Positions 1 through 64,000 of a DNA stretch of 64,000 nt are shown piece by piece; within the stretch, counting starts at the first letter, position 1, and every line of letters starts with the position of its first letter. Origin of the DNA: Gracilimonas sp. (lineage in GTDB: Bacteria; Bacteroidota; Rhodothermia; Balneolales; Balneolaceae); the NCBI GenBank assembly GCA_022450045.1, contig JAKURD010000007.1, positions 57,202-121,201 of the forward strand, in the 5' to 3' direction. The translations under genes and the position numbers were made by a program. Below the pieces are notes generated by a model. The model was given only the letters and a program-made list of their open reading frames with translations. It was not told the DNA's origin and ran no database searches.

Positions 1-2
1 GT

Positions 3-353
3 GCATCGTATATAACTGGAATCCAGGATGCCGGTTATCCTGATATCACCCTTGATGAAATTATAGAGTTAGAAAATGCGGGGGTCAGTACTACATTCAC
101 GCGAATGATGGGTGAACTGGGGTATGAGCTTACGGTTCAGGATTTACTGGACCTTGAGCGGGGAAATGTAACGGCTTATTTCACCAGCAATATGCTGGAT
201 CTGGGATATACGCGGGAAGAGCTGACCAAGGAAAATCTTGTCAGAATGCGAAATATTAGCGTTACCCATCAGCAGGCTGAGCGGTTAATGAATGAAAGGG
301 GTGAAAGACTCACCGTTGATGAACTAATACGGAACCGGATCAGTAATCAATAG
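3..353 (+). CDS. C-terminal part of a GY/LT-repeat protein (5' end outside window)
   Basis: The reading frame is open from the left edge to the TAG at 351-353, so this is the tail of a longer gene rather than a small ORF starting at 105. It encodes about three degenerate 30-33-residue repeats of the form L-x-x-x-GY-x-x-LT-x-x-x-L-x-x-L-x-x-x-x-VT, for example around GYTREELTKENL and GERLTVDEL. From general knowledge, such repeats occur at the C-termini of Bacteroidota proteins that carry M56/BlaR1, zinc-finger anti-sigma or DUF4097 modules upstream. None of those modules is visible here, so the full architecture and function are unknown. Translation is convincing because the repeat periodicity is kept across the whole frame. 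Confidence 0.7.
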   Translation, partial: ASYITGIQDAGYPDITLDEIIELENAGVSTTFTRMMGELGYELTVQDLLDLERGNVTAYFTSNMLDLGYTREELTKENLVRMRNISVTHQQAERLMNERGERLTVDELIRNRISNQ

Positions 354-426
354 AGATAGATTAGCATTTGGAACAATTTACGTTCTGGCCACTACAAGTA
401 ATAAATACAAATAAAACATTGCTCAA

Positions 427-993
427 ATGAAAAAATTAGTTACATTTCTATCTTTAATGGCGATAACAGCACTTTTCTCACAAGCTTTCGCTCAACAATA
501 CTTAATCGAAAATGCCTCAGGGATAGGGCCAAAACTTGGATTCTATAAAGCCCCTGATGCTGAAGATGGCACCATGTTCATTGGCATCCAAACAAGATCC
601 AAAGGGAAATATTTCGGCGGAGAATTTTCGCTTGAGTACAGAGGGGAACAAAACTACAGCACAACCAATGGAGAGTTGACCATACGCCAGATACCGATCA
701 CCGGTTCGTTGATGCTATTTGCTCCTTTATCTGAGAACTTTGCCCCATATGGACTGGCAGGACTCGGCGCTTACTACACCTTTTATGATTACGACGGTGG
801 TTTTATTAATCCCGGTGATGATGCAGAGGTGAATGTAGGATACCATTTAGGGTTTGGAGCGGATCTGGCTGTCTCAGAATCGGCCGCTTTCAATGTCGAT
901 TATCGATATCTGTTCTTAGATGGGAATGACAGCATTCCTGAAAAAGAATTCAGCGGAAACGTACTTTCAGTCGGGCTCACATTTTATTTCTAA
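427..993 (+). CDS. outer-membrane beta-barrel protein (porin-family/OMP_b-brl-like)
   Basis: A 188-residue protein with a clear Sec signal peptide: MKK start, hydrophobic stretch, then AFA-QQ as likely cleavage site near residue 23. The mature part has alternating aromatic/polar strands rich in G, Y and F and ends in ...SVGLTFYF. A terminal aromatic after a beta strand is typical of BAM-assembled outer-membrane proteins. The length fits an eight-stranded OmpA/OmpW-like barrel. No ligand is suggested by the sequence. It is monocistronic: a strong terminator follows 22 bp after the stop. Confidence 0.8.
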   Translation: MKKLVTFLSLMAITALFSQAFAQQYLIENASGIGPKLGFYKAPDAEDGTMFIGIQTRSKGKYFGGEFSLEYRGEQNYSTTNGELTIRQIPITGSLMLFAPLSENFAPYGLAGLGAYYTFYDYDGGFINPGDDAEVNVGYHLGFGADLAVSESAAFNVDYRYLFLDGNDSIPEKEFSGNVLSVGLTFYF

Positions 994-1014
994 GCTGAAA
1001 AAGCCTTATTTTAA

Positions 1015-1048
1015 AATCCCGCATCCAAACCGATGCGGGATTTTTTTT
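1015..1048 (+). terminator. rho-independent terminator after the barrel gene
   Basis: An 11-bp perfect stem (1015-1025 with 1032-1042, AATCCCGCATC and its complement) and a 6-nt loop are followed by a run of eight T. Confidence 0.9.
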
Positions 1049-1073
1049 GAATTAAATCACCCACAGAGCTACA

Positions 1074-1997
1074 ATGGCGGAAATCATCCTCCCAGAAGTT
1101 GAATTGAATATCTACTCACCCAAAGATCCGACCGAGATCACGGTCGTTGAAAATTACGTTTGCACAAAAGAAAGCAGCCCAAACTTTGTGCGTCATGTCA
1201 CTTTTGATGTTTCAGGAACTGATCTGGAGGGGCGGGTAAGAATCGGGCAATCCATAGGGATCTTGCCTCCCGGTGAAGATGAACGGGGCAAACCCCACAA
1301 GCTAAGGCTGTATTCTGTTTCCTCGCCAACAGCGGGAGAAGGGGGAGAACCACACCTGATATCCACTACGGTTAAAAGAACCATCGAAGAGCTGGATGGC
1401 AAATTATACATGGGAGTTTGCTCAAATTATCTTGCAGATCTAAAACCCGGCGATAAAGTTAAAGCTACGGGCCCAAGCGGAAAAAGATTTTTACTTCCTG
1501 AAAACGAAAGGGATTTCAACTATGTATTCTTTGCTACGGGAACAGGAATCGCTCCTTTCCGGGGCATGATCATGGAGCTACTGGAATCTGATTATGAGGG
1601 GAAGATCGTGCTCGTTTTTGGTGCGGCATATAGAACAGACCTCATCTACCCCGATTATTTCATGGAGATGGAAAAGAAGCACGATAACTTCAGATATATT
1701 GCAAAAATATCCCGGGAAGACCGTCGCCCGGATGGCTCTAAATACTATGTTCAAACAGCCATCGAGGATGAAGAAGAAATATTGGACCCGATCTTTAGTA
1801 AGGAAAATACACTGGTTTATATCTGTGGGATCAAAGGGATGGAAGCAGGGATCTACAAGAGCCTGGCTAAAAAAGGGTTTTCAGAATACCTGCTGCTCAA
1901 AGGCGACTATGTGGATATGGATCCCGATGATTGGGATTGGGAAGAAATGCGCCGAAATGTAAAGCCCGGTCCCCGCACTTTCGAGGAAGTATATTAG
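1074..1997 (+). CDS. ferredoxin--NADP(+) reductase, plant type
   Basis: A 307-residue FAD-dependent oxidoreductase. The FAD-binding motif RLYSVSSP lies near residues 78-85 and the NADP-binding loop GTGIAPFRGM near 156-165, followed by a CGIKGMEAGI nucleotide-binding segment. The protein ends in ...FEEVY; a C-terminal Tyr is the residue that stacks on the flavin in plant-type FNRs. It should move electrons between NADPH and ferredoxin in the cytoplasm. The ATG at 1074 lies 26 bp past the preceding terminator's T-run, so it probably has its own promoter. It converges on a DUF502 gene. No ferredoxin gene is adjacent, so the partner is not identified. Confidence 0.88.
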   Translation: MAEIILPEVELNIYSPKDPTEITVVENYVCTKESSPNFVRHVTFDVSGTDLEGRVRIGQSIGILPPGEDERGKPHKLRLYSVSSPTAGEGGEPHLISTTVKRTIEELDGKLYMGVCSNYLADLKPGDKVKATGPSGKRFLLPENERDFNYVFFATGTGIAPFRGMIMELLESDYEGKIVLVFGAAYRTDLIYPDYFMEMEKKHDNFRYIAKISREDRRPDGSKYYVQTAIEDEEEILDPIFSKENTLVYICGIKGMEAGIYKSLAKKGFSEYLLLKGDYVDMDPDDWDWEEMRRNVKPGPRTFEEVY

Positions 1998-2016
1998 ATT
2001 TTGAATGGATATTCAG

Positions 2017-2589
2017 TTAGGAATGAATTTTGGTCACCCCTCCTGAAACCACAAAACGCATGAAATTAGTAGGATCCGTTTTGATCGGGGTGATCTTGTC
2101 TCTGGGTACGATATATAAATTTCCGGAGACGTTATAAGAGTGCGGGCAATAAACAGCAACTTCATCTTCCAGACCAAAATGCTTTAGCGATTCTTCAGTA
2201 ATAAATCCGAAGCGTTTCATCCCTGCCGGTTCACTGAATTCTACATAGACTGGTTTTTTGAATTTCTTCTTATCGCCTACAAAAGCTTCGGTCAGATCTT
2301 TAAGGGAAGAATATACAATATTGATCAGCGGTGTCTTCGTCATCATTTTTTCGAACAGATACACAATTGGCTTTGCGAATGTCTGGGTCATGATAAAACC
2401 AAAAAAGGTGATAAGAAGAAAACCCGTTAGGATCCCAAGTCCGGGAATTTCGTATGTAAACCAGCTGAACAGCAGATTGTTAAAAAGGTCGTTCATCCAA
2501 ATGAGTGTAGAATACACAACATACCCGGTTACAAAAAGTGGGAGAATGATTAGCATTCCGCGGAAAAAATAATTCAGAATTGTTTTCAT
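2017..2589 (-). CDS. DUF502 family membrane protein
   Basis: A 190-residue protein with two hydrophobic helices (about residues 8-30 and 50-70) followed by a soluble domain. The order TGYVVY...PGLGILTGFLLI...TPLINIVYSSLKDL...YIVPRDKI matches the DUF502 family of bacterial inner-membrane proteins. The biochemical function of this family is not established. The gene converges on the ferredoxin reductase gene with only 19 bp between stops and no obvious terminator. Confidence 0.85.
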   Translation of the reverse strand: MKTILNYFFRGMLIILPLFVTGYVVYSTLIWMNDLFNNLLFSWFTYEIPGLGILTGFLLITFFGFIMTQTFAKPIVYLFEKMMTKTPLINIVYSSLKDLTEAFVGDKKKFKKPVYVEFSEPAGMKRFGFITEESLKHFGLEDEVAVYCPHSYNVSGNLYIVPRDKITPIKTDPTNFMRFVVSGGVTKIHS

Positions 2590-2797
2590 AATAGCTCAGA
2601 TGATTTTGATTTCAGGTGAATCTACTATTTAAACATAAAAGATGTGAACGCTCATTGTTAGCTTTGAGATTTGATGCCGTACTTATCAATGATCGATTAG
2701 CGAATTTTGAACCAGATTAGGTTCATTTTGAGCCTGCACCGATTCCTATGGCGTAGTTACCTAACAAGTTTAAATCTTTACTGGTGTTTTAGCCAGG

Positions 2798-2853
2798 AAA
2801 TTTCTCCTCCTTGTAAGAAATCAGGAGGAGGATGGATGTTGCCAGGAAGTAGA
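2798..2853. repeat. dispersed CTCCTCC/GGAGGAG hairpin element, copy 1
   Basis: CTCCTCC at 2804-2810 pairs with GGAGGAG at 2824-2830. The flanks (tttctcctcc, atgttgccagg) closely match a second copy at 6579-6633. It lies between two divergently placed membrane-protein genes and codes for nothing convincing. The rest of the 288-bp gap shows no gene. Confidence 0.6.
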
Positions 2854-2877
2854 GCGCGTTCCTGCAAGCTTGCTCGT

Positions 2878-3483
2878 TCAGTGCCTTTTCTTTGATTGAT
2901 CTGCGAATAACCGGTCAACTATCTTCGTTGCTGAATTATCTTCAGCAGCATAGTGAAACAACATAGCTGCCACTACAAACGCCGTAATGAAGAATCCGTT
3001 TATAGCAAGGATCTCATACACAGAACTTGCCGGTACCTCAGCCATTCCCGTTAAAAGTGCAGCTATGGTAATTATTGCCTGTATTGCTGCCATGGAACAT
3101 AAGGTAATTATCATCCCATTAGCTTTAAAACGCGCAATAAAAGCGCCCATTACTCCAACACCTATCACAAGGAAATACAGTAAATTGAACGCGTTATTTT
3201 CGGAACCAATGAGACCAACTGCAAGGTTACTCCAAATAAGGAAGAGACCGGTTAAAAGCGCAAACCCAACAGCTACCCTGTAAGCAATTCTTTTGGACTT
3301 CCGAGTGATCAAGTTATAGGTAATTCCGGTTCCAAAGATCATTATCCCTGCTAAAATAAAATCAGAAAGAGTCCATATCACATCTTCTGAAAATCTCATT
3401 GCTATGAAAGGTATCAGTAATAGTAATCCGGTTACGATAGCCGGATAGGTGAAAGCTTTGGATAAATTTTGTTCTGTATTCAT
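2878..3483 (-). CDS. polytopic membrane protein, uncharacterised
   Basis: A 201-residue very hydrophobic protein with about six predicted transmembrane helices, starting after a short hydrophilic N-terminus (MNTEQNLSKAF). I recognise no domain or catalytic motif. It lies 59 bp from the start codon side of the same-strand DUF4153 gene, so the two may be co-transcribed with the regulator cluster upstream. Codon use and hydrophobic periodicity support a real gene. Confidence 0.72.
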   Translation of the reverse strand: MNTEQNLSKAFTYPAIVTGLLLLIPFIAMRFSEDVIWTLSDFILAGIMIFGTGITYNLITRKSKRIAYRVAVGFALLTGLFLIWSNLAVGLIGSENNAFNLLYFLVIGVGVMGAFIARFKANGMIITLCSMAAIQAIITIAALLTGMAEVPASSVYEILAINGFFITAFVVAAMLFHYAAEDNSATKIVDRLFADQSKKRH

Positions 3484-3542
3484 GGTTGTTACCTGTATTA
3501 TGTTTGTATTTAAAAGACAATTATTAAACGGTTGTTATAGTA

Positions 3543-4652
3543 TTATTTAAAGCCGAATAAGAGCGGGAAGATGATCACAACAATCGCTGCCCAGACTGCA
3601 TAAACCAGCAGATAATCGGTTTGCCATTTTTCAAGAGCCTGAAATGATGAATCACCGCTCAAAAAACGGATGTACAGTGCTGCGGACCAGATCAGATTAA
3701 CCAGAAGGATCAAATTCATGCCAAGAGCGGCCACTCTGTTGGGGGTGAAACCGAACTCTGCAATGCGTTCAGAGATTCCCCAGAGTGCGACGGCATCAGC
3801 CAGTAAGGCACTTACCACCAGTACAACCTGTACCACATCAAATGCACCGGGAGAAGCTTCAGCGTCTCGGGCAGAAATGGAGTAGATAAGAAGGCATAGA
3901 ACCACAACCAGCAGCAGATCAAAAGCGATGAGCACGTTTCGATCCATGATCAACTCATTTCCTGTAAAGAGGAGAGTTCCCAGGAAGGCGATGATCACGA
4001 TGGCAAAAAGAGGGGAGAAGAGTTTAGCCAGTACCGGGGCAAAATTCTCAGCAATATTGTTTCTGATTTTTACCAACCACACAGCAATGATGACGGCTCC
4101 GGTCGCACCACAAGGCAACAACCAAGATTCAAAGACCGGCTCAATATCAATATCGATAGTTCCAAAGATCAGCGCCATGAATCCGGTTAGAACACCGCCC
4201 CCAAGAACAATAAGCACATAGTAGATAAACAGCTCGCCGGAAAAGCGAATGAACTCCATACGCCCGTTATCCAGAAACCACGTTCCTCCCGTAAATGCTA
4301 TCCCTACAATCAACCACAGTGCTACGGGCAGGTGTAAGGCTGAAAGTAATTCGGTATCTCCACCTTGTTCGAAAGGATAAATATTGGCGAAGATCACAGC
4401 CACAATAAATGCAGAAGCCAAAAGGATAAGAGGGCGGAATTTAAGATTCCGCTTCCACACAAAATAGACGGTCAAAAGAGGAAGCACAAAGAAACTCATA
4501 TTTCGAATATAGAAATTCTCGTTCTGATCCAGATCAAGCCCAAATAGCGAAGGAAGTTTTATGAGTATGGCTGCCGCAATTGCCAAACTAAAGGCGATAA
4601 TTGCCTCTTTAAGAGCGTTTTTGTCGTAGTACTGTTGGAAAGTCGTTGTCAT
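3543..4652 (-). CDS. DUF4153-family membrane protein
   Basis: A 369-residue protein with about ten transmembrane helices. The C-terminal segment GFTPNRVAALGMNLILLVNL is the hallmark of the DUF4153/DUF4173 family (a GLTPNR-like motif before a long helix). The function of the family is not established. The gene is the fourth of a minus-strand series (membrane protein, HTH_27 regulator, small membrane protein, DUF4153), a recurrent neighbourhood in Bacteroidota. This suggests the regulator controls the membrane proteins. The intergenic distance upstream is 83 bp to the end of the small frameshifted gene. Confidence 0.82.
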   Translation of the reverse strand: MTTTFQQYYDKNALKEAIIAFSLAIAAAILIKLPSLFGLDLDQNENFYIRNMSFFVLPLLTVYFVWKRNLKFRPLILLASAFIVAVIFANIYPFEQGGDTELLSALHLPVALWLIVGIAFTGGTWFLDNGRMEFIRFSGELFIYYVLIVLGGGVLTGFMALIFGTIDIDIEPVFESWLLPCGATGAVIIAVWLVKIRNNIAENFAPVLAKLFSPLFAIVIIAFLGTLLFTGNELIMDRNVLIAFDLLLVVVLCLLIYSISARDAEASPGAFDVVQVVLVVSALLADAVALWGISERIAEFGFTPNRVAALGMNLILLVNLIWSAALYIRFLSGDSSFQALEKWQTDYLLVYAVWAAIVVIIFPLLFGFK

Positions 4653-4735
4653 TTTAGGTAATTGAATATTTCATATTGAAAGAACTTTGAATTACAAAGT
4701 AGTCGGTTAAATTTTTTTGACTTCTATTAAATATG

Positions 4736-4922
4736 TTAAGAACGAATTTTAGATTGGGTGAAGAAATACCACCCGGTTCCGATTACGATTAGTGCGAGTG
4801 GAAGTGCACCCGGTTCGTCCTCAACTACGATCATAAAGGTTACCAGAACGAGACCGATAAATATGGTCAAGAGTGATAGCAGCTTGTACAGAATTCAGCT
4901 TTTTCAATAGATGTGTTTTCAT
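4736..4922 (-). pseudogene. small membrane protein gene with apparent frameshift
   Basis: An ATG at 4922 lies two bases after the stop of the upstream HTH gene (TAA-CT-ATG), as expected for translational coupling. Its frame reads MKTHLLKKLNS and then runs to a stop within about 34 codons. In the next frame the same DNA encodes a convincing membrane tail from YKLLSLLTIFIGLVL through EDEPGALPLALIVIGTGWYFF to KIRS and TAA at 4736. That second frame has no usable start after an in-frame TGA. The distance from ATG to final TAA is 187 bp, one base off a multiple of three. The simplest reading is one indel near 4885-4895, either a real mutation or a sequence error. Intact, it would encode about 61 residues with one or two helices. 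Confidence 0.65.
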
Positions 4923-4924
4923 AG

Positions 4925-5224
4925 TTATTTTTGTGATTTAATGATCGATTCCAGGACTTTGAGATGTTGGTTAAACGCTTTTTTCCCTTCCGGCGTCATG
5001 GTGTAACTGGTGTTGGGTTTATTGTCGATGAAGGATTTTTCTACTTCCACAAATCCTTCCTGTTCCAGCTTTTTTATGTGTGTAGCCAGGTTTCCGTCGG
5101 TCACTTCCAGGAATTCCCTCAGAGAGGTAAAATCCAGAGAATCGTTAACGGCCAGGGCTGACATGATCCCAAGCCTTACCCGGTTTTCAAATGCTTTATG
5201 TAGATCGTCGAATGATATGTTCAT
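4925..5224 (-). CDS. winged-helix transcriptional regulator (HTH_27/ArsR-like)
   Basis: A 99-residue protein consisting of a single winged helix-turn-helix: FENRVRLGIMSALAVN (helix 1), DFTSLREFLEVTDGNLATHIKKLEQEGFVEV (HTH and recognition helix), then a wing with YTMTPEGKKAF. This fits the HTH_27 (MarR/PadR-like) group that often sits beside membrane proteins in Bacteroidota. It has no metal-binding cysteines. The start ATG lies 6 bp after the stop of the upstream membrane-protein gene and the stop is 2 bp before the next ATG, so it is mid-operon and may be autoregulatory. Confidence 0.85.
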   Translation of the reverse strand: MNISFDDLHKAFENRVRLGIMSALAVNDSLDFTSLREFLEVTDGNLATHIKKLEQEGFVEVEKSFIDNKPNTSYTMTPEGKKAFNQHLKVLESIIKSQK

Positions 5225-5230
5225 TGTGAA

Positions 5231-5836
5231 TTACCGCTCGAACCTGAAGTACATATAAATCCCGTACACAATATGAACCAATCCGAATCCGATGGCCCAG
5301 AAAAGAAGTCCATAGCTGATAAAGGCTGCATTCAATAAACCAAGGATCATTTGCACAAAACCCATGATCCTCACCTCCTTGATTGAATAAGATCCAGCAT
5401 TGTATAATGCGAATCCGTAAAACAGAAGGGTTAATGGAGCGATCAATCCGAGAAGTCCATATGGGATGATAAGCATGATCAAAATTCCCCCGGTTAATAA
5501 CGGGACAGCCATGCTGGTCAACAATCTTCGGGAGGTGACATTCCAAGCTTTATTATCCTGTTTTTTAGCTTTCCTTCGGGAGTCCAGAAGGGCGCTTATC
5601 AGGGAAAGGAAGAGAACTCCGGTTGCTGTTAATATGATGTTGGTCAGATCCGGGTAGCTATAAAAGATCTCATCCGGGTGAAACTCAAGAACGCTGTAAG
5701 CGATCCATGCACCGGCCAGTGCATAAATTCCGGCTAATATTCCCGCCCAACCGGAAAGCGATAAAAATTTTGAAGACCGCTCCATCATGGAACGTATCTC
5801 TGCAATATCCTGAATGTAGTCTTGCTCTTTTTTCAT
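5231..5836 (-). CDS. six-helix membrane protein preceding the HTH regulator
   Basis: A 201-residue protein with a polar N-terminal helix (EQDYIQDIAEIRSMMERSSKF) followed by about six transmembrane helices. The N-terminal pattern IRSMMERS-x-x-F-x-x-LSGW-x-G is seen in uncharacterised Bacteroidota proteins encoded next to HTH_27 regulators. It is the first gene of the minus-strand operon with the regulator (6-bp gap). No enzymatic motif is visible. A sensor or partner role for the regulator is only a guess from context. Confidence 0.75.
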   Translation of the reverse strand: MKKEQDYIQDIAEIRSMMERSSKFLSLSGWAGILAGIYALAGAWIAYSVLEFHPDEIFYSYPDLTNIILTATGVLFLSLISALLDSRRKAKKQDNKAWNVTSRRLLTSMAVPLLTGGILIMLIIPYGLLGLIAPLTLLFYGFALYNAGSYSIKEVRIMGFVQMILGLLNAAFISYGLLFWAIGFGLVHIVYGIYMYFRFER

Positions 5837-5909
5837 GCAAAGTACTTTTTATTTCAAAGTAAGTATGAATTTTTTGTTTTGCAATAGTGAGGCGGAATAA
5901 ATTTTTGGT

Positions 5910-6254
5910 ATGGAACGCGGGTGATACGGATTGGGCGGATCATCACGGATTATATTAACCATAGGTATTAGCGTAAGCATTATGCTTGTGCGATGTTGTA
6001 TTAGGGTTGATAGCCACTTTCGGGCAGGTCTGAAGACCTTGGCTTGTTTTTTATCGTGCCACTTGTCTTTTATCCAAAACGAACCAATAGATCGAGAAAA
6101 CACACAGATGTCACGCTTCCCAAACACATATTAGTTTGTTGCTAAAGACGATTCAAGAGCTATCTATTCGCGAATCGGTCCATCGCATATTGTCCATCGC
6201 ATTTCAACCACTCCTCAGCGATCATCTGCCTGATCCGTTTCATCCGTGTTCTAT
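5910..6254. repeat. GGAACGCGG long imperfect palindrome, copy 1 (expanded loop)
   Basis: The left arm at 5910-5950 (ATGGAACGCGGGTGATACGG...) is imperfectly complementary to the right arm at 6207-6254, which ends ...CATCCGTGTTCTAT. About 255 bp of unrelated sequence separates the arms, far more than in the copy at 10951, so this copy may carry an insertion in its loop. Confidence 0.6.
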
Positions 6255-6466
6255 TCGATAGTTTTATTAAGACTATGTTAACTGCCTTTATAGATTCTCA
6301 GGTTAATTTTGTCTTGATCCCCGATTGTAGGGCAGGCACCTTACCAAAAGATCAAGGCTGTCAAATTTTGTTCGGCGTTCGCGATGATTTGTTGCATCAT
6401 CCTCACTTAATCCGGGCAAAATTCTAAGGCCGATAGGAACGTTGAACAAAGAAGTATTAAGTAGTC

Positions 6467-6486
6467 ATTCCTGCGGAGGCAGGAAT
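6467..6486. repeat. ATTCCTGC-GGAG-GCAGGAAT hairpin
   Basis: A perfect 8-bp stem with a GGAG tetraloop. A related hairpin with the same loop and a partly different stem is at 23768-23787. Confidence 0.55.
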
Positions 6487-6578
6487 CTAATTGTTTGAAC
6501 AACGGATTAAACGAAATATGGGATTCTACAGATTTTTACGATTCTTTGGCAAATATTTACTCCAGTGCTAACCAAAGA

Positions 6579-6633
6579 GTTTCTCCTCCCTGAAGGAGAT
6601 CAAGAGGAGGGCAAATGTCGCCAAGCATTAGTC
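6579..6633. repeat. dispersed CTCCTCC/GAGGAGG hairpin element, copy 2
   Basis: CTCCTCC at 6583-6589 pairs with GAGGAGG at 6604-6610. It shares flanks with the copy at 2798-2853 (tttctcctcc upstream, atgt-gcca-g downstream). Confidence 0.55.
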
Positions 6634-6656
6634 TGTTTTAATAAATAACGTGAATT

Positions 6657-6950
6657 CGAGATAAAGAATTTTAAAAGGCTATAAGATCCATCTGATCAAT
6701 GATCCAGGGGTCTGGTGTTGGATTAAGATAAGGAAAAGACGCAGGTGCCTAAATCAAACAAACGGTCAGATGGACTTGGAGCCATCAGACCGAGGAGCTG
6801 GTTACACATTCCCGGATTCGATCTGATGGATTACCCATCTGATCGATGGGGCAGGCGCAGGATGTTGGTTTAGGCTGAGAACAAGCTTTTGTGCCCAAAT
6901 CCAACAATCGGTCAGACGAACTTGGAGCCGGCAGACCGTGACTGAAAGGC
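6657..6950 (+). repeat. structured CGGTC-hairpin repeat (type A), copy 1
   Basis: It begins with CGAGATAAAGAATT and contains three hairpin-forming segments. 6763-6792 is CGGTC-A-GATGG, an 8-nt loop, then CCATC-A-GACCG. 6819-6845 is CGATC-T-GATGG, a 5-nt loop, then CCATC-T-GATCG. 6910-6939 is a diverged duplicate of the first. Matching copies lie at 23526-23745 (same strand) and 55059-55240 (opposite strand). Confidence 0.75.
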
Positions 6951-7338
6951 TTTAACGATGATAATTATCTCAAACTGATGTTAAATAAGTGGTTTATTCC
7001 CGACCCTCTGGGTTGGAAAGATTGATAAAATTTGCGGAGCAAATTCGGGTTAATACCCCGAGGACTCTGCCCCGGGGTAGTTTATTAAGCTTAACTCTAA
7101 TTCCTTGCTTTCTGACTTTATGGGAGTGAATATCCGCCACAGGCGTGCCTTCTACAGAATATTGAACAGAGGAATATTGAATAATGAAGTGGTCGGGGTT
7201 GACATTTCCCCCGAAAAGATGCCTATGGCACAACGGGGTGTTGGGAACGAGAATGAATAATTAACCATATTTTGCTGATTTTCAGAAGTCCAAAAAAAAA
7301 CTACTATCTAATGATCTGAATCAGCTTAGCAAATCCCA

Positions 7339-8091
7339 GTGGAATACTTCGAGCTTAAAATATCAAAGGAAAAAGTGCTGTCCCACACTCTGAAACTCAG
7401 GAACAGAAGGATAACACATTTTTTCTATATGTCAGCTATGGTTTATATGATGGTTTTGGTGATACTTGGGTTTTGGCCAACCTACTTTCGTCATTTATTT
7501 ACTGATTTTCCTTTTAGGCATTGGATCATCCACACTCATGCCGTAATTTTTATTGGGTGGTTGCTGCTTCTATTGGTTCAGGTATCTCTTGTTGCTATGG
7601 GAAATACGAAATTCCATCGAAAATTAGGAGTTGTTGGTGGGTTTTATGGGATCTTGATACTGATATTTGGTTTAGCAGCGGCTATTATTATGCCTTTGGC
7701 AAGAATAGAAAGTGGTGACTGGACTTTAGAACGAGGCGCTTCTTTTTTGATCCATCCCCTTGGTGATATATTCGTTTATGTTGGCTTTTTTATCCCAGCT
7801 TTATATTACAGGCGTAAAGCTGAAATCCACAAAAGATTGATACTTATTGCTTCACTTATGCTGGTATTTCCAGCTGTTGCACGTATGGGGATGGAGCAAG
7901 TTGCCATGTACATAGTGTGGCTTATTCCACTGATAACAAGTACTACATTAGATATAATTTTGAAGAAAAGAATATATCTTGTCAATATTATTGGAGTAGC
8001 TGTTTTAATTTTATCTGTTATAGGGCGGTATTATTTTTCAAGTACTGAGCTGTGGCTTAAAATTGGGCGGTATCTCTTGAGCATATTTTAA
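7339..8091 (+). CDS. polytopic membrane protein with paired histidines, possibly haem-binding
   Basis: A 250-residue protein with about seven hydrophobic helices. Histidines sit at helix ends in HWIIHTHAVIFIGW, KFHRKLG and HPLGDIF/EIHKRL, an arrangement that recalls DUF2306-like or b-type cytochrome membrane proteins. I cannot assign a family firmly. The frame starts with GTG at 7339; no ATG occurs before the first helix except inside it (residue 31), so the true start is uncertain. The gene is AT-rich relative to alaS and pdh and is flanked on the left by 1.5 kb of repeats. It is probably monocistronic. Confidence 0.65.
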   Translation: MEYFELKISKEKVLSHTLKLRNRRITHFFYMSAMVYMMVLVILGFWPTYFRHLFTDFPFRHWIIHTHAVIFIGWLLLLLVQVSLVAMGNTKFHRKLGVVGGFYGILILIFGLAAAIIMPLARIESGDWTLERGASFLIHPLGDIFVYVGFFIPALYYRRKAEIHKRLILIASLMLVFPAVARMGMEQVAMYIVWLIPLITSTTLDIILKKRIYLVNIIGVAVLILSVIGRYYFSSTELWLKIGRYLLSIF

Positions 8092-8268
8092 TATGGTTGC
8101 AACAATGGGACCAGAAGTATGGGAAGGTATCTCAATAAGGATTTGGGAACGAGGTTAATACTCTGTGAAACTCAGCGCACTTTGTGGTCAAAAACCACAC
8201 ATGAGTTCAAACCATATTTTTCCTATCTTTAGCGCTCTGTAAAATCCAACACTCACACATCAAAATTA

Positions 8269-10938
8269 ATGTCGCACAAGACTTCTGCCCAGATACGTCA
8301 GGAATTTTTTGATTTCTTTGCCGAAAAAGATCATGCCATTGTTGACAGCGCTCCCGTAGTTCCCAAAAACGATCCGACCTTGCTTTTCACCAATGCAGGA
8401 ATGAATCAATTCAAAGCCATTTTTCTGGGAGAAGAGGAAGCCCTCAAACACAACGGGAAAACCTGGAAACGTGCGGCCGATACCCAAAAATGTATTCGCG
8501 TAAGCGGTAAGCACAACGACTTGGAAGAAGTAGGTCACGATACCTACCACCACACCTTATTTGAGATGCTGGGGAACTGGTCGTTTGGTGATTATTTCAA
8601 AAAAGAAGCCATAGGCTGGGCGTGGAAATTATTGGTGGATAAATGGGGCCTCGAACCCAACCGGCTTTACGCCACTGTTTTTAAAGGGGACGAAGCCGAC
8701 GGACTTCCCACAGATGAAGAAGCCATCGAGCTATGGAAAAGTGAGACGAGTATTGATCATGACCATATCCTGAAGTGCGGCAAGAAAGACAACTTTTGGG
8801 AGATGGGCGAAACTGGTCCATGCGGACCATGCTCGGAAGTACACATCGATCTCCGTTCCGATGAAGAACGCAATAAGAAACCTGGTCGGGATTTGGTGAA
8901 CATGGACGATCCCCGAGTGATGGAGATCTGGAACCTCGTATTCATTCAGTTCAACAGAAAGCCGGATGCCTCTCTCGAAAAACTTCCCGCTCAGCATGTT
9001 GACACCGGAATGGGTTTTGAGCGTATGTGTGCCGTGCTGCAGGGAAAAACATCCAATTATGATACCGATGTCTTCACCCCACTTTTGGATGAGATTGCCG
9101 ATATGGCCGGAGTGAAATACGGCGAGGATGAAGAGAAAGACATCGCCATGCGTGTGATCGCCGATCATATTCGTGCGGTTACCTTCTCTATTGCAGACGG
9201 AGCTTCTCCGGGAAATGACGGTCGTGGATACGTGATACGCCGGATTTTGCGTCGTGCTATCCGTTACGGCTGGGATGTGCTGGATTTCAAAGAGCCGTTT
9301 TTCTACAAATTGGTGGATGTTTTGGCCGAACAATTCAAAGATGTATTTCCGGAGATCAAGGCTCAGAAAGAATATATAGTGAACGTAATTCGCTCGGAGG
9401 AAAAGAGTTTCCTGAAAACACTGGGACAGGGAATTGAACTGTTCAACGAGATGGTGGAAGGTAAAAAGAAGCTGTCCGGTGAAGACGCTTTCAAATTGCA
9501 TGATACGTACGGCTTTCCGATCGACCTGACCGAACTGATGGCTCGCGAGCGTGGAGTAGAAGTAGATGTAGAGGAATTCAACAAGCACATGAAAGCGCAG
9601 AAAGACCGCGCTCGTGCTGCCGGTAAGTTTTCGGTGGATCAGAGTGATTCAAAATCCTGGAATGTGATCAAGGAATCCGATGAGTTTGAGTTTGTGGGAT
9701 ATGACGATGCAGAAACTGAAGTGGAAATTCTGGCCTATCGAAAAGAAGGCGAACGATTTGCACTCCAACTTTCCAAAACTCCCTTTTATGCTGAAAGCGG
9801 TGGTCAGGTGGCAGATACTGGTCTCATCACTAATGGTGAGGAATATATCAAAGTCGTAGATGTGCAGAAGTCCAACGGACAGTTCATTCACTATGTAGAT
9901 AAACTCCCTGAAGACCTATCCGGAGCATGGACGGCAAGCATTGATCTGAACCGCCGAATTGAAATCCAAAAACATCACTCTGCTACACACCTGGTTCATG
10001 CCGCACTGCGGGGAATTTTGGGTGATCATGTTGCTCAGAAAGGTTCACTGGTGGATGAACATCATTTGCGCTTTGACTTCTCTCACTTTGAAGCCATGAC
10101 CGATGAGCAGCTGGATGAAGTGGAACAACTGGTGAATGAAAAGATACAGGAAAACATCCCGCTGCAGGAAGAACGCAACGTACCGATAGACGAAGCCAAA
10201 GAACGGGGCGCAATGATGTTGTTTGGTGAGAAATACGGCGAAACCGTGCGCGTGATTACTTTTGATGAAGATTATTCGGTGGAATTGTGTGGAGGAACTC
10301 ACGTGGAAGCTACCGGTGAGATCGGCTATTTCCGATTCACCAATGAAACCTCGGTAGCAGCAGGAATTCGCCGGATCGAAGCGGTATGCGGAACTCAGGC
10401 TGACAAGCTTCTCCGTGATGAAAAACGATTATTACAGCAGGTGAAAGGAGCCCTCGGTCAAACCCAGGATTTGGCCGCAGATGTACTAAAGCTGATCGAG
10501 GAGAAGAAAGCTTTGGAGAAGGAGCTCGAAAAAGTGCAGATGCAAAACACCGGCGCCAAACTGGATGAACTGATCAAGGATGCCGGTTCTCTCGATTCAG
10601 GTGTCAATCTGGTAAAAGGAGAAATTCCCGGAGCTGATATGGATGCACTGAAGCAACTTGGTTATGATGGACTTCAAAAGGTGAAGAAAAATACCGTGAT
10701 TGTGTTAGGTACAAAAGATGAAGAGGAAGGAAAAGTGTACCTGATGGTTGCTGTGACTGAAAATCTCATTAAAGAAAAAGGATTAAAAGCCGGCGCGTTG
10801 GTCGGTCAGCTTGGGCGATTGGTTGGCGGTGGCGGTGGCGGTCAGCCAAATTTGGCTACGGCCGGCGGACGTCAGCCCGAGAAACTCTCCGAAGCCCTCG
10901 AAAAAGTGAATGAATTGATCGAGAAATCTATTTCCTAA
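8269..10938 (+). CDS. alaS: alanine--tRNA ligase
   Basis: An 889-residue class II aminoacyl-tRNA synthetase of normal length that charges tRNA-Ala in the cytoplasm. The N-terminal catalytic domain begins SHKTSAQIRQEFFDFF and includes LLFTNAGMNQFK and the ETGPCGPCSE motif. The editing domain carries HHSATHLVHAALR near residue 570 and CGGTH near 673, together the zinc-binding HxxxH plus C/H set that clears Ser/Gly-tRNA-Ala. The C-terminal domain ends with the family's glycine-rich GGGGGGQPNLATAGG near 850-865. It appears to be transcribed alone; a palindrome follows the stop. Confidence 0.97.
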   Translation: MSHKTSAQIRQEFFDFFAEKDHAIVDSAPVVPKNDPTLLFTNAGMNQFKAIFLGEEEALKHNGKTWKRAADTQKCIRVSGKHNDLEEVGHDTYHHTLFEMLGNWSFGDYFKKEAIGWAWKLLVDKWGLEPNRLYATVFKGDEADGLPTDEEAIELWKSETSIDHDHILKCGKKDNFWEMGETGPCGPCSEVHIDLRSDEERNKKPGRDLVNMDDPRVMEIWNLVFIQFNRKPDASLEKLPAQHVDTGMGFERMCAVLQGKTSNYDTDVFTPLLDEIADMAGVKYGEDEEKDIAMRVIADHIRAVTFSIADGASPGNDGRGYVIRRILRRAIRYGWDVLDFKEPFFYKLVDVLAEQFKDVFPEIKAQKEYIVNVIRSEEKSFLKTLGQGIELFNEMVEGKKKLSGEDAFKLHDTYGFPIDLTELMARERGVEVDVEEFNKHMKAQKDRARAAGKFSVDQSDSKSWNVIKESDEFEFVGYDDAETEVEILAYRKEGERFALQLSKTPFYAESGGQVADTGLITNGEEYIKVVDVQKSNGQFIHYVDKLPEDLSGAWTASIDLNRRIEIQKHHSATHLVHAALRGILGDHVAQKGSLVDEHHLRFDFSHFEAMTDEQLDEVEQLVNEKIQENIPLQEERNVPIDEAKERGAMMLFGEKYGETVRVITFDEDYSVELCGGTHVEATGEIGYFRFTNETSVAAGIRRIEAVCGTQADKLLRDEKRLLQQVKGALGQTQDLAADVLKLIEEKKALEKELEKVQMQNTGAKLDELIKDAGSLDSGVNLVKGEIPGADMDALKQLGYDGLQKVKKNTVIVLGTKDEEEGKVYLMVAVTENLIKEKGLKAGALVGQLGRLVGGGGGGQPNLATAGGRQPEKLSEALEKVNELIEKSIS

Positions 10939-10950
10939 TCTGGTAATAGA

Positions 10951-11062
10951 ATGGAACGCGGAAAACACGGATTGGGCAGATTATCGCGGAAAGGTTTGTG
11001 GTTGATTTGCTTTTATTTTTGACCAGTGATCATCCGCCAGATCAGCGTCATCCGCGTTCCAT
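10951..11062. repeat. GGAACGCGG long palindrome, copy 2
   Basis: Terminal arms ATGGAACGCGG (10951-10961) and CCGCGTTCCAT (11052-11062) are perfectly complementary. The pairing continues imperfectly inward for about 40 bp per arm. It sits between alaS and pdhA and could act as a terminator-like or mRNA 3'-end structure. Confidence 0.75.
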
Positions 11063-11162
11063 TTGGTTGTATAATCAGGAATGGAATCAAATCACAAAAT
11101 CTTCATAAAAATTGGATATATTTACATCCCTTTGACAAAAAGTTTGATATCAAAACATAATT

Positions 11163-12263
11163 ATGGCTAAAAAGAAAACAGACGAAGTAAATTTTGCCCC
11201 GCGGGGAATCGGAGATGAAAAGGACGGTGCCGTCCAAAAAGGCGTGGATCTTCCGGCTCCCACCAAAAAGAAACATAAATCCCTTGGTTTGAGTGAAGAT
11301 GACCTGAAGGCTATGTATGAGCAAATGTATCTTCAGCGACGATTTGAAGAACGTGCCATGCAGCAGTATCAAAAAGGAAAATTCGGTGGGTTCCTGCACC
11401 TTTATATTGGTCAGGAAGCTATCTCAACCGGAACCGTGTTTGCACTGAATGATGATGATGATATCATCACGGCCTATCGTGATCATGGCTGGGGATTGTG
11501 CAGGGGTATCACCCCTGATGAAGGCATGGCCGAACTGTTCGGGAAGAAGACCGGATGTTCGAAAGGAAAAGGCGGTTCCATGCACTTTGCCAAAACTGAG
11601 AATCACTTTTGGGGTGGCTATGGAATTGTAGGTGGTCACATTCCTATTGGCGGCGGACTTGCATTCGCGAACAAGTATAATCAGAATGGACGCATTTCAG
11701 CCACCTTCTTCGGCGACGGGGCGGTAGATCAGGGTGCGTTTCACGAAACCTTCAATATTGCCAATTTGTGGGGGTTACCTGCCATTTTTGCGGTAGAGAA
11801 CAACGGTTATTCCATGGGGACAGCCGCTCGCCGACACACAGTTAAGGAGATCGTGGATCGTGCAAAGGCATACGGCATGAAGAGCAAAGTAGTGAACGGA
11901 ATGGATGTATTCTCTGTGTATGAAGCCATGAAAGAAGTTTCTGAAGAAGTTCGTGACAGTTCTGAACCATATTTCTTAGAGATCAGAACCTATCGCTATC
12001 GCGGACACTCCATGTCAGATCCTCAAAAATACCGAACCAAAGAAGAACTGGAAGAATATCAGAAGAACGATCCTATTGAGCGTTTGAAAACTTATCTGAA
12101 AGATGAGAAGATCCTTAAGGACAAAGAAATCGAGGAAATTGAAGAGAAGGTAGAACAGGAAGTATTGGACGCCGTGGAATTTGCGGATAATTCAGACTTC
12201 CCGGATGAATCGGCTCTTTACGATGATATGTTTGCCGAAGACGAACCTTATTTTCACAACTAA
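11163..12263 (+). CDS. pdhA: pyruvate dehydrogenase E1 component, alpha subunit
   Basis: A 366-residue subunit of the thiamine-diphosphate E1 of the pyruvate dehydrogenase complex. The ThDP/Mg motif runs from GDG (residues 184-186) to NN (213-214). The segment RYRGHSMSDPQKYRTKEE matches the phosphorylation-loop region of E1-alpha enzymes. A Lys-rich, poorly conserved N-terminal extension of about 40 residues precedes the conserved start at LGLSEDDLKAMYEQM. The ATG at 11163 is followed by AAKKK-type codons common in the phylum. pdhB starts 23 bp after its stop, so the two are co-transcribed. Confidence 0.95.
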   Translation: MAKKKTDEVNFAPRGIGDEKDGAVQKGVDLPAPTKKKHKSLGLSEDDLKAMYEQMYLQRRFEERAMQQYQKGKFGGFLHLYIGQEAISTGTVFALNDDDDIITAYRDHGWGLCRGITPDEGMAELFGKKTGCSKGKGGSMHFAKTENHFWGGYGIVGGHIPIGGGLAFANKYNQNGRISATFFGDGAVDQGAFHETFNIANLWGLPAIFAVENNGYSMGTAARRHTVKEIVDRAKAYGMKSKVVNGMDVFSVYEAMKEVSEEVRDSSEPYFLEIRTYRYRGHSMSDPQKYRTKEELEEYQKNDPIERLKTYLKDEKILKDKEIEEIEEKVEQEVLDAVEFADNSDFPDESALYDDMFAEDEPYFHN

Positions 12264-12286
12264 TTTTAAACTGACGACATAAAGTA

Positions 12287-13270
12287 ATGGCTGAATTACA
12301 ATTTAGAGAAGCAATACGAGAGGCAATTGACGAGGAAATGGCCCGTGAAGAGAAAGTCTTCATTATGGGTGAGGAAGTTGCCGAATACAATGGCGCATAC
12401 AAAGCCACCGAAGGCCTTTTAGATAAGTACGGCTACAAACGTGTGATCGATACACCAATCTCCGAACTTGGATTTTCCGGAATTGGCGTGGGTGCTGCGA
12501 TGAACGGGCTTCGTCCCATTGTTGAATTCATGACCTTCAACTTTGCGGTTTTGGCCGCTGATCAGATCATCAACCATGCTTCCAAAGCTGGATACATGAC
12601 CGGTGGACAAATTTCGATGCCCATCGTATTTCGTGGACCGAACGCCTCTGCGGGTCAGTTGGGAGCAACGCACTCAGTTGCATATGACTCTATGTATGCC
12701 CACTTCCCAGGACTGAAAGTGATCTACACTTCCGAACCGGATGATGCCAAAGGTCTGCTAAAATCCGCCATCCGTGATGACAACCCCGTGATTTTCATGG
12801 AATCTGAGCAGATGTATGGAATGAAAGGCGAAGTTTCCGAAGAAGAAGATTATATCATCCCGATCGGGAAAGGAAAAGTGAAACGTGAGGGAAGTGATGT
12901 AACCATTGTTGCTCATGGAAAAATGTACCACGTAGCAAAACAAGCCGCTGCCCAGCTTGAGAAAGACGGTGTGGATGTGGAAATTATCGACCCGAGAACG
13001 GTTAAGCCCTTGGATCTGCCACTGATCGTGGAATCTATTAAGAAAACCAACCGTTGTGTGGTTGTGGATGAAGCGCATCCGTTTGCAGGGTTTGCTGCCG
13101 AGATCGGGTTCCTGATCCAGCGCGAAGCCTTCGATTATTTGGACGCTCCCGTTCAGCGTGTTACACTTCCGGATGTGAATGCACCGTTTGCGAAGAATCT
13201 GTTTGATGCCTGGCTGCCGGATGCTAAGAATGTGATCGAAGCGGTAAATCAGGTTACTTACAGGAATTAG
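12287..13270 (+). CDS. pdhB: pyruvate dehydrogenase E1 component, beta subunit
   Basis: A 327-residue subunit that completes the E1 heterotetramer. It begins with the usual REAIREAIDEEMAREEKVFIMGEEVAEYNGAYKATEGLL and contains DTPISELGFSGIGVGAAMNGLRPIVEFM. The Glu in MGEEVAEY activates the thiamine. The C-terminal transketolase domain holds DPRTVKPLD and VVDEAHPFAGF. Normal length. It follows pdhA by 23 bp. A 15-bp-stem hairpin with a T-run lies just downstream, between this gene and pdhC. Confidence 0.95.
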   Translation: MAELQFREAIREAIDEEMAREEKVFIMGEEVAEYNGAYKATEGLLDKYGYKRVIDTPISELGFSGIGVGAAMNGLRPIVEFMTFNFAVLAADQIINHASKAGYMTGGQISMPIVFRGPNASAGQLGATHSVAYDSMYAHFPGLKVIYTSEPDDAKGLLKSAIRDDNPVIFMESEQMYGMKGEVSEEEDYIIPIGKGKVKREGSDVTIVAHGKMYHVAKQAAAQLEKDGVDVEIIDPRTVKPLDLPLIVESIKKTNRCVVVDEAHPFAGFAAEIGFLIQREAFDYLDAPVQRVTLPDVNAPFAKNLFDAWLPDAKNVIEAVNQVTYRN

Positions 13271-13284
13271 GCAAAAGTGAAGGG

Positions 13285-13327
13285 GCAAAAGTGAAAAGTA
13301 AACTAAAACTTTTCACTTTTGCGTTTT
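13285..13327 (+). terminator. terminator-like hairpin between pdhB and pdhC
   Basis: A perfect 15-bp stem (13285-13299 with 13308-13322, GCAAAAGTGAAAAGT and its complement) with an 8-nt A-rich loop, followed by GTTTTTA. The stem is AT-rich, so termination may be partial. A direct repeat of its first ten bases lies at 13271-13280. Confidence 0.7.
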
Positions 13328-13406
13328 TACTTATACGCCCATTACATTGAATTACATACCAAATTGAACGAATAAATAACTCACTCAACAGTTTAGATTA
13401 AAGATT

Positions 13407-14687
13407 ATGGCCATTAAGATTGAAATGCCGAAGCTCAGCGATACCATGGAAGAAGGGGTGATCGCGTCGTGGAATGTGGAAGAAGGAGACAAGGTTTCAG
13501 CCGGTGATATTATTGCCGAAGTGGAAACCGATAAAGCTACTATGGAAGTGGAAGCCTTCGATGAAGGTACCGTTCTCAAAATCCTGGTAGATGAAGGCGA
13601 TGCCGTTCCCTTAGGTGGATTAATGGCCGTATTAGGAGAGGAGGGGGAAGATATCTCCGAGATCCTTGAAAATGCAGGTTCCTCTGATTCAGAGAAATCT
13701 GAAGAAAAGAAAGAATCCCAGGAATCTAAATCAGAAGAAAAAGAAGAATCGAAAAGCAAGGATAGCTCAGCTAAGCTGACTTCGCCAAAATCAGAAACCA
13801 AGTCTTCTAAAGAAGATGCTGGTGAATCAACCGGTAAAGATGGACGAATTTTAGCCTCTCCGTTAGCCCGAAAAATGGCCGAAGACAAAGGTATAGACCT
13901 TTCCAAAGTCGATGGTTCAGGCCCTAACGGACGGATCATTAAAGCTGATATTGAAGAGTATAAAGAATCGGCTCCGGCGGCAGCTTCAACCCAAAGTTTT
14001 GAAAGTCTGGAGAGCCGTGAAGTGAAAGTTTCTCAGATGAGGAAGACCATTGCTCGCCGTTTATCGGAAAGCAAGTTCAGCAGTCCGCACTTCTATGAGA
14101 CGATCGACATTGATATGAAAGCAGCCATGGCTGCCCGTTCTTCTATGAACGAAGCCAATGATGTAAAGATCAGCTTCAACGATATTGTAGTGAAGGCTTG
14201 TTCGGTAGCGCTTACCCGTCACCAAGCCGTAAACAGCTCCTGGAATGGCGATGTGATCAAAGAGCACGGAGATGTACACGTTGCCGTTGCTGTAGCTATT
14301 GATGAAGGACTGATGACTCCGGTTATCCGTCACTCTGATAAAAAAGGCTTGCTTCAGATCTCCTCTGAAACCAGAGAACTGGCCGGACTGGCACGAGATC
14401 GCAAACTTCAGCCCGAGCAGATGGAAGGAAGTACCTTTACCATCAGTAATCTGGGAATGTTTGGCATTGAGGAATTCACGGCAATCATCAACCCGCCGAA
14501 CGCCTGTATCTTGGCGGTTGGCGCTATTCGTGATGTGCCTGTTGTTGAAAACGGTGAAGTGGTGCCCGGAAAGCGTATGAAAGTTACTCTCTCCAGTGAT
14601 CACCGGATTGTGGATGGAGCGACAGCAGCTGAGTTCCTGAATACTGTGAAGAATCTGTTGGAAAACCCACTTTCGATGCTGTTGTAA
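13407..14687 (+). CDS. pdhC: dihydrolipoamide acetyltransferase, E2 of pyruvate dehydrogenase
   Basis: A 426-residue core enzyme that transfers acetyl groups to CoA. It has a single N-terminal lipoyl domain with the lipoylated Lys at about residue 43 in ETDKATMEVE. A Ser/Glu/Lys-rich linker follows (about 85-140), then the E3/E1-binding domain (ASPLARKMAEDKGIDLSKVDGSGPNGRI, about 150-187), then the catalytic domain ending with SSDHRIVDGATAAEF and its active-site His near residue 398. It is 136 bp downstream of pdhB across a terminator-like hairpin. The E3 gene (dihydrolipoamide dehydrogenase) is not in this window. Confidence 0.95.
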   Translation: MAIKIEMPKLSDTMEEGVIASWNVEEGDKVSAGDIIAEVETDKATMEVEAFDEGTVLKILVDEGDAVPLGGLMAVLGEEGEDISEILENAGSSDSEKSEEKKESQESKSEEKEESKSKDSSAKLTSPKSETKSSKEDAGESTGKDGRILASPLARKMAEDKGIDLSKVDGSGPNGRIIKADIEEYKESAPAAASTQSFESLESREVKVSQMRKTIARRLSESKFSSPHFYETIDIDMKAAMAARSSMNEANDVKISFNDIVVKACSVALTRHQAVNSSWNGDVIKEHGDVHVAVAVAIDEGLMTPVIRHSDKKGLLQISSETRELAGLARDRKLQPEQMEGSTFTISNLGMFGIEEFTAIINPPNACILAVGAIRDVPVVENGEVVPGKRMKVTLSSDHRIVDGATAAEFLNTVKNLLENPLSMLL

Positions 14688-14710
14688 TCATTCGCAATCA
14701 AAGTAATTAG

Positions 14711-14747
14711 AAGCCTTGCATTTGAATAAAGTGCGAGGCTTTTTTAT
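14711..14747 (+). terminator. terminator after pdhC
   Basis: AAGCCTTGCA (14711-14720) pairs with TGCGAGGCTT (14732-14741) with one G-U wobble, followed by a T-run. Confidence 0.85.
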
Positions 14748-14760
14748 CTAACAACCTCCT

Positions 14761-14950
14761 GGAACATGGATGACGCCGATTGGGCTGATGATTGCAGGTA
14801 AAATTTATACAGAACACGAAAGTGTCACACTTGTAGGGAGGCGATTTAAGAAGAAATTTACCCAGCGGGACGCTTGAACCAGTTTGTGAGTACAGGATAA
14901 TTATAGATCAGTGATCGTCAGCTCAATTCATAGTATCCGCATTCTATTCC
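14761..14950. repeat. GGAACGCGG-type palindrome, copy 3 (degenerate)
   Basis: The left arm GGAACATGGATGACGCCGAT... at 14761 and the right arm ending ...GTATCCGCATTCTATTCC at 14950 are imperfectly complementary and resemble the copies at 5910 and 10951. The loop of about 90 bp is longer than in copy 2. The gap from 14748 to 15050 holds nothing else I can identify. Confidence 0.55.
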
Positions 14951-15050
14951 TTAGTCTGTTTTGCTCTCAAATTCCATTACATTTTCTAACAAACTTCCTG
15001 AAATTATTTCCGTAAGTGTGATTCATATTCTAAACCTTAATTTTTGGAAA

Positions 15051-15515
15051 ATGAAATCAATTCTTTTAGCAACAACCATTTTTGTAATGGTCTTGACCGT
15101 AGCGGTGCAAGCTCAAAATTCATCTGAAAAGGAAGTACAAACTACTATTGAAATCTTATTTGAAGGAATGCTTGAAACAGACAGACAAAAGATTACTGAT
15201 TCTTTTACTTCGGATGCCATTATGCAAACTGTTGTTAAAAATGAACAGGGTGAGGTGGCGATAAGAAATGGAAATCTTGAAGCATTTATAAAAAGTATTG
15301 GCTCAGCCGAGCCCGGAAGACTCCATGAAAAGATCGGTGGATATGAGATCAAGATCGATGGTGAGCTTGCTTCAGCCTGGACGCCCTATGAGTTTTATGT
15401 GGGAGAGGATTTTTCACATTGTGGGGTGAACTCTTTTCAGCTCATGAAAACGGCAGATGGCTGGAAGATCTTCCATATTGTGGATACCCGTCGCAGGAGT
15501 AATTGTGTGGAATAG
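15051..15515 (+). CDS. secreted NTF2-like (SnoaL/lumazine-binding-like) protein
   Basis: The frame is open from 14961, but the ATG at 15051 begins a clear signal peptide (MKSILLATTIFVMVLTVAVQAQ), so that start is preferred, giving 154 residues. The mature part has the cone-shaped NTF2 fold signature: an initial helix (EVQTTIEILFEGMLETDRQKI), then VNSFQLMKTADGWKIFHIVDTRRR at the end, the usual terminal strand pattern. Such proteins are often small-molecule-binding or enzymatic, but no catalytic residues can be assigned. A broken paralogue follows at 15588. Confidence 0.75.
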   Translation: MKSILLATTIFVMVLTVAVQAQNSSEKEVQTTIEILFEGMLETDRQKITDSFTSDAIMQTVVKNEQGEVAIRNGNLEAFIKSIGSAEPGRLHEKIGGYEIKIDGELASAWTPYEFYVGEDFSHCGVNSFQLMKTADGWKIFHIVDTRRRSNCVE

Positions 15516-15524
15516 CGGTCAGGT

Positions 15525-15563
15525 TAAGCTTTCAGCCATCAGATTTAACGTGCTGAAAGCTTA
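15525..15563. repeat. 12-bp inverted repeat between the NTF2-like gene and its broken paralogue
   Basis: TAAGCTTTCAGC (15525-15536) is perfectly complementary to GCTGAAAGCTTA (15552-15563), with a 15-nt loop. No T-run follows, so it is not a standard terminator. Confidence 0.5.
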
Positions 15564-15587
15564 TAATCTGAAACTAAATATGATGCC

Positions 15588-16126
15588 GTGAGAAAAATAT
15601 ACATACTATTATTGCTAATGCTTTTTGGGATACAATTTGCAATCGCTGAGATAAGTGAAGAACAACATCAGCGTTATGCAGAAAACATTGATAATTTGAT
15701 AGAAGCCTTTATACGCCTCTATTTCCGGTGAACAGGGTAAACCCCGTTATTGAGAGCTATTTCGAAACCTTGTGATTCCTTAGGCACGGCTCATACCGGG
15801 CGGAAGTGATGGCTAGGTAGCAATACGTACAGCGTGATGACTTCTGAAGAATTCATAGAGAATACCGATCTTTATTTTGCATTTTGTGAAGAACGGATTC
15901 TATAAATATGAAGTCCACAGGGAAGAACATCACCATGGAAGAATGGTACATTTATTCAGCACCTATGGGTCAAAAAGGAGCGGGGCAGATGCTCAACCTT
16001 TCAATAAAGGCATTAACAGCGTACAGTTGTTTGACGATGAAGAACGGTGGCGGGTTTACCATCACCATCTATTGGGCGCATAAATCTGAGAGCAATCCAA
16101 TTCCCGAGGAATACAGAGGACGGTAA
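15588..16126 (+). pseudogene. broken NTF2-like secreted protein gene
   Basis: A GTG start opens a signal-peptide-like MRKIYILLLLMLFGIQFAIA and a helix (QRYAENIDNLIEAF), then hits a stop. The homology-like reading continues in other frames: SISGEQGKPRY, ELFRNL, ARLIPGGSDG (with in-frame stops at about 15755, 15780 and 15811), MTSEEFIENTDLYF, KNGFYKYEVHREEHHHGRM...FSTYGSKRSG...NKGINSVQLF, and finally ESNPIPEEYRGR before TAA at 16124-16126. Those blocks, in that order, match secreted NTF2-like Bacteroidota proteins of about 170 residues. At least three frame changes plus several stop codons make this a clear pseudogene rather than an isolated error. Confidence 0.8.
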
Positions 16127-16131
16127 GATGA

Positions 16132-16431
16132 TCAGCTCTGGTCTTTGAGAAGACGATCTATCAGCTTCGCTTTTCCCGGATCAACATACATTCCATAAGA
16201 TATTATAAGCGTGCCCTTCACGCCTTTCTTAGATTCAATGGCATAAACAGTAGATTCACTTCCGGGATCAGTTCCCCGATCAAAGGAATGCGTCTCAACG
16301 ATCTTTAGGTCTCCGGTAGAATATTCCACATCCAGTTCCTTGCAGGTAATACCGTTGTTACCTAATTCGTAAATATGATCAAATCCTTTGTCTTTCAATG
16401 ATTCGACAGCGTCGGCTAAGTCTTTGTACAT
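16132..16431 (-). CDS. small conserved cytosolic protein, function unknown
   Basis: A 99-residue protein from the ATG at 16431 (MYKDLADAVESLKDKGF); an upstream ATG at 16473 would add 14 residues without similarity to the usual start. It contains a conserved Cys (GITCKELDVEYS), HSFDRGTDPGSESTVYAIES and a C-terminal GTLIISYGMYVDPGKAKLIDRLL. The family is widespread in Bacteroidota and is sometimes labelled phosphoribosylpyrophosphate synthetase. It has none of that enzyme's motifs or length, so that name should not be used. It lies downstream of the Hc1 gene but beyond a terminator. Confidence 0.7.
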   Translation of the reverse strand: MYKDLADAVESLKDKGFDHIYELGNNGITCKELDVEYSTGDLKIVETHSFDRGTDPGSESTVYAIESKKGVKGTLIISYGMYVDPGKAKLIDRLLKDQS

Positions 16432-16480
16432 GAGTATGTTACCTTTTATTTGTTCACTATATATGTAATACAAATAAAAA

Positions 16481-16504
16481 AAGCCGCTCGTTCAAGCGGC
16501 TTTT
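16481..16504 (-). terminator. terminator after the Hc1 histone-like gene
   Basis: AAGCCGCT (16481-16488) pairs with AGCGGCTT (16495-16502). Read on the minus strand it is followed by seven T, so it serves the gene at 16530-16706. Confidence 0.85.
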
Positions 16505-16529
16505 CAGAAAAAATAATAGAGCTGTGGAA

Positions 16530-16706
16530 TTAGCCGTTATTTTTAATGTCTTGGATCTCAAGGCGAATTTCCTGGGCCAATTTTTTTAGTTCTTGAAGGC
16601 CTTTGCGGGCACGTGTGCCGGCTGCTTTGTTACCCTTGTCGTAGAATTTAGTCATTTCTTCTGTTGCTTCTTCTACGAGATTTTTGATTTCGTCAACTCT
16701 ACTCAT
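16530..16706 (-). CDS. histone H1-like Hc1 family protein
   Basis: A 58-residue Lys-rich protein, short enough to be missed by many ORF callers. It reads MSRVDEIKNLVEEATEEM, then TKFYDKGNKAAGTRARKGLQ, then ELKKLAQEIRLEIQDIKNNG. The central YDKGNKAAGTR-RKGLQEL-LAQEIR block is characteristic of the Bacteroidota Hc1-like histone family, small basic proteins thought to bind and compact DNA. The ATG is at 16704-16706. Downstream a clean terminator ends the unit, so it is a monocistronic gene. This family is usually highly expressed, but nothing in the sequence measures that here. Confidence 0.88.
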   Translation of the reverse strand: MSRVDEIKNLVEEATEEMTKFYDKGNKAAGTRARKGLQELKKLAQEIRLEIQDIKNNG

Positions 16707-16841
16707 TATGTAGCTCCGTTAAATTATATGTTAGTTTAAAATTTTCTGTTTTCAGAAACTGCGTTGAAGCTATTCAATCAGGGCTATTGAGTCAAATTAA
16801 ATGTGCGTTTTTTTACGTATAAAGTGCTTTTTTTTCACTTT

Positions 16842-17486
16842 TTATTGGATTAGGGTCACTTTTTTCAGATTTGGCCAGTTTGCAAAGTCCGCTGCGGTAG
16901 TGATTTTGACCGGAAATCCGAAATCACGAAATTCATCAGGGATAGAATTTTCAACAGAAGAGTCAGAAATATCTCCCCATTTAAGTTGATCTTTTGATTC
17001 TGTAATGAGGATTTCATCTTTCTCATTTTTAGAAAAAAGAAGGATCTCAGTTTCTTTAATACTTTGGGATACCTGTTTAGCAAAATATGGCAATGGAACG
17101 TGAACCGGATCTCCGTCTTCTTCAGCCAGATTTGATATCAATAGGTTAGGAACGGAATGGAGGACATTTAAGGCTTTCAGATCCAGTTCAATATCCTCTC
17201 CTGATTTTTTTATCAAGCCTTTTTGAAACCCGTGTACTCCAATGGTAGAGATTCCCTGATCGGCAAATAATCCGATAAGTCTTTTATTCAAGTCTTTAAT
17301 GGCTCTGAGACGCGCATCTTCGCGCATCATTCCGGTCTGTATTAATCGGTTGGTATAAGGGCTGTCCCCGTGAATGATGATTCCCTTTCTGTCTCCAAGC
17401 TGAGCCAGTGACCTGGCAAATGAAGTAAGGAACATGGAATTTTCTAAATGTTCGTGATCAAGAACCGCAATAAAAGATTTAGACAT
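16842..17486 (-). CDS. amino-acid-kinase-fold protein related to acetylglutamate kinase
   Basis: A 214-residue protein resembling N-acetylglutamate kinase: RKGIIIHGDSPYTNRLIQTGMMREDARLRAIKD and LNKRLIGLFADQGISTIGVHGFQKGLI parallel the substrate-binding GGGP loop and following helices of ArgB. The canonical GGG is replaced by GDS. The protein is shorter than typical ArgB (about 260-300 residues), and the C-terminal ATP-binding part is hard to recognise. It may be inactive or have another substrate. Its start overlaps the cytidine deaminase stop by 8 bp, so the two are translationally coupled. No other arginine-biosynthesis gene is nearby. Confidence 0.6.
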   Translation of the reverse strand: MSKSFIAVLDHEHLENSMFLTSFARSLAQLGDRKGIIIHGDSPYTNRLIQTGMMREDARLRAIKDLNKRLIGLFADQGISTIGVHGFQKGLIKKSGEDIELDLKALNVLHSVPNLLISNLAEEDGDPVHVPLPYFAKQVSQSIKETEILLFSKNEKDEILITESKDQLKWGDISDSSVENSIPDEFRDFGFPVKITTAADFANWPNLKKVTLIQ

Positions 17487-18192
17487 TTATTTTTTTTAGG
17501 GATGAGGACTTAAAATTAAAGGGAAGAAGGTCTAAGGTGAGGTGTTCAGAACTCGTTCCGTCGGCATGATGTAATATTATATCATGATAGGGTAAAAACT
17601 CTGCGATAACCTGCCGGCATGCCCCACAGGGACTGCTTATCTCACCCTTCTTGGCATGAATTTCTAAACGGGTGAATTCACTGACACCAGCTGCAATCGC
17701 TTTTGAAAGAACTACCCGTTCGGCACAAAGCCCTTTGCTCCAGTCACTGACTTCCACATTTACACCCTCAAGGTATCCGTCAGAAGTAAATAATAACGCA
17801 GAAACCGGGAAATCTGAATTTGGAATAACGGCTTGATTTAAGAGTTCTTTCAGCCGGTTAGTTATACCAAGATCAGCATCCAGGTTATGGTAAAGATCTT
17901 CAACCGGTAACTCTGGCAGAGAATCCGTTTTAACGATCTTTAGGTTAAATTCCTTCTTCCAAAAGTGGAGTTGGTTAAGGCCGTCATCTTCAAGATAGAG
18001 TTTTGCGGGTATCTCTTTTTCACTCAAACAAATGGTGCAAGCTGCCTGAACAGCTGGAATAGTGATCGGATATGAGATATTCTCAACCCGAACTCCGGCA
18101 AAAAGCTTTCCCGATCTGCTTTCAACTACACAGGCTTTGGCTTTTCCTGAATAGGGGGCGTATGTACGTTCGTTAAGGGTACTCCAATTCAT
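17479..18192 (-). CDS. cdd: two-domain cytidine deaminase with C-terminal active site
   Basis: A 237-residue protein from the ATG at 18192, one base after the stop of the GH3-fusion gene (TGA-T-ATG); a longer frame from 18228 would overlap that gene. The C-terminal domain has the zinc site and catalytic Glu: GLCAERVVLSKAIAAG near residues 153-168 and SPCGACRQVIAEF near 187-199. It should deaminate cytidine/deoxycytidine. The N-terminal domain keeps the fold (RTYAPYSGKAKACVV, VRVENISYP) but lacks CAE and PCxxC, so it is a catalytically dead copy. In E. coli Cdd the active domain is the N-terminal one, so the order here is reversed. Confidence 0.85.
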   Translation of the reverse strand: MNWSTLNERTYAPYSGKAKACVVESRSGKLFAGVRVENISYPITIPAVQAACTICLSEKEIPAKLYLEDDGLNQLHFWKKEFNLKIVKTDSLPELPVEDLYHNLDADLGITNRLKELLNQAVIPNSDFPVSALLFTSDGYLEGVNVEVSDWSKGLCAERVVLSKAIAAGVSEFTRLEIHAKKGEISSPCGACRQVIAEFLPYHDIILHHADGTSSEHLTLDLLPFNFKSSSLKKINV

Positions 18193-18193
18193 A

Positions 18194-21097
18194 TCATTCG
18201 TTGATTGCAGAGTAAGCTGCATCAGCAACCCGGGCTCTTATTTGACTGATGGCCTTACCATATGATCTGTTAGGAAAGGTTCGGTTTGTCAACAATATCA
18301 CAGCCATATTTTTTTCCCGGTCAATCCAAAAGCTGGTACCTGTAAAGCCAAGGTGACCAAAAGTATCATCACTGGCGAGGCTTCCGGCTGTTGAAAATCC
18401 TTCTTTGCTTTTACGGTCAAAACCCAACCCTCGTCCGCTGTGCTTCGATTGTTCGGTTGTAAATAATCGTACGGTTTCAGGTTTCAGGTAACGACGCCCT
18501 GAATACACACCGTCATTCAATAACATGGTGCTGAATTTAGCGATGTCGATATTTGATGAAAAAAGTCCTGCATGTCCGGCAACTCCATCCATAAAATAAG
18601 CACGTTCGTCATGAACCTGAGCCTGAACCAATCCCCTTCCGAAAACGGTGTCTATCTCGGTAGGTGCAATCCGGCGTGTAAGCCAGCTGCTTTTTACAGC
18701 GGGGTTAAAAAACGAACTGTACATATTCATGGGAAAGAAAAGTTCTTTTCTGGAGTATATGTCTAAGGGAAGTCCTGATACTTCATGGATGATCTCGGCA
18801 AGCAAGATCATACCCAGGTCGCTATATACATATTTAGTTCCGGGCTCGTAGGTGAGAGGTTCATTTTTAATAGCTTCAATGATGCCATCCCTGCTTTTAA
18901 TGGAATCAACATATACTCTGAAAGGAGGTAATCCGGTTTGATGAAGTAAGATATCACGAATGGTGATCTCCCGTTTGTCATCAGTATCAAATTCGGGAAA
19001 GAAATCTGAGATACGGTCGTCGAGACTCAGTTTTTCTTCATCAATCAATTTCATGGTGGAAGCAGTAGTAGCCATTACTTTTGTCATGGAGGCTATGTCA
19101 TATACGTCGGTGTCTCTTACAGCTTCTGTTTTGGTATAGTCCTGATATCCATATCCCCGGTTGTAAGCCAACACGCCATCTTTCACAACCCCGACAACAG
19201 CGCCAGGAAATACGGAATCACGAATGGCTTCGTTGATAATATCATCAATTTCAAAAAGTTTGTTGTGGTCGAGCCCAACTTCTTCCGGTTGCCCAAATCG
19301 GAGTGTGGTATGATCCATATGAATACCGGACCCAAGTTTATATAAGCCCGGGATCTCGATAGGAAGATTTGACGTAACCGTGGATGCTCCAAACAAAGCA
19401 GGGACCAGCCCACTGACCTGCTGACTGGAGTTATACCACCCGAGCACGTGAGCATCCGCATTTTTAAGGTCAGATAGTACATAGGGGTTGCCAAATGAAA
19501 CAAGCAAGGATGGTTTCTTCATTCTCAACACGCGCTGTAAGAATGATAACTGGTCGGGGGCAAGGTGAATAGACTGACCGAATCTAAGATAAATGAAAGA
19601 CCCGATTAGAACGAGATCAACTTGCTCTGCTTTACGAAGCATTGCCCGTTTGTCTTCCTCACTGGTACGCTTATCATAAATATGGAACGATACATTCGGG
19701 TGATAATCACGCAGCTGGCGCACGAAAGAACTCCCGGTATCTCCCGAATGGTCATCAGCAACAGAGATCACCATCATGCTTGGATATTCAGAGGGCAAAA
19801 TGGGTAGAAGGTCGTTCTCATTTTTAAGAATGGTTACGGATTCCCGCGCAATCCGGTCCGATACTGCCCGATGATGGGCGGTATTGATCTTGGTATCGAG
19901 AGAAGAAATATCAACCTGATTTTGGTTTTCAAAAAGACCGTACTGTTGTTTCCATAACATTAGCTTCATGAAAGATTTGTTGATCCTTTCTTCTGTTATT
20001 TCACCCTGTGCTACAGCATTTTCAACTTCATTGATGGCCGTGTACACATCCGGGCTGATAAGCATAATATCAGCACCGGCGTTCAATGCCCGCACCACTG
20101 CCCGCCCCGGCGAGTATTTAGAAGTTATACCATTCATCTCAAGGCCGTCCGTGACCACCATTCCTCTGAAGTTCAGTGAATCTAAGAGCAGATCTTTTAA
20201 GATTACAGAATCGAGGGTAGCCGGTAAAAATTCATTAGTATTTAAATTAGGAAAGGCAATGTGTGCACTCATTATACTGGAGATACCGCCATTGATGGCA
20301 GCCCTGAATGGGATCAGTTCCAGAGAGTCAAGGCGGTTATAGTCATAATTAACTACCGGTAAATCGCTGTGAGAATCTACATCTGTGTCACCATGCCCCG
20401 GAAAATGTTTTGCTGTGGAAACCAAACCTTCACTCTGAACGCCCTGCATGAAGGCTGTTCCGAATTCCGCTACCAAATCAGGATCTCCTGAAAATGAGCG
20501 GACATTGATCACAGGATTGTCAGGGTTATTATTTACATCTAAAACAGGAGCATATACCTGGTGAACACCAAGGGCTTTGGCCTCAATGGCTGTGATCTTC
20601 CCCATCAAAAAAGCATTGCGCTTATTCCCTGTTGCTGCCACACCCATAGCAGGGGTAAAGCGGGTTGTTCCTGAAATCCGCATAGCTGCTCCAAATTCCA
20701 TATCCTGAGAGATCCATAGCGGGAATTTCGCCATTTTCTGGAGTTTATTGGTCATTACAGCCTGACCGTAAATATCACCCCGCATAAAAATGATCCCGCC
20801 TATATGGTGCTTTTCCACCATTTCTTTCAGCTCCTTAAAAGATCGTGAATCACGATTGATGAATCGGCCTTCAGCGGGAACAAAGAATAATTGTCCGATC
20901 TTTTCCTTCAGGGGAGTGTTGTTTACCAATGAATCGAGATATTCTTCAGATGTTTTATCAAGCAGCTTTTCCGAGACATTTTTATTCACCCGTTGACCAA
21001 ATAAAAACTCAGTCAGGCTTTGAGCCTGGGCAGAGGTTCCTGTAGATAAAAAAATACTTGTAAGAAGTAATAAAACTGCTTTGAAATGGCGTATCAT
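18194..21097 (-). CDS. GH3 beta-N-acetylhexosaminidase fused to a beta-lactamase-family serine hydrolase
   Basis: A 967-residue exported protein (signal peptide to about residue 25, AQAQ). The N-terminal GH3 module has the NagZ-like histidine loop KHFPGHGDTDVDSH near 228-241 and the nucleophile Asp in VVTDGLEMNG near 313. It is followed by the GH3 C-terminal domain. The C-terminal third is a class C beta-lactamase/DD-peptidase-type domain with SMTK (Ser near 668), YSD, GHAGLFSS and HLGFTG near 914. The combination suggests periplasmic turnover of peptidoglycan muropeptides. The fusion is known in Bacteroidota. It heads an operon with cdd (1-bp gap). Two imperfect 18-bp direct repeats lie upstream. 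Confidence 0.9.
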   Translation of the reverse strand: MIRHFKAVLLLLTSIFLSTGTSAQAQSLTEFLFGQRVNKNVSEKLLDKTSEEYLDSLVNNTPLKEKIGQLFFVPAEGRFINRDSRSFKELKEMVEKHHIGGIIFMRGDIYGQAVMTNKLQKMAKFPLWISQDMEFGAAMRISGTTRFTPAMGVAATGNKRNAFLMGKITAIEAKALGVHQVYAPVLDVNNNPDNPVINVRSFSGDPDLVAEFGTAFMQGVQSEGLVSTAKHFPGHGDTDVDSHSDLPVVNYDYNRLDSLELIPFRAAINGGISSIMSAHIAFPNLNTNEFLPATLDSVILKDLLLDSLNFRGMVVTDGLEMNGITSKYSPGRAVVRALNAGADIMLISPDVYTAINEVENAVAQGEITEERINKSFMKLMLWKQQYGLFENQNQVDISSLDTKINTAHHRAVSDRIARESVTILKNENDLLPILPSEYPSMMVISVADDHSGDTGSSFVRQLRDYHPNVSFHIYDKRTSEEDKRAMLRKAEQVDLVLIGSFIYLRFGQSIHLAPDQLSFLQRVLRMKKPSLLVSFGNPYVLSDLKNADAHVLGWYNSSQQVSGLVPALFGASTVTSNLPIEIPGLYKLGSGIHMDHTTLRFGQPEEVGLDHNKLFEIDDIINEAIRDSVFPGAVVGVVKDGVLAYNRGYGYQDYTKTEAVRDTDVYDIASMTKVMATTASTMKLIDEEKLSLDDRISDFFPEFDTDDKREITIRDILLHQTGLPPFRVYVDSIKSRDGIIEAIKNEPLTYEPGTKYVYSDLGMILLAEIIHEVSGLPLDIYSRKELFFPMNMYSSFFNPAVKSSWLTRRIAPTEIDTVFGRGLVQAQVHDERAYFMDGVAGHAGLFSSNIDIAKFSTMLLNDGVYSGRRYLKPETVRLFTTEQSKHSGRGLGFDRKSKEGFSTAGSLASDDTFGHLGFTGTSFWIDREKNMAVILLTNRTFPNRSYGKAISQIRARVADAAYSAINE

Positions 21098-21102
21098 AAA
21101 TG

Positions 21103-21168
21103 TGATGATAACTGTAAACGATATAACGATTTTAGCTGCCTAAATGTACGTGATAGTAACTGTGAACG
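21103..21168. promoter_or_regulatory. pair of 18-bp direct repeats upstream of the GH3-fusion gene
   Basis: TGATGATAACTGTAAACG at 21103-21120 and TGATAGTAACTGTGAACG at 21151-21168 match at 15-16 of 18 positions and start 48 bp apart. They lie just upstream of the minus-strand start at 21097 and 162 bp from dnaG on the other side. They may be an operator or a chance duplication. Confidence 0.35.
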
Positions 21169-21329
21169 CCAATGGTTTATTTTAAAAGAAAGATATTAAG
21201 TTCTCTTGCGCTAAGAAACGGAACCATTTTTCTTGAGAGGGAACACGGCTTGTGGAAAGCATTCGGAAATAATCTCAATGAATTCATAATTTCACTTTAT
21301 TTCCAGTCAGTAAATGCTCATTATTAACT

Positions 21330-23336
21330 ATGATAAGTGACGAAAAAAAGGAAGAAGTTCGCGCCGCCGCAGATATTGTGGAAGTAGTTCAAGACTATGT
21401 GAAGCTGAAGCGCTCCGGCAGCGGGTTTGTAGGGCTTTGTCCTTATCATGATGAAAAAACGCCTTCCTTCAACGTAACCCCGCGACTTCAGATCTTTAAA
21501 TGCTTTGGCTGCGGAGAATCCGGAGATGTTTTCAAATTTGTGATGGATCAGGAAGGTGTTGGTTTTACCGAAGCTATCCGTCAGCTTGCCGAACGATACG
21601 GGGTTTTTATTCCGGAAGAGGACGATCAGGAACCCAGTGAGAGCACACAGTTGCGCGAAGGGGTTTTACACGCTCTCAAGTTTGCCGGTATATTCTACTA
21701 CCGAAATTTGATCGAAAATCCCGAAGCGGAAAAAGGACGGAAATATTTAGAGAAGCGCGGGTACGGACGCAAAGTTTTTAAAAAATATGGACTCGGATAC
21801 GCTCCCTCCGGAGGAGAAGAACTTTGGAAAGCAGCAAAAAATGCCGGAGTGGATGAACAGTACCTGGTTGAAGCCGATCTGATCAAACCAAGCAATCACG
21901 GCAGCGGATACTACGATACGTTTCGGGGACGTCTGATGTTCCCGATCTTTAATCCTACAGGCAAAGTGATCGCTTTTGCAGGCCGTGTTCTGGGGAATGA
22001 GAAAACCGCGAAATACATCAATTCCTCCCAGACCAAAGTGTATAATAAAAGCGAAGTAGTGTATGGGGTGAATTTCGCTAAGAATGAGATCCGTAAGAAT
22101 AAGGAAGTCATCCTTGTTGAAGGCTATACGGATGTGATCACCCTGATGGAGCATGGGATTGGGAATGTGGTGGCCAGCAGCGGTACTTCACTTACTCCGG
22201 GACAAATGAAGATCCTTCACCGATATGGAGACAAGATCATCATGATCTATGACTCGGACAGTGCAGGCCAAACCGCTATGAAGCGCGGAATCAACATTGC
22301 GCTGGCGGAGGGGATGGAAGTGGAGCTTCTGGAACTTCCCGAAGATCAGGATCCGGATTCGTTCGTGAAGCAGTTTGGGAAGGAATCCTTTGAAGATCTG
22401 AAAAAAGAAGAAGCCGGCGATTTCGTGGATTTCCTTTTATTGAAAGCCGGAGAAGAGGGGCGTTTGGATAAACCCACCGAAATTCCAAAAGTGATTACCG
22501 AGATACTGGAAGCGATTGCTAATATCAAAGATTCCATTCAGCGGCAGGTGTATGTTCAATATCTGCATCAGAAAATGCAGAAGTTCCAGAAAGTGAAGGA
22601 GAGTGATCTGTATGAACAGTTGGAACGGGTAATGAACGACAAACGCTGGGAAGAAAAACGCTCAGAACGAAGAGAGGAGGTAAGGCAACGGGTCCACCAG
22701 CAAAATAAAGGTACAGGAAATGATCCGGATGAAGAACCGCCACACCCCGGACAGCGTACGGCTCAGGCACAATTCTCAAAGAAAAAACCTCATTTCGAAA
22801 AAGAACTGATCCGCTTGATGATTACCTATGGGCGAGGCATGGTGGAGTATATCTGTTCATTTACCAACTCTAAGTTGTTTGAGGACGATGAGTTGCGGAT
22901 GTTTTATGAGGACATTATTAAGCGCTATAAAGGAGAAAAAGATTTCTCCATAAAGACCTATACCGGCGAAAGTGAGCCCTTTCCGCGCTTGGTAGGTGAT
23001 GTTTCCTTAGAACAGCATTCAGCCAGCGACCGCCATGAAGAAAAGATAGGTTTAAAGTATGAAAAGGATAAAAATCCTTATAAAACCGCCAAGAGTTCGA
23101 TTCGGGCTTCGGAGATCAGTTTTTACCGACGTAAACTAAATGAGCTTGCTGACAAGATCGGGTCCGTTTCGGGAGATGAGCGCCTCGAGCTTATGCAAAG
23201 GCAAAAGGATGTAAAGTCGAAGCTGACACGAAGGGAAACCACCGATCCCGATGACCTCTATCCCGATCCCGAAAAAGGAGTCAGTGATGAGGTGAACGAG
23301 AAAGTGTTTGAATACAAGATGAAGGATGAGAAGTGA
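21330..23336 (+). CDS. dnaG: DNA primase
   Basis: A 668-residue primase that makes RNA primers for replication. The N-terminal CHC2 zinc finger has Cys37, His40, Cys58 and Cys61 (CPYHDEKTPSFNVTP...FKCFGCG). The TOPRIM domain shows VILVEGYTDVITLMEHG near 259-275 with the catalytic Glu, and DSDSAGQTAMKRG near 308. The C-terminal region (about 440-668) is charged and divergent, as is usual for the DnaB-interaction domain. The ATG at 21330 gives the standard N-terminus ISDEKKEEVRAAADIVEVV. It stands alone; no rpoD or rpsU neighbours are present. Confidence 0.95.
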   Translation: MISDEKKEEVRAAADIVEVVQDYVKLKRSGSGFVGLCPYHDEKTPSFNVTPRLQIFKCFGCGESGDVFKFVMDQEGVGFTEAIRQLAERYGVFIPEEDDQEPSESTQLREGVLHALKFAGIFYYRNLIENPEAEKGRKYLEKRGYGRKVFKKYGLGYAPSGGEELWKAAKNAGVDEQYLVEADLIKPSNHGSGYYDTFRGRLMFPIFNPTGKVIAFAGRVLGNEKTAKYINSSQTKVYNKSEVVYGVNFAKNEIRKNKEVILVEGYTDVITLMEHGIGNVVASSGTSLTPGQMKILHRYGDKIIMIYDSDSAGQTAMKRGINIALAEGMEVELLELPEDQDPDSFVKQFGKESFEDLKKEEAGDFVDFLLLKAGEEGRLDKPTEIPKVITEILEAIANIKDSIQRQVYVQYLHQKMQKFQKVKESDLYEQLERVMNDKRWEEKRSERREEVRQRVHQQNKGTGNDPDEEPPHPGQRTAQAQFSKKKPHFEKELIRLMITYGRGMVEYICSFTNSKLFEDDELRMFYEDIIKRYKGEKDFSIKTYTGESEPFPRLVGDVSLEQHSASDRHEEKIGLKYEKDKNPYKTAKSSIRASEISFYRRKLNELADKIGSVSGDERLELMQRQKDVKSKLTRRETTDPDDLYPDPEKGVSDEVNEKVFEYKMKDEK

Positions 23337-23525
23337 TGAAATGATAAAGTGAGAGTTGATGAGTGATGTTGCCTTGACTTATATCACAAGCCAAGATCAA
23401 TAATTTCTATAGATCAGGTTTGGGAGCTATTCTCAATTTCTATCACTTTATTAACTATCAATTTCACAATTACCCACAAAAAAAGATAGGGCACAACCGT
23501 TTTCATAACTGAGCAAACGTCAGTT

Positions 23526-23745
23526 CGAGATAAAGAATTTAGGATAGCTGCAAGATCCATATGACGGATGTTAGATTAGGATAAGAACTGAACTTGGTGC
23601 TCGAATTAAACAATCGGTCAGATGGACTTAGAGCCATCGGACCGAGAGGCAGGTTACACATTCTCAGATTCGATCTGATGGAAACCCCATCTGATCGATG
23701 ATACAGGCGCAGGATGTTATCTAGGATAAGAACTAAATTAAAAGG
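23526..23745 (+). repeat. structured CGGTC-hairpin repeat (type A), copy 2
   Basis: It starts CGAGATAAAGAATTT. Hairpin 1 is at 23615-23644 (CGGTC-A-GATGG ... CCATC-G-GACCG) and hairpin 2 at 23671-23697 (CGATC-T-GATGG, loop AAACC, CCATC-T-GATCG). The order and spacing match copy 1 at 6657. Confidence 0.75.
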
Positions 23746-23767
23746 ATAAAAATTGAGACGTGTAATC

Positions 23768-23787
23768 ATTCCCGTGGAGACGGAAAT
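23768..23787. repeat. ATTCCCGT-GGAG-ACGGAAAT hairpin
   Basis: A stem of 7 of 8 pairs with the same GGAG loop as the hairpin at 6467-6486. The loop-proximal pairs differ between the two copies but remain complementary. Confidence 0.45.
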
Positions 23788-23912
23788 ATAAGGCTGGCCA
23801 TTACTTCCGTATTCGCTACCAGACCAACTATAGGGTTTCGGGCATTTGCCGCAAAATGACTTTTCAACGTGTTCAACAGATGGTCTTTATATTGAATTCA
23901 CGTTAAGTAAGG

Positions 23913-24581
23913 TTAATTGCGGGTGAGCGCATACACCAGAATATTCGTCCCCATTTGCAGAGCTTGTTGTCGAAGGGGTTCAGGGGTGTTATGAACTTCA
24001 GGATCTGCCCAGCCATCCCCAAGATTGGACTCATAGCTGTAGTAAACCACTAAACGTCCTTCATAAAAAATTCCAAACCCACGGGGTGGTTTACCGTCAT
24101 GCTCGTGGATCTTGGGGAGCCCGTTATCAAAATCAAAAACCTGATTGTAAATAGGATGATTGAAAGGGAGCTCAATAAATTCCTCATTCGGAAATACCTG
24201 TTTCATTACAGGCCGGATATATTCATCCAATCCATAATCATCATCGATATATAAGAAACCGCCATTTTGGAGATATTCCCTGAGGTTTCTTGCTTCCGAA
24301 GAATTGAGGGTGATGTTCCCATGTCCGGTTAGGAAAATAAAAGGGTATAAATGGAGATCGGTACTGCCAATAGATACATCTTCATAAGACTCAGAGATTC
24401 GAATAGGAATATTTGACCTGGTGTATTGAATGAGATTTTGGAGGGCAGAGGGATCATTGTACCAATCACCGCCGCCCCGGTATTTTGCCCGGGCGATCTC
24501 AAATTCCCCTGAAGACTGAGCAGGTAAATGATCGGTAAAAAGCAGAGCCGAAATGAATATTAGTACGATGCGGATGATCAT
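23913..24581 (-). CDS. secreted DUF4159 protein
   Basis: A 222-residue exported protein (signal peptide to about residue 22, LPAQS). It contains the DUF4159 pattern: ARAKYRGGGDWYNDPSALQNL, then YPFIFLTGHGNITL, LREYLQNGGFLYIDDDYG, and FNHPIYNQVFDF...HDGKPPRGFGIF. The fold resembles a glutamine-amidotransferase/ThuA-like domain, but the function is not established. The start is 1 bp after the DUF4249 stop, so it is the last gene of a three-gene operon with a TonB receptor. Confidence 0.85.
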   Translation of the reverse strand: MIIRIVLIFISALLFTDHLPAQSSGEFEIARAKYRGGGDWYNDPSALQNLIQYTRSNIPIRISESYEDVSIGSTDLHLYPFIFLTGHGNITLNSSEARNLREYLQNGGFLYIDDDYGLDEYIRPVMKQVFPNEEFIELPFNHPIYNQVFDFDNGLPKIHEHDGKPPRGFGIFYEGRLVVYYSYESNLGDGWADPEVHNTPEPLRQQALQMGTNILVYALTRN

Positions 24582-24582
24582 A

Positions 24583-25488
24583 TCAAAGTGTGGGTCGTTT
24601 TACGAAAGTTTCGACGGTATCAGAAGCTACGGAACCAAAAACGCCGATACCACCATTTATATGAGTTATAATATTCTGAATCTCACCGGGGGAAAGGGTA
24701 GAGCCGCCAAGCTGTACTTGCTGAGACCTGAGAAAATCATAAATGTTATCATCTAATGTGTTGGCTACGATTTTATTTTCATCAAAAAAGGCAATACCGA
24801 TCCATGGATATTTAATGGTGATTGATCCATCGTCATTGATCTCAAAATTTCCTTCGTTGATAATCCCTGAGCTGTTATTGGCAAATTGGTTAAGGTCTTC
24901 TTTCTTTTGGTCGTTGCTTTCATAAAGATCGGTGTAAAAGGGAGTCAGTTTATCGGGAATGGGATCTTGGCTCAGTGCATTAAATACAAAAATATTCTGG
25001 CGTCCGGGATAGGAACTTTCACTCAACGTGATCTCAAGTTGTTCAGAAGATTGATATATGATGCTGTCTTGTACTCCACCAAGCACCCTGAAAGTATCTG
25101 GAACCACGGTATGTGCCGTTATGATATCTTGAGATTCCGGCAAGTAAATTTGGATCCCGTAAGTTCTATTTGGAAGCACTGTGTGTTCCTGATTAGCAAT
25201 ATAAATGCCCTGCTGAGAATTTATATAGGTGAATACCTGATCTACAGCACTTTCAGGCCCGGTTTCCAGCAGATGGATCTCAACTACCGCATTACTTACT
25301 GCGGTCTCCTCAAAATCATAAAAATCCAAAGCGGGGATAGTGGTGGAGAGGCGAACATAAGGAAGTTGCCGGTTGGCTACCAGGTACGATTCCACAACAT
25401 AAAGTTCTTCATAATCATCTTGTTTATAGACCTCACAGGAAGCGATAGCGGTTATGACCAATAGTATGGGGATCAAATTTTTCATCAT
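24583..25488 (-). CDS. DUF4249 lipoprotein
   Basis: A 301-residue lipoprotein: MMKNLIPILLVITAIASC gives a lipobox with Cys near residue 18. The opening CEVYKQDDYEELYVVESYLV and the beta-rich body with RLSTTIPALD and VVEIHLLETG are typical of DUF4249. In Bacteroidota these proteins are encoded beside CarboxypepD_reg TonB receptors and probably act as surface accessory lipoproteins. The start overlaps the receptor's stop by 4 bp (ATGA), so translation is coupled. Substrate unknown. Confidence 0.85.
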   Translation of the reverse strand: MMKNLIPILLVITAIASCEVYKQDDYEELYVVESYLVANRQLPYVRLSTTIPALDFYDFEETAVSNAVVEIHLLETGPESAVDQVFTYINSQQGIYIANQEHTVLPNRTYGIQIYLPESQDIITAHTVVPDTFRVLGGVQDSIIYQSSEQLEITLSESSYPGRQNIFVFNALSQDPIPDKLTPFYTDLYESNDQKKEDLNQFANNSSGIINEGNFEINDDGSITIKYPWIGIAFFDENKIVANTLDDNIYDFLRSQQVQLGGSTLSPGEIQNIITHINGGIGVFGSVASDTVETFVKRPTL

Positions 25489-27752
25489 TGGAATTTAACA
25501 GTATAAGAGATTGAGGGCAGAATAGGCAGCATACTAACTTTATCTACTCCTACCGGATTTTCGGAGAAATCGTAATTTAAGAACCAGGTGTTTCGGCGAG
25601 AATACACATTGATGATCTGAAACTGTAGTTCCGAATCCCCAAAATCGAAGAACCTGCCGGTTCTTGAAAAAGAGATATCCATCCTGTGATAATTTGGAAG
25701 CCGGGAAGCATTCACTTTTCCGACTGTAAATGCATTTCTGTTATTGTTGTCCCATGGAAGGTCAAACTGCACATAACGGCCTAAAACTTTGGTGTATGAC
25801 TGCCCGGTCGCAAAATTAAAGGCGACCGTAGCCTTCCATTTATTATTGAATATATAATTTCCTACTATATTCATATCGTGTCGCCGATCGTATTTTGGAG
25901 GATAAAACCGGGCTATCTGTTCGCCCTCTGTGACCTCTGCATTATAGCCGGGAAACTTTCTCCAGGTATAGCCCAATGTGTAACCAATAAACCCTGTAAA
26001 ACTCCCTCTTCGTTTTTCAAAAAAGATCTCCATTCCATAAGCGTATCCCTCACCAACACGGAACAGATCTTCATACAATAATCCTGAAACGTCAGGAATA
26101 AACGGGTCGAGTTCAAAAAGGTCGTCCATGTTTCGATAGTAAAATTCTATATCGAGCCCATAGCCAGTAAAAGGGAGGGTCTTTGTTCCTATCACAAATT
26201 GATCACCGAAAGCAGGAGAGACTCCTTCTGCGGAGGTAAGCCACACATCAAATCCGGAAAAAGCCTCGTTCGAAATAAGAGTAAGGAATTGATTGTAGCG
26301 TCCGTATGCTGCCTGCAAACGAACACGATTCGCCGGGCGGAATTCCATGGAAAACCGGGGTTCAATGCGTATATATTCTCCATCCGAGAAATAATTAAAT
26401 CGAACACCGGGGGTAAAGATCCATCGGTCGGAGGGGCGGTATTCGTCCTGAATATAAAAGGAAGCATATTGATTTTGGATACGGCTCTGAAAGGTATCAT
26501 CGTTATCAAAACTGTCCTGAAGTTTGAAGGTGAAACTTCCCGCCCAAACACCGGTTTTAATTTGATGGTTATTTCCGGGTAAATATTCAAGATCTGCCTT
26601 CAGTGAAAAATCATAGATATTATTCTCCCTGGTAAATGGAGTTCCGCCAATGCTGAATTTCGGGAAATTGAAATAGCGGGAGCTGGTCAGGACAAAATTA
26701 GAGAATAAGTTTTCGGAAAAGATATGCGTCCAGTTGCCGCTTAAGGTTTGGTTTCCATAGTCGAGATTGAATTCAGAGTCTTCTCCAAACGGGAAAGTGA
26801 CTCGATCCTGACCCGCATAAAAGGCCAGGGAGAGTTTGTCATTTTCAGTTGCATCCAGGTTTACTTTTCCGTTGAAGTCGTAGAAATAGAATTTACTGGG
26901 GATGTTATCAATCGATTGCCGAAGCCCTGCAAGCAGTGGTTCCAGGGTAGAGCGGCGTGCAGCAAACATCCAGGAGCCTTTACTATACGGCCCTTCCACG
27001 GATAGCCTGGAAGCTAACAAGCCAACGGTAGCCGAGCCGGTGGTTTCATTCCGATTTCCATCTTTGTTATAAATGGTAAGCACTGATCCGAGCCTTCCGC
27101 CGTATTCAGCAGGGTACCCACCCTTATATAGCCGCACATCTTTGATGGCATCGGGGTTGAAGGTGGAAAAGAATCCAAAAAAGTGACTGGGGTTATAAAC
27201 TGTGGTTCGGTCTAATAAGATCAGAGTCTGGTCAGGACTTCCCCCACGAATATACAAGCCGCTTGAGAAATCGGAGGCGGCCTTCACGCCCGGTAGTAAC
27301 TGTATGGAACGGAATACATCGGCTTCAAAAACAGAGGGCAATTCTTTAATGAGTTCGGTATTGATCTGCGCTGTTCCAATGTTCTTTTTCTCTTCTTCTT
27401 CAGCCCGGGAGCGGACTACGATCTCATCAAGTTCAATACTTTCGGGGACCAACTCAATATCGAGCCGAAGGTTCTCGCCGGGTTCCAGCGTGATCTCTTC
27501 CCGGTACGGACGATAACCAACGTAGCTGCAAAACAGGATATAGGTTCCGGGCTCGATATTTGGAAGCGTGAAATACCCAAGCGTATTGCTGGAAGCTCCT
27601 TTATTGATCTCCTGAAACCCAACATTAGCGCTGATCAGTGTTTCACCGGTCTCAGAATCTGTTACGTATCCATTTATGGAGGCTGATTGTGCTATAACCG
27701 AAGAGGAACCCGCGAAAAGAAATAACAACACAAAGAGATAAGTTTGCCGCAT
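25485..27752 (-). CDS. TonB-dependent outer-membrane receptor with CarboxypepD_reg domain
   Basis: A 755-residue receptor. Signal peptide to about residue 22 (SVIAQS), then a CarboxypepD_reg-like beta-sandwich (INGYVTDSETGETLISANVGF to about residue 110). The plug follows (IGTAQINTELIKELPSVFEADVFRSIQLLPG, GLYIRGGSPDQTLILLDRTTVYNP), then a beta barrel ending ISYTVKFQ. It drives energised uptake of an unknown substrate and is the first gene of the TBDT-DUF4249-DUF4159 operon. It is smaller than SusC, and no SusD partner is adjacent. Confidence 0.92.
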   Translation of the reverse strand: MRQTYLFVLLFLFAGSSSVIAQSASINGYVTDSETGETLISANVGFQEINKGASSNTLGYFTLPNIEPGTYILFCSYVGYRPYREEITLEPGENLRLDIELVPESIELDEIVVRSRAEEEEKKNIGTAQINTELIKELPSVFEADVFRSIQLLPGVKAASDFSSGLYIRGGSPDQTLILLDRTTVYNPSHFFGFFSTFNPDAIKDVRLYKGGYPAEYGGRLGSVLTIYNKDGNRNETTGSATVGLLASRLSVEGPYSKGSWMFAARRSTLEPLLAGLRQSIDNIPSKFYFYDFNGKVNLDATENDKLSLAFYAGQDRVTFPFGEDSEFNLDYGNQTLSGNWTHIFSENLFSNFVLTSSRYFNFPKFSIGGTPFTRENNIYDFSLKADLEYLPGNNHQIKTGVWAGSFTFKLQDSFDNDDTFQSRIQNQYASFYIQDEYRPSDRWIFTPGVRFNYFSDGEYIRIEPRFSMEFRPANRVRLQAAYGRYNQFLTLISNEAFSGFDVWLTSAEGVSPAFGDQFVIGTKTLPFTGYGLDIEFYYRNMDDLFELDPFIPDVSGLLYEDLFRVGEGYAYGMEIFFEKRRGSFTGFIGYTLGYTWRKFPGYNAEVTEGEQIARFYPPKYDRRHDMNIVGNYIFNNKWKATVAFNFATGQSYTKVLGRYVQFDLPWDNNNRNAFTVGKVNASRLPNYHRMDISFSRTGRFFDFGDSELQFQIINVYSRRNTWFLNYDFSENPVGVDKVSMLPILPSISYTVKFQ

Positions 27753-27859
27753 ATAAAAAATAAATCAGTGCTTAGAATTTTGGTCGGTTAACGCAAAGCC
27801 AACTATTTAGTTGAGTTCAAATTTGGATTTTCTTGAATGTATAGAAGCCTTAGATATAA

Positions 27860-28747
27860 TTATAATCCAAGATCCCCCTGTTCGCTTTTACCCGGGATGT
27901 CCAGATTGGTATCCAATTCCTGGTTTATTCTCTTGATAAAATGAGCGGAAAGCATTGGTGATTCTTTCTCCATATTCTGATGAACGAAGAAGTAGAGTTT
28001 TTCCATTCCCTGATCTTTCCAGAATTTCAGACGTTCCACCCAATAGTCCAAACGGGTATAATCACTTTCGTGATTTGCTCCCACATATCTAATAAAAGCT
28101 ACAGGTGAAGTGAGTCGCATATGCAACAGATCACGCCTTCCGGCTGTATCCGTGATCACATTTGCCACTCCATGCTTTTCAAAAAGCCGATACACTTGGT
28201 CTGCGACCGTGGCATCATTGAACCAGTCGGTATGGCGGAGTTCAATAGCCAAAGGGATATCATCCGGCCAGATCTCCACAAAATGTTGCACGCGATCAAA
28301 GTCTTTAGGTTTGAAATCATCCCGAAGCTGAAGGAAGATCATTTCCAGCTGATCACCAAAGCCGCGCATACCGTGCAGGTATTCCTCAAGTGGAGCTTCA
28401 ATTCCTTTAAGTCTTTTAAAATGTGAGATACTGTTCACCACTTTGGGAAAGAACTTGAAATCGGACGGTGTTTTGTCTTTCCATTCCTTAGCCTGATCGG
28501 GGCCATACGTTTTGTAGTGTGTGGCATTCAATTCAATGGAATTAAACTGACGGGAGTAATAGGTAAGTTCGTCTTTGGTACCCCGTGGATAAAATCCTTT
28601 CAGATCTTTTTTATTCCATTTTGCACACCCTACATATGCTTCAAATTTTTCGCCACCTTTTTGGTCCAATACTTTTAGGGTGTCAGGGTTATCTTCAGGG
28701 AGGGTGAAGTCGATTGCTTCGGGATTTTCTACACTGCCAAATTTCAT
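27860..28747 (-). CDS. DUF72 (YecE-like) TIM-barrel protein
   Basis: A 295-residue protein with the DUF72 signature: YVGCAKWNKKDLKGFYPRGTKDELTYYSRQFNSIELNATHY near residues 37-78, then FFPKVVNSISH, AIELRHTDWF, MRLTSPVAFIRYVG and LYFFVHQNMEKESP. The family is a (beta/alpha)8 barrel of unknown enzymatic function. The N-terminal 35 residues are extra and variable. It is divergently arranged from ssrA across a 19-bp inverted repeat. Confidence 0.88.
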   Translation of the reverse strand: MKFGSVENPEAIDFTLPEDNPDTLKVLDQKGGEKFEAYVGCAKWNKKDLKGFYPRGTKDELTYYSRQFNSIELNATHYKTYGPDQAKEWKDKTPSDFKFFPKVVNSISHFKRLKGIEAPLEEYLHGMRGFGDQLEMIFLQLRDDFKPKDFDRVQHFVEIWPDDIPLAIELRHTDWFNDATVADQVYRLFEKHGVANVITDTAGRRDLLHMRLTSPVAFIRYVGANHESDYTRLDYWVERLKFWKDQGMEKLYFFVHQNMEKESPMLSAHFIKRINQELDTNLDIPGKSEQGDLGL

Positions 28748-28752
28748 GGGTT

Positions 28753-28807
28753 CGTTATTGGTTAATCGTTATTCGTGGGCTCCCAATATAACGATTAACC
28801 AATAACG
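28753..28807. repeat. 19-bp perfect inverted repeat between the DUF72 gene and ssrA
   Basis: CGTTATTGGTTAATCGTTA (28753-28771) and its exact complement (28789-28807) enclose a 17-nt spacer. It is AT-rich with no T-run on either side. It could be a regulatory palindrome or a palindromic repeat. Confidence 0.6.
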
Positions 28808-28847
28808 ATTAACGAGTTTCGATTACAATAAAGAGCTTAAAAATTCG

Positions 28848-28855
28848 TATATTTG
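28848..28855 (+). promoter_or_regulatory. Bacteroidota-type -7 promoter element for ssrA
   Basis: TATATTTG matches TAnnTTTG. It lies 21 bp upstream of the mature tmRNA 5' end at 28876, leaving room for a short leader. The -33 element is not clear. Confidence 0.5.
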
Positions 28856-28875
28856 GAGTAGTTCATTGAAGTATT

Positions 28876-29239
28876 GGGGGTGTTCTGGATTCGACGGGTT
28901 GAGTATCACCGTTGGTTGCGTGTCGAGATTGTCCAATGATTCTCGTAATAACAATCATTATGGAACAAAAGTAATTGACAATAATTACTCATACCGCTTA
29001 GCAGCTTAAACTGTTGAGCCGTCCCGCCGGTTAAGTGTCTATCATTGCCGGCCCGGACGTCATACAAGATAGGATAGCGTTAAAGTGCTTTCTGTCGCTT
29101 TAACGTGAAACTTTAACAGGATAGTTTGAAGTCGCTTAGGTACTGGGCTCGGCTTCAGGCGAATGTCAATCAGTACCTACACATGTAGATGCTAACAGGT
29201 CTACCTTCCCGGACCGGGGTTCAACTCCCCGCACCTCCA
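28876..29239 (+). ncRNA. ssrA: transfer-messenger RNA (tmRNA)
   Basis: The 5' end GGGGGTGTTCTGGATTCGAC pairs with the 3' CACCTCC (29232-29238) to form the acceptor stem, followed by discriminator A at 29239; CCA is not encoded. The T-arm GGACCGGGGTTCAACTCC is canonical. The tag reading frame ends IDNNYSYRLAA and TAA at 29007-29009. The exact resume codon is uncertain, perhaps GTA at 28971. tmRNA with SmpB rescues stalled ribosomes and tags proteins for proteolysis. The internal pseudoknot regions fill 29020-29200. Confidence 0.95.
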
Positions 29240-29256
29240 CAATACATTTAAGATTT

Positions 29257-29297
29257 AAGCCAAAGTGCCTTTACAGCGCTTTGGCTTTTTTATTTTT
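29257..29297 (+). terminator. terminator of ssrA
   Basis: AAGCCAAAG (29257-29265) pairs with CTTTGGCTT (29279-29287), followed by TTTTATTTTT. It is 17 bp past the mature 3' end. Confidence 0.9.
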
Positions 29298-29722
29298 AGG
29301 TAACTTATAGAAGTTGGGCTTACTATTCTGCGATGATTTTCAAAATCGAATCTTTGCTCTATCCAAGGTTAGACCTACTATAGTATTTAGTTTAAAATAA
29401 ATTGCATTATCAAAAAACAGGTCGATTAGTTTTAAAATCTTTGAATTAAAAAGTGCAGGATCTCAACATAGAATTTAAGCTCAAAGCTATGTTAATGAAT
29501 AGACATTAACTGATGGTAAAGATTAAAAACTGGTAAAAATCAGAAAATAAAACGTCCCGAGTTTAAGAATCAGGTCTTGTTATATTTTGTTAAATAGAGG
29601 GCATATGCCCTCTTTTTTTTTGATGCTGTTTTATTCACTGTAAAGTTTCTTCATTTTAAGACAAAATTTTTTGTCATGGAAAGGTGCCAAGACATTAAAG
29701 CATTAAATTCAAAATTATAGAA
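29298..29722. other. 425-bp AT-rich gap with an orphan terminator
   Basis: No reading frame of credible composition lies between the ssrA terminator and proline dehydrogenase. The only strong signal is a palindromic terminator at 29596-29622 that has no gene upstream of it, which leaves room for an unannotated small RNA. Confidence 0.5.
29596..29622 (+). terminator. orphan rho-independent terminator
   Basis: AGAGGGCATATGCCCTCT (29596-29613) is a perfect 18-nt palindrome followed by at least eight T. No coding sequence precedes it within 300 bp on the plus strand. Confidence 0.75.
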
Positions 29723-30574
29723 ATGAAATTACCTTTTGTTCTCGCGAAGAAATTTGTAGCCGGAGAATCTTTTGTAGATGCCAAGCCTGAAGTTGAACAT
29801 CTAAACGACAAAAAAATCAAGATCACTCTGGATTTACTTGGGGAAAATGTTAAAGATTGTGAGACAGCAGATGCTACTGTTCAAAGTTATATAGATCTGA
29901 TCAATAGTATAAAAGAGGCTCAATTGGAAAGTAACATTTCTATTAAGCTTACTATGTTGGGACTCGATATAGACCGCTCTTACTGTAAAGAGAATTTATT
30001 TAAGCTTTTGGAAGTTACCCGTGAAAATGATCAATTTGTACGAATTGACATGGAAGGATCTGATTACACACAGGTTACTATAGATTTGTTTAAAGAAGCT
30101 TATAAGGAATTTGGCAAACATGTTGGAATTGTAATACAAGCTTATCTGCACAGAAGTAAGAATGACATCCACGAGCTGGCACAAATTGGGGCAGATGTAC
30201 GAATCTGTAAAGGTGCATACAGTGAACCCAAAGAAAGTGCATTACAGAATATGGACGCCATTCGGGAAGCCTATAAGGAGTATACAAAAATATTATTGCA
30301 GAAAACTCCGTATCCAAGAATAGCAACGCATGACGATAAACTCATAGAATGGGTAAAGGGGTATGCGGATGAAAATGGGATTGGAAAAGACCGCTTTGAA
30401 TTTCAAATGCTATATGGTCTAAGGCAGGATACGATGGAAGCATTTGTGGAAGAAGGATATAATGCCCGGATATATGTTCCATTTGGAACCATGTGGTTCC
30501 CGTATTTTAAAAGAAGACTGATGGAGCGAAAAGAAAATATATGGTTTGTGATTTCGACAATGTTTCAAAAGTAA
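29723..30574 (+). CDS. proline dehydrogenase (monofunctional, FAD-dependent)
   Basis: A 283-residue PRODH barrel of the short PutB-like type that oxidises L-proline to pyrroline-5-carboxylate. Landmarks are YLHRSKNDIHEL near residue 142, DVRICKGAYSEP near 156, PYPRIATHDDKL, RFEFQMLYGLRQD and, at the end, RIYVPFGTMWFPYFKRRLMERKEN, which holds the two arginines that bind the proline carboxylate. No P5C dehydrogenase domain is fused or adjacent, so that step must be encoded elsewhere. It is 102 bp upstream of an S10 carboxypeptidase and opens the peptide-degradation region. Confidence 0.9.
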   Translation: MKLPFVLAKKFVAGESFVDAKPEVEHLNDKKIKITLDLLGENVKDCETADATVQSYIDLINSIKEAQLESNISIKLTMLGLDIDRSYCKENLFKLLEVTRENDQFVRIDMEGSDYTQVTIDLFKEAYKEFGKHVGIVIQAYLHRSKNDIHELAQIGADVRICKGAYSEPKESALQNMDAIREAYKEYTKILLQKTPYPRIATHDDKLIEWVKGYADENGIGKDRFEFQMLYGLRQDTMEAFVEEGYNARIYVPFGTMWFPYFKRRLMERKENIWFVISTMFQK

Positions 30575-30676
30575 CAGAGTAAAAATACTCTGTATTTCAG
30601 ATGAATTATTTGAATAGAAATTTTTCAAGCCAATCAATTAATACAACAACCCTAACAAGAACGGAATAGACCAATT

Positions 30677-32185
30677 ATGAATTCGAAACATAACACATTT
30701 AACATGAAGGTTTTTTTGTCTTTATTAATGCTATTTGTGATTTCTTCAGCAACGGTAGATGCTCAAAAACGATCTTTACCGATAGACACAGCTTTAGTTT
30801 CAACTGATGAAGTCACAATTAAAGGACAGAAAGTTCCTTATAGAGTAACAGTTGGCACACAACCCGTATTTGGAGAAGATGGTGAGGCGGATGCTTCATT
30901 GTTTTTTACTTATTACGAACGTACCGATGTTAGTAACAATGAAAACCGCCCGATTTTTATCTCTTTTAATGGAGGTCCGGGTGCAGGTTCTTTATGGATG
31001 CATTTGGGATATACAGGTCCTAAGCGTTTAAAAATTAGTGATGAAGGATATCCGGTTCAGCCTTATGGAGTAGAAGATAATCCACATTCGATTCTTGATG
31101 TGGCCGATATTGTTTTTGTGAATCCTGTGAATACCGGCTTTTCGCGAATTGTTAATGACGGGGAACCCGAGCAGTTTTTCGGAGTAAATGAGGATTTAGC
31201 TTACCTGGCTGATTGGATCGACACATTTATATCCAGACATGAAAGGTGGAAATCTCCAAAATATTTGATTGGGGAAAGCTATGGTACACCAAGGGTATCC
31301 GGGTTAGCCGGACAATTGCAAGGCCGTCACTGGATGTTTCTGAATGGTGTTGTTCTTGTTTCACCTACCGGTTTGGGATTAGAGCCTGAAGGCCCATCTC
31401 CTCGTTCCTCCGTACTTAAGATGCCTTACTATACGGCTGCAGCCTGGTACCATAATCAGCTTACTCCGGAATTACAGAACAGAGATCTAACTGAACTTCT
31501 TCCAGAAGTAGAAGCATTCACACTTGATGAATTACTGCCTGCATTAACCAGAGGAGGCTTTGTAGATGAAAACCGGAAAGCAGAATTAGTGAAGAAAGTA
31601 GCAAGATATGCCGGCCTTTCAGAAGAGTTCGTTGAAGACTACAACCTGGCGGTTCCGTCTTCTGCTTTTTGGAAAGAGTTACTTCGTGATGAAGGATTTA
31701 CCATTGGCCGTTTAGACTCCAGGTACAAGGGAATCGATAAAACGGATGGAGGGGATCGATATGACTATCCGGCTGAATATTCGTCTTGGAAGCATTCATT
31801 TACCCCGGCGATAAACCATTACATTCAAGATGTGCTTGGGTTTAAAACTGACCTCCAATATTACGTTTCCGGACCTGTCAGGCCCTGGAATAATGAAGGC
31901 AATGAAACAGGAGAAATGTTACGTCAGGCCATGGCTGAAAATCCAAACCTGAAAGTAATGGTACAGTCAGGTTATTATGATGGAGCTACGGATTACTTTT
32001 CTGCCAAGTACACTATGTGGAATATTGATTCGAGTGGAAAAATGAAGCACCGGTTTAGATTTGAAGGATACCGAAGCGGACATATGATGTATTTAAGAAC
32101 GGAAGATTTGGAAACTTCCAACGAACATATTCGTGAGTTCATTAATAATTCATTACCCGAAGAAGGGGCTCCCGCTAAATATTAA
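30677..32185 (+). CDS. secreted serine carboxypeptidase, S10 family
   Basis: A 502-residue exported peptidase. A signal peptide begins at the second methionine (30707, MKVFLSLLMLFVISSATVDAQ); the upstream ATG at 30677 adds ten residues, and either start is possible. The S10 hallmarks are ISFNGGPGAGSLWM (oxyanion region), GESYG with Ser201 as nucleophile, Asp in YYDGATDYF near 435-439, and His in RSGHMMY near 469. It removes C-terminal residues from peptides, probably in the periplasm. Placement between proline dehydrogenase and SusC/SusD points to peptide catabolism. Confidence 0.9.
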   Translation: MNSKHNTFNMKVFLSLLMLFVISSATVDAQKRSLPIDTALVSTDEVTIKGQKVPYRVTVGTQPVFGEDGEADASLFFTYYERTDVSNNENRPIFISFNGGPGAGSLWMHLGYTGPKRLKISDEGYPVQPYGVEDNPHSILDVADIVFVNPVNTGFSRIVNDGEPEQFFGVNEDLAYLADWIDTFISRHERWKSPKYLIGESYGTPRVSGLAGQLQGRHWMFLNGVVLVSPTGLGLEPEGPSPRSSVLKMPYYTAAAWYHNQLTPELQNRDLTELLPEVEAFTLDELLPALTRGGFVDENRKAELVKKVARYAGLSEEFVEDYNLAVPSSAFWKELLRDEGFTIGRLDSRYKGIDKTDGGDRYDYPAEYSSWKHSFTPAINHYIQDVLGFKTDLQYYVSGPVRPWNNEGNETGEMLRQAMAENPNLKVMVQSGYYDGATDYFSAKYTMWNIDSSGKMKHRFRFEGYRSGHMMYLRTEDLETSNEHIREFINNSLPEEGAPAKY

Positions 32186-32212
32186 AATTAATTTTCAAGG
32201 CAATTATTAACT

Positions 32213-32250
32213 AAACCACAGCTATAAATGTATAGTTGTGGTTTTTTATA
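32213..32250 (+). terminator. terminator after the S10 carboxypeptidase
   Basis: AAACCACAGCTATA (32213-32226) pairs with TATAGTTGTGGTTT (32231-32244) with one G-U pair and a 4-nt loop; a T-run follows. It separates the S10 gene from the SusC gene. Confidence 0.85.
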
Positions 32251-32407
32251 TCATGTGATAACAATCATATGTAGGAAGATATTGTACAGTGAGGTGCGTT
32301 TTTCAATTTTTTACACAGTTATCTTGTGTTTCCGCTTTTAATAGAAGAAAATAAAGCACCTAAAATATGGCAATGATTAGTTAATTAAGAATTAAAATAA
32401 AGATCAA

Positions 32408-35400
32408 ATGAAAATACAGATACCGCTTTTATTAATTTTAGCAATACTGTTTTGTTTACCCAATTTGAGTTGGGCACAAACAGGGACAATTGAAGGACAG
32501 GTTACAGATGAATCAGGAGAAATTCTGATCGGTGTAAACGTTACGCTTCAAATAGAAGGAAGAACATTAGGAGCATCAACAAATATTGATGGTAACTATA
32601 GAATAACAGGAGTTCCTGCAAGAACTGTAGAAGTTAGTGCACGATTTGTTGGCTTTAGAACTGAAACCAAGGAGGTGGATGTTACAGCAAATCAAATAAC
32701 TACTGTTGATTTCCTAATGAGCACATCAACTCTAAATCTGGACGAGTTAGTAGTAACTGGTACCGGTGGTACGGTAGAACGGAAATCATTAGGACATACT
32801 ATTGCTTCCGCTGATTTCGATGGTATTGAAGATGTCTCGACTACTTCTGTACAAGATGCTCTTACCGGCAAAATTGCCGGTGTAAATATCAATGCTCAAA
32901 GTGGAGCCATAGATCAGGAGCCTAAAATTCGTATTCGTGGAACCTCAAGTTTATCCATGACTAATCAGCCTTTGATTTATGTTGATGGTGTTCGTGTAAA
33001 CGGCGGCGGTGGATTTGCTCCGGGATTTGGTGCCGGCGGACTGGGTTCTCCTTCAGGCCTTTCAAATATTAACTTTGATGCTATTGACCGAGTTGAGATC
33101 CTAAAAGGACCTGCTGCTGCAACACTCTATGGTTCTCAGGCAAGTTCCGGTGTTATTCAAATCTTTACTAAGCAGGGACGGCAAGAGTCGGCTCCTCAAT
33201 TTGATATTGAATTAGGTACAACCTTGTACCAGATGCCAAACCGATTTCAGACAAATGCCGGTTTTGTTGAAAATGAGACAGAGCAACAAAATGTAAGTAA
33301 CATCTTAGGTGTGAATGTGGACTTGTATGAGCCTTTTGAAACACCTATAAACCTAATCGACCTTTACAATATTGGTGTTGGGCAAGAAATTTCTGCTTCT
33401 GTTCAAGGTGGTGGAGAGTCGATGACTTATTTTTCTAACCTAAGATACACATACACCGACGGTCCTTTTGATCCAAGTCCCTCGAATTTTAACGGAGGTG
33501 CGGTTGGTGAGGCCAATGATCTGTATAAAAAGATCTATTTCACCGGTAATTTAAATTTCATGCCAAGTGAAAATTTCACCTTGAGAGCTCAAACCTCTTA
33601 CACTAATTCAGATATTAGCATATATGAAAGTGGTATTACCATTTACACTCCTACCAGTACTTCTCGATATGCCAAACCTGAACGAGTAGGTGATGTTAGT
33701 AAGTTTGATACGTTTGGTATTCCGCTTTTTGCTACGGTTAGAGAAGGGACCTACCCAACTGTAACTGATAATACAAATCAGGGAAGAGTGGTATTAAAAG
33801 CTGATTATTTTCCTACCGATGAGCTTTCTTTTGATGCTTCTTTAGGGCTTGACTACCGAGACCAGCGCAGTGCTAACTTTCTGCCCTTCGGTTATAATGT
33901 GGATGGTAAAGCGCCTAACGGTGATGGCCAGATTTCAATTGGTACCCGTCAGCAGATGGTGCTGTCACTGGAAGGTAAAATGAACTGGATCAAAGATATT
34001 AATGAAGACCTCAGATCCTCTTTTGTAGCCGGTTTTCAGGCCTACCAGGAAGAACAAAATACGGCAAACTCAACCGGTACCGGTTTCTCCGGACCCGGCT
34101 TAGAAGTATTGGGTGCTACAGCGTCTCAAACTTCAGATTCTTATTTCCAGGAAGTTGTGAACGCAGGTGCTTTTATTCAGGAGCAAGTTGACTATGGCGA
34201 ATGGATCTACCTGACGGCCGGCTTGCGCATGGATGCAAGTAGTGCCTTTGGAGAAGATTTCAATTACGCAACATATCCAAAATTTTCAGCATCCTTTATC
34301 CCAACCACCGCATTTGATTTTGAGATCAATAATGTTTCCTCATTCAGGATTCGAGCTGCCTGGGGACAGTCAGGTCAGCAGCCGGGAGCCTTCGACAGGT
34401 TCACTACATTTGTACCAGTGAACTCAGCAGAAGGTTCCGGAGTACTGCCAGGAAACCCCGGTAATAGAGACTTGAAGCCGGAAGTTGCAACCGAGTGGGA
34501 AGCAGGATTTGAAATTGGTCTATTTGAAGACAAGTTTGGAATTGAAGCTACCTATTGGGATCGTGTAGTTAAAGATGCACTGATTGACAGGACTTATGCT
34601 CCATCAGGTGGATTTACTTCATCACAGCTAACCAATGCCGGAGAACTTGTAGCTCAAGGTGTTGAGTTAGGTTTAAACAGTAATGTGATACAAAACCCAA
34701 ATTTCACACTTAATGTATTTGTCAATGCAGCCTACATAAGAGAGGAAGTGACATCATTAGGTGGCGAACCGCCTATCAAGATTGATGCATCTTATATTCG
34801 TGACCGAATGTTTATTAAAGAAGGATATGCACCGGGTTCTTATTTTGGAACCAAATTGCCTGATGGTATAGCTTTTCCTTTTGATAGTAATCAAGATGGT
34901 ACTCCTGACAGTCAGTCTGAATTGGAAACTTATTTTTCAGGACCGGTTGATCCCGGTTCATTTAACTCAGCCATCATGGTTGCAGGACCTAACGGAGAAG
35001 CACTAACTGGTGGTTCAACATACCTTGACAATTATTTAGGTAAACCAACCCCGGATTGGGAAGGTGCTTTTGGCTTCTCTGCGAATCTGTACAAAAATAT
35101 CTCTGTGAGCAGTCGTTTCCAGTATGCTACAGGAAACTATTACCACCATAACCTGACCAATGCATTCCGCAGGGTTAACAGTGCTATTGGACGAAATATT
35201 ATGAGTGCGGCACAACTTGAGTCTGTACTTAAAAACCCTGCAAGTACTCCTTCAGAGCGAATAGATGCGGCTCAAAAATGGGTTAATAACAATGTATCTC
35301 TTTCCCCTTTTGACGGGTTAAATGAAATTGAGAAAGCTGACTACATCAGATGGACTAATTTGAGTATTTCTTACCGAATTCCTTCTGAAACAGTTGATAA

Positions 35401-35605
35401 ACTTGGTTTAAACGGTGCTTCACTGACGCTATCGGGTAACAACCTGGCGCTTTGGACTAAGTATGGAGGAGTTGACCCTCTTGCTACCGGAGAAGCTAGT
35501 TTAGGGCAGGGAGCATCTCTGCAAGAAAACTTTGGCGGCGGAATGGATACCTATGGCACTCCGCTACTTAGAACCTATGCCTTAACATTAAAGTTTGACT
35601 TTTAA
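32408..35605 (+). CDS. SusC/RagA-family TonB-linked outer-membrane transporter
   Basis: A 1065-residue transporter. Signal peptide to about residue 23 (NLSWAQT), CarboxypepD_reg domain (GTIEGQVTDESGEILIGVNV, to about 105), then a plug with SVQDALTGKIAGVNINAQSG and KIRIRGTSSLSMTNQPLIYVDGVRV, the SusC-type signature. The large barrel ends RTYALTLKFDF. It is directly followed by its SusD partner, so the pair should form the bed-bin type importer for large oligomers. Because the neighbours are peptidases and not glycoside hydrolases, the likely cargo is oligopeptide, as for RagAB. Substrate assignment is inference. Confidence 0.95.
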   Translation: MKIQIPLLLILAILFCLPNLSWAQTGTIEGQVTDESGEILIGVNVTLQIEGRTLGASTNIDGNYRITGVPARTVEVSARFVGFRTETKEVDVTANQITTVDFLMSTSTLNLDELVVTGTGGTVERKSLGHTIASADFDGIEDVSTTSVQDALTGKIAGVNINAQSGAIDQEPKIRIRGTSSLSMTNQPLIYVDGVRVNGGGGFAPGFGAGGLGSPSGLSNINFDAIDRVEILKGPAAATLYGSQASSGVIQIFTKQGRQESAPQFDIELGTTLYQMPNRFQTNAGFVENETEQQNVSNILGVNVDLYEPFETPINLIDLYNIGVGQEISASVQGGGESMTYFSNLRYTYTDGPFDPSPSNFNGGAVGEANDLYKKIYFTGNLNFMPSENFTLRAQTSYTNSDISIYESGITIYTPTSTSRYAKPERVGDVSKFDTFGIPLFATVREGTYPTVTDNTNQGRVVLKADYFPTDELSFDASLGLDYRDQRSANFLPFGYNVDGKAPNGDGQISIGTRQQMVLSLEGKMNWIKDINEDLRSSFVAGFQAYQEEQNTANSTGTGFSGPGLEVLGATASQTSDSYFQEVVNAGAFIQEQVDYGEWIYLTAGLRMDASSAFGEDFNYATYPKFSASFIPTTAFDFEINNVSSFRIRAAWGQSGQQPGAFDRFTTFVPVNSAEGSGVLPGNPGNRDLKPEVATEWEAGFEIGLFEDKFGIEATYWDRVVKDALIDRTYAPSGGFTSSQLTNAGELVAQGVELGLNSNVIQNPNFTLNVFVNAAYIREEVTSLGGEPPIKIDASYIRDRMFIKEGYAPGSYFGTKLPDGIAFPFDSNQDGTPDSQSELETYFSGPVDPGSFNSAIMVAGPNGEALTGGSTYLDNYLGKPTPDWEGAFGFSANLYKNISVSSRFQYATGNYYHHNLTNAFRRVNSAIGRNIMSAAQLESVLKNPASTPSERIDAAQKWVNNNVSLSPFDGLNEIEKADYIRWTNLSISYRIPSETVDKLGLNGASLTLSGNNLALWTKYGGVDPLATGEASLGQGASLQENFGGGMDTYGTPLLRTYALTLKFDF

Positions 35606-35653
35606 TTTAATGCTGTCAGCACAAACAATTTTTCACTCAAATTATTTTCAATT

Positions 35654-36952
35654 ATGAAAAGTATATTTAATCAATTTAAAATTCGCCACGCCTCGATATT
35701 AGTAACAGGAGCACTCCTGTTGTTTCTTGGCAGTTGTAACCTGTTGGAAGTAGAAAATCCAAACAGCCTCACCGTTGAGGACGTAAGTTTGCCTTCATCT
35801 GCTGAAGGTTTGAAAAACGGGCAGCTTAATGCGTTGATGTCCGGTTTAGGCTGGACCTATGCCGCTACATCTACCATCAGCGACGAGATTTACTGGACGG
35901 GTTCTTACGAATCTTATAAAACGTTCAATGAAGGAAGAGTCGCTTTTGACGCAAATGAAATCACGGTAGCGGGATTTCCTGAAATCAGTCAGGCAAGATA
36001 TATGTCTGACTTTGCTATTGAAAAGTTAGAAGAGTTTGATAGTAATTCTGAACTTGTTGACCGGTCTGTATTGGTTCGCAGTTATATATACGGGGCATTG
36101 ACTCGTATTACGATTGCTGACTCATACGATAATTTTGTTTTCTCAAATGGCACCGAAACATCTCCTGCTATTGGAGAAGACCAAATGTTTACGATTTACG
36201 ATCAAGCGATCAGTATGCTTGATAAAGCATTGCCTATTGCCCAAGCGGTTGGCAGTAGCGAGCTTGAAGGTCAGGTACTTGGACTTCGTGCAAGAGCAAA
36301 GCATGCCAAAGGAATTTGGCAGAAACTGAATCCTAAAGGGTCTGTTCCTGCAAACCCATTAGTGTCAGGAACGGGTGCTGTTGCGGATGCTGAAGATGCT
36401 TTAGATATTATGTCTGCAGATTATAAAGCGGTAATTAACTATCAGGCAGGTAATATTACCAACTATTTAGCCGGTCAGGTAAATAGCCGTGGGGAACTTA
36501 CTCTTACTCCAGATCCTGATGGAAGCAGAGCTCCTTTCAATGATCTGAAAACAGGTGATCCGGATCCCCGGGTAGTAGCTATTGCTGCTGACTTCAATGA
36601 CATTCAGACATATACTGAGAGCTATTCTCCGTTAACATGGTTGTCGGCTCGGGAAATGCACCTCATTATTGCAGAAGAATTAGTAGGAACAAATGACATC
36701 AAAGCCAGGAACGAGATCAATACGGTAAGAGGGCTTGATGGACTTCCTGATATGGATGTGACAGATAGTTTCGTAGAGTTTATCGAGCACGAAAGAAGAG
36801 CTAATCTTTATCTGCAAGGCAGAAGGCTGAATGATATGTACCGTTTTGGTTCACAGTCCCCAGACTGGTTGCCCGGTGAAGATGCATCGGACACTCCCGG
36901 AATATTATTGCCTATTCCTACCAATGAACAATTAGCAAATCCGGACCTCTGA
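35654..36952 (+). CDS. SusD/RagB-family outer-membrane lipoprotein
   Basis: A 432-residue lipoprotein: hydrophobic N-terminus ending LFLGSC with lipobox Cys near residue 28, then NLLEVENPNSLTVEDV. Helical TPR-like body and a C-terminal ARNEINTVRGLDGLP...FIEHERRANLYLQGRRLNDMYRFG, typical of RagB/SusD. It captures ligand at the cell surface and acts as the lid of the SusC transporter 48 bp upstream. Somewhat shorter than polysaccharide SusDs. Confidence 0.92.
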   Translation: MKSIFNQFKIRHASILVTGALLLFLGSCNLLEVENPNSLTVEDVSLPSSAEGLKNGQLNALMSGLGWTYAATSTISDEIYWTGSYESYKTFNEGRVAFDANEITVAGFPEISQARYMSDFAIEKLEEFDSNSELVDRSVLVRSYIYGALTRITIADSYDNFVFSNGTETSPAIGEDQMFTIYDQAISMLDKALPIAQAVGSSELEGQVLGLRARAKHAKGIWQKLNPKGSVPANPLVSGTGAVADAEDALDIMSADYKAVINYQAGNITNYLAGQVNSRGELTLTPDPDGSRAPFNDLKTGDPDPRVVAIAADFNDIQTYTESYSPLTWLSAREMHLIIAEELVGTNDIKARNEINTVRGLDGLPDMDVTDSFVEFIEHERRANLYLQGRRLNDMYRFGSQSPDWLPGEDASDTPGILLPIPTNEQLANPDL

Positions 36953-36998
36953 TAAAGGCCTTAAACCAATAGAAATTATAATTAACAGGATATAGAAT

Positions 36999-38597
36999 AT
37001 GTTGAATTTAAAATATAGAACAATGTTGTTGGGCTTGGGAGTATGTGTGCTTTCCATCTTCACAACAACGGTGTTGGCTCAACCTTCCAACCCCGCCCCA
37101 GACCGGACGGAAGGTGAAGGCCCATACGAACGCCTTATTATTCGCGGCGCTAATATGATTGACGGAACCGGGGCACCTATGACAGGCCCGGTCGATATTG
37201 TCATCGAAGGCAATAAAATTGTATCAGTACATCGGGTAGGTTATCCCGGTGTACCGATCAAAGAAGATCGACGTCCTGATGGAGCAACAAAGGAAATTGA
37301 TGCCTCCGGTATGTATGTGATGCCAGGATTCATTGACATGCATGTACATACAGGCGGGCAGCCAAAAGTACCTGATGCCGAATACACTTATAAACTATGG
37401 ATGGGTCATGGTATAACAACCGTCCGCGGTGTTCCATTTGACAATTTGGAATCATCACTGAGCGAGAAAGAGCGAAGTGAGCGAAACGAAATTGTTGCTC
37501 CGAGAATGTACAGTTACCATCGTGTAGGCTCAGGATGGGATGATCCTGTAAATACCCCTGAACAAGCACGTGAGTGGGTTCGCTGGGCTAAAGATCAAGG
37601 TATTGACGGGCTGAAAGTAGGTGCACACGATCCGGATATTATGGAAGCTCTTTTGGATGAAGCAGAGAAACTGAATCTAAACAGTACAGCTCACTTAGAC
37701 CAAATCGGCGTGGTTCGCATGAATACCGCTGATGCAACTAAATTAGGTTTAGGTGCTCAAACTCATTATTACGGATTGTTTGAATCCATGTATGATGACC
37801 ATGATCTACAGCCTTATCCCAACGACTATAATTACCAAAATGAGCAAGATCGTTTTGGGCAGGTTGCACGCCAATGGAACAAAATTGTAGAGCCCGGTAG
37901 TGAAGAATGGAATGAACTCATAGAGTTGTTCCTAAAGCACGACCTGACCATGGATCCTACCATGACGATCTATGAAGCGAGCAGAGATGTTATGAGAGCT
38001 CGTAATGCTGACTGGCATGAAGATTATACATTGCCAACGTTATGGGATTTCTATAAGCCCAATCGTGTAGCTCACGGATCTTATTGGTTCGATTGGACTA
38101 CTGAAGACGAGGTGCAATGGAGGAACTTTTACCGACGATGGATGCAGTTCCTTGATGACTACAAAGATGCCGGGGGACGTGTTACTACAGGTTCTGATGC
38201 AGGATTTATTTATAAGCTATACGGCTTTGATTACATCCGTGAATTAGAACTGCTGCAGGAAGCCGGTTTCCATCCTTTAGAAGTTATTCGTTCAGCTACC
38301 ATGAGCGGTGCAGAGGAATTATATAAAAAGATGGATGAAGATGCCCCTTTCGGAATTATTCGTCCCGATAAATTAGCTGATCTGGTTATCGTAGAAGAAA
38401 ATCCACTTCAAAACCTTAAAGTACTGTATGGAACAGGTGCTATAAGAGTGGAAGGTGTAGATGAAATTGTACGAGTGGGGGGTGTCAAATACACCATCAA
38501 AGATGGAATTGTGTATGACGCAAAACAACTGCTCGAAGATGTTCGCAATATGGTTGACGAACAAGAAGCGGAACTTGGTGAAAAAGAACGCTATTAA
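36999..38597 (+). CDS. secreted amidohydrolase with complete metal-ligand set
   Basis: A 532-residue exported amidohydrolase-superfamily protein (signal peptide to about residue 27, TTVLAQ). The metal-binding residues are all present: His115-x-His117 (DMHVHTGG), Lys206 (GLKVGAHD, candidate carboxylated Lys), His232 (TAHLDQ), His256 (QTHYYG) and Asp400 (GSDAGF). A C-terminal composite-sandwich segment (DKLADLVIVEENPLQNL) closes the fold. The family includes imidazolonepropionase-like enzymes and Xaa-Pro/Xaa-Arg dipeptidases of the Cc2672/Sgx9260 type. In this setting dipeptide or N-acyl-amino-acid hydrolysis is the leading guess. It is 46 bp downstream of the susD-like gene. Confidence 0.87.
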   Translation: MLNLKYRTMLLGLGVCVLSIFTTTVLAQPSNPAPDRTEGEGPYERLIIRGANMIDGTGAPMTGPVDIVIEGNKIVSVHRVGYPGVPIKEDRRPDGATKEIDASGMYVMPGFIDMHVHTGGQPKVPDAEYTYKLWMGHGITTVRGVPFDNLESSLSEKERSERNEIVAPRMYSYHRVGSGWDDPVNTPEQAREWVRWAKDQGIDGLKVGAHDPDIMEALLDEAEKLNLNSTAHLDQIGVVRMNTADATKLGLGAQTHYYGLFESMYDDHDLQPYPNDYNYQNEQDRFGQVARQWNKIVEPGSEEWNELIELFLKHDLTMDPTMTIYEASRDVMRARNADWHEDYTLPTLWDFYKPNRVAHGSYWFDWTTEDEVQWRNFYRRWMQFLDDYKDAGGRVTTGSDAGFIYKLYGFDYIRELELLQEAGFHPLEVIRSATMSGAEELYKKMDEDAPFGIIRPDKLADLVIVEENPLQNLKVLYGTGAIRVEGVDEIVRVGGVKYTIKDGIVYDAKQLLEDVRNMVDEQEAELGEKERY

Positions 38598-38625
38598 GAT
38601 TTCTATATAAATATCAATATCGATC

Positions 38626-38656
38626 GAAACCCCTGCCAAAGCAGGGGTTTCTTTTT
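38626..38656 (+). terminator. terminator inside the amidohydrolase cluster
   Basis: GAAACCCCTGC (38626-38636) pairs perfectly with GCAGGGGTTTC (38641-38651), with loop CAAA and then TTTTT. It sits between amidohydrolase genes 1 and 2 and should cut read-through. Confidence 0.9.
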
Positions 38657-38677
38657 AAGTAAAAGTGGGACTAACAA

Positions 38678-40264
38678 ATGAATAAGATTAAAGCTATAAC
38701 TACAATATTATCGATAATGCTCTTAATGGGTATTTCATTCGAAGGTATTGCACAAAAGAAATTTGGAGGCCTTGCTGAAGGTCCATACGACAGATTGGTA
38801 ATTCGGAATGCAATGGTTATTCCGGGGCATGGCGGACCTCCTGTAGGGCCTTATGATATCGTAATTGAAGGAGACAAAATCACCGAAATGATCCCTTTCG
38901 ATCCGGTAACGGCTGAAAGGAGAGGAGACAGTGAACGTCCGACAGGAAATAGGGTGATTGAAGCTGATGGCAAGTATGTAATGCCCGGCATGATCGACCT
39001 CCATATGCACTTGAGACAAGATCCTATGGAAATTGAATATGTGTATTACACGAAGCTTGCTCACGGTGTAACCACTATGGTACCTGCTCCCGACCGTGGA
39101 TTGGATAACGCGATGGCCGAAGCAAGCCGCAGCGAGAATAACGAAATTCTTGCACCTCGAATGTATCCGATATGGGGATGGGGTTCAAATACAGATTTTG
39201 ACCGCGAATTTTTGGAAAACCCAGACAATGCTCCGGAAGTTGCTGCAGAGATGTTTGAAAAAGGTGCACATGTGGTAAGTGTTGGGAGTTTAGGATGGAA
39301 TCAGAAATTACTTGGTGCAGTTACAAAAGCAGTAACTGAAAACGGTGGAATCACTACTTATCATATTCCACCCAATACCACATCGGTAACGCAGGCTGTG
39401 GATGCGGCCCGTTTAGGTGTTACAATGATCGAGCATCACTACGCATATGCGGAATCCTCTCTTGACCGTCAGGTCCAGGATTACCCCCGCGATTATAATT
39501 ACAATGATGAGAATGCTCGCTTCCGCCACGCCGGTAAAGTATGGACGGAGGCAAACCGAGAGCGTCTTTTAGGTGAAGTAGCTGATTCCCTGTTCGCTTA
39601 TGGTGTGCATATGCTTCCAACTCGTGTAGTGTATGAAGCAAACCGTGACATTCTAAGAGCTGCGAGTTTGCCGTGGAATGAGAAATATACTCACCAGGCG
39701 CTTATAAACTGGAATTTACCAAATCCTGCTTTTCATGGTTCATACCATTATGACTGGACCTCCGATGATGAATATTACTGGAGTTATGCTTTTGACCTTT
39801 GGGGCGACCTGATTTACGAATTCAATAAAAGAGGTGGTCACGTTTCTTATGGTACAGATGACAATTATATCTGGGCAACTCCCGGGTTTTCAAACATTCG
39901 CGAACTGCAGTTACTCAGAGAAACAGGAATGCATACTCTTGAAGTACTTAAAGCCGCCACACGCAACAGTGCTATAACACTGCGTGAAGAAAAACTGGGC
40001 CTCGTACGCCCCGGTTATACAGCTGACCTGATCATTGTGGATGGAAGTCCGCTTTACAACCTCCGCAATATGTACTCATTTGGTGCAATTAATACTGATC
40101 AAAATGGGGATATGTTTCGCTCAGAAGGAATCGTACATACCATCAAAGGTGGAGTGGTGATTGAAAATGACCTCTTAATGGAAGAAGTAGCCCGAATGGT
40201 TAAGGCTTCCAAAGAAGGGGTTTCTTCAGAAAATATTATGACTGCCCCATTTTTAGTGGACTAA
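38678..40264 (+). CDS. secreted amidohydrolase, tandem paralogue A (no strand-4 Lys)
   Basis: A 528-residue exported protein (signal peptide to about residue 25, EGIAQ). Metal ligands are His109-x-His111 (DLHMHLRQD), His229 (TYHIPP), His253/254 (IEHHYAY) and Asp394 (GTDDNY). The position of the bridging Lys in the first amidohydrolase is Ser here (VVSVGS, about residue 201), so a mononuclear or altered metal site is likely. Long blocks are nearly identical to the next gene, for example DRLVIRNAMVIPGHGGPPVG and YIWATPGFSNIRELQLLRE, so the two arose by duplication. It lies 80 bp after the first amidohydrolase, beyond a terminator, so it may have its own promoter. Confidence 0.87.
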   Translation: MNKIKAITTILSIMLLMGISFEGIAQKKFGGLAEGPYDRLVIRNAMVIPGHGGPPVGPYDIVIEGDKITEMIPFDPVTAERRGDSERPTGNRVIEADGKYVMPGMIDLHMHLRQDPMEIEYVYYTKLAHGVTTMVPAPDRGLDNAMAEASRSENNEILAPRMYPIWGWGSNTDFDREFLENPDNAPEVAAEMFEKGAHVVSVGSLGWNQKLLGAVTKAVTENGGITTYHIPPNTTSVTQAVDAARLGVTMIEHHYAYAESSLDRQVQDYPRDYNYNDENARFRHAGKVWTEANRERLLGEVADSLFAYGVHMLPTRVVYEANRDILRAASLPWNEKYTHQALINWNLPNPAFHGSYHYDWTSDDEYYWSYAFDLWGDLIYEFNKRGGHVSYGTDDNYIWATPGFSNIRELQLLRETGMHTLEVLKAATRNSAITLREEKLGLVRPGYTADLIIVDGSPLYNLRNMYSFGAINTDQNGDMFRSEGIVHTIKGGVVIENDLLMEEVARMVKASKEGVSSENIMTAPFLVD

Positions 40265-40328
40265 AACCAGCATAATTAAATAATAGTTTTCAATGCTGTA
40301 TTTATATGTTGAATGAATTCTTATCAAG

Positions 40329-40359
40329 CCTCCCACCCAGGGTAAATCCTTATGGGAGG
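40329..40359 (+). repeat. hairpin between the paralogous amidohydrolase genes
   Basis: CCTCCCA (40329-40335) pairs with TGGGAGG (40353-40359), with a 17-nt loop and no T-run. It may be an mRNA processing or stability structure; weak evidence. Confidence 0.35.
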
Positions 40360-40417
40360 TTCATAAGGCATTTCTTGGCTTTAGCTTTTATTACTCATCA
40401 ATAAGTTGGACAACACT

Positions 40418-42019
40418 ATGATTTATCATATAAAAAAAATCGTTAAAATACTTGGACTCGGATTGATTTTACTGGCCCTGAGTTGGCAAAGTGCACAAGC
40501 ACAAAAACAGTTTGGAGAACTGGCAGAAGGTCCTTACGACCGATTGGTTATCCGTAATGCAATGGTAATTCCCGGACATGGCGGCCCGCCGGTAGGCCCA
40601 TACGATATTGTTATTGAGGGAGACAAGATCACCGAGATGATTCCTTTTGACCCTGTGACAGCAGAACGAAGAGGTGACGCTAACCGTCCAACTGGAGACC
40701 GAATAATTGATGCTACCGGGAAGTATATAATGCCCGGGCTCATTGATTTACATGGCCACCTCAGGCAAGAACCGATGCCATTAGAGTATATCTACTATCT
40801 AAAATTAGCTCACGGAGTGACTACTTTTGGGCCGGCTTCAGATAGAGGAGTTGAATATGCGATGGAAGAAGCTCGGCTTGCAGATCGAAATGAAATTTTG
40901 GCTCCCACCATGTACCCGTTATGGTCATGGGGTTCCGGATTGGAGTATGATGAAGTATTTTTATCAGATCCTGAAAATGCACCCAGAATAGCGAAGGAAA
41001 TGGCTGAAAAGGGAGCACATCAGGTTTACCTTAACGGTATAGCATGGAACCAGGAATTATTTGAGGCTGCTGCGGATGCGGTATGGGAAAATGGGGGTGT
41101 AACGGGAGTCCATATTCCTCCATCCTATACAGCTGTAATAGATGCTGTGGATGCAGCACGATTAGGGGTTACTTTTATACTTCACCATTACGGATATGGG
41201 GAATCATCATTAGATAGAGCTGTTCAGGATTATCCAAGAAATTACAATTTCGATAATGAGAACCATAGGTTTCGTGAAGCAGGAAGAGTATGGCAGGAAG
41301 CAGATAAGGAACGCCTTTTAGGTGAAGTAGCTGATTCTCTGGTAGCTTATGGAGTCATCATGCAACCCACCCAGGTGGTATATGAAGCAAACAGAGATAT
41401 TGTAAGAGCTCAGAGCTTGCCATGGCACGAAAAATATACTCATCAGACCTTAATAGAATGGAACCTTCCTGACCCGGCTTATCATGGTTCCTTTCATTAC
41501 GACTGGACTTCAGATGACGAACAAACCTGGTATGAGGCCTATGACCTCTGGGGTGATCTGATCTATGAATTTAACAAGCGAGGCGGTACGGTTGCTTATG
41601 GTACAGATGATAACTACATCTGGGCTACTCCCGGTTTCTCAAATATCAGGGAATTACAGCTTCTCAGAGAGTCTGGAATGCATACGCTTGAGGTTCTCAA
41701 ATCAGCAACACATAACAGTGCAAAAGCACTTCGCATTGAAGATGAAACGGGATTAGTACGTCCCGGTTACGAAGCAGATCTTATCCTGATTGATGGAAGT
41801 CCCTTATATAACCTACGGTTCATGTATTCTTTTGGAGCCATCACACTTGATGAAAATGAGAACATGTACAGAACGAAAGGTATTGTTCACACCATCAAAG
41901 ATGGAGTTGTTATCAACAACGACAAGCTAATGGAAGAAGTAGCCCGAATGGTGAAAGAATCGAAAGAAGGAGTGGGTTCAAATATTGCCAATGATCCTTT
42001 TTTAATTGAAGAAGACTAA
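40418..42019 (+). CDS. secreted amidohydrolase, tandem paralogue B (no strand-4 Lys)
   Basis: A 533-residue exported protein from the ATG at 40418 (MIYHIKKIVKILGLGLILL, signal to QSAQAQ); a TTG four codons upstream is less likely. It has the same scaffold as the gene at 38678: DLHGHLRQE (His-x-His), GVHIPP, ILHHYGY and GTDDNY supply three further ligands, and the strand-4 position is Tyr (HQVYLNG) in place of Lys. The close similarity in sequence and length shows recent duplication, while differences such as HMH/HGH and the strand-4 residue suggest divergence in substrate. The BNR-protein gene follows by 11 bp, so they are co-transcribed. Confidence 0.87.
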   Translation: MIYHIKKIVKILGLGLILLALSWQSAQAQKQFGELAEGPYDRLVIRNAMVIPGHGGPPVGPYDIVIEGDKITEMIPFDPVTAERRGDANRPTGDRIIDATGKYIMPGLIDLHGHLRQEPMPLEYIYYLKLAHGVTTFGPASDRGVEYAMEEARLADRNEILAPTMYPLWSWGSGLEYDEVFLSDPENAPRIAKEMAEKGAHQVYLNGIAWNQELFEAAADAVWENGGVTGVHIPPSYTAVIDAVDAARLGVTFILHHYGYGESSLDRAVQDYPRNYNFDNENHRFREAGRVWQEADKERLLGEVADSLVAYGVIMQPTQVVYEANRDIVRAQSLPWHEKYTHQTLIEWNLPDPAYHGSFHYDWTSDDEQTWYEAYDLWGDLIYEFNKRGGTVAYGTDDNYIWATPGFSNIRELQLLRESGMHTLEVLKSATHNSAKALRIEDETGLVRPGYEADLILIDGSPLYNLRFMYSFGAITLDENENMYRTKGIVHTIKDGVVINNDKLMEEVARMVKESKEGVGSNIANDPFLIEED

Positions 42020-42030
42020 ATAAAACAGAT

Positions 42031-45000
42031 ATGACCGGAATAAAAATCTCATCCAAAATCATCCTGGGAACTTTTAAGTTTGCTGCAGCCATTATTATTG
42101 GTTCATTATGCTTGGAAGTTCAGGCACAACAAATAGCTCAACCCGGTCAATACGACCAACTCAAGTACCGGCACATCGGACCTGATGGAAACAGGACGAT
42201 TGCTGTAATTGGTGTTCCCGGTGATCCTTCAACAATATTAGTTGGAGCAGCCTCCGGAGGTATTTGGAAGACCACCGATTACGGAACTAACTGGAAACCT
42301 GTATTTGAATCCCAAAGTGCTTCATCGGTTTCTGCTTTGGGCGTTTCACAATCAGCACCTAATGAAATGTGGGCAGGTACGGGAGAAACATTTTTAATTC
42401 GCCCGGCTCATGCAATGGGAGATGGTATCTATAAATCCACTGATTATGGAGATAACTGGCAGAAAATGGGCCTCGATAAAACAGGTCGGATCGGACAAGT
42501 CAGAGTAAATCCACAAGATTCTGATATTGTCTATGCTTGTGCTTTGGGCCATTCCTTTGGCCCTCAAAAAGAAAGAGGTGTTTATCGAACTATCGATGGA
42601 GGAGAAAATTGGGAGTTGGTACTTCATGTCAATGAAGATACCGGATGTGCAGATATGGACATTGATCCCAATGATCCAAATACGGTATTTGCAGCATTTT
42701 GGCAATTGCAGATCGATACCTGGAAACTTAACAGCGGTGGGCCTCACAGTGGTGTTTATCGTTCAAAAGATGGTGGAGATACCTGGGAAAAACTATCAGG
42801 TGTAGGAAAAGGTTTACCCGGATCTGAAGATCACCATGTAGGTAAGGTTTCTGTTCGTGTTGCTCCAAGCAACTCCCAAAGAGTATATGTACTTACAGAA
42901 GAAAGCAGTCCCGGTTTTTACAAATCTGATGATGGAGGCGATAACTGGGAACTGGTTACACGAAATCACACCATCAACGAACGGGCTCCTTATTACACTC
43001 GCTTTGATGTTGATCCTGAAGATCAGGAACGGATATATTTTGCCTCGGTTCGGTTCAGTATGTCCAGAAATGGAGGAAAGACATTAGTGGACAATGCTCC
43101 GCGTGGTGGAGGAGACAATCATGATATCTGGATTGATCCTACCAATCCAAAACGATTTATGGTGGCGCACGATGGCGGACTTGGAGTAACCCTTAACCAT
43201 GGCCGCACTTTTGATCAACATACATTACCAATAGCCCAGATGTACCATGTTCATGTGGATAACGAAATTCCATACAATGTATATGGAAACCGGCAGGACG
43301 GATACTCTTACAAAGCCCCAAGTAACAGCCGTATGGGATATATACCATTAGGCTTATGGGAAGCAGTTGGAGGGTGTGAAAGTGGTTTTTCTATTCCTGA
43401 TACCGTAGACGGATATACTGTATGGTCGGGATGTTATGACGGTGGCCTTGAAATCTATGATGAACGAAATAAACATTCCCGTAATGTTCGGGTATGGCCT
43501 GAAGCTGCTTACGGTTGGGCTCCAAAAGATTTAAAATTTCGCTGGCACTGGACTTTTCCAATCTATATATCTCCACACGACAATAATAAGGTTTATGTAG
43601 GAAGCCAATATGTGCATGTGACCAATAATCGTGGCCGAAGCTGGGATGTTATTAGCCCTGATTTAACACAAAACTTGGAGAGCCATCAGGAAAGCTCCGG
43701 TGGAGTAGCAACCGATAACCTGATGACATTTGACGGAAACACCCTTTTTGCTATTGCAGAATCTGAATTGGAGAATGGCCTTATTTGGACAGGAAGTAAT
43801 GACGGCTTAATACACCTTACAAGAGATGGCGGTGAGAACTGGATAAACGTGAGCGACAATATTAGTGATTTTCCCGAGTGGGGAACCATTGCTAATATCG
43901 AACCCTCAAAATATGATGCCGGAACTGCTTACATCAGTGTTGACGCTCATCAGCAAGCTGATTTTGATCCCTATATCTATAAAACAGAAAACTACGGACG
44001 GAGTTGGGAAAAAATAAGTGCCGGAATTCCTAAATCTGTTCATAGTTATGTGCATGTGGTTCGGGAAGACCCCAAAAAGCCGGGCGTACTATATGCCGGT
44101 ACTGACAATCAGGTTTATTTTTCACCCAATGATGGGGAAGACTGGCTTTCGTTAAGAAACAATATGCCCTCTGCACCGGTCTACTGGCTGACTGTTCAAG
44201 ATCATTTTGATGACCTGGTAATTGGTACTTACGGCCGTGGGTTTTGGATCATGGATGATATAAATCCAATCAGAAACCTTACTACGGATGTAATGAACGA
44301 TAACCTGCATTTATTTGCCCTGAGACCCGCCTATCGTTTCTACAGTATTCAGGGTATAAAAACCGATGGACGCAGCCACATTCGTGGAGAAAATCCTCCT
44401 TATGGGGCATCTATAAATTATTTTGTAAAAAATGATGCAAGTGAACTCGCTAAGATTGAGATTTTTGACCGCAATGGAGATTTGGTGCGAACCTTATCAG
44501 GTAACGCTGAAAATGGCATCAACAGAGTTTGGTGGGATTTAAGTCATGAGCCTTCAATTACTCCGAAACTACGGGTAGCTCCGCCAAATATGCCATGGGT
44601 ACCAATTCGTCAGGAAGGCTGGCGGCCTTTGGTAACTTGGGATTTAGATCTTTGGAGAGGACAACTGGGCCCAAGAGTGATACCGGGTATATTTACAGTT
44701 AAAGTTACGGTAGGTGAACACGAGATGACCCGGGAACTGGAAGTTCGCAAAGACCCAACCTCAGTTGGTACCGTTGAAGAAATTGAACAACAAGTAGCAT
44801 TTGGAATTGAGTTACGAGATCAGCTGAATGAAGTAGTAGTCCTGATAAATGAAATTGAATGGATCCGCAAAGAGTTTGAAGATCTTATGGAGCGACTCAA
44901 GGAGACAAGAGATGAGACTCAGGTTGCTGCTATTATTAATAAAGCCAGTGAACTTAATGACCGTGTCACAATGATTGAAAGCAATCTCTATGATATCCAT

Positions 45001-45255
45001 CTGACCGGTGCCCGAGAAGATGCCTTCCGAAATCCAATGAAACTGTATGGACGAATAAGTGCGTTAGGTAGCGATATTATGTACAACGGTGCTGATTTTG
45101 CCCCCACCCAACAGCAGGTAGAAGTGTTTGATAAAATTCAAGATCAATTCGAAATGACGAAAGAAGCTTACAACACGTTTGTTGAAGAACGCTTAATTCC
45201 ATTTTATCAGGAAATAGGGCGCGGACAGGGCGAAGTGGAATTTATTGAACAGTAA
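42031..45255 (+). CDS. secreted BNR/sortilin-like beta-propeller protein
   Basis: A 1074-residue exported protein (signal peptide to about residue 33, LEVQAQQ). It has at least eight Asp-box motifs of the type S/T-x-D-x-G-x-x-W: TTDYGTNW, STDYGDNW, TIDGGENW, SKDGGDTW, SDDGGDNW, TRDGGENW, TENYGRSW and SPNDGEDW. Together they suggest a ten-bladed VPS10/sortilin-like or double propeller over residues 35-750. A beta domain and a helical C-terminal domain (about 900-1074) follow. Proteins like this are annotated as glycosyl hydrolases, but sialidase catalytic residues are not evident. Binding of peptides or proteins fits both sortilin folds and this locus. The next gene starts 56 bp on. Confidence 0.85.
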   Translation: MTGIKISSKIILGTFKFAAAIIIGSLCLEVQAQQIAQPGQYDQLKYRHIGPDGNRTIAVIGVPGDPSTILVGAASGGIWKTTDYGTNWKPVFESQSASSVSALGVSQSAPNEMWAGTGETFLIRPAHAMGDGIYKSTDYGDNWQKMGLDKTGRIGQVRVNPQDSDIVYACALGHSFGPQKERGVYRTIDGGENWELVLHVNEDTGCADMDIDPNDPNTVFAAFWQLQIDTWKLNSGGPHSGVYRSKDGGDTWEKLSGVGKGLPGSEDHHVGKVSVRVAPSNSQRVYVLTEESSPGFYKSDDGGDNWELVTRNHTINERAPYYTRFDVDPEDQERIYFASVRFSMSRNGGKTLVDNAPRGGGDNHDIWIDPTNPKRFMVAHDGGLGVTLNHGRTFDQHTLPIAQMYHVHVDNEIPYNVYGNRQDGYSYKAPSNSRMGYIPLGLWEAVGGCESGFSIPDTVDGYTVWSGCYDGGLEIYDERNKHSRNVRVWPEAAYGWAPKDLKFRWHWTFPIYISPHDNNKVYVGSQYVHVTNNRGRSWDVISPDLTQNLESHQESSGGVATDNLMTFDGNTLFAIAESELENGLIWTGSNDGLIHLTRDGGENWINVSDNISDFPEWGTIANIEPSKYDAGTAYISVDAHQQADFDPYIYKTENYGRSWEKISAGIPKSVHSYVHVVREDPKKPGVLYAGTDNQVYFSPNDGEDWLSLRNNMPSAPVYWLTVQDHFDDLVIGTYGRGFWIMDDINPIRNLTTDVMNDNLHLFALRPAYRFYSIQGIKTDGRSHIRGENPPYGASINYFVKNDASELAKIEIFDRNGDLVRTLSGNAENGINRVWWDLSHEPSITPKLRVAPPNMPWVPIRQEGWRPLVTWDLDLWRGQLGPRVIPGIFTVKVTVGEHEMTRELEVRKDPTSVGTVEEIEQQVAFGIELRDQLNEVVVLINEIEWIRKEFEDLMERLKETRDETQVAAIINKASELNDRVTMIESNLYDIHLTGAREDAFRNPMKLYGRISALGSDIMYNGADFAPTQQQVEVFDKIQDQFEMTKEAYNTFVEERLIPFYQEIGRGQGEVEFIEQ

Positions 45256-45310
45256 TAAGTAAGTGAATTTCAATTATCAACTTTATTTCAAAACGAATAA
45301 AATTTCTCTT

Positions 45311-48238
45311 ATGTCATTTTTTATAAAAATTCCGATGGCAGTAATATCGCCCATACTTTTTGCCTTTTTGCTCATATCGTGCAATTCTGATGTAAATAAA
45401 TACGCTGATGATGTGAATTCAGTGCTGGATAAGCTCGAGGAAGAGCGGTCCATGACACTGGAAGAACTTGAAACTGAAGTAACCCCGCAAAATATTGAGA
45501 AGCTTATTGAGCTGGGATTATGGAGCCAAGCAGAACAATATATTACCAATGCAGATGCAGAAAATGATGAAATCAGGCTTGCTGAAGCCAAATTACTGTT
45601 CAAAAAACATCGATACAGTGCCTCAGAAAACATTGTTAATACAATTTTAGAGAAAAATCCTGCTAATCGTGAAGCAAAATTGCTCAAGGCTGAATTGGAT
45701 ATTCAGGCTTGGAAATTGGATGAAGCAGATAACATAGGCGCAGCGCTTCTGGAAGAAAACACGAATGATGCCGAAGCCGGTTTAATTCGAGGAAAAGTGG
45801 CCTTGCTGAAGCGTGATTTTGAAGAGGCATTACGCTGGGCAGAGAATGTTCAGGACTGGGATCCACAATTTGATGGAGGTTATCTTTTGGAAGCCGAAGG
45901 TTTGTTCTGGGATCAGGATCCTGCTGCGGCAGAGCCTGCTTTGAAAAAGGCTCTGTCATTGAATCCATATAATCCTGACGCCCGGTTCAGCTATGGCTAT
46001 GCGGTATGGCGGAGAGTAGATGCTACACAACTGGATAATATGGCCGGCCAATGGAACATAGCCTTTGAGGTAAATCCACTTCATTATCTAACACACTGGC
46101 ATTTTGGAAATGGACATACCAATTTAACCTATGCGGATTATATCCATCCTTCCGACGAAGAAGTACGTGAAGAGCTTAACCGAGCGGAAGCACTCATTCC
46201 TGAAAACAGATTAGACGAGGCTATTCAAATAACACACGAGGTGGAAGCTGAATATCCTGAATCGGTGCTTCCGAAGATGATGCGAGGCTCAATCTATTAT
46301 ATGTATTATGATATGGATTGGGCTGCACGACTGGATTCTTCTCAAGCTGCCTTTGAGGATATCCTTGATAGAAAACAAAATTACGGGCCGGCACATAACG
46401 GATTAGCGGCAGTTATTAAGCAACGTCAGTTTGAGTATCTGGATGGATTTGAGCAGCTTGAACAAACCATTGCTGATACTGAGATTCCGGAAGACGGCGC
46501 AGTGTTTTATAATGTATTTAAGGATGCAAATTACTACCCGGGCGATCGTGTTAAAAAAATGATCTCACAACAGATTGGTCCTAGTGAGGCTTATCTTCCA
46601 ATGATCAATAAATTTGACTCCGATTTTGCTATTCCACCCCTTCATATCGATCTGGCTATAGCCATGGATCGAAGCTATTTCCGATTTGGCACTACCTTTG
46701 ATAACCGGCAATGGATGGACATCCGCGGAGTTGGAAGCGGTGCTACCGGCATTGAATATCTGGAAAGAGGAGCACACTGGGAGCGTAATGTGCTGGCCCA
46801 TGAATATGCCCACCTTTACCATGGACGTATTTTGACGGATGAGGAAAGCCGAAAAATTCGATCATTGTATCATACAGCTAAAGAGAGTAATACTACCCTG
46901 GATTATTATGCATCCAACAACGAAAGTGAATTTTTTGCTCAGGGTTACGCCGGATTTCTTTCGGAGAAGAAAGTACATCCATTGAATCATAAATCAATGA
47001 ATACCCGTGAATTCATTCGGAAAAAAGATCCGGACTACTATGAGTTTTTGGAATCACTCCTCCAAAAGCAAGAGCAATACCTTGCCGGCAACGAAGAAGT
47101 GCTGGCTGATAACTGGGCTCAAACGTATTTAACACTGGCAAACAGAGCTCGAGGGAGTAATAATTTAACTGAAGCCACTGCTTACCTTGATACCGCTCTG
47201 ACCTTCAGTAACGATTATATTCCTGCCTTACTCGAATATGCTGAAGTCAATGCAGAGAAAGGTGATTTCGAGGATGCCGAAGGAATGATCTCCAAGGCAA
47301 ATGATTTGGATTCCAATTATGCCCCGGTATTGATTACAAGGGCAAATGTTATCCATCAAAAAGCATTAGAAGGTATAATGACATTTGATGAAGCGATAGA
47401 GGAACAAAGAACACTCTTTGATAAAGCTGAGATGATGGAAGAAGATTTAGCTGAAGCAGCGAACCTCAACCGGCTTTCAAGAGAAAGATACCATAACTAT
47501 GGTTTCCTGAAAGAGGCCATTGATGTATCTGAAAGTTATGTTGCTGATGCCCCAATGGTTTCCACATACCTGCGCGACCGGAAAGAAGATGCAGAGGCCT
47601 TTGCTAAAAACCTTCGCAGTGTACTTGGTTATTCAAGTGAAGTGTCTGCCTTCTTTAAGGCCTTGCTGGATCAAAATCCGCAAAATTTTGGCTATCGGCT
47701 AATCTATGCGGATGTGTTAACCCGTCAAGCCCAGCTTGATGAAGCATTAGGTGTATTAGAAGAAGGCCAGCGTATTTTAGCATCAGCAGATAATGAATTA
47801 CCCAGTTATACATTGAGAATTGCTCACATCAATTTTGAAAATGGGGAAGAAAAAGCAGAAGAGGCCATTAGCGATATATCCGATAGCGATCTGGGAATGG
47901 ATGAGAAGTTTCTGCTCGCAGAACTTTATGCAAAGCTAGGCCAGATCGCCGAAGGCAATGAAGTACTGGATAGTATTTCAGAAATAAATTTACCCGTTAA
48001 TAATGCTGAGTATGAATTTGTACTCGGCAAACTGGTAGAAGCGGATGGGGACATCGAAAGTGCTGAAAACCACTATAATGAGGCATTAGCGCTGAATCCA
48101 TATCATCTGTCAGCCCGTGCAGCTCTAATTCAGCTAATGAATCAGCAGGATAACGAAGATGCTGCAGCAACCTTAATTGAAGAAGCTGAAGGTCTGCCTA
48201 TTCAGCTCGGTCCTGATTTTACCCGTCAGGTCAATTAA
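45311..48238 (+). CDS. TPR lipoprotein with HEYAH metallopeptidase motif
   Basis: From the ATG at 45311 the protein (975 residues) has a lipoprotein signal (MSFFIKIPMAVISPILFAFLLISC); a GTG at 45263 would add 16 residues ahead of it and is less likely. The N-terminal half and the C-terminal 400 residues are TPR-like helix pairs with repeated W/L/A-x-A patterns and NPYNPDARFSYGYAV- or NPYHLSARAALIQL-type junctions. In the middle lies a gluzincin-type zinc site: HEYAHLYHG, with the first His about 497 residues from this start, and a downstream Glu in NNESEFFAQGYAGF. It probably cleaves peptides at the outer membrane or periplasm. A strong terminator follows. Confidence 0.82.
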   Translation: MSFFIKIPMAVISPILFAFLLISCNSDVNKYADDVNSVLDKLEEERSMTLEELETEVTPQNIEKLIELGLWSQAEQYITNADAENDEIRLAEAKLLFKKHRYSASENIVNTILEKNPANREAKLLKAELDIQAWKLDEADNIGAALLEENTNDAEAGLIRGKVALLKRDFEEALRWAENVQDWDPQFDGGYLLEAEGLFWDQDPAAAEPALKKALSLNPYNPDARFSYGYAVWRRVDATQLDNMAGQWNIAFEVNPLHYLTHWHFGNGHTNLTYADYIHPSDEEVREELNRAEALIPENRLDEAIQITHEVEAEYPESVLPKMMRGSIYYMYYDMDWAARLDSSQAAFEDILDRKQNYGPAHNGLAAVIKQRQFEYLDGFEQLEQTIADTEIPEDGAVFYNVFKDANYYPGDRVKKMISQQIGPSEAYLPMINKFDSDFAIPPLHIDLAIAMDRSYFRFGTTFDNRQWMDIRGVGSGATGIEYLERGAHWERNVLAHEYAHLYHGRILTDEESRKIRSLYHTAKESNTTLDYYASNNESEFFAQGYAGFLSEKKVHPLNHKSMNTREFIRKKDPDYYEFLESLLQKQEQYLAGNEEVLADNWAQTYLTLANRARGSNNLTEATAYLDTALTFSNDYIPALLEYAEVNAEKGDFEDAEGMISKANDLDSNYAPVLITRANVIHQKALEGIMTFDEAIEEQRTLFDKAEMMEEDLAEAANLNRLSRERYHNYGFLKEAIDVSESYVADAPMVSTYLRDRKEDAEAFAKNLRSVLGYSSEVSAFFKALLDQNPQNFGYRLIYADVLTRQAQLDEALGVLEEGQRILASADNELPSYTLRIAHINFENGEEKAEEAISDISDSDLGMDEKFLLAELYAKLGQIAEGNEVLDSISEINLPVNNAEYEFVLGKLVEADGDIESAENHYNEALALNPYHLSARAALIQLMNQQDNEDAAATLIEEAEGLPIQLGPDFTRQVN

Positions 48239-48268
48239 ATAAAAGAGACCCTTTTTCTATACATTACC

Positions 48269-48309
48269 AAAGCCAAAGTGTTCATGTGAGCACTTTGGCT
48301 TTTCCTTTA
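48269..48309 (+). terminator. terminator after the TPR-metallopeptidase gene
   Basis: AAAGCCAAAGTG (48269-48280) pairs perfectly with CACTTTGGCTTT (48291-48302), 10-nt loop, then TTCCTTT. Its stem resembles that of the ssrA terminator. Confidence 0.85.
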
Positions 48310-48384
48310 AAGACAGGACTGCTTTTACTATAATTGAGCGCTGTTCAATGATTTGAATTTTCACCTATATAACAAGACAATTAA

Positions 48385-49701
48385 ATGAAGTTCTCACTAA
48401 GAATATTGATTCCGGTTTTAATGCTAATTGTGATCGGCTGCACTCCTCAAACCCCCAATGAAGAAAATGATGAATCTGAGATCTTTGTGGAAGAATCTTA
48501 TGTAAATGAGGTCGAAGAATTGGCTGAAAGCGCCAAAATTAAGGAAGCGATGGAATTCATCCGAAATATGGATGAGGAAACCGTACAAAATCAGATTGCG
48601 ATAACCGAAATTCCGGCCCCGCCATTTCAGGAAGAGGTTAGGGCTGAACGATATGCGGAGATGATGCAAGAATATGGGCTCGATCAGGTTGAAATAGATG
48701 AGGAAGGGAATGTGATAGGCAAGCGTCCCGGAACCGAGGGTGAGCAGACTATTGTGATCTCAGCACACCTGGACACGGTGTTCCCGGAAAGAACCAACGT
48801 AGAGGTTGAGGTTCGAAATGACACGCTCTTTGCTCCGGGCATCACTGATGATGCCCGTGGTCTGTCGGTACTTCTTGCATTGATAAATACTTTGGAAACC
48901 CTGGATATCCAAAGTGCTGATAATATCTGGTTCATGGGAACGGTGGGAGAAGAGGGCCTTGGAGACCTGAGAGGGGTAAAGCACCTTTTTGAGACGGAAG
49001 GCGATAAAATTGATGCCTTTATTTCCATTGACGGAAGCCGCGCATCACGGATCGTGAATAAAGCGTTGGGGTCACATCGGTACCGAGTCACATTTGAAGG
49101 CCCGGGCGGACATTCCTGGGGTGCGTTCGGGACTGCAAATCCGGCTCATGCTATGGGAAGGGCGATCACTTATTTTGAAGATAATGCTTCTCAGTTTGTT
49201 AAAACAGGCCCCAAAACAAGCTACAATATTGGAAGGATAGGGGGAGGAACATCCGTTAATTCTATTCCCTTCGAAAACTGGATGGAAATTGACATGCGTT
49301 CGGAAAGCCCTGACGCCCTGCAGCAGATAGATGGCATTATGCAGGATGCTATCCAAAAGGCACTTATCGAAGCAAACAGTATCAAAACCCAGGGACCTGA
49401 TCTGACGGTAGATATTGACATGATCGGGAATAGGCCATCAGGAGAAATCCCGGCTGACGTCCCTTTTGTTCAGCGGGCTTTGGCAGTTTCGAAGTATTTT
49501 GGGCAGGTACCCGAACTGACAAGATCTTCAACAGATGCCAATGTATCCATTTCAATGGGGATTCCATCCATGACCATTGGCGGAGGCGGAAACAGTGGCA
49601 GTTCTCACTCTCTGGATGAGTGGTGGTATAACGAAGACGGCTATAAAGGAGTACAGCGAGCATTTATAATCTTAATGGCGGAAACAGGGTTGGCAGAGTG
49701 A
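48385..49701 (+). CDS. M20-family metallopeptidase lipoprotein
   Basis: A 438-residue lipoprotein (LIVIGC lipobox near residue 19). The M20/M28-like zinc site is intact: VISAHLDTVFP (His, Asp), PGITDDARG (bridging Asp), GTVGEEGLGDL (general base Glu and ligand Glu), SIDGSRAS (Asp), and the C-terminal GNSGSSHSLDEWW (His). A dimerisation insert with FEGPGGHSWGAFG lies in the middle. The closest type is a peptidase T-like or carboxypeptidase G2-like exopeptidase acting on small peptides outside the cytoplasm. It is one base upstream of the RidA-family gene (TGA-T-ATG). Confidence 0.88.
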   Translation: MKFSLRILIPVLMLIVIGCTPQTPNEENDESEIFVEESYVNEVEELAESAKIKEAMEFIRNMDEETVQNQIAITEIPAPPFQEEVRAERYAEMMQEYGLDQVEIDEEGNVIGKRPGTEGEQTIVISAHLDTVFPERTNVEVEVRNDTLFAPGITDDARGLSVLLALINTLETLDIQSADNIWFMGTVGEEGLGDLRGVKHLFETEGDKIDAFISIDGSRASRIVNKALGSHRYRVTFEGPGGHSWGAFGTANPAHAMGRAITYFEDNASQFVKTGPKTSYNIGRIGGGTSVNSIPFENWMEIDMRSESPDALQQIDGIMQDAIQKALIEANSIKTQGPDLTVDIDMIGNRPSGEIPADVPFVQRALAVSKYFGQVPELTRSSTDANVSISMGIPSMTIGGGGNSGSSHSLDEWWYNEDGYKGVQRAFIILMAETGLAE

Positions 49702-49702
49702 T

Positions 49703-50089
49703 ATGAAAAGGCAGAACATTACCTCCGGAACAGAATGGGAAGTTAAAGTAGGGTACAGTCGCGCGGTGAAAGTCGGGAACCAAGTATTTGTATCAGGGAC
49801 TACAGCTGTTGATGAAGATGGTGTGATCGTTGGGAAAGGAAATGTATATCTTCAAACAAAACAATGTATCCTGAACATCGAAAAAGCACTGATAAAAGCC
49901 GGTGCTTCATTGAACGATGTAGTCCGAACCCGAACGTTTATTACAAATATTGACAAGTGGGAGGCTTTTGGAAAAGTTCATAAAGAATTTTTCGGAGCCA
50001 TTAAACCCGTTGCCACTTTAGTAGAAGTAAGCAAACTCATAGATCCGGATCTATTAGTTGAAATGGAAGTGGATGCAGTATTGGGATAG
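49703..50089 (+). CDS. RidA/YjgF-family protein lacking the catalytic arginine
   Basis: A 128-residue single-domain trimer-type protein with GNQVFVSGTTAVDEDG, NIEKALIKAGASLNDVVRTRTFI and LVEVSKLIDPDLLVEMEVDAV. In RidA the segment PARSCVEV supplies the Arg needed for enamine/imine deamination. Here it reads PVATLVEV, so Arg is replaced by Ala. The protein therefore belongs to the Arg-less Rid-like subfamilies, whose activity is not established. No signal peptide: cytoplasmic. Translationally coupled to the M20 gene, so perhaps related to amino-acid release or catabolism. The convergent receptor gene ends 21 bp downstream. Confidence 0.88.
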   Translation: MKRQNITSGTEWEVKVGYSRAVKVGNQVFVSGTTAVDEDGVIVGKGNVYLQTKQCILNIEKALIKAGASLNDVVRTRTFITNIDKWEAFGKVHKEFFGAIKPVATLVEVSKLIDPDLLVEMEVDAVLG

Positions 50090-50110
50090 TTTTAGTAGTG
50101 AGTCTTGCAC

Positions 50111-52750
50111 CTAAAACCACACCATCACATTAAAGGAAGGCTGAATACCAAGGTCATAGACATCCACGGGCTGGGAGGAAAGTCGCCTTCGGTTTTCCGG
50201 GACTGAAGTATCGATCACCAAATTAAGTTCGCGGTACCAGGTATTTTGGTGGTCTAACAGATTATATACAGAAGCATTTATTTCTAATTTTGTATCGCGG
50301 ATGTCAAAACTATACTCCAATCCGGCATCCACTCTTCGATAATTATCAAGTCGTTGCTGTTCTTCCACCTGCAGAAAATAGAGTCGATTTGGAACTCCTG
50401 AGGAGGCCGTAAAGCTCACAAATGCAGTAAGGTTTGGAATGAATGTGTACTCAAGGGAAGAATTAAAGCTGTGGGTTCGATCCCATGCCGCATAGAATTG
50501 AGTCCCATTTAAAATGGCAGGATTGTTGAAGACGGATTCTGAAAGCGTATATGAATTGGTCAGCGTAAGTTTCCGGAACCTGTTTCTGATCATAAATTCA
50601 ATGCCTTTTGCAGTGCCATCGTTGTCAAAAAGCCAGGGCGGGGAATCAAAGCTGTTGGTCAGCGTTTGTGCATTGATCTCAAAAAGCCGGGCATTATCCA
50701 GCGCTTTATAATAGCCTTCGACCTGTAAGAGGGTGTTTCCAAAAAACTTAGCATAAATACCGGCCGTAAAATAATCCGATGCAGTTGGCGGTTGTTCTTC
50801 ATTGCTGATGATCCAGATATCCGGGCTGCTGATGTTGTAAAAAGACAAACGATGTGTAAACTGGTAATCCCTGCTGTATCCAAGCCCAAAGGAAAGAGGC
50901 TTCTCGTTGAAGAATTTAAGCTTTACCCGGGGTGAGAAATTCAAATAATCACCGGCGGTATAATAGTGCAGTCTCGTTCCCACATGAAGATCCATTATTT
51001 CCGGCTCTGTATAATCCAACTGAGCATAAAGGTCCAATAAGCCGGATTCGAAGGTATTCAGGAAGCCGGGGCGGTCAAACGATTCCTCAAAATATTCTCC
51101 CAAAAAGTATTGGAAAGAACTGCCGAAGGTCCACTGCACAGATGGGAGGATCAGATCAAAAGACTGATCAATTTTTAACTCATTGAAAACGCTTCGGTTT
51201 TTTAGTGGGAAAGTGAAGACCTGTATTCCATTTCCATTATTCTCGATGCGATTATACACAAAATCATCTTTACTGAAATCAGTTTCATAAATACTAATGG
51301 CTGCCATGGAACTGCTATAGAGAGCATTTGATAACGGTGTTTTGAATGACAGGCTGGAACTGAAATTTCCCCATTTATTCAGAGTTTGAACTTCCTGACG
51401 GCTAAATCTTTGATTCGGTCTATTGGGATTGAAACGCCGCACCAGCCGTTCGGCATCCTGGGAAACATCATCGGCACCATAGTATGCTCCGGCTATCAGC
51501 CGGCTCCCATTTTCAAATTCGAAATACATTTTTCCGTGGAGATCAAAAAATGCCGCATCATAGGTGCCGGGTTCAACCAATCGGGATTGAAAGTCGGTGA
51601 GATCATCGGCTAAAATTTCACGTGGGCGCTTGATATTGAGTCCATAAGCGATCAGGGCATCATTCCCAAACCAGTTGAGGTTGTTCATGGTTGATGTTCT
51701 GCCGGATAATAGCCAGCTGCTTCTTCCTTGCTTTAACGGTCCTTGTAAAGTAGCATTAAAGGCGGTATTGCTGAGCCCTGCGGAGGAGGTGAAATTATTC
51801 AGTGAACCCGTTTTGGTTAACATAGAAATGGTGCCGCCGGGAGCTGATGGAATTTGAGCCGGGGTCACATCATAGAAAAACCCGGAGGTTTGGAGTGCAT
51901 TAGGGTTAAAACTGTCGAGTAAACCAAACAGATGACTCTGATTATATATGGTGATGCCGTCCAGTAAAATATGGGTGGCATCCGAAGAACTTCCCCGTAC
52001 GTTAATTCCATTATTGATAGCCGTACTGCTGCTGACTGAAGGTAGTGCCTGCAAAGCCCGGGTAGTGTTATTTTCTCCAAACGGACTAAGAACACCGGTA
52101 TTTACAAAATTTCGGTATATGCTGTCCGATCCGGGGGTGTAAGTAAAACCCGTGATCACAATATCATTCCCCTGAACGGTTTCAGGTTGAAGCCGGAGCG
52201 TAATATCTTCAAATGAATTTCCACTGGAGAGGTCAAGAGAAATGCGCTTGGTTTGATATCCCAGGTACGAGCTGTTTAAGGTGAAAACTTCATTGGTTGT
52301 TCGGGCTGTTATCCGAAACACTCCGGAGGCATTACTTGCCGTTCCATCGATTTTATTGCCGGATTCCCAGAAAATAGTGGCATAAGGGAGACGTTCACCG
52401 GTTTGAGCATCCACTACTTGTCCGCCTATGGAAACAGTTTGGGAGGCAGGGCTTTTTGAAGACCGGTACAGCACGATCTGCTTTCGTGAGGTATCGGCCT
52501 CTACTGCGATTTGAAAAGGCTCCAGATTATTCTTCAGATCATCAATGAAGGTTTCTTCTGTTGATGAAAAGCTCAATGAGATTTCAGCCACTTGAGATTC
52601 CCGGTATAAAAAACGGTACTCACTTTCATTTTCAACGGTTTGTATGATCTGAAGCAAAGGGGAAGAATCAAATGAAAACTGAGCCAGAACTTGTTGACTA
52701 TTTCCACCAAAAACCACGAAGATCAATATACTGAAAAAAACCTTTTGCAT
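50111..52750 (-). CDS. TonB-dependent receptor with N-terminal STN signalling domain
   Basis: An 879-residue receptor. Signal peptide to about residue 23 (QVLAQF), then a secretin/TonB short N-terminal (STN) domain (SSPLLQIIQTVENESEYRF to about 95), the part that relays signals to a FecR protein. Next come a CarboxypepD_reg domain (IGGQVVDAQTGERLPYATIFW), a plug (TRALQALPSVSSSTAINNGINVRGSSSDATHILLDG) and a barrel ending IQPSFNVMVWF. Its ATG overlaps the FecR stop (TGATG). It is the effector of a FecI/FecR-like regulon. The ligand is unknown, and siderophore-type uptake is only one option. Confidence 0.93.
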   Translation of the reverse strand: MQKVFFSILIFVVFGGNSQQVLAQFSFDSSPLLQIIQTVENESEYRFLYRESQVAEISLSFSSTEETFIDDLKNNLEPFQIAVEADTSRKQIVLYRSSKSPASQTVSIGGQVVDAQTGERLPYATIFWESGNKIDGTASNASGVFRITARTTNEVFTLNSSYLGYQTKRISLDLSSGNSFEDITLRLQPETVQGNDIVITGFTYTPGSDSIYRNFVNTGVLSPFGENNTTRALQALPSVSSSTAINNGINVRGSSSDATHILLDGITIYNQSHLFGLLDSFNPNALQTSGFFYDVTPAQIPSAPGGTISMLTKTGSLNNFTSSAGLSNTAFNATLQGPLKQGRSSWLLSGRTSTMNNLNWFGNDALIAYGLNIKRPREILADDLTDFQSRLVEPGTYDAAFFDLHGKMYFEFENGSRLIAGAYYGADDVSQDAERLVRRFNPNRPNQRFSRQEVQTLNKWGNFSSSLSFKTPLSNALYSSSMAAISIYETDFSKDDFVYNRIENNGNGIQVFTFPLKNRSVFNELKIDQSFDLILPSVQWTFGSSFQYFLGEYFEESFDRPGFLNTFESGLLDLYAQLDYTEPEIMDLHVGTRLHYYTAGDYLNFSPRVKLKFFNEKPLSFGLGYSRDYQFTHRLSFYNISSPDIWIISNEEQPPTASDYFTAGIYAKFFGNTLLQVEGYYKALDNARLFEINAQTLTNSFDSPPWLFDNDGTAKGIEFMIRNRFRKLTLTNSYTLSESVFNNPAILNGTQFYAAWDRTHSFNSSLEYTFIPNLTAFVSFTASSGVPNRLYFLQVEEQQRLDNYRRVDAGLEYSFDIRDTKLEINASVYNLLDHQNTWYRELNLVIDTSVPENRRRLSSQPVDVYDLGIQPSFNVMVWF

Positions 52751-53733
52751 CAGGATCCCGGGTTGAATCTATATTCACCGGTACCGGTTTGGGTAAACGC
52801 ACCACCGAGTACCAATTCCAGGTCACGCAGTACCGAATCAAAATCATCCAGCTGGACGGTCCCGGTCAGGGTTTCTTCGTTTATAGATGCCGGCCAGGTG
52901 ATTTGAATGTTAAAATGCTGTTCAAGTTCACTGAATACATCATGTACAGGTTGATTTTGGAAAACGAGTTGTTCAGCCAGCCAGTCCGTATAGACCGTTT
53001 CATCCTGATCGGAAAGGGCAGGGGATTCGGCTTGTTCGTCAACCGTTGATGATTGTCCCGGTTCAAGAATAATGGAATTCATGGTACTTAAAGCTTCAAA
53101 CTGAATCCGGCCTTCCCGCAGAAACACATTGGATGCATTTCCCCAGTCGCTCAGTATAAATTTTGTACCTAACACTTCTACTTTTGCCCGGCTGGTTGTA
53201 ACAGAGAACATTCGGTCGGGTTTATAGGTTACTTCAAAATAAGCTTCCCCCTGCAGCCTATATTCTGCGCGTGTGCTGCTGAGAGACTGCTCATAGAGCT
53301 TTGAATAAGGGCGAAGCTTTACCAGAGAGCCGTCAGCAAGTTCAACTTGCTGAATGCTTCCAAAACTTTCGGCAATCAGCTCCGGTCCACTGAGATTCTG
53401 ATAAACAAAACTTCCGATGAATACTGCGATCAGTACGGCAGCAGCTATGGCATATCGCTTGATGGCAGGAGAGAGGTGGAAGATCTTAGCCTGGGTCTCC
53501 GAGTTTATCTCGGCTTTTATGGAATCCCAGACTGTAGAAGTATCAACGGGATCAAAACGGTCTTGGAGGTTTTTTCGATAGCTGAAAAGCAAATTCAATA
53601 AAGGGTCATCAGTATCCTTTAATCGATCCAGATCAGGAAGAGCTTTACCTATCTTTTGTGCAAGCAGAAGATGAGGGTCGTTGGCAGGGAGTATGTCGTT
53701 GTTGTTTACCATAGTTAAAAACCGGACAGGCAT
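52750..53733 (-). CDS. FecR-family anti-sigma factor
   Basis: A 327-residue protein: a cytoplasmic N-terminal region that should bind the ECF sigma, a single transmembrane helix at about residues 90-110 (YAIAAAVLIAVFIGSFVY), then the periplasmic FecR domain (VELADGSLVKLRPYSKLYEQ, EYRLQGEAYFEV, FSVTTSRAKVEVLGTKF, VFLREGRIQFEA). It also carries the C-terminal STN-like DUF4974 segment (VHDVFSELEQHFNIQITW). A second ATG at codon 8 (53712) is an equally good start. It lies between an acidic lipoprotein gene and the receptor, and is separated from its presumptive sigma gene by two lipoprotein genes. Confidence 0.9.
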   Translation of the reverse strand: MPVRFLTMVNNNDILPANDPHLLLAQKIGKALPDLDRLKDTDDPLLNLLFSYRKNLQDRFDPVDTSTVWDSIKAEINSETQAKIFHLSPAIKRYAIAAAVLIAVFIGSFVYQNLSGPELIAESFGSIQQVELADGSLVKLRPYSKLYEQSLSSTRAEYRLQGEAYFEVTYKPDRMFSVTTSRAKVEVLGTKFILSDWGNASNVFLREGRIQFEALSTMNSIILEPGQSSTVDEQAESPALSDQDETVYTDWLAEQLVFQNQPVHDVFSELEQHFNIQITWPASINEETLTGTVQLDDFDSVLRDLELVLGGAFTQTGTGEYRFNPGS

Positions 53734-53772
53734 CGCTGACTGCCCGGATTATTAGGAGATTGTCAGTTAATC

Positions 53773-54957
53773 TTAGTCATCATCATCCTCTTCAAGTACA
53801 AATTCGATCTCATCTGCGATGAACTCTAATTTATTTTGAGGATTTGCATATCCTTCTACCTCGGCATAAATAATAAGCCCGTTTTCTAAAGCTGCAGCCA
53901 CTTCCTCAAGTGATTCAAGCCCATCATCACCTTCCACTTCTGTTCGTTCCGTGATGACAACCAGCACGTCATTGGCAAGGGTAACCGTTTGGTTGTTGAT
54001 ATCAACGGAGGCCACTGTCTGTTCCAAGTCCTCTTCATCATCGCTCACAAACCCGGTTTTCAGGTTTACCCGGAATAACTTATTGAGATTTTGGAATCGG
54101 AGTAATGCGGTTCCGTCCCCATCCATTACAATAGTTCCGGAAACAGTTTTGGTTGATTCGTTGCCAGCATTATTTTTGAAAATATTCATCTCATAGCTAA
54201 GGGTGCCGGTAACGCCTTGTTTAAGCGTGCCATAATAGGCGAGGGTATCTTTGTTGATCTCGATGTCAAGAAAGTTGATCTCATTTACATAGGATCGTTC
54301 AAAAGTATCTCCATTTGGGCGAACTCCGCTAAAAGATCCATTTCCATAATGAAAACCATCCAGGGTCAATACAGGAGTGACACTGCTGAGGCCTCCAATG
54401 GCAAAAGTATCAGCCCGGCTAAATTCAGAGAATCGAAATCTGTTTTCTATATTTCCATTCTTGGATGCAGTGAATACAATGTTTTCGATGCTCTCCTTAT
54501 TTTCTCTTGGCTGGGCAATAAATCCGCCGTTAATATCAGTGAAGATGTAAGTAAGAACGGCAGAAAGATTCTTTTGGAAGTTAGGAGCACTCACTTGTCG
54601 ATCAAAACTGAGGGTATGCGTTCCTGTTTGCGGATCGTATTCATAGGTATAATTACTTTCATCTCCACGGCCGGAGTAATCATCATCTTCGTCGTCATCT
54701 TTTAATTTTGCAGTGCTTGTTCCGAATCCGTCATCTGAAACAGTGGAAAGAGCATCATTCAAGCTTGCGAATATTCCATCATTATCATCAGAAAGAGCCT
54801 GTCCCATAATTTGGCTGGCTGCATCTGTTTCTTCAGGGGTTAGTTCAGAATTATTGATTTCATCTGATACATCGCCCAAGGTACAAGCAGATAGCAGCAG
54901 TGCAGGCAGTAAGATATAGCTGCTTAAGTTGATGAATTTTTGTAGTTGTGTTCTCAT
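53773..54957 (-). CDS. acidic lipoprotein with DUF5666-like C-terminal domain
   Basis: From the ATG at 54957 the protein has 394 residues and a lipobox (ILLPALLLSAC); an ATG nine codons upstream is less likely. After the lipobox it is rich in acidic residues (KDDDEDDDYSGRGDESN). A beta-rich middle and a C-terminal part (TGFVSDDEEDLEQTVASVDI to GYANPQNKLEFIADEIEFVL) resemble the DUF5666 OB-like fold. It ends in four Asp after two Glu. Such tails could bind divalent cations, but that is inference. It is 40 bp upstream of the FecR gene in the same direction. Confidence 0.75.
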   Translation of the reverse strand: MRTQLQKFINLSSYILLPALLLSACTLGDVSDEINNSELTPEETDAASQIMGQALSDDNDGIFASLNDALSTVSDDGFGTSTAKLKDDDEDDDYSGRGDESNYTYEYDPQTGTHTLSFDRQVSAPNFQKNLSAVLTYIFTDINGGFIAQPRENKESIENIVFTASKNGNIENRFRFSEFSRADTFAIGGLSSVTPVLTLDGFHYGNGSFSGVRPNGDTFERSYVNEINFLDIEINKDTLAYYGTLKQGVTGTLSYEMNIFKNNAGNESTKTVSGTIVMDGDGTALLRFQNLNKLFRVNLKTGFVSDDEEDLEQTVASVDINNQTVTLANDVLVVITERTEVEGDDGLESLEEVAAALENGLIIYAEVEGYANPQNKLEFIADEIEFVLEEDDDD

Positions 54958-55058
54958 GGTTTTTCCAATGTTGTTAAGTGTCATTGGTGATACACTTCAG
55001 ATGGATAGTTCCCCTAATGAGATGGTACAATTTTTTTGATAATGTTACTAACATAAGG

Positions 55059-55240
55059 TCAGTTCGAGGATGTGCACCCTGCCTCCCGGTCTGATGGCTG
55101 ATGGCTCCAAGTCCATCCGACCGTTTGTTTGATTTAGGCACCTAAACTTGTTCTTATCCTCATTCAGCACCCTGCGCCTGTACATCGATCATCCCATCCA
55201 TCAGATGGATCTTGCAGCTATTCCAACATTCTTTATCTCG
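55059..55240 (-). repeat. structured CGGTC-hairpin repeat (type A), copy 3 (inverted)
   Basis: Read on the minus strand it begins CGAGATAAAGAATGTT at 55240 and contains hairpin 1 at 55087-55133 (CGGTC-G-GATGG ... CCATC-A-GACCG, with a 7-nt duplication in the right arm). It lies inside the sigma/FecR cluster between the two lipoprotein genes. Confidence 0.75.
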
Positions 55241-55258
55241 AAACTATGTTAACATAAA

Positions 55259-55289
55259 AAACCCCGCTACGGTTCAGGCAGCGGGGTTT
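55259..55289 (-). terminator. terminator after the distal acidic lipoprotein gene
   Basis: AAACCCCGCT (55259-55268) pairs with AGCGGGGTTT (55280-55289). On the minus strand it runs into a T-rich tail, ending the sigma-lipoprotein transcript before the next gene. Confidence 0.85.
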
Positions 55290-55311
55290 GCTTGGGTACT
55301 ATTATCAGTTA

Positions 55312-56004
55312 TTAATCGTCGTCATCGTCACTATCGTCGTCGTTATCTTCTTCTGCTTCAAAGGAATTCTCGATGTTGTTCTCGATCAATTCTTTATTGG
55401 CAGGATCAGATGGATCTAAAGGGTTCCCCTGAGAGTCCACAAACCAACCGGTTGGGTCAATGTTTATGGAAACGGCAGTAGAACTGGTATTATCTGATAT
55501 CTCAATTGCAGGATTAAGTTCCATCTCGATTTCAAAATCCTTATCTGATCTGAAGAGAAACTCTTCACCGTCATAACTGCCGCGAATCACAACGGAATAA
55601 CTGTTTCCATTTTCATTGAAATCGGGATCTGAGACAGAAGAACCATCATCTTCATTTTCAATCTCCATTTCAAACTCATCATATATACCATTTGGGATGA
55701 TTTGTGAGGTCAGCTGAATTGGGCTTCCATCTAAAGGAAGATTTATGATCAGGTTTCCAACCTCAAAATCGGCGGAGTCATCGGAAACACTTTCAAGCTC
55801 AAGTTCCTCCACAAGCAGTTTAATCTCTGTAAGAGAGTCAAGATTGATTGCTTTGAATTTTGCGGCGGTACTGGTTTGAACCTGCATGTTAACAGCTACA
55901 CTTTTTGGGCCATTATTATCGGAATTGGCAATATCGCATCCGGTTGTCATTAATAAGATGGTTGAAAGTGTTATTAGAGGGGGAAATAGTTTATGTAACT
56001 TCAT
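55312..56004 (-). CDS. acidic lipoprotein, DUF4382-like
   Basis: A 230-residue lipoprotein (STILLMTTGC lipobox near residue 23). The body reads VAVNMQVQTSTAAKFKAINL, IKLLVEELELES, IIPNGIYDEFEMEIENEDDG and VVIRGSYDGEEFLFRSDKDFEIEMEL, which recalls DUF4382-type beta-sandwich lipoproteins. It ends with a run of Asp (SDDDDD). A terminator closes the gene 23 bp past the stop. It lies between the ECF sigma gene and the second acidic lipoprotein, an unusual place because sigma and FecR genes are normally adjacent. Confidence 0.72.
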   Translation of the reverse strand: MKLHKLFPPLITLSTILLMTTGCDIANSDNNGPKSVAVNMQVQTSTAAKFKAINLDSLTEIKLLVEELELESVSDDSADFEVGNLIINLPLDGSPIQLTSQIIPNGIYDEFEMEIENEDDGSSVSDPDFNENGNSYSVVIRGSYDGEEFLFRSDKDFEIEMELNPAIEISDNTSSTAVSINIDPTGWFVDSQGNPLDPSDPANKELIENNIENSFEAEEDNDDDSDDDDD

Positions 56005-56103
56005 AGTTATCTCTTCTTTTGGTTAATAGGTTATTTGAACAGCGTATTGCTGTCTTTTTTTCACCATTAGTACACATCAGAAAAGAGATCCCCCTAAAAA
56101 GAA

Positions 56104-56703
56104 CTACAGAAAATCTTTAGCAGTCTCAGAAAGGGATTCACGTAGGTCTTTTAAGGCCAAACCCATATGATTTTCAACTGTTTTTACGGATACTTCAAGT
56201 GTTTGAGCGGCATCTTTATAAGTAAACTCCTGCAAAAAGCACAAACGGAATACCTGCTGTCTTTTCTCCGGCATGGCTGAGATCGCGCTCTCAATAGCAT
56301 GACTCAATTCCTGCTGGCGGAGGTTTTGATCGGTTTTAAATTCCGATGAACTCAGATCGGGCAGTTCCTGATCACGGTCGTATTTCTCATTATCCCGGAA
56401 CAGGTTAAGCATTCGAGTGTAAGCAATTTGAAACAGGTAAGCCCGCAACGATTTATATTCATTGATCTTGTCCCTGTTCTCCCAAATGTAGATAAAAGCT
56501 TTTTGGATGAGGTCTTCTGCGGCTTCTTTTGCGACCCCTCTTTGCCGCAGGTACCGGAACAATTCGGCATGATGGGAGTCAAAGAATTTTTTAAAAGCCT
56601 TTTGATCACCGTTTTTAATTTTTATATAAATTTCTGTTTTGTTAGACTCACTGTTCAGTGAGGTACCCAAGATCAACAGAAGATGAATTAAGGCAAGATC
56701 CAT
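56104..56703 (-). CDS. ECF-family RNA polymerase sigma factor (FecI-like)
   Basis: A 199-residue sigma factor with region 2 (FFDSHHAELFRYLRQRGVAKEAAEDLIQKAFIYIWEN, LRAYLFQIAYTRMLNLFRD) and region 4 (ISAMPEKRQQVFRLCFLQEFTYKDAAQTLEVSVKTVENHMGLALKDLRESL). The N-terminal 30 residues (MDLALIHLLLILGTSL) are hydrophobic and atypical, so the true start may be downstream at a non-ATG codon. It should direct transcription of the downstream cluster, with FecR at 52750 as the cognate regulator. It is divergent from the M23 peptidase gene with 59 bp between starts. Confidence 0.9.
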   Translation of the reverse strand: MDLALIHLLLILGTSLNSESNKTEIYIKIKNGDQKAFKKFFDSHHAELFRYLRQRGVAKEAAEDLIQKAFIYIWENRDKINEYKSLRAYLFQIAYTRMLNLFRDNEKYDRDQELPDLSSSEFKTDQNLRQQELSHAIESAISAMPEKRQQVFRLCFLQEFTYKDAAQTLEVSVKTVENHMGLALKDLRESLSETAKDFL

Positions 56704-56762
56704 TTATTATGAAATTAGTTCGCCGTAAAGTTCAAGAATTTATAACAGAATAAGAAATCAAC

Positions 56763-57569
56763 ATGAAGTCATTTTTGTTCCCGCTGTTGCTCAGTACTGC
56801 ATTACTTTCCCAGGACAATGGAAATGTTGAGATATATCGGGTTGAACAAGAAGACCGGCTGGAAGTATATGCAAAAAATACGAACATCTATCCGGTTACC
56901 ATTGAGGTAGATCTCAAAATTGAGAACCTTACTCCCGATAAAAGCCTTCCATATACAACCACCATTTCTGCCCGGAATAATAAAAAGATCATGGATCTTG
57001 TATATGATAATAAAGAGCAGGGATGGCGGTTCAGCTCTTCTTTTCGATATTATATGGGGAATATATTTGCACGGCATAATGATTCTTTTGCCTACCGGCT
57101 TCCTTATCCCAAGGGAGATTCATACCGGGTTACACAAGGCTTTGGAGGGGAATTTTCTCATTACGGTGAACTCCGGCACGCCCTTGATATGGATATGCCT
57201 GAAAGAACTCCTGTTTATGCTGCACGGGGCGGAATAGTAGTAATGATGGAAGAAGGGAACAGTATCGGAGGAGCTTCGGAGGATATGATGCCGTATGCAA
57301 ATTACATTACCATTATGCATGATGATGAGACTTTTGCTGATTACTCACATTTGAGGCACAATGGCGTGAATGTAGGGTTGGGACAAAAAGTTAGAATGGG
57401 CCAGTTGATCGGTTACTCAGGTGCAACGGGATTTGCAACAGGGCCGCATCTTCACTTTGTGGTAAAGAAAGCAAAACGGGACGGAGGATTTGTTTCTATA
57501 CCGGTTCGTTTTACTACAACCAAAGGAATTACAGAACTCAAAGAGGGAGAGACATATATCGGGTATTGA
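56763..57569 (+). CDS. secreted M23-family metalloendopeptidase
   Basis: A 268-residue exported protein (short signal MKSFLFPLLLSTALLSQ). A beta-rich N-terminal domain (EIYRVEQEDRLEVYAKNTNIYPVTIEV) precedes the LytM/M23 domain. There the zinc ligands appear as HALDMDMPE (His, Asp) and GPHLHFVV (HxH), with DDETFADYSHLRH upstream of the latter. It probably cuts peptidoglycan cross-bridges in the periplasm. It shares a short divergent promoter region with the sigma gene. Confidence 0.9.
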   Translation: MKSFLFPLLLSTALLSQDNGNVEIYRVEQEDRLEVYAKNTNIYPVTIEVDLKIENLTPDKSLPYTTTISARNNKKIMDLVYDNKEQGWRFSSSFRYYMGNIFARHNDSFAYRLPYPKGDSYRVTQGFGGEFSHYGELRHALDMDMPERTPVYAARGGIVVMMEEGNSIGGASEDMMPYANYITIMHDDETFADYSHLRHNGVNVGLGQKVRMGQLIGYSGATGFATGPHLHFVVKKAKRDGGFVSIPVRFTTTKGITELKEGETYIGY

Positions 57570-57632
57570 TGGGCGTTTATTTGAATTAAATTCTCATATC
57601 CTGGGCTGTACTATCTTCAAGCTTCTCCTTCT

Positions 57633-57797
57633 TCATATCGAGCGAAATGAATGAATGCATACGAGAGATCTGAGGGGCTTAAGTAGGTTTCCGATGGTTA
57701 AAATAGATCCCGTGGATTTCACTGCTTGGGTGACCTTCGCTGTGACCTCCGCTCCGTTCATTTGCCTTGGGGCTCATTCGCTCCGGTCGAAATGACG
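57633..57797. repeat. decayed inverted repeat of the TCATTTCGAGC type
   Basis: The arms around TCATATCGAGCGAAATGA (57633-57650) and ATTCGCTCCGGTCGAAATGACG (ending 57797) are imperfectly complementary. The gap between the M23 and M16 genes (252 bp) holds nothing else. This resembles a palindrome family common between Bacteroidota genes; single copy in this window. Confidence 0.5.
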
Positions 57798-57821
57798 ATT
57801 TAAATTATCATACAGCTTATT

Positions 57822-60662
57822 CTATTCGTTCCCTTCTTTGAAATAATCGTTCACGAGAATGGGTTCACCGAAGCCAAGCTGTTCGAGACGCTCCATTTGT
57901 GTATCCGCATCGCCAACAACCAGCCAGATCATTTTATCAGGGGTGGCATACTCACGGGCCAGTTCCTGAATTTCTTCCTTCGTGATATTCTGAACAATTT
58001 GCTGACGCCTGCGCACATAATCAGGTCCCCAGCCGTAAGCACTGATGTTGGACAGCATATTCAGCTTGGCGCCGGAAGTTTCAAATTGCCGGGCTGAGCT
58101 TTTGATAAGATAGCTCTTCGTATTTTCGAGGTCTTCATCGGTAAATGTCTCAGGATATTGTTCCAGGATCTCCTTTATCAATGCAGCAGATTCATAGGTA
58201 ACATTCGTTCTTACCCCGCTTGAAATGACAAATGGGCCTGCGAGATCCGAGCCTGAAAATCCGGAGCCGATCCCATAGGTATATCCTTTTCCTTCACGTA
58301 ATTCCTGGGTAAAACGGGAGGCAAATCCACCCCCGCCAAGTTTGTAATTCATGATGTTCGCCCGGTAAAAATCAGGATCGGTTTCCGGCATGGCGAGATA
58401 ACCAAATCGCAAAACGGATTGCTTGGCATCGGGTACGTCATAAAAATAAACAGTAGAAGATTCAGGTGCATTGGGCAGATCGAATTCGGGGATCTCAACT
58501 TCTTTATTTTCCCACCGGGTACTGATGCTGTTCAAAGAGTTTGTCACCCGGGCTTTATTAATTGCACCAACTACATGCATATCTGCGACAGTAGGGGAGA
58601 AGTTGGTGTCATAGTAGGCCTTCAGGTCATCAAGGGTAATATTTTCAATACTATTTGTAGTCCCGATCGGGTTGTAGGAAAGAATAAGATCTTCACTATA
58701 CAGTAATTTATTAAAGATGTTGGAAGCAATACTGTTTGGATTGGCACTTTGCTGGGCTATCTGACTTGTCGTGCTTTGTTTTGCGAGCTCAAACTCACGT
58801 TCGTCCCATCTTGGCTCCAGCATGATCTCTTCGACCAATTCCATGGTTGCATCGTAATTCCGGGCAAGAGTATTACCGCTGATGGAAATACTTTGTCTGC
58901 CGGCGTTCACGCGAATGGTGGCGCCCAGTTCAGCGATCGCTTCTTCAAGTTCTTCGGGAGTTTTGTTGGCGGTTCCCTTGGTCATCAGATTTGCCATTAA
59001 GTTGGAAACACCCACTTTTTCAGGATCTTCGAGTAACAGTCCGCCTTTCAGGATGATCTCAAACTCCACCAAAGGCAATTCATAATTTTCGATGCCATAG
59101 ATATCGAGTCCGTTGGCGAGTTTGGCTTCCCAAACTTCAGGTACTTTCATATCAGGACTTTCACCGTAAGGAGGTTCCACAGAACGATCAAAGCTGGAAG
59201 GGATACGTTCATAGTCGGTTTCTTCCGGCAGTTCAAACTGCTCGCCTTCTGCATTGGCTACAATCTCTTCTTCAGCAACTTCAGCAGGTTCAGAACCTTC
59301 GAGGATCAGGTCGGTTTGTCCGCGCGGTACAAAGCTTGTGGCCACGTAATTCTTTCCTTTGATGTATTCCTCATATACGCGTATCACGTCTTCTTTGGTA
59401 ACGGCCAGTGTTTTTTGGATATCTTCATTAATATATCCCGGATCATCTGCAAAGATGTTATACTGTGCAAGCTGAAAAGCTTTACCAAGTACGCTTGAAA
59501 GGCCATTGTAGAAATTAGTCTCAATTCCGGCTTTGATACGGTCGAGGTCGGCCTGGGTAAATCCTTCCTCCTCAAAACGCAGAAACGCTTCTTCCACAGC
59601 GGCAGCCACTTCATTTAAATCGGTATTGGGATAGGCTCTGGTGATAAAGGAAATTTCCCCGGCCAGTTCAGAATTTCCGCTGTTCATGAATACATTCGAA
59701 GTAAGCTCTTTTTCTTCCACCAATAACTGATAGAACGGCGCTTTTTTCCCATCAGAAAGAAGCTCTGTAAGGATGTCGAGCGCATAGGCATCTTCGTGAT
59801 AGAGGTCAACACCCGGCCACACCATGCGGAGTTCAGGAAGGCGGGCAAAATTATCTTCAAAATATTTTTTCTTAGTTTCATCTAAAGAAACCGGCATATC
59901 AGGTAATGGTTCTATCTCCTCGCCGCGTGGGATCTCATCAAAATATTTGTGAACCCATTCCTTTGCCTGCTCCGAATCAAAATCTCCGGCAATAACCAGA
60001 GTGGCGTTGTTGGGAACATACCATCGGTTGTAGAAATCCTTTACATCCTGAAGGGTTGCATTCTGAAGATCTTCCAGGGAACCGATCACCTGCCAGTTAT
60101 ATGGATGACTTGCCGGGTATATATTCTTCCCGACCACGTAATTGGCATGACCATAAGGAGCATTATCAACACCCTGTCGCTTTTCATTCTTTACGACCTG
60201 TTTCTCTTTTGCGAGTACGGCTTCTGTTACCGTGTTAATGAAGTAGCCCATTTTGTCGGCTTCTGCCCATATCATTTTTTCGAGGGCATCGTTTGGCACT
60301 GTTTGGAAATAGTTGGTCCGGTCACGACTTGTGGAACCATTTGCACCCGACCCGCCAATTCGGCTGCTCATTTTATCAAGACCACCTTTTCCGAGATTTT
60401 CGGATTCCAGAAATAAGAGGTGTTCAAACAAGTGGGCAAAACCCGTACGTCCCTCAATTTCCCTGGCTGATCCCACATGAAACGTCAAAGCAACGGCAGT
60501 AACAGGGTCTGAATGGTCTTTATGGAGTATTACTTCCAGTCCATTAGCCAGGGTAAATTTCTCATAATCCACCGAAAATTCGGTTTGATCTTGTGAGCAG
60601 GAAGAAAGGGTTAATATTGAAATTAGGAGGGCAGTAAAGAGATAGAAAAATCGTGATTTCAT
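57822..60662 (-). CDS. M16-family metallopeptidase, two-domain lipoprotein
   Basis: A 946-residue insulinase/pitrilysin-type peptidase. Lipoprotein signal (ILTLSSC, Cys near residue 22). The N-terminal half has the inverted zinc motif HxxEH, His77-Glu80-His81 (AHLFEHLLF), with the distal ligand in VVKNEKRQG. The C-terminal half (from about residue 500, EVWEAKLANGLDIYGIENYELPLVEFEIIL) is a second M16 domain without HxxEH, and it keeps the R/Y motif FASRFTQELREGKGYTYGIGSG that binds substrate in the clam-shell. It probably degrades peptides in the periplasm or at the outer membrane. Normal length for the fused M16 type. Confidence 0.93.
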   Translation of the reverse strand: MKSRFFYLFTALLISILTLSSCSQDQTEFSVDYEKFTLANGLEVILHKDHSDPVTAVALTFHVGSAREIEGRTGFAHLFEHLLFLESENLGKGGLDKMSSRIGGSGANGSTSRDRTNYFQTVPNDALEKMIWAEADKMGYFINTVTEAVLAKEKQVVKNEKRQGVDNAPYGHANYVVGKNIYPASHPYNWQVIGSLEDLQNATLQDVKDFYNRWYVPNNATLVIAGDFDSEQAKEWVHKYFDEIPRGEEIEPLPDMPVSLDETKKKYFEDNFARLPELRMVWPGVDLYHEDAYALDILTELLSDGKKAPFYQLLVEEKELTSNVFMNSGNSELAGEISFITRAYPNTDLNEVAAAVEEAFLRFEEEGFTQADLDRIKAGIETNFYNGLSSVLGKAFQLAQYNIFADDPGYINEDIQKTLAVTKEDVIRVYEEYIKGKNYVATSFVPRGQTDLILEGSEPAEVAEEEIVANAEGEQFELPEETDYERIPSSFDRSVEPPYGESPDMKVPEVWEAKLANGLDIYGIENYELPLVEFEIILKGGLLLEDPEKVGVSNLMANLMTKGTANKTPEELEEAIAELGATIRVNAGRQSISISGNTLARNYDATMELVEEIMLEPRWDEREFELAKQSTTSQIAQQSANPNSIASNIFNKLLYSEDLILSYNPIGTTNSIENITLDDLKAYYDTNFSPTVADMHVVGAINKARVTNSLNSISTRWENKEVEIPEFDLPNAPESSTVYFYDVPDAKQSVLRFGYLAMPETDPDFYRANIMNYKLGGGGFASRFTQELREGKGYTYGIGSGFSGSDLAGPFVISSGVRTNVTYESAALIKEILEQYPETFTDEDLENTKSYLIKSSARQFETSGAKLNMLSNISAYGWGPDYVRRRQQIVQNITKEEIQELAREYATPDKMIWLVVGDADTQMERLEQLGFGEPILVNDYFKEGNE

Positions 60663-60765
60663 AACAGGTACTTTGATGGTTTGAGCTCTGAATATAATAG
60701 GATGGGAGATACGGGTTTGTAAATAATTTGTTGTGGTTGTGATAGGGTATTTTTTGTTTGGAGTG

Positions 60766-61070
60766 AAGACCCTGAAGGGGTCATATATGAATAGCCTCGG
60801 ACAATGAAATGTGTTAGCATGTAAGCAGTCCGGGGAAAGAAAGAATAAAAAGAAAAAGCTTCGCCCGATAGGAGATTTGGGATTTGTTGGTTAACGAAGC
60901 TTGGGCAACCATTTCTTTAATGCCACGTTCCTACAACCCTGCGATAAGCAATGGATACATTAGCAACATCTATCCTTGGGTTTTTCTTTTTTCTGTATTT
61001 ATATACCGGGGCTGCACCCGCTTAGGCGGTTTTAACCCGGGCTATTGATATGTGCCCCCTTCAGGGTCTT
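60766..61070. mobile_element. 305-bp non-coding element with 31-bp terminal inverted repeats (MITE-like)
   Basis: The left end (60766-60796, starting AAGACCCTGAAGGGG) and the reverse complement of the right end (61040-61070) agree at 28 of 31 positions. The interior has subterminal GC-rich patches (ACCGGGGCTGCACCCG, TTAACCCGGG) and no reading frame. It fills most of the gap between the M16 and penicillin-acylase genes. No target-site duplication could be identified. From memory, CCCTGAAGGGGT...AATAGCC-type palindromes recur in Bacteroidota genomes, but only one copy is seen here. Confidence 0.65.
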
Positions 61071-61086
61071 GAAAAATCCATATCCC

Positions 61087-63540
61087 TTACTCACCCGGAA
61101 CCAACCGCATAGATCGTATTTTAGATCCATCAAATAGGGTAGAATCTTGATGAAGCCAGCGATATTGACCATTTAGCCATAATTCGGTTTGATCTCCGTA
61201 ATAATCAGAAAGTGGATTTCCGGACTGCCCCGTTGGAAGCACGCTCTTGCTCTTGCTCATATTGGAAAGATCTGAAATCCGTCGCAAGGAAGGGCCCAGT
61301 GTCATTTCAAATGGTTCATTCCAGCGGTATTGCCCGTTGTTTACACTCATTCCATGACTTGGCACCTCATAGGGACCTTTACTAAGCACATTGTTGACGA
61401 TCATTCGTAAGGAAGAAGGAGCTTCAGGATTTTCGGCGGCTTGAGCAAAAAATGGCGGCTCAAAAGTGATGGTATGCAGTTGCTCCCACCGCCATTCGTA
61501 GGGCTCACTGCCCAGCGAATCACTTAAAAACAAAATAGCTTCCTGCATACTTTTTATAACCATGTCTTCTTTGGTTTCAACAGAATCAGTTTGAATGTCA
61601 TCAAATAGCGAGCTTTCCGTTGCAATGAGGGAGGTCATTGTACGAACCGGAATATTCTCATGGTGGATGAAGTTCGAATAGGCAATATCCCCAAAATCAT
61701 CTTCAAGGGTGTTTTCTGTGAAATTGAGAAAAAAGACCTCAAAAATGGAAGCAGCCGTTGATTTAAGCCCATAGTTATAATCCCAGTTTTCCAGATAGGA
61801 AATGGGGAGATCAAAATTATAAGCATCCTGATTTTTGATAATCTCCAGGATCTGTGGGGTCAGTGTGGCCGCAAAGTGGGAATAGGAATCATTTTGCAGC
61901 TTCTCAAAATCAGCGTAATTAAAAGCGATACTGTCACTCAAAATTTGTTCAATTCGTTCTATCCGTGAAGGTGGCTCCCAAAAAGTGGCCAGATAATAAG
62001 GGTAACTGTCGTGGGTAATCTTGTTGTTAGCGTTAGCGATCCACCCTTTATCGGGATTGATGGTTCGCGGCATCTCCTCATGAGGGATGAACCCCTGCCA
62101 GTCTTGTTCAGGATCCCAGCCATGCTTCAACGTAACTGGATCACCAGAGATAATCGGAATATTTCCAATGGAATACATCGCGATGTTGCCTTCCACGTCC
62201 CCGTACATAAAGTTCAAGCCGGGTACACCGAAGGTTGGGAGTGCATCTTTGAAATCCTGGAAAGTATCAGCCCAATTGATCTGATACAGGGTCCGCATTT
62301 CGTTGCTCAGTTCATAACCGGCCCATTTCATGCTGATCAGTTTATCAGAGGTCAACTCTTCAACGGGGTAGATGTCAGAAATGACCGGGCCGTTTTCAGT
62401 ATAACGAATTTCAAAAGAGCGGTCGTCGCCATCCTTCACTTTTATGACCTCCCGGACGCGAGAAAAATATTCATATTCAGCTTCGCCATTTTCCAGTGAG
62501 TCCACCACATAACGTCCCCGGTCTTGCGGGTCTATCTGTTCGATAAAAAAATCGGTATCGTCGCTCATCATGCTGGTGAAAGACCACGCCATGTTATCAT
62601 TTTGTCCGATTATGACGGCCGGAATTCCTGCAATGGTGGCCCCGGATACATTCTTTCCATTCAGGTTCAAGTGAACTTCGTACCACTTACCGGGCATATC
62701 CAGTCCAAGGTGAGGATCGCCTGCCAGTAAGGGATATCCTGATTCCGTTTTGGAGCCATCCACGACCCAGGCGTTACTTCCCACATGGGTTCCTTCCATT
62801 TCAAGAAGTGTCCTTTTCTTGATCTCCTGCTGAAGCATGGGCATTAGCGAAGCTCCCAACTGTGGATTCTCATTCTCACTTACAGATCTGGGGGCGTCTT
62901 CAGGAAAGCGAAGGCGAAGTTGTTCAAACTGCTCGGCGGGCAGCTGTTCGCTCAGATACTGATAGGTGATCTCGTTCCACCAGCTCATATTCAATTCCCA
63001 GGCCATCAGGCGGCTGACTGCAATTGAACGAGCCGAAGTCCAGCTGAGAGGCTCAATTTCAGTAAGTGAAAATTCAATGGGTAAACGATTAGAATTTGAG
63101 TTAATGAAGGCATTCACTCCGTTTGAATAAGACGACAAGACCAGACGCTCTTCCGCCCCAAGGGTATCCGCCAGCTGCTCCGCCATTTTCCAGAAACCCA
63201 GGGTACGCTGATATTTGTCCAGCTCGATCAGCTCCTCATCATTTCCAAAAAATTCAGCAAAACGGCCTTCCGCTGCTATCTGGGATAAGGTCATCTGCCA
63301 CAATCTATCCTGAGCATGCACATAACCAAGGGCATAATACAGATCCTGCTCATTTTCGGCATAAATGTGGGGGACGCCATGGTCATCCCAGTGAATATCT
63401 ACAGGAGAGGAGAGTCCGTTCAATGTAATGCTGGCTTCATAATCGGGCAGGGGTTTATAGAAGGTCCAGTAAAAAGCGAGTCCGGCAAAACCAATAATCA
63501 GGATTAGAAAAAACAGGAGGAGCTTCACAAATGTATTCAT
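61087..63540 (-). CDS. penicillin acylase-family N-terminal-nucleophile hydrolase
   Basis: An 817-residue protein with an N-terminal membrane anchor or signal (residues 5-27). The alpha-chain begins SSPVDIHWDDHGVPHIYAENEQDLYYALGYVHAQDRLWQM. The autocatalytic site is at GTHVGSNAWVVDGSKTESG, where the Ser near residue 251 should become the N-terminal nucleophile of the beta chain. LLAGDPHLGLDMPGKWYEVHL follows, as in the family. Substrates may be amides such as acyl-homoserine lactones or N-acyl amino acids; they cannot be told from sequence. Both chains are complete. Confidence 0.92.
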   Translation of the reverse strand: MNTFVKLLLFFLILIIGFAGLAFYWTFYKPLPDYEASITLNGLSSPVDIHWDDHGVPHIYAENEQDLYYALGYVHAQDRLWQMTLSQIAAEGRFAEFFGNDEELIELDKYQRTLGFWKMAEQLADTLGAEERLVLSSYSNGVNAFINSNSNRLPIEFSLTEIEPLSWTSARSIAVSRLMAWELNMSWWNEITYQYLSEQLPAEQFEQLRLRFPEDAPRSVSENENPQLGASLMPMLQQEIKKRTLLEMEGTHVGSNAWVVDGSKTESGYPLLAGDPHLGLDMPGKWYEVHLNLNGKNVSGATIAGIPAVIIGQNDNMAWSFTSMMSDDTDFFIEQIDPQDRGRYVVDSLENGEAEYEYFSRVREVIKVKDGDDRSFEIRYTENGPVISDIYPVEELTSDKLISMKWAGYELSNEMRTLYQINWADTFQDFKDALPTFGVPGLNFMYGDVEGNIAMYSIGNIPIISGDPVTLKHGWDPEQDWQGFIPHEEMPRTINPDKGWIANANNKITHDSYPYYLATFWEPPSRIERIEQILSDSIAFNYADFEKLQNDSYSHFAATLTPQILEIIKNQDAYNFDLPISYLENWDYNYGLKSTAASIFEVFFLNFTENTLEDDFGDIAYSNFIHHENIPVRTMTSLIATESSLFDDIQTDSVETKEDMVIKSMQEAILFLSDSLGSEPYEWRWEQLHTITFEPPFFAQAAENPEAPSSLRMIVNNVLSKGPYEVPSHGMSVNNGQYRWNEPFEMTLGPSLRRISDLSNMSKSKSVLPTGQSGNPLSDYYGDQTELWLNGQYRWLHQDSTLFDGSKIRSMRLVPGE

Positions 63541-63633
63541 AAGGCATTTTCATAGATAATTGAGTTCACCGGAAATTAAACATTCTGCAGGGTTTATGAA
63601 TGTATAATTTTAAATATGGTTTGATGATTTTAT

Positions 63634-63672
63634 AGAAGGGCTGAACCCCATCGCTGAGGTACGGGAAGGGAT
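63634..63672 (+). repeat. 39-bp direct repeat, copy 1 (REP-like)
   Basis: AGAAGGGCTGAACCCC-A-TCGCTGAGGTACGGGAAGGGAT differs from the copy at 63797-63835 at a single base. CCATC can pair with the downstream GATGG. Confidence 0.7.
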
Positions 63673-63796
63673 GGTTGCTCATGGGAGTATTGTTGGGATA
63701 GGACAGGAGTTATTCCGGTACCACAGCGAGTCCTTTAGGGCATCGCGATGGTGGGGTAGGGAGGGGAGTATGAATAGAAATGTTTGAACCCGGTGC

Positions 63797-63835
63797 AGAA
63801 GGGCTGAACCCCTTCGCTGAGGTACGGGAAGGGAT
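63797..63835 (+). repeat. 39-bp direct repeat, copy 2 (REP-like)
   Basis: Matches 63634-63672 at 38 of 39 positions. Here CCCTTC pairs with GAAGGG around a 12-nt loop. Confidence 0.7.
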
Positions 63836-63860
63836 AGGTGACTCTGGGTATTGATTTTGC

Positions 63861-63890
63861 CGGGAATGTTCGGGAATGTTCGGGAATGTT
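63861..63890 (+). repeat. three tandem copies of a 10-bp unit CGGGAATGTT
   Basis: Perfect head-to-tail triplication just downstream (minus-strand sense) of the partial gene at 63893. Confidence 0.9.
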
Positions 63891-63892
63891 CA

Positions 63893-64000
63893 TTAAAGTG
63901 TGTGAGGGGTTAAAAATCTGTCTTCGAAGTAATCTACTAAATCCCGGCGAACCGAGGACCATCCAAATATGGTTCCACTCCATTTGGTTTGGGCGTTGAT
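63893..64000 (-). CDS. C-terminal end of an unrecognised protein (partial)
   Basis: Read on the minus strand from the right edge, the frame is open for 35 codons (INAQTKWSGTIFGWSSV...YFEDRFLTPHTL) and stops at TAA, 63893-63895. The composition looks like a real protein end, and a tandem repeat starts immediately after the stop. I do not recognise the family. A competing minus-strand frame through the repeats (63735-63983) has implausible composition. Confidence 0.45.
   Translation of the reverse strand: MNAQTKWSGTIFGWSSVRRDLVDYFEDRFLTPHTL

What the first reader, a model, noticed from the sequence alone, without database searches (positions are those of the whole stretch)
29723..50089. PUL-like locus built from peptidases and proline oxidation instead of glycoside hydrolases
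Seen: SusC/SusD, S10 carboxypeptidase, three amidohydrolases, TPR-HEYAH metallopeptidase, M20 peptidase, sortilin-like propeller, RidA-like protein and proline dehydrogenase, all on one strand over 20 kb with no carbohydrate-active enzyme. Known: RagAB of Porphyromonas imports oligopeptides, and some amidohydrolases of this superfamily are Xaa-Pro dipeptidases. Inference: a peptide-utilisation locus feeding proline and other amino acids into catabolism, possibly for proline-rich proteins such as collagen-like material. I know of no standard description of this exact gene set.
Basis: partly seen in the sequence, partly recalled or inferred. Interest (0 to 1): 0.75.

Follow-up and report, generated by a model that had tools for sequence, protein, structure and literature searches.

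The report
Peptide uptake locus recruiting proline oxidation
A bacterium of the Balneolaceae carries a block of genes that looks built to import protein fragments, trim off amino acids and burn the proline, and some of its relatives seem to have added proline-burning and amino-acid-import genes to the same block more than once, which hints at what it is for.

Summary
The gene block is real. It holds SusC/SusD, an S10 carboxypeptidase, three amidohydrolases, a VPS10-type propeller, a TPR protein with HEYAH, and a proline dehydrogenase; no carbohydrate-active family was hit. It is probably not one operon: terminator-like hairpins follow S10 and AH1 at conserved positions, and another separates M20-Rid, which only one other locus genome shares.

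The core (S10, SusC, SusD, AH1, AH2 and/or AH3) recurs in 8 of 395 phylum genomes searched, all in one family. The key new evidence is gene recruitment. All 8 carry in the block an extra copy of proline dehydrogenase (6 of 8) and/or a Na+/amino-acid (NSS) symporter (4 of 8), against 1 of 50 other family genomes. Neither set of copies is one clade (AU p 5e-5 and 9e-6), so both genes joined repeatedly or were converted there.

Best reading: a peptide-utilisation locus whose output includes proline. Collagen is not supported (no hydroxyproline-epimerase family gene found in this genome). AH2 and AH3 lack the lysine of Xaa-Pro dipeptidases, and the Rid protein lacks its catalytic arginine. A new variant of SusCD uptake loci; the substrate is unproven.

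The parts
29723..30574 (+). proline dehydrogenase (283 aa, single domain), extra copy in this genome; the housekeeping copy is on contig C34
   Evidence: Pfam PF01619 135 bits; paralogue positions; tree
30677..32185 (+). S10 serine carboxypeptidase with signal peptide (by eye); in all locus genomes
   Evidence: Pfam PF00450 50 bits; 8 of 8 locus genomes
32213..32244 (+). terminator-like hairpin after S10, separating proDH-S10 from the SusC unit
   Evidence: equivalent hairpin in 5 of 6 genomes tested
32408..35605 (+). SusC/RagA-type TonB-linked outer-membrane transporter
   Evidence: TIGR04056 477 bits, cut-off 368
35654..36952 (+). SusD/RagB-type surface lipoprotein
   Evidence: PF07980 26.6 bits, cut-off 23.1
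36999..38597 (+). AH1, exported amidohydrolase with HxH-K-H-H-D metal set
   Evidence: PF01979; K206 in 10 of 10 AH1 rows
38626..38651 (+). terminator-like hairpin after AH1
   Evidence: found in 6 of 7 genomes tested
38678..40264 (+). AH2, exported amidohydrolase with S/N at the lysine position
   Evidence: PF01979; fold nearest prolidase/ochratoxinase group
40406..42019 (+). AH3, paralogue of AH2 (72-73% identical) with Y at the lysine position; drawn from a TTG start
42031..45255 (+). VPS10/sortilin-like propeller protein; in 3 of 8 locus genomes
   Evidence: PF15902 104 bits
45263..48238 (+). TPR lipoprotein with HEYAH...NNExE, putative metallopeptidase; in 5 of 8 locus genomes
   Evidence: TPR hits; motif invariant in 5 rows; domain unmodelled
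48270..48301 (+). terminator-like hairpin after the TPR gene, likely 3' limit of the conserved unit
   Evidence: also in G007
48385..49701 (+). M20 peptidase lipoprotein, accessory; in 2 of 8 locus genomes
   Evidence: PF01546 62 bits
49703..50089 (+). Rid-family protein without the catalytic Arg, accessory; in 2 of 8 locus genomes
   Evidence: PF01042 105 bits; TIGR00004 74 bits, cut-off 106; sequence

Best explanation
This is a modular peptide-utilisation locus of Balneolaceae. SusC/SusD bring oligopeptides, or other amide-linked amino-acid compounds, through the outer membrane. Exported S10 carboxypeptidase, amidohydrolases AH1-AH3 and, in some genomes, the TPR-HEYAH protein, DUF885 or M20 trim them to small peptides and free amino acids. 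Amino acids enter the cytoplasm by a Na+-coupled NSS symporter (encoded in the block in 4 of 8 genomes, elsewhere in the genome in the rest), and the proline is oxidised by the block's own proline dehydrogenase (6 of 8) and then P5C dehydrogenase. Shown: gene content, conserved core synteny, and recruitment of proDH and NSS that is repeated and nearly confined to locus genomes. Predicted by sequence: export of the hydrolases (signal peptides by eye) and separate transcription units (hairpins). Inferred: that the imported substrate is a peptide, that proline is a major product, and the order of hydrolysis.
For: The core recurs in 8 of 395 phylum genomes, in two gene orders. Extra proDH: 6 of 8 locus genomes against 1 of 50 other family genomes; extra NSS: 4 of 8 against 0 of 50; either: 8 of 8 against 1 of 50, Fisher p 5e-9. 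The locus proDHs are not one clade (AU p 5e-5; G000+G007+G002+G014 p 0.011 and G300+G027 p 0.003), nor are the five S10-side NSS copies (p 9e-6), while the locus S10s with G319's form one clade (quick tree, SH-aLRT 99). proDH sits upstream of S10, downstream of S10, or beyond NSS. Locus proDH is under purifying selection (dN/dS 0.07 for G000-G007, the only unsaturated pair). Across phyla, an AH3-type gene and S10 are adjacent in an Acidobacteria record (59% each), and a prolyl aminopeptidase above its NCBIfam cut-off lies directly upstream of an AH2 pair in a Marinimicrobia record. P5C dehydrogenase above its cut-off is found in 5 of 8 locus genomes.
Against: No experiment. The substrate class of SusCD cannot be read from sequence. 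G120 and G285 have no proDH in the block. G120 and four of the five other members of its genus examined apparently use another proDH type. In 26 AH2-bearing records outside the family no proDH was seen in the stretch fetched, so AH2 is not proline-specific. In the window genome and G002 and G007 the best P5CDH match is below the cut-off (341-344 bits, cut-off 614), and sub-cut-off matches occur in 12 of 14 control genomes. The NSS query is nearest to 4us3 (recalled as a hydrophobic amino-acid transporter); a proline transporter, 9wml, is among the hits but ranks lower. The Fisher p ignores shared ancestry, and several of the 50 other genomes are incomplete.
Confidence: 0.62

Rival explanations
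1. The locus handles a specific amide-linked compound, such as N-acyl amino acids or a peptide natural product, and not general peptides. The amidohydrolases split an acyl-amino-acid bond as ochratoxinase-type enzymes do, and proline is one possible amino-acid part.
For: The AH2 model is as close to ochratoxinases as to prolidases. AH2 relatives lie beside penicillin amidase (L052, G074), D-aminopeptidase (L050), M20 (L049, L051) and an Amidohydro_3 protein (L056).
Against: S10 and, in some genomes, DUF885, M20 and the HEYAH protein suggest several peptide bonds to cut. Neighbours of AH2 relatives vary, so they do not point to one compound.
Confidence: 0.22
2. proDH is not functional in the pathway. 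It is a homology arm: the block moves between genomes by recombination at the chromosomal proDH, leaving a duplicate.
For: In G120 the block occupies the interval where relatives have the housekeeping proDH. In G300 it lies directly beside it, with proDH copies as direct repeats at both ends of the S10-SusC stretch. The locus proDHs of G000, G007 and G002 are nested among genus g6 housekeeping copies, next to G308.
Against: In the window genome, G002, G007, G014 and G027 the block is not at the housekeeping site, yet an intact proDH persists, with low dN/dS measured for the G000-G007 pair. NSS was also captured at least twice, and the housekeeping NSS and proDH lie on different contigs in G000, G014, G285 and G300.
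Confidence: 0.15
3. Collagen- or gelatin-type hydroxyproline-rich protein is the substrate.
For: Proline output. A DHDPS-family fragment and an AraC regulator lie beside the block in G027, and G027 has a Pro_racemase-family gene elsewhere.
Against: No Pro_racemase-family gene found in the window genome; 1 of 8 locus genomes has one. No collagenase-type peptidase family was hit in the block.
Confidence: 0.06

Closest known systems
RagAB of Porphyromonas gingivalis and BT2263-BT2264 of Bacteroides thetaiotaomicron (SusCD-type peptide importers)
   Same: SusC/SusD-type pair, with peptides as cargo there and as proposed cargo here. From passages of PMC7782687 and PMC11817032.
   Different: Here the pair is linked to its own S10, amidohydrolases and a proline dehydrogenase. 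I recall, and did not test, that the ragAB operon encodes no such catabolic enzyme. Peptide cargo here is inferred.
Polysaccharide utilisation loci (Sus-like)
   Same: Layout: SusCD next to exported hydrolases.
   Different: No CAZyme family and no regulator family was hit in the block.
COG1228-type amidohydrolases (group name recalled): Xaa-Pro dipeptidase, Arg/Lys carboxypeptidase, ochratoxinase (2p9b, 3feq, 2qs8, 3mtw, 4c60)
   Same: Fold and metal motifs; AH1 keeps the lysine.
   Different: About 14-18% identity to AH2 over the fold. AH2 has S/N and AH3 has Y in place of the lysine. The Xaa-Pro dipeptidase model scores 64-66 bits against a cut-off of 500.

Membership tests
SusCD nutrient-uptake locus | adjacent SusC and SusD above curated cut-offs | tested here: met
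   TIGR04056 477/368 bits; PF07980 26.6/23.1; 48 bp apart
Polysaccharide utilisation locus | carbohydrate-active enzyme in the block | tested here: not met
   no CAZyme family hit among the 11 proteins in Pfam; no dedicated CAZyme library was available
RagAB/BT2263-64 peptide importer | peptide bound by SusC/SusD | not testable with these tools
   RagA and BT_2264 are the second and third nearest solved SusC-type sequences, behind 8aa4; needs ligand data
COG1228 Xaa-Pro dipeptidase | HxH-K-H-H-D metal-ligand set, AH1 | tested here: met
   10 of 10 AH1 rows; K aligned to a K of 2p9b
COG1228 Xaa-Pro dipeptidase | HxH-K-H-H-D metal-ligand set, AH2 and AH3 | tested here: not met
   K position: N 16 and S 10 of 26 AH2 rows, Y 4 of 4 AH3-type rows
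COG1228 Xaa-Pro dipeptidase | score above NF051886 cut-off | tested here: not met
   64-66 bits against 500 for AH1, AH2 and AH3
Peptidase S10 | Pfam gathering score and GESYG nucleophile motif | tested here: met
   50/21.9 bits; GESYG at residues 199-203 (role of the motif recalled)
Proline dehydrogenase | Pfam gathering score over the full domain | tested here: met
   135/27 bits, profile 3-273 of 278
RidA imine deaminase | catalytic Arg (Arg105 of TdcF) | tested here: not met
   aligned by eye in G000 and G007: A in place of R; requirement from passages of PMC4433059
HExxH metallopeptidase (TPR protein) | zinc-site fold around HEYAH | tested here: inconclusive
   motif invariant in 5 rows; model pLDDT below 50 there; no solved relative at E 0.1

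The most novel reading that the evidence does not exclude
A complete outer-membrane-to-metabolism cassette for a proline-bearing peptide, built in modules (S10-proDH-NSS and SusCD-AH1-AH2/3). It spreads among Balneolaceae and rebuilds its proline-oxidation and amino-acid-uptake ends from local duplicates each time, partly by recombining at the chromosomal proline dehydrogenase. AH2 and AH3 would be lysine-less amidohydrolases with a new activity on such peptides.
Probability: 0.3. Interest if true: 0.68.

Novelty: new variant of a known kind. Interest (0 to 1): 0.52.

Why it matters
SusCD loci are usually read as sugar systems, and SusC/SusD pairs without CAZymes are hard to assign. Here the assignment comes from evolution: independent capture of the same two genes hints at what the locus delivers. 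The same test (extra housekeeping copies recruited into a locus in several lineages) could assign other orphan SusCD loci. AH2, found at 57-87% identity in several phyla and with no close solved relative, is a good enzyme target.

Tried and rejected
Single operon: thought unlikely because of hairpins after S10 (5 of 6 genomes tested), after AH1 (6 of 7) and after TPR (2 of 2). These are predictions. Counts of promoter-like and terminator-like sites over 32186-50400 are no higher than in shuffles (36 against 41.2; 14 against 14.6); the case rests on conserved position. G002 lacks both the S10 and the AH1 hairpin.

Genomic island at tmRNA: the tmRNA about 480 bp upstream was not found in the ten fetched stretches of the seven other locus genomes. 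Not followed further.

Collagen/hydroxyproline: not supported.

One ancestral proDH inherited with the block: rejected by AU tests. Gene conversion from the housekeeping copy cannot be told apart from new recruitment. The groups tested were named by location, but the two smaller ones after the tree was seen.

Context of the near-universal AH1 homologue (contig C48): looked at, uninformative.

TPR structure: low confidence, no fold search run.

Literature: SusD + proline dehydrogenase + gene cluster + carboxypeptidase gave 0 papers, Balneolaeota + SusD 0, SusC/SusD + gelatin + collagen + peptidase + proline 0. Searches were seen as listings. Passages only were seen of PMC9723794, PMC6298971, PMC9122927, PMC7782687, PMC4433059 and PMC11817032; none of these passages describes this gene set. 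Only open-licence PMC papers are searched, so absence there is weak.
Full report
WHAT IS THERE. Eleven + strand genes at 29723-50089: proDH, S10, SusC, SusD, AH1, AH2, AH3, VPS10, TPR-HEYAH, M20, Rid. By eye, S10, AH1-3 and VPS10 start with signal peptides, and SusD, TPR and M20 with lipoprotein-like signals; proDH and Rid have none.

TRANSCRIPTION. The block is probably not one unit. A 14-bp hairpin with a T run follows S10. Hairpins at the same place, some of different sequence, are found in 5 of the 6 genomes that share the S10-SusC gap (G002 lacks it). Another follows AH1 in 6 of 7 genomes tested (again not G002; G027 not tested), and one follows TPR in the window and in G007. The overall number of terminator-like sites in 32186-50400 is no higher than in shuffles (14 against 14.6), so the case rests on conserved position. 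Predicted units: proDH-S10; SusC-SusD-AH1; AH2-AH3-VPS10-TPR; M20-Rid. M20 and Rid are 74-76% identical to those of G007 against 87-95% for the eight other genes the two genomes share (VPS10 is absent in G007), with dS above 2, so they have a different history.

HOW CONSERVED. AH2 at E <= 1e-150 is in 11 of 395 phylum genomes. In 8 of these 11 the neighbourhood holds S10, SusC, SusD, AH1 and AH2 and/or AH3: G000 (own), G002, G007, G014, G027, G120, G285, G300, all in one family. The other three (G084, G074, G124) have AH2 without the block. Content over the 8: S10, SusC, SusD and AH1 8 of 8; AH2 and/or AH3 8 of 8; TPR 5 of 8 (G002's contig ends nearby); VPS10 3 of 8, split into two frames in G002; proDH 6 of 8; NSS symporter 4 of 8; M20-Rid 2 of 8; DUF885 2 of 8. 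G027 and G300 have another order: SusC-SusD-AH1...AH2, then TPR-S10-proDH, with DUF885 in between. A ninth genome, G319, has a 77% S10 next to an NSS gene and nothing else of the block.

RECRUITMENT OF PROLINE AND AMINO-ACID GENES. In 58 family genomes, 53 have this type of proDH and 46 have exactly one. The context of the single copy is shared in six of the seven genomes read, with the seventh (G027) sharing one side: a DUF4097-like gene, proDH, a DoxX-like gene (names by eye). Seven genomes have two or more copies. Six of these are locus genomes, with the extra copy in the block. The seventh, G427, has 7% contamination and no AH2. In the window genome a third, partial copy on the 4-kb contig C54 is probably assembly redundancy. 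The NSS transporter (PF00209) behaves alike: 52 of 58 genomes have it, four have two copies, all four are locus genomes, and the extra copy lies next to S10, or in G300 next to the proDH that follows S10. Together, 8 of 8 locus genomes and 1 of 50 others carry an extra copy of either gene. The AH2 status of the 58 comes; ten of them, mostly incomplete, only. Fisher p is 5e-9, not corrected for relatedness.

The extra proDHs are not one lineage. The tree holds 51 of the 61 matches; ten, mostly the most distant, were not fetched. The copies of G000, G007 and G002 group with the genus g6 copy of G308. That of G014 groups with the g6 housekeeping copies. That of G300 is sister to its own housekeeping copy. 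That of G027 is a long, unplaced branch. AU tests reject one clade for all six (p 5e-5), for five without G027 (2e-4), for G000+G007+G002+G014 (0.011) and for G300+G027 (0.003). The five NSS copies beside S10, including G319's, are not one clade (9e-6; tree of 26 of the 56 matches). The locus S10s together with G319's are one clade (quick tree of 19 rows, SH-aLRT 99; one further row, G084, was dropped because no match was found in its stretch). So proDH was added, or overwritten by conversion, up to four times and NSS at least twice, each time at this block. In G120 the block fills the interval where relatives have the housekeeping proDH. In G300 it lies beside that gene. This supports a rival or complementary idea, that proDH is also a recombination anchor.

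WHAT THE ENZYMES COULD DO. AH2 (model pLDDT 88) folds like prolidase, ochratoxinase, Xaa-Pro dipeptidase and Arg/Lys carboxypeptidase, enzymes that, from general knowledge, cut a C-terminal amino acid from an acyl or aminoacyl group. In a 40-row alignment all rows keep HxH, two His and Asp. The lysine position holds K in 10 of 10 AH1 rows, N or S in 26 of 26 AH2 rows and Y in 4 of 4 AH3-type rows. AH1 is therefore the best candidate for a classical binuclear dipeptidase; AH2 and AH3 need their own assay.

OUTSIDE THE FAMILY. Of 28 AH2 loci in named genomes, 2 are the Balneolaceae above. For the other 26 (57-79% identity; records labelled Bacteroidetes groups, Rhodothermales, Gemmatimonadetes, Marinimicrobia, Acidobacteria and others), the stretch fetched reaches up to 10 kb on each side, less at contig ends. 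In it, none shows a proDH match, 1 has S10 (L073), 1 has a prolyl aminopeptidase directly upstream (L071, TIGR01249 360/260 bits), 7 have a VPS10 relative, and 2 of those 7 also have SusCD at about 35-41% identity. Peptidase or amidase genes near others: M20 (L049, L051), M28 (L068), M55 (L050), penicillin amidase (L052); neighbours of the 26 were only partly assigned. Peptide or amide chemistry is a common theme; the proline link was seen in the Balneolaceae block and in L071.

PATHWAY COMPLETION. P5C dehydrogenase is above the TIGR01236 cut-off in 5 of 8 locus genomes. In the three of the window's genus the best match is 341-344 bits (cut-off 614), and matches below the cut-off are common in control genomes (12 of 14), so this step is not shown for the window genome. 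G120 and four of the five other members of its genus examined apparently have another proDH type. No Pro_racemase-family gene was found in the window genome.

LITERATURE. SusCD-type peptide importers are known (RagAB, BT2263-64; passages of PMC7782687 and PMC11817032). PMC6298971 (passages) suggests peptides as food of flavobacteria with few PULs, from their peptidase:CAZyme ratio. I found no description of this gene set in the searches listed under Tried and rejected.

VERDICT. A real, conserved peptide-type SusCD locus. The proline link is supported by repeated recruitment. The substrate and the amidohydrolase chemistry are open.

Noticed in passing
window 18194-21097 (-): GH3 N- and C-domains fused to a beta-lactamase-type domain in one 967-aa protein.
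   Followed up: no
window 50111-56703 (-): TonB receptor-like protein, FecR and an ECF sigma factor, convergent with the block; ORFs of like size and start follow the block in G007 (by eye). Possible neighbour regulator; not seen beside the block in the other locus genomes.
   Followed up: partly
window 61087-63540 (-): Penicillin-amidase-family gene 11 kb from the block; genes of this family also sit beside AH2 relatives in G074 and L052.
   Followed up: partly
L107 (own contig C54, 3983 bp) vs L106 (C34): Near-duplicate of the housekeeping proDH region (96% aa for proDH, 80-86% for its neighbours), probably assembly redundancy or a second strain.
   Followed up: partly
L076:24-3867 (G002): VPS10 gene split into two overlapping frames next to what looks by eye like a transposase at the contig end.
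   Followed up: no
window 29257-29287 and 48270-48301: The terminator-like hairpins after tmRNA and after TPR share nearly the same arms (AAGCCAAAGTG), perhaps a repeated terminator type in this genome.
   Followed up: no
L069:16447-17532, G300 equivalent in L094: A DUF3179 gene (Pfam in L069; G300's similar by eye) flanks the block in G014 and in G300 although the rest of the surroundings differ.
   Followed up: no
L056, L057, L058, L059, L061, L064, L072: Seven Bacteroidota records, most labelled Flavobacteriaceae or Flavobacteriia: AH2 next to a VPS10 relative and a 576-591-aa protein with a sub-threshold esterase match, in six of them also a 557-561-aa protein (Amidohydro_3 in L056); SusCD in two.
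   Followed up: partly
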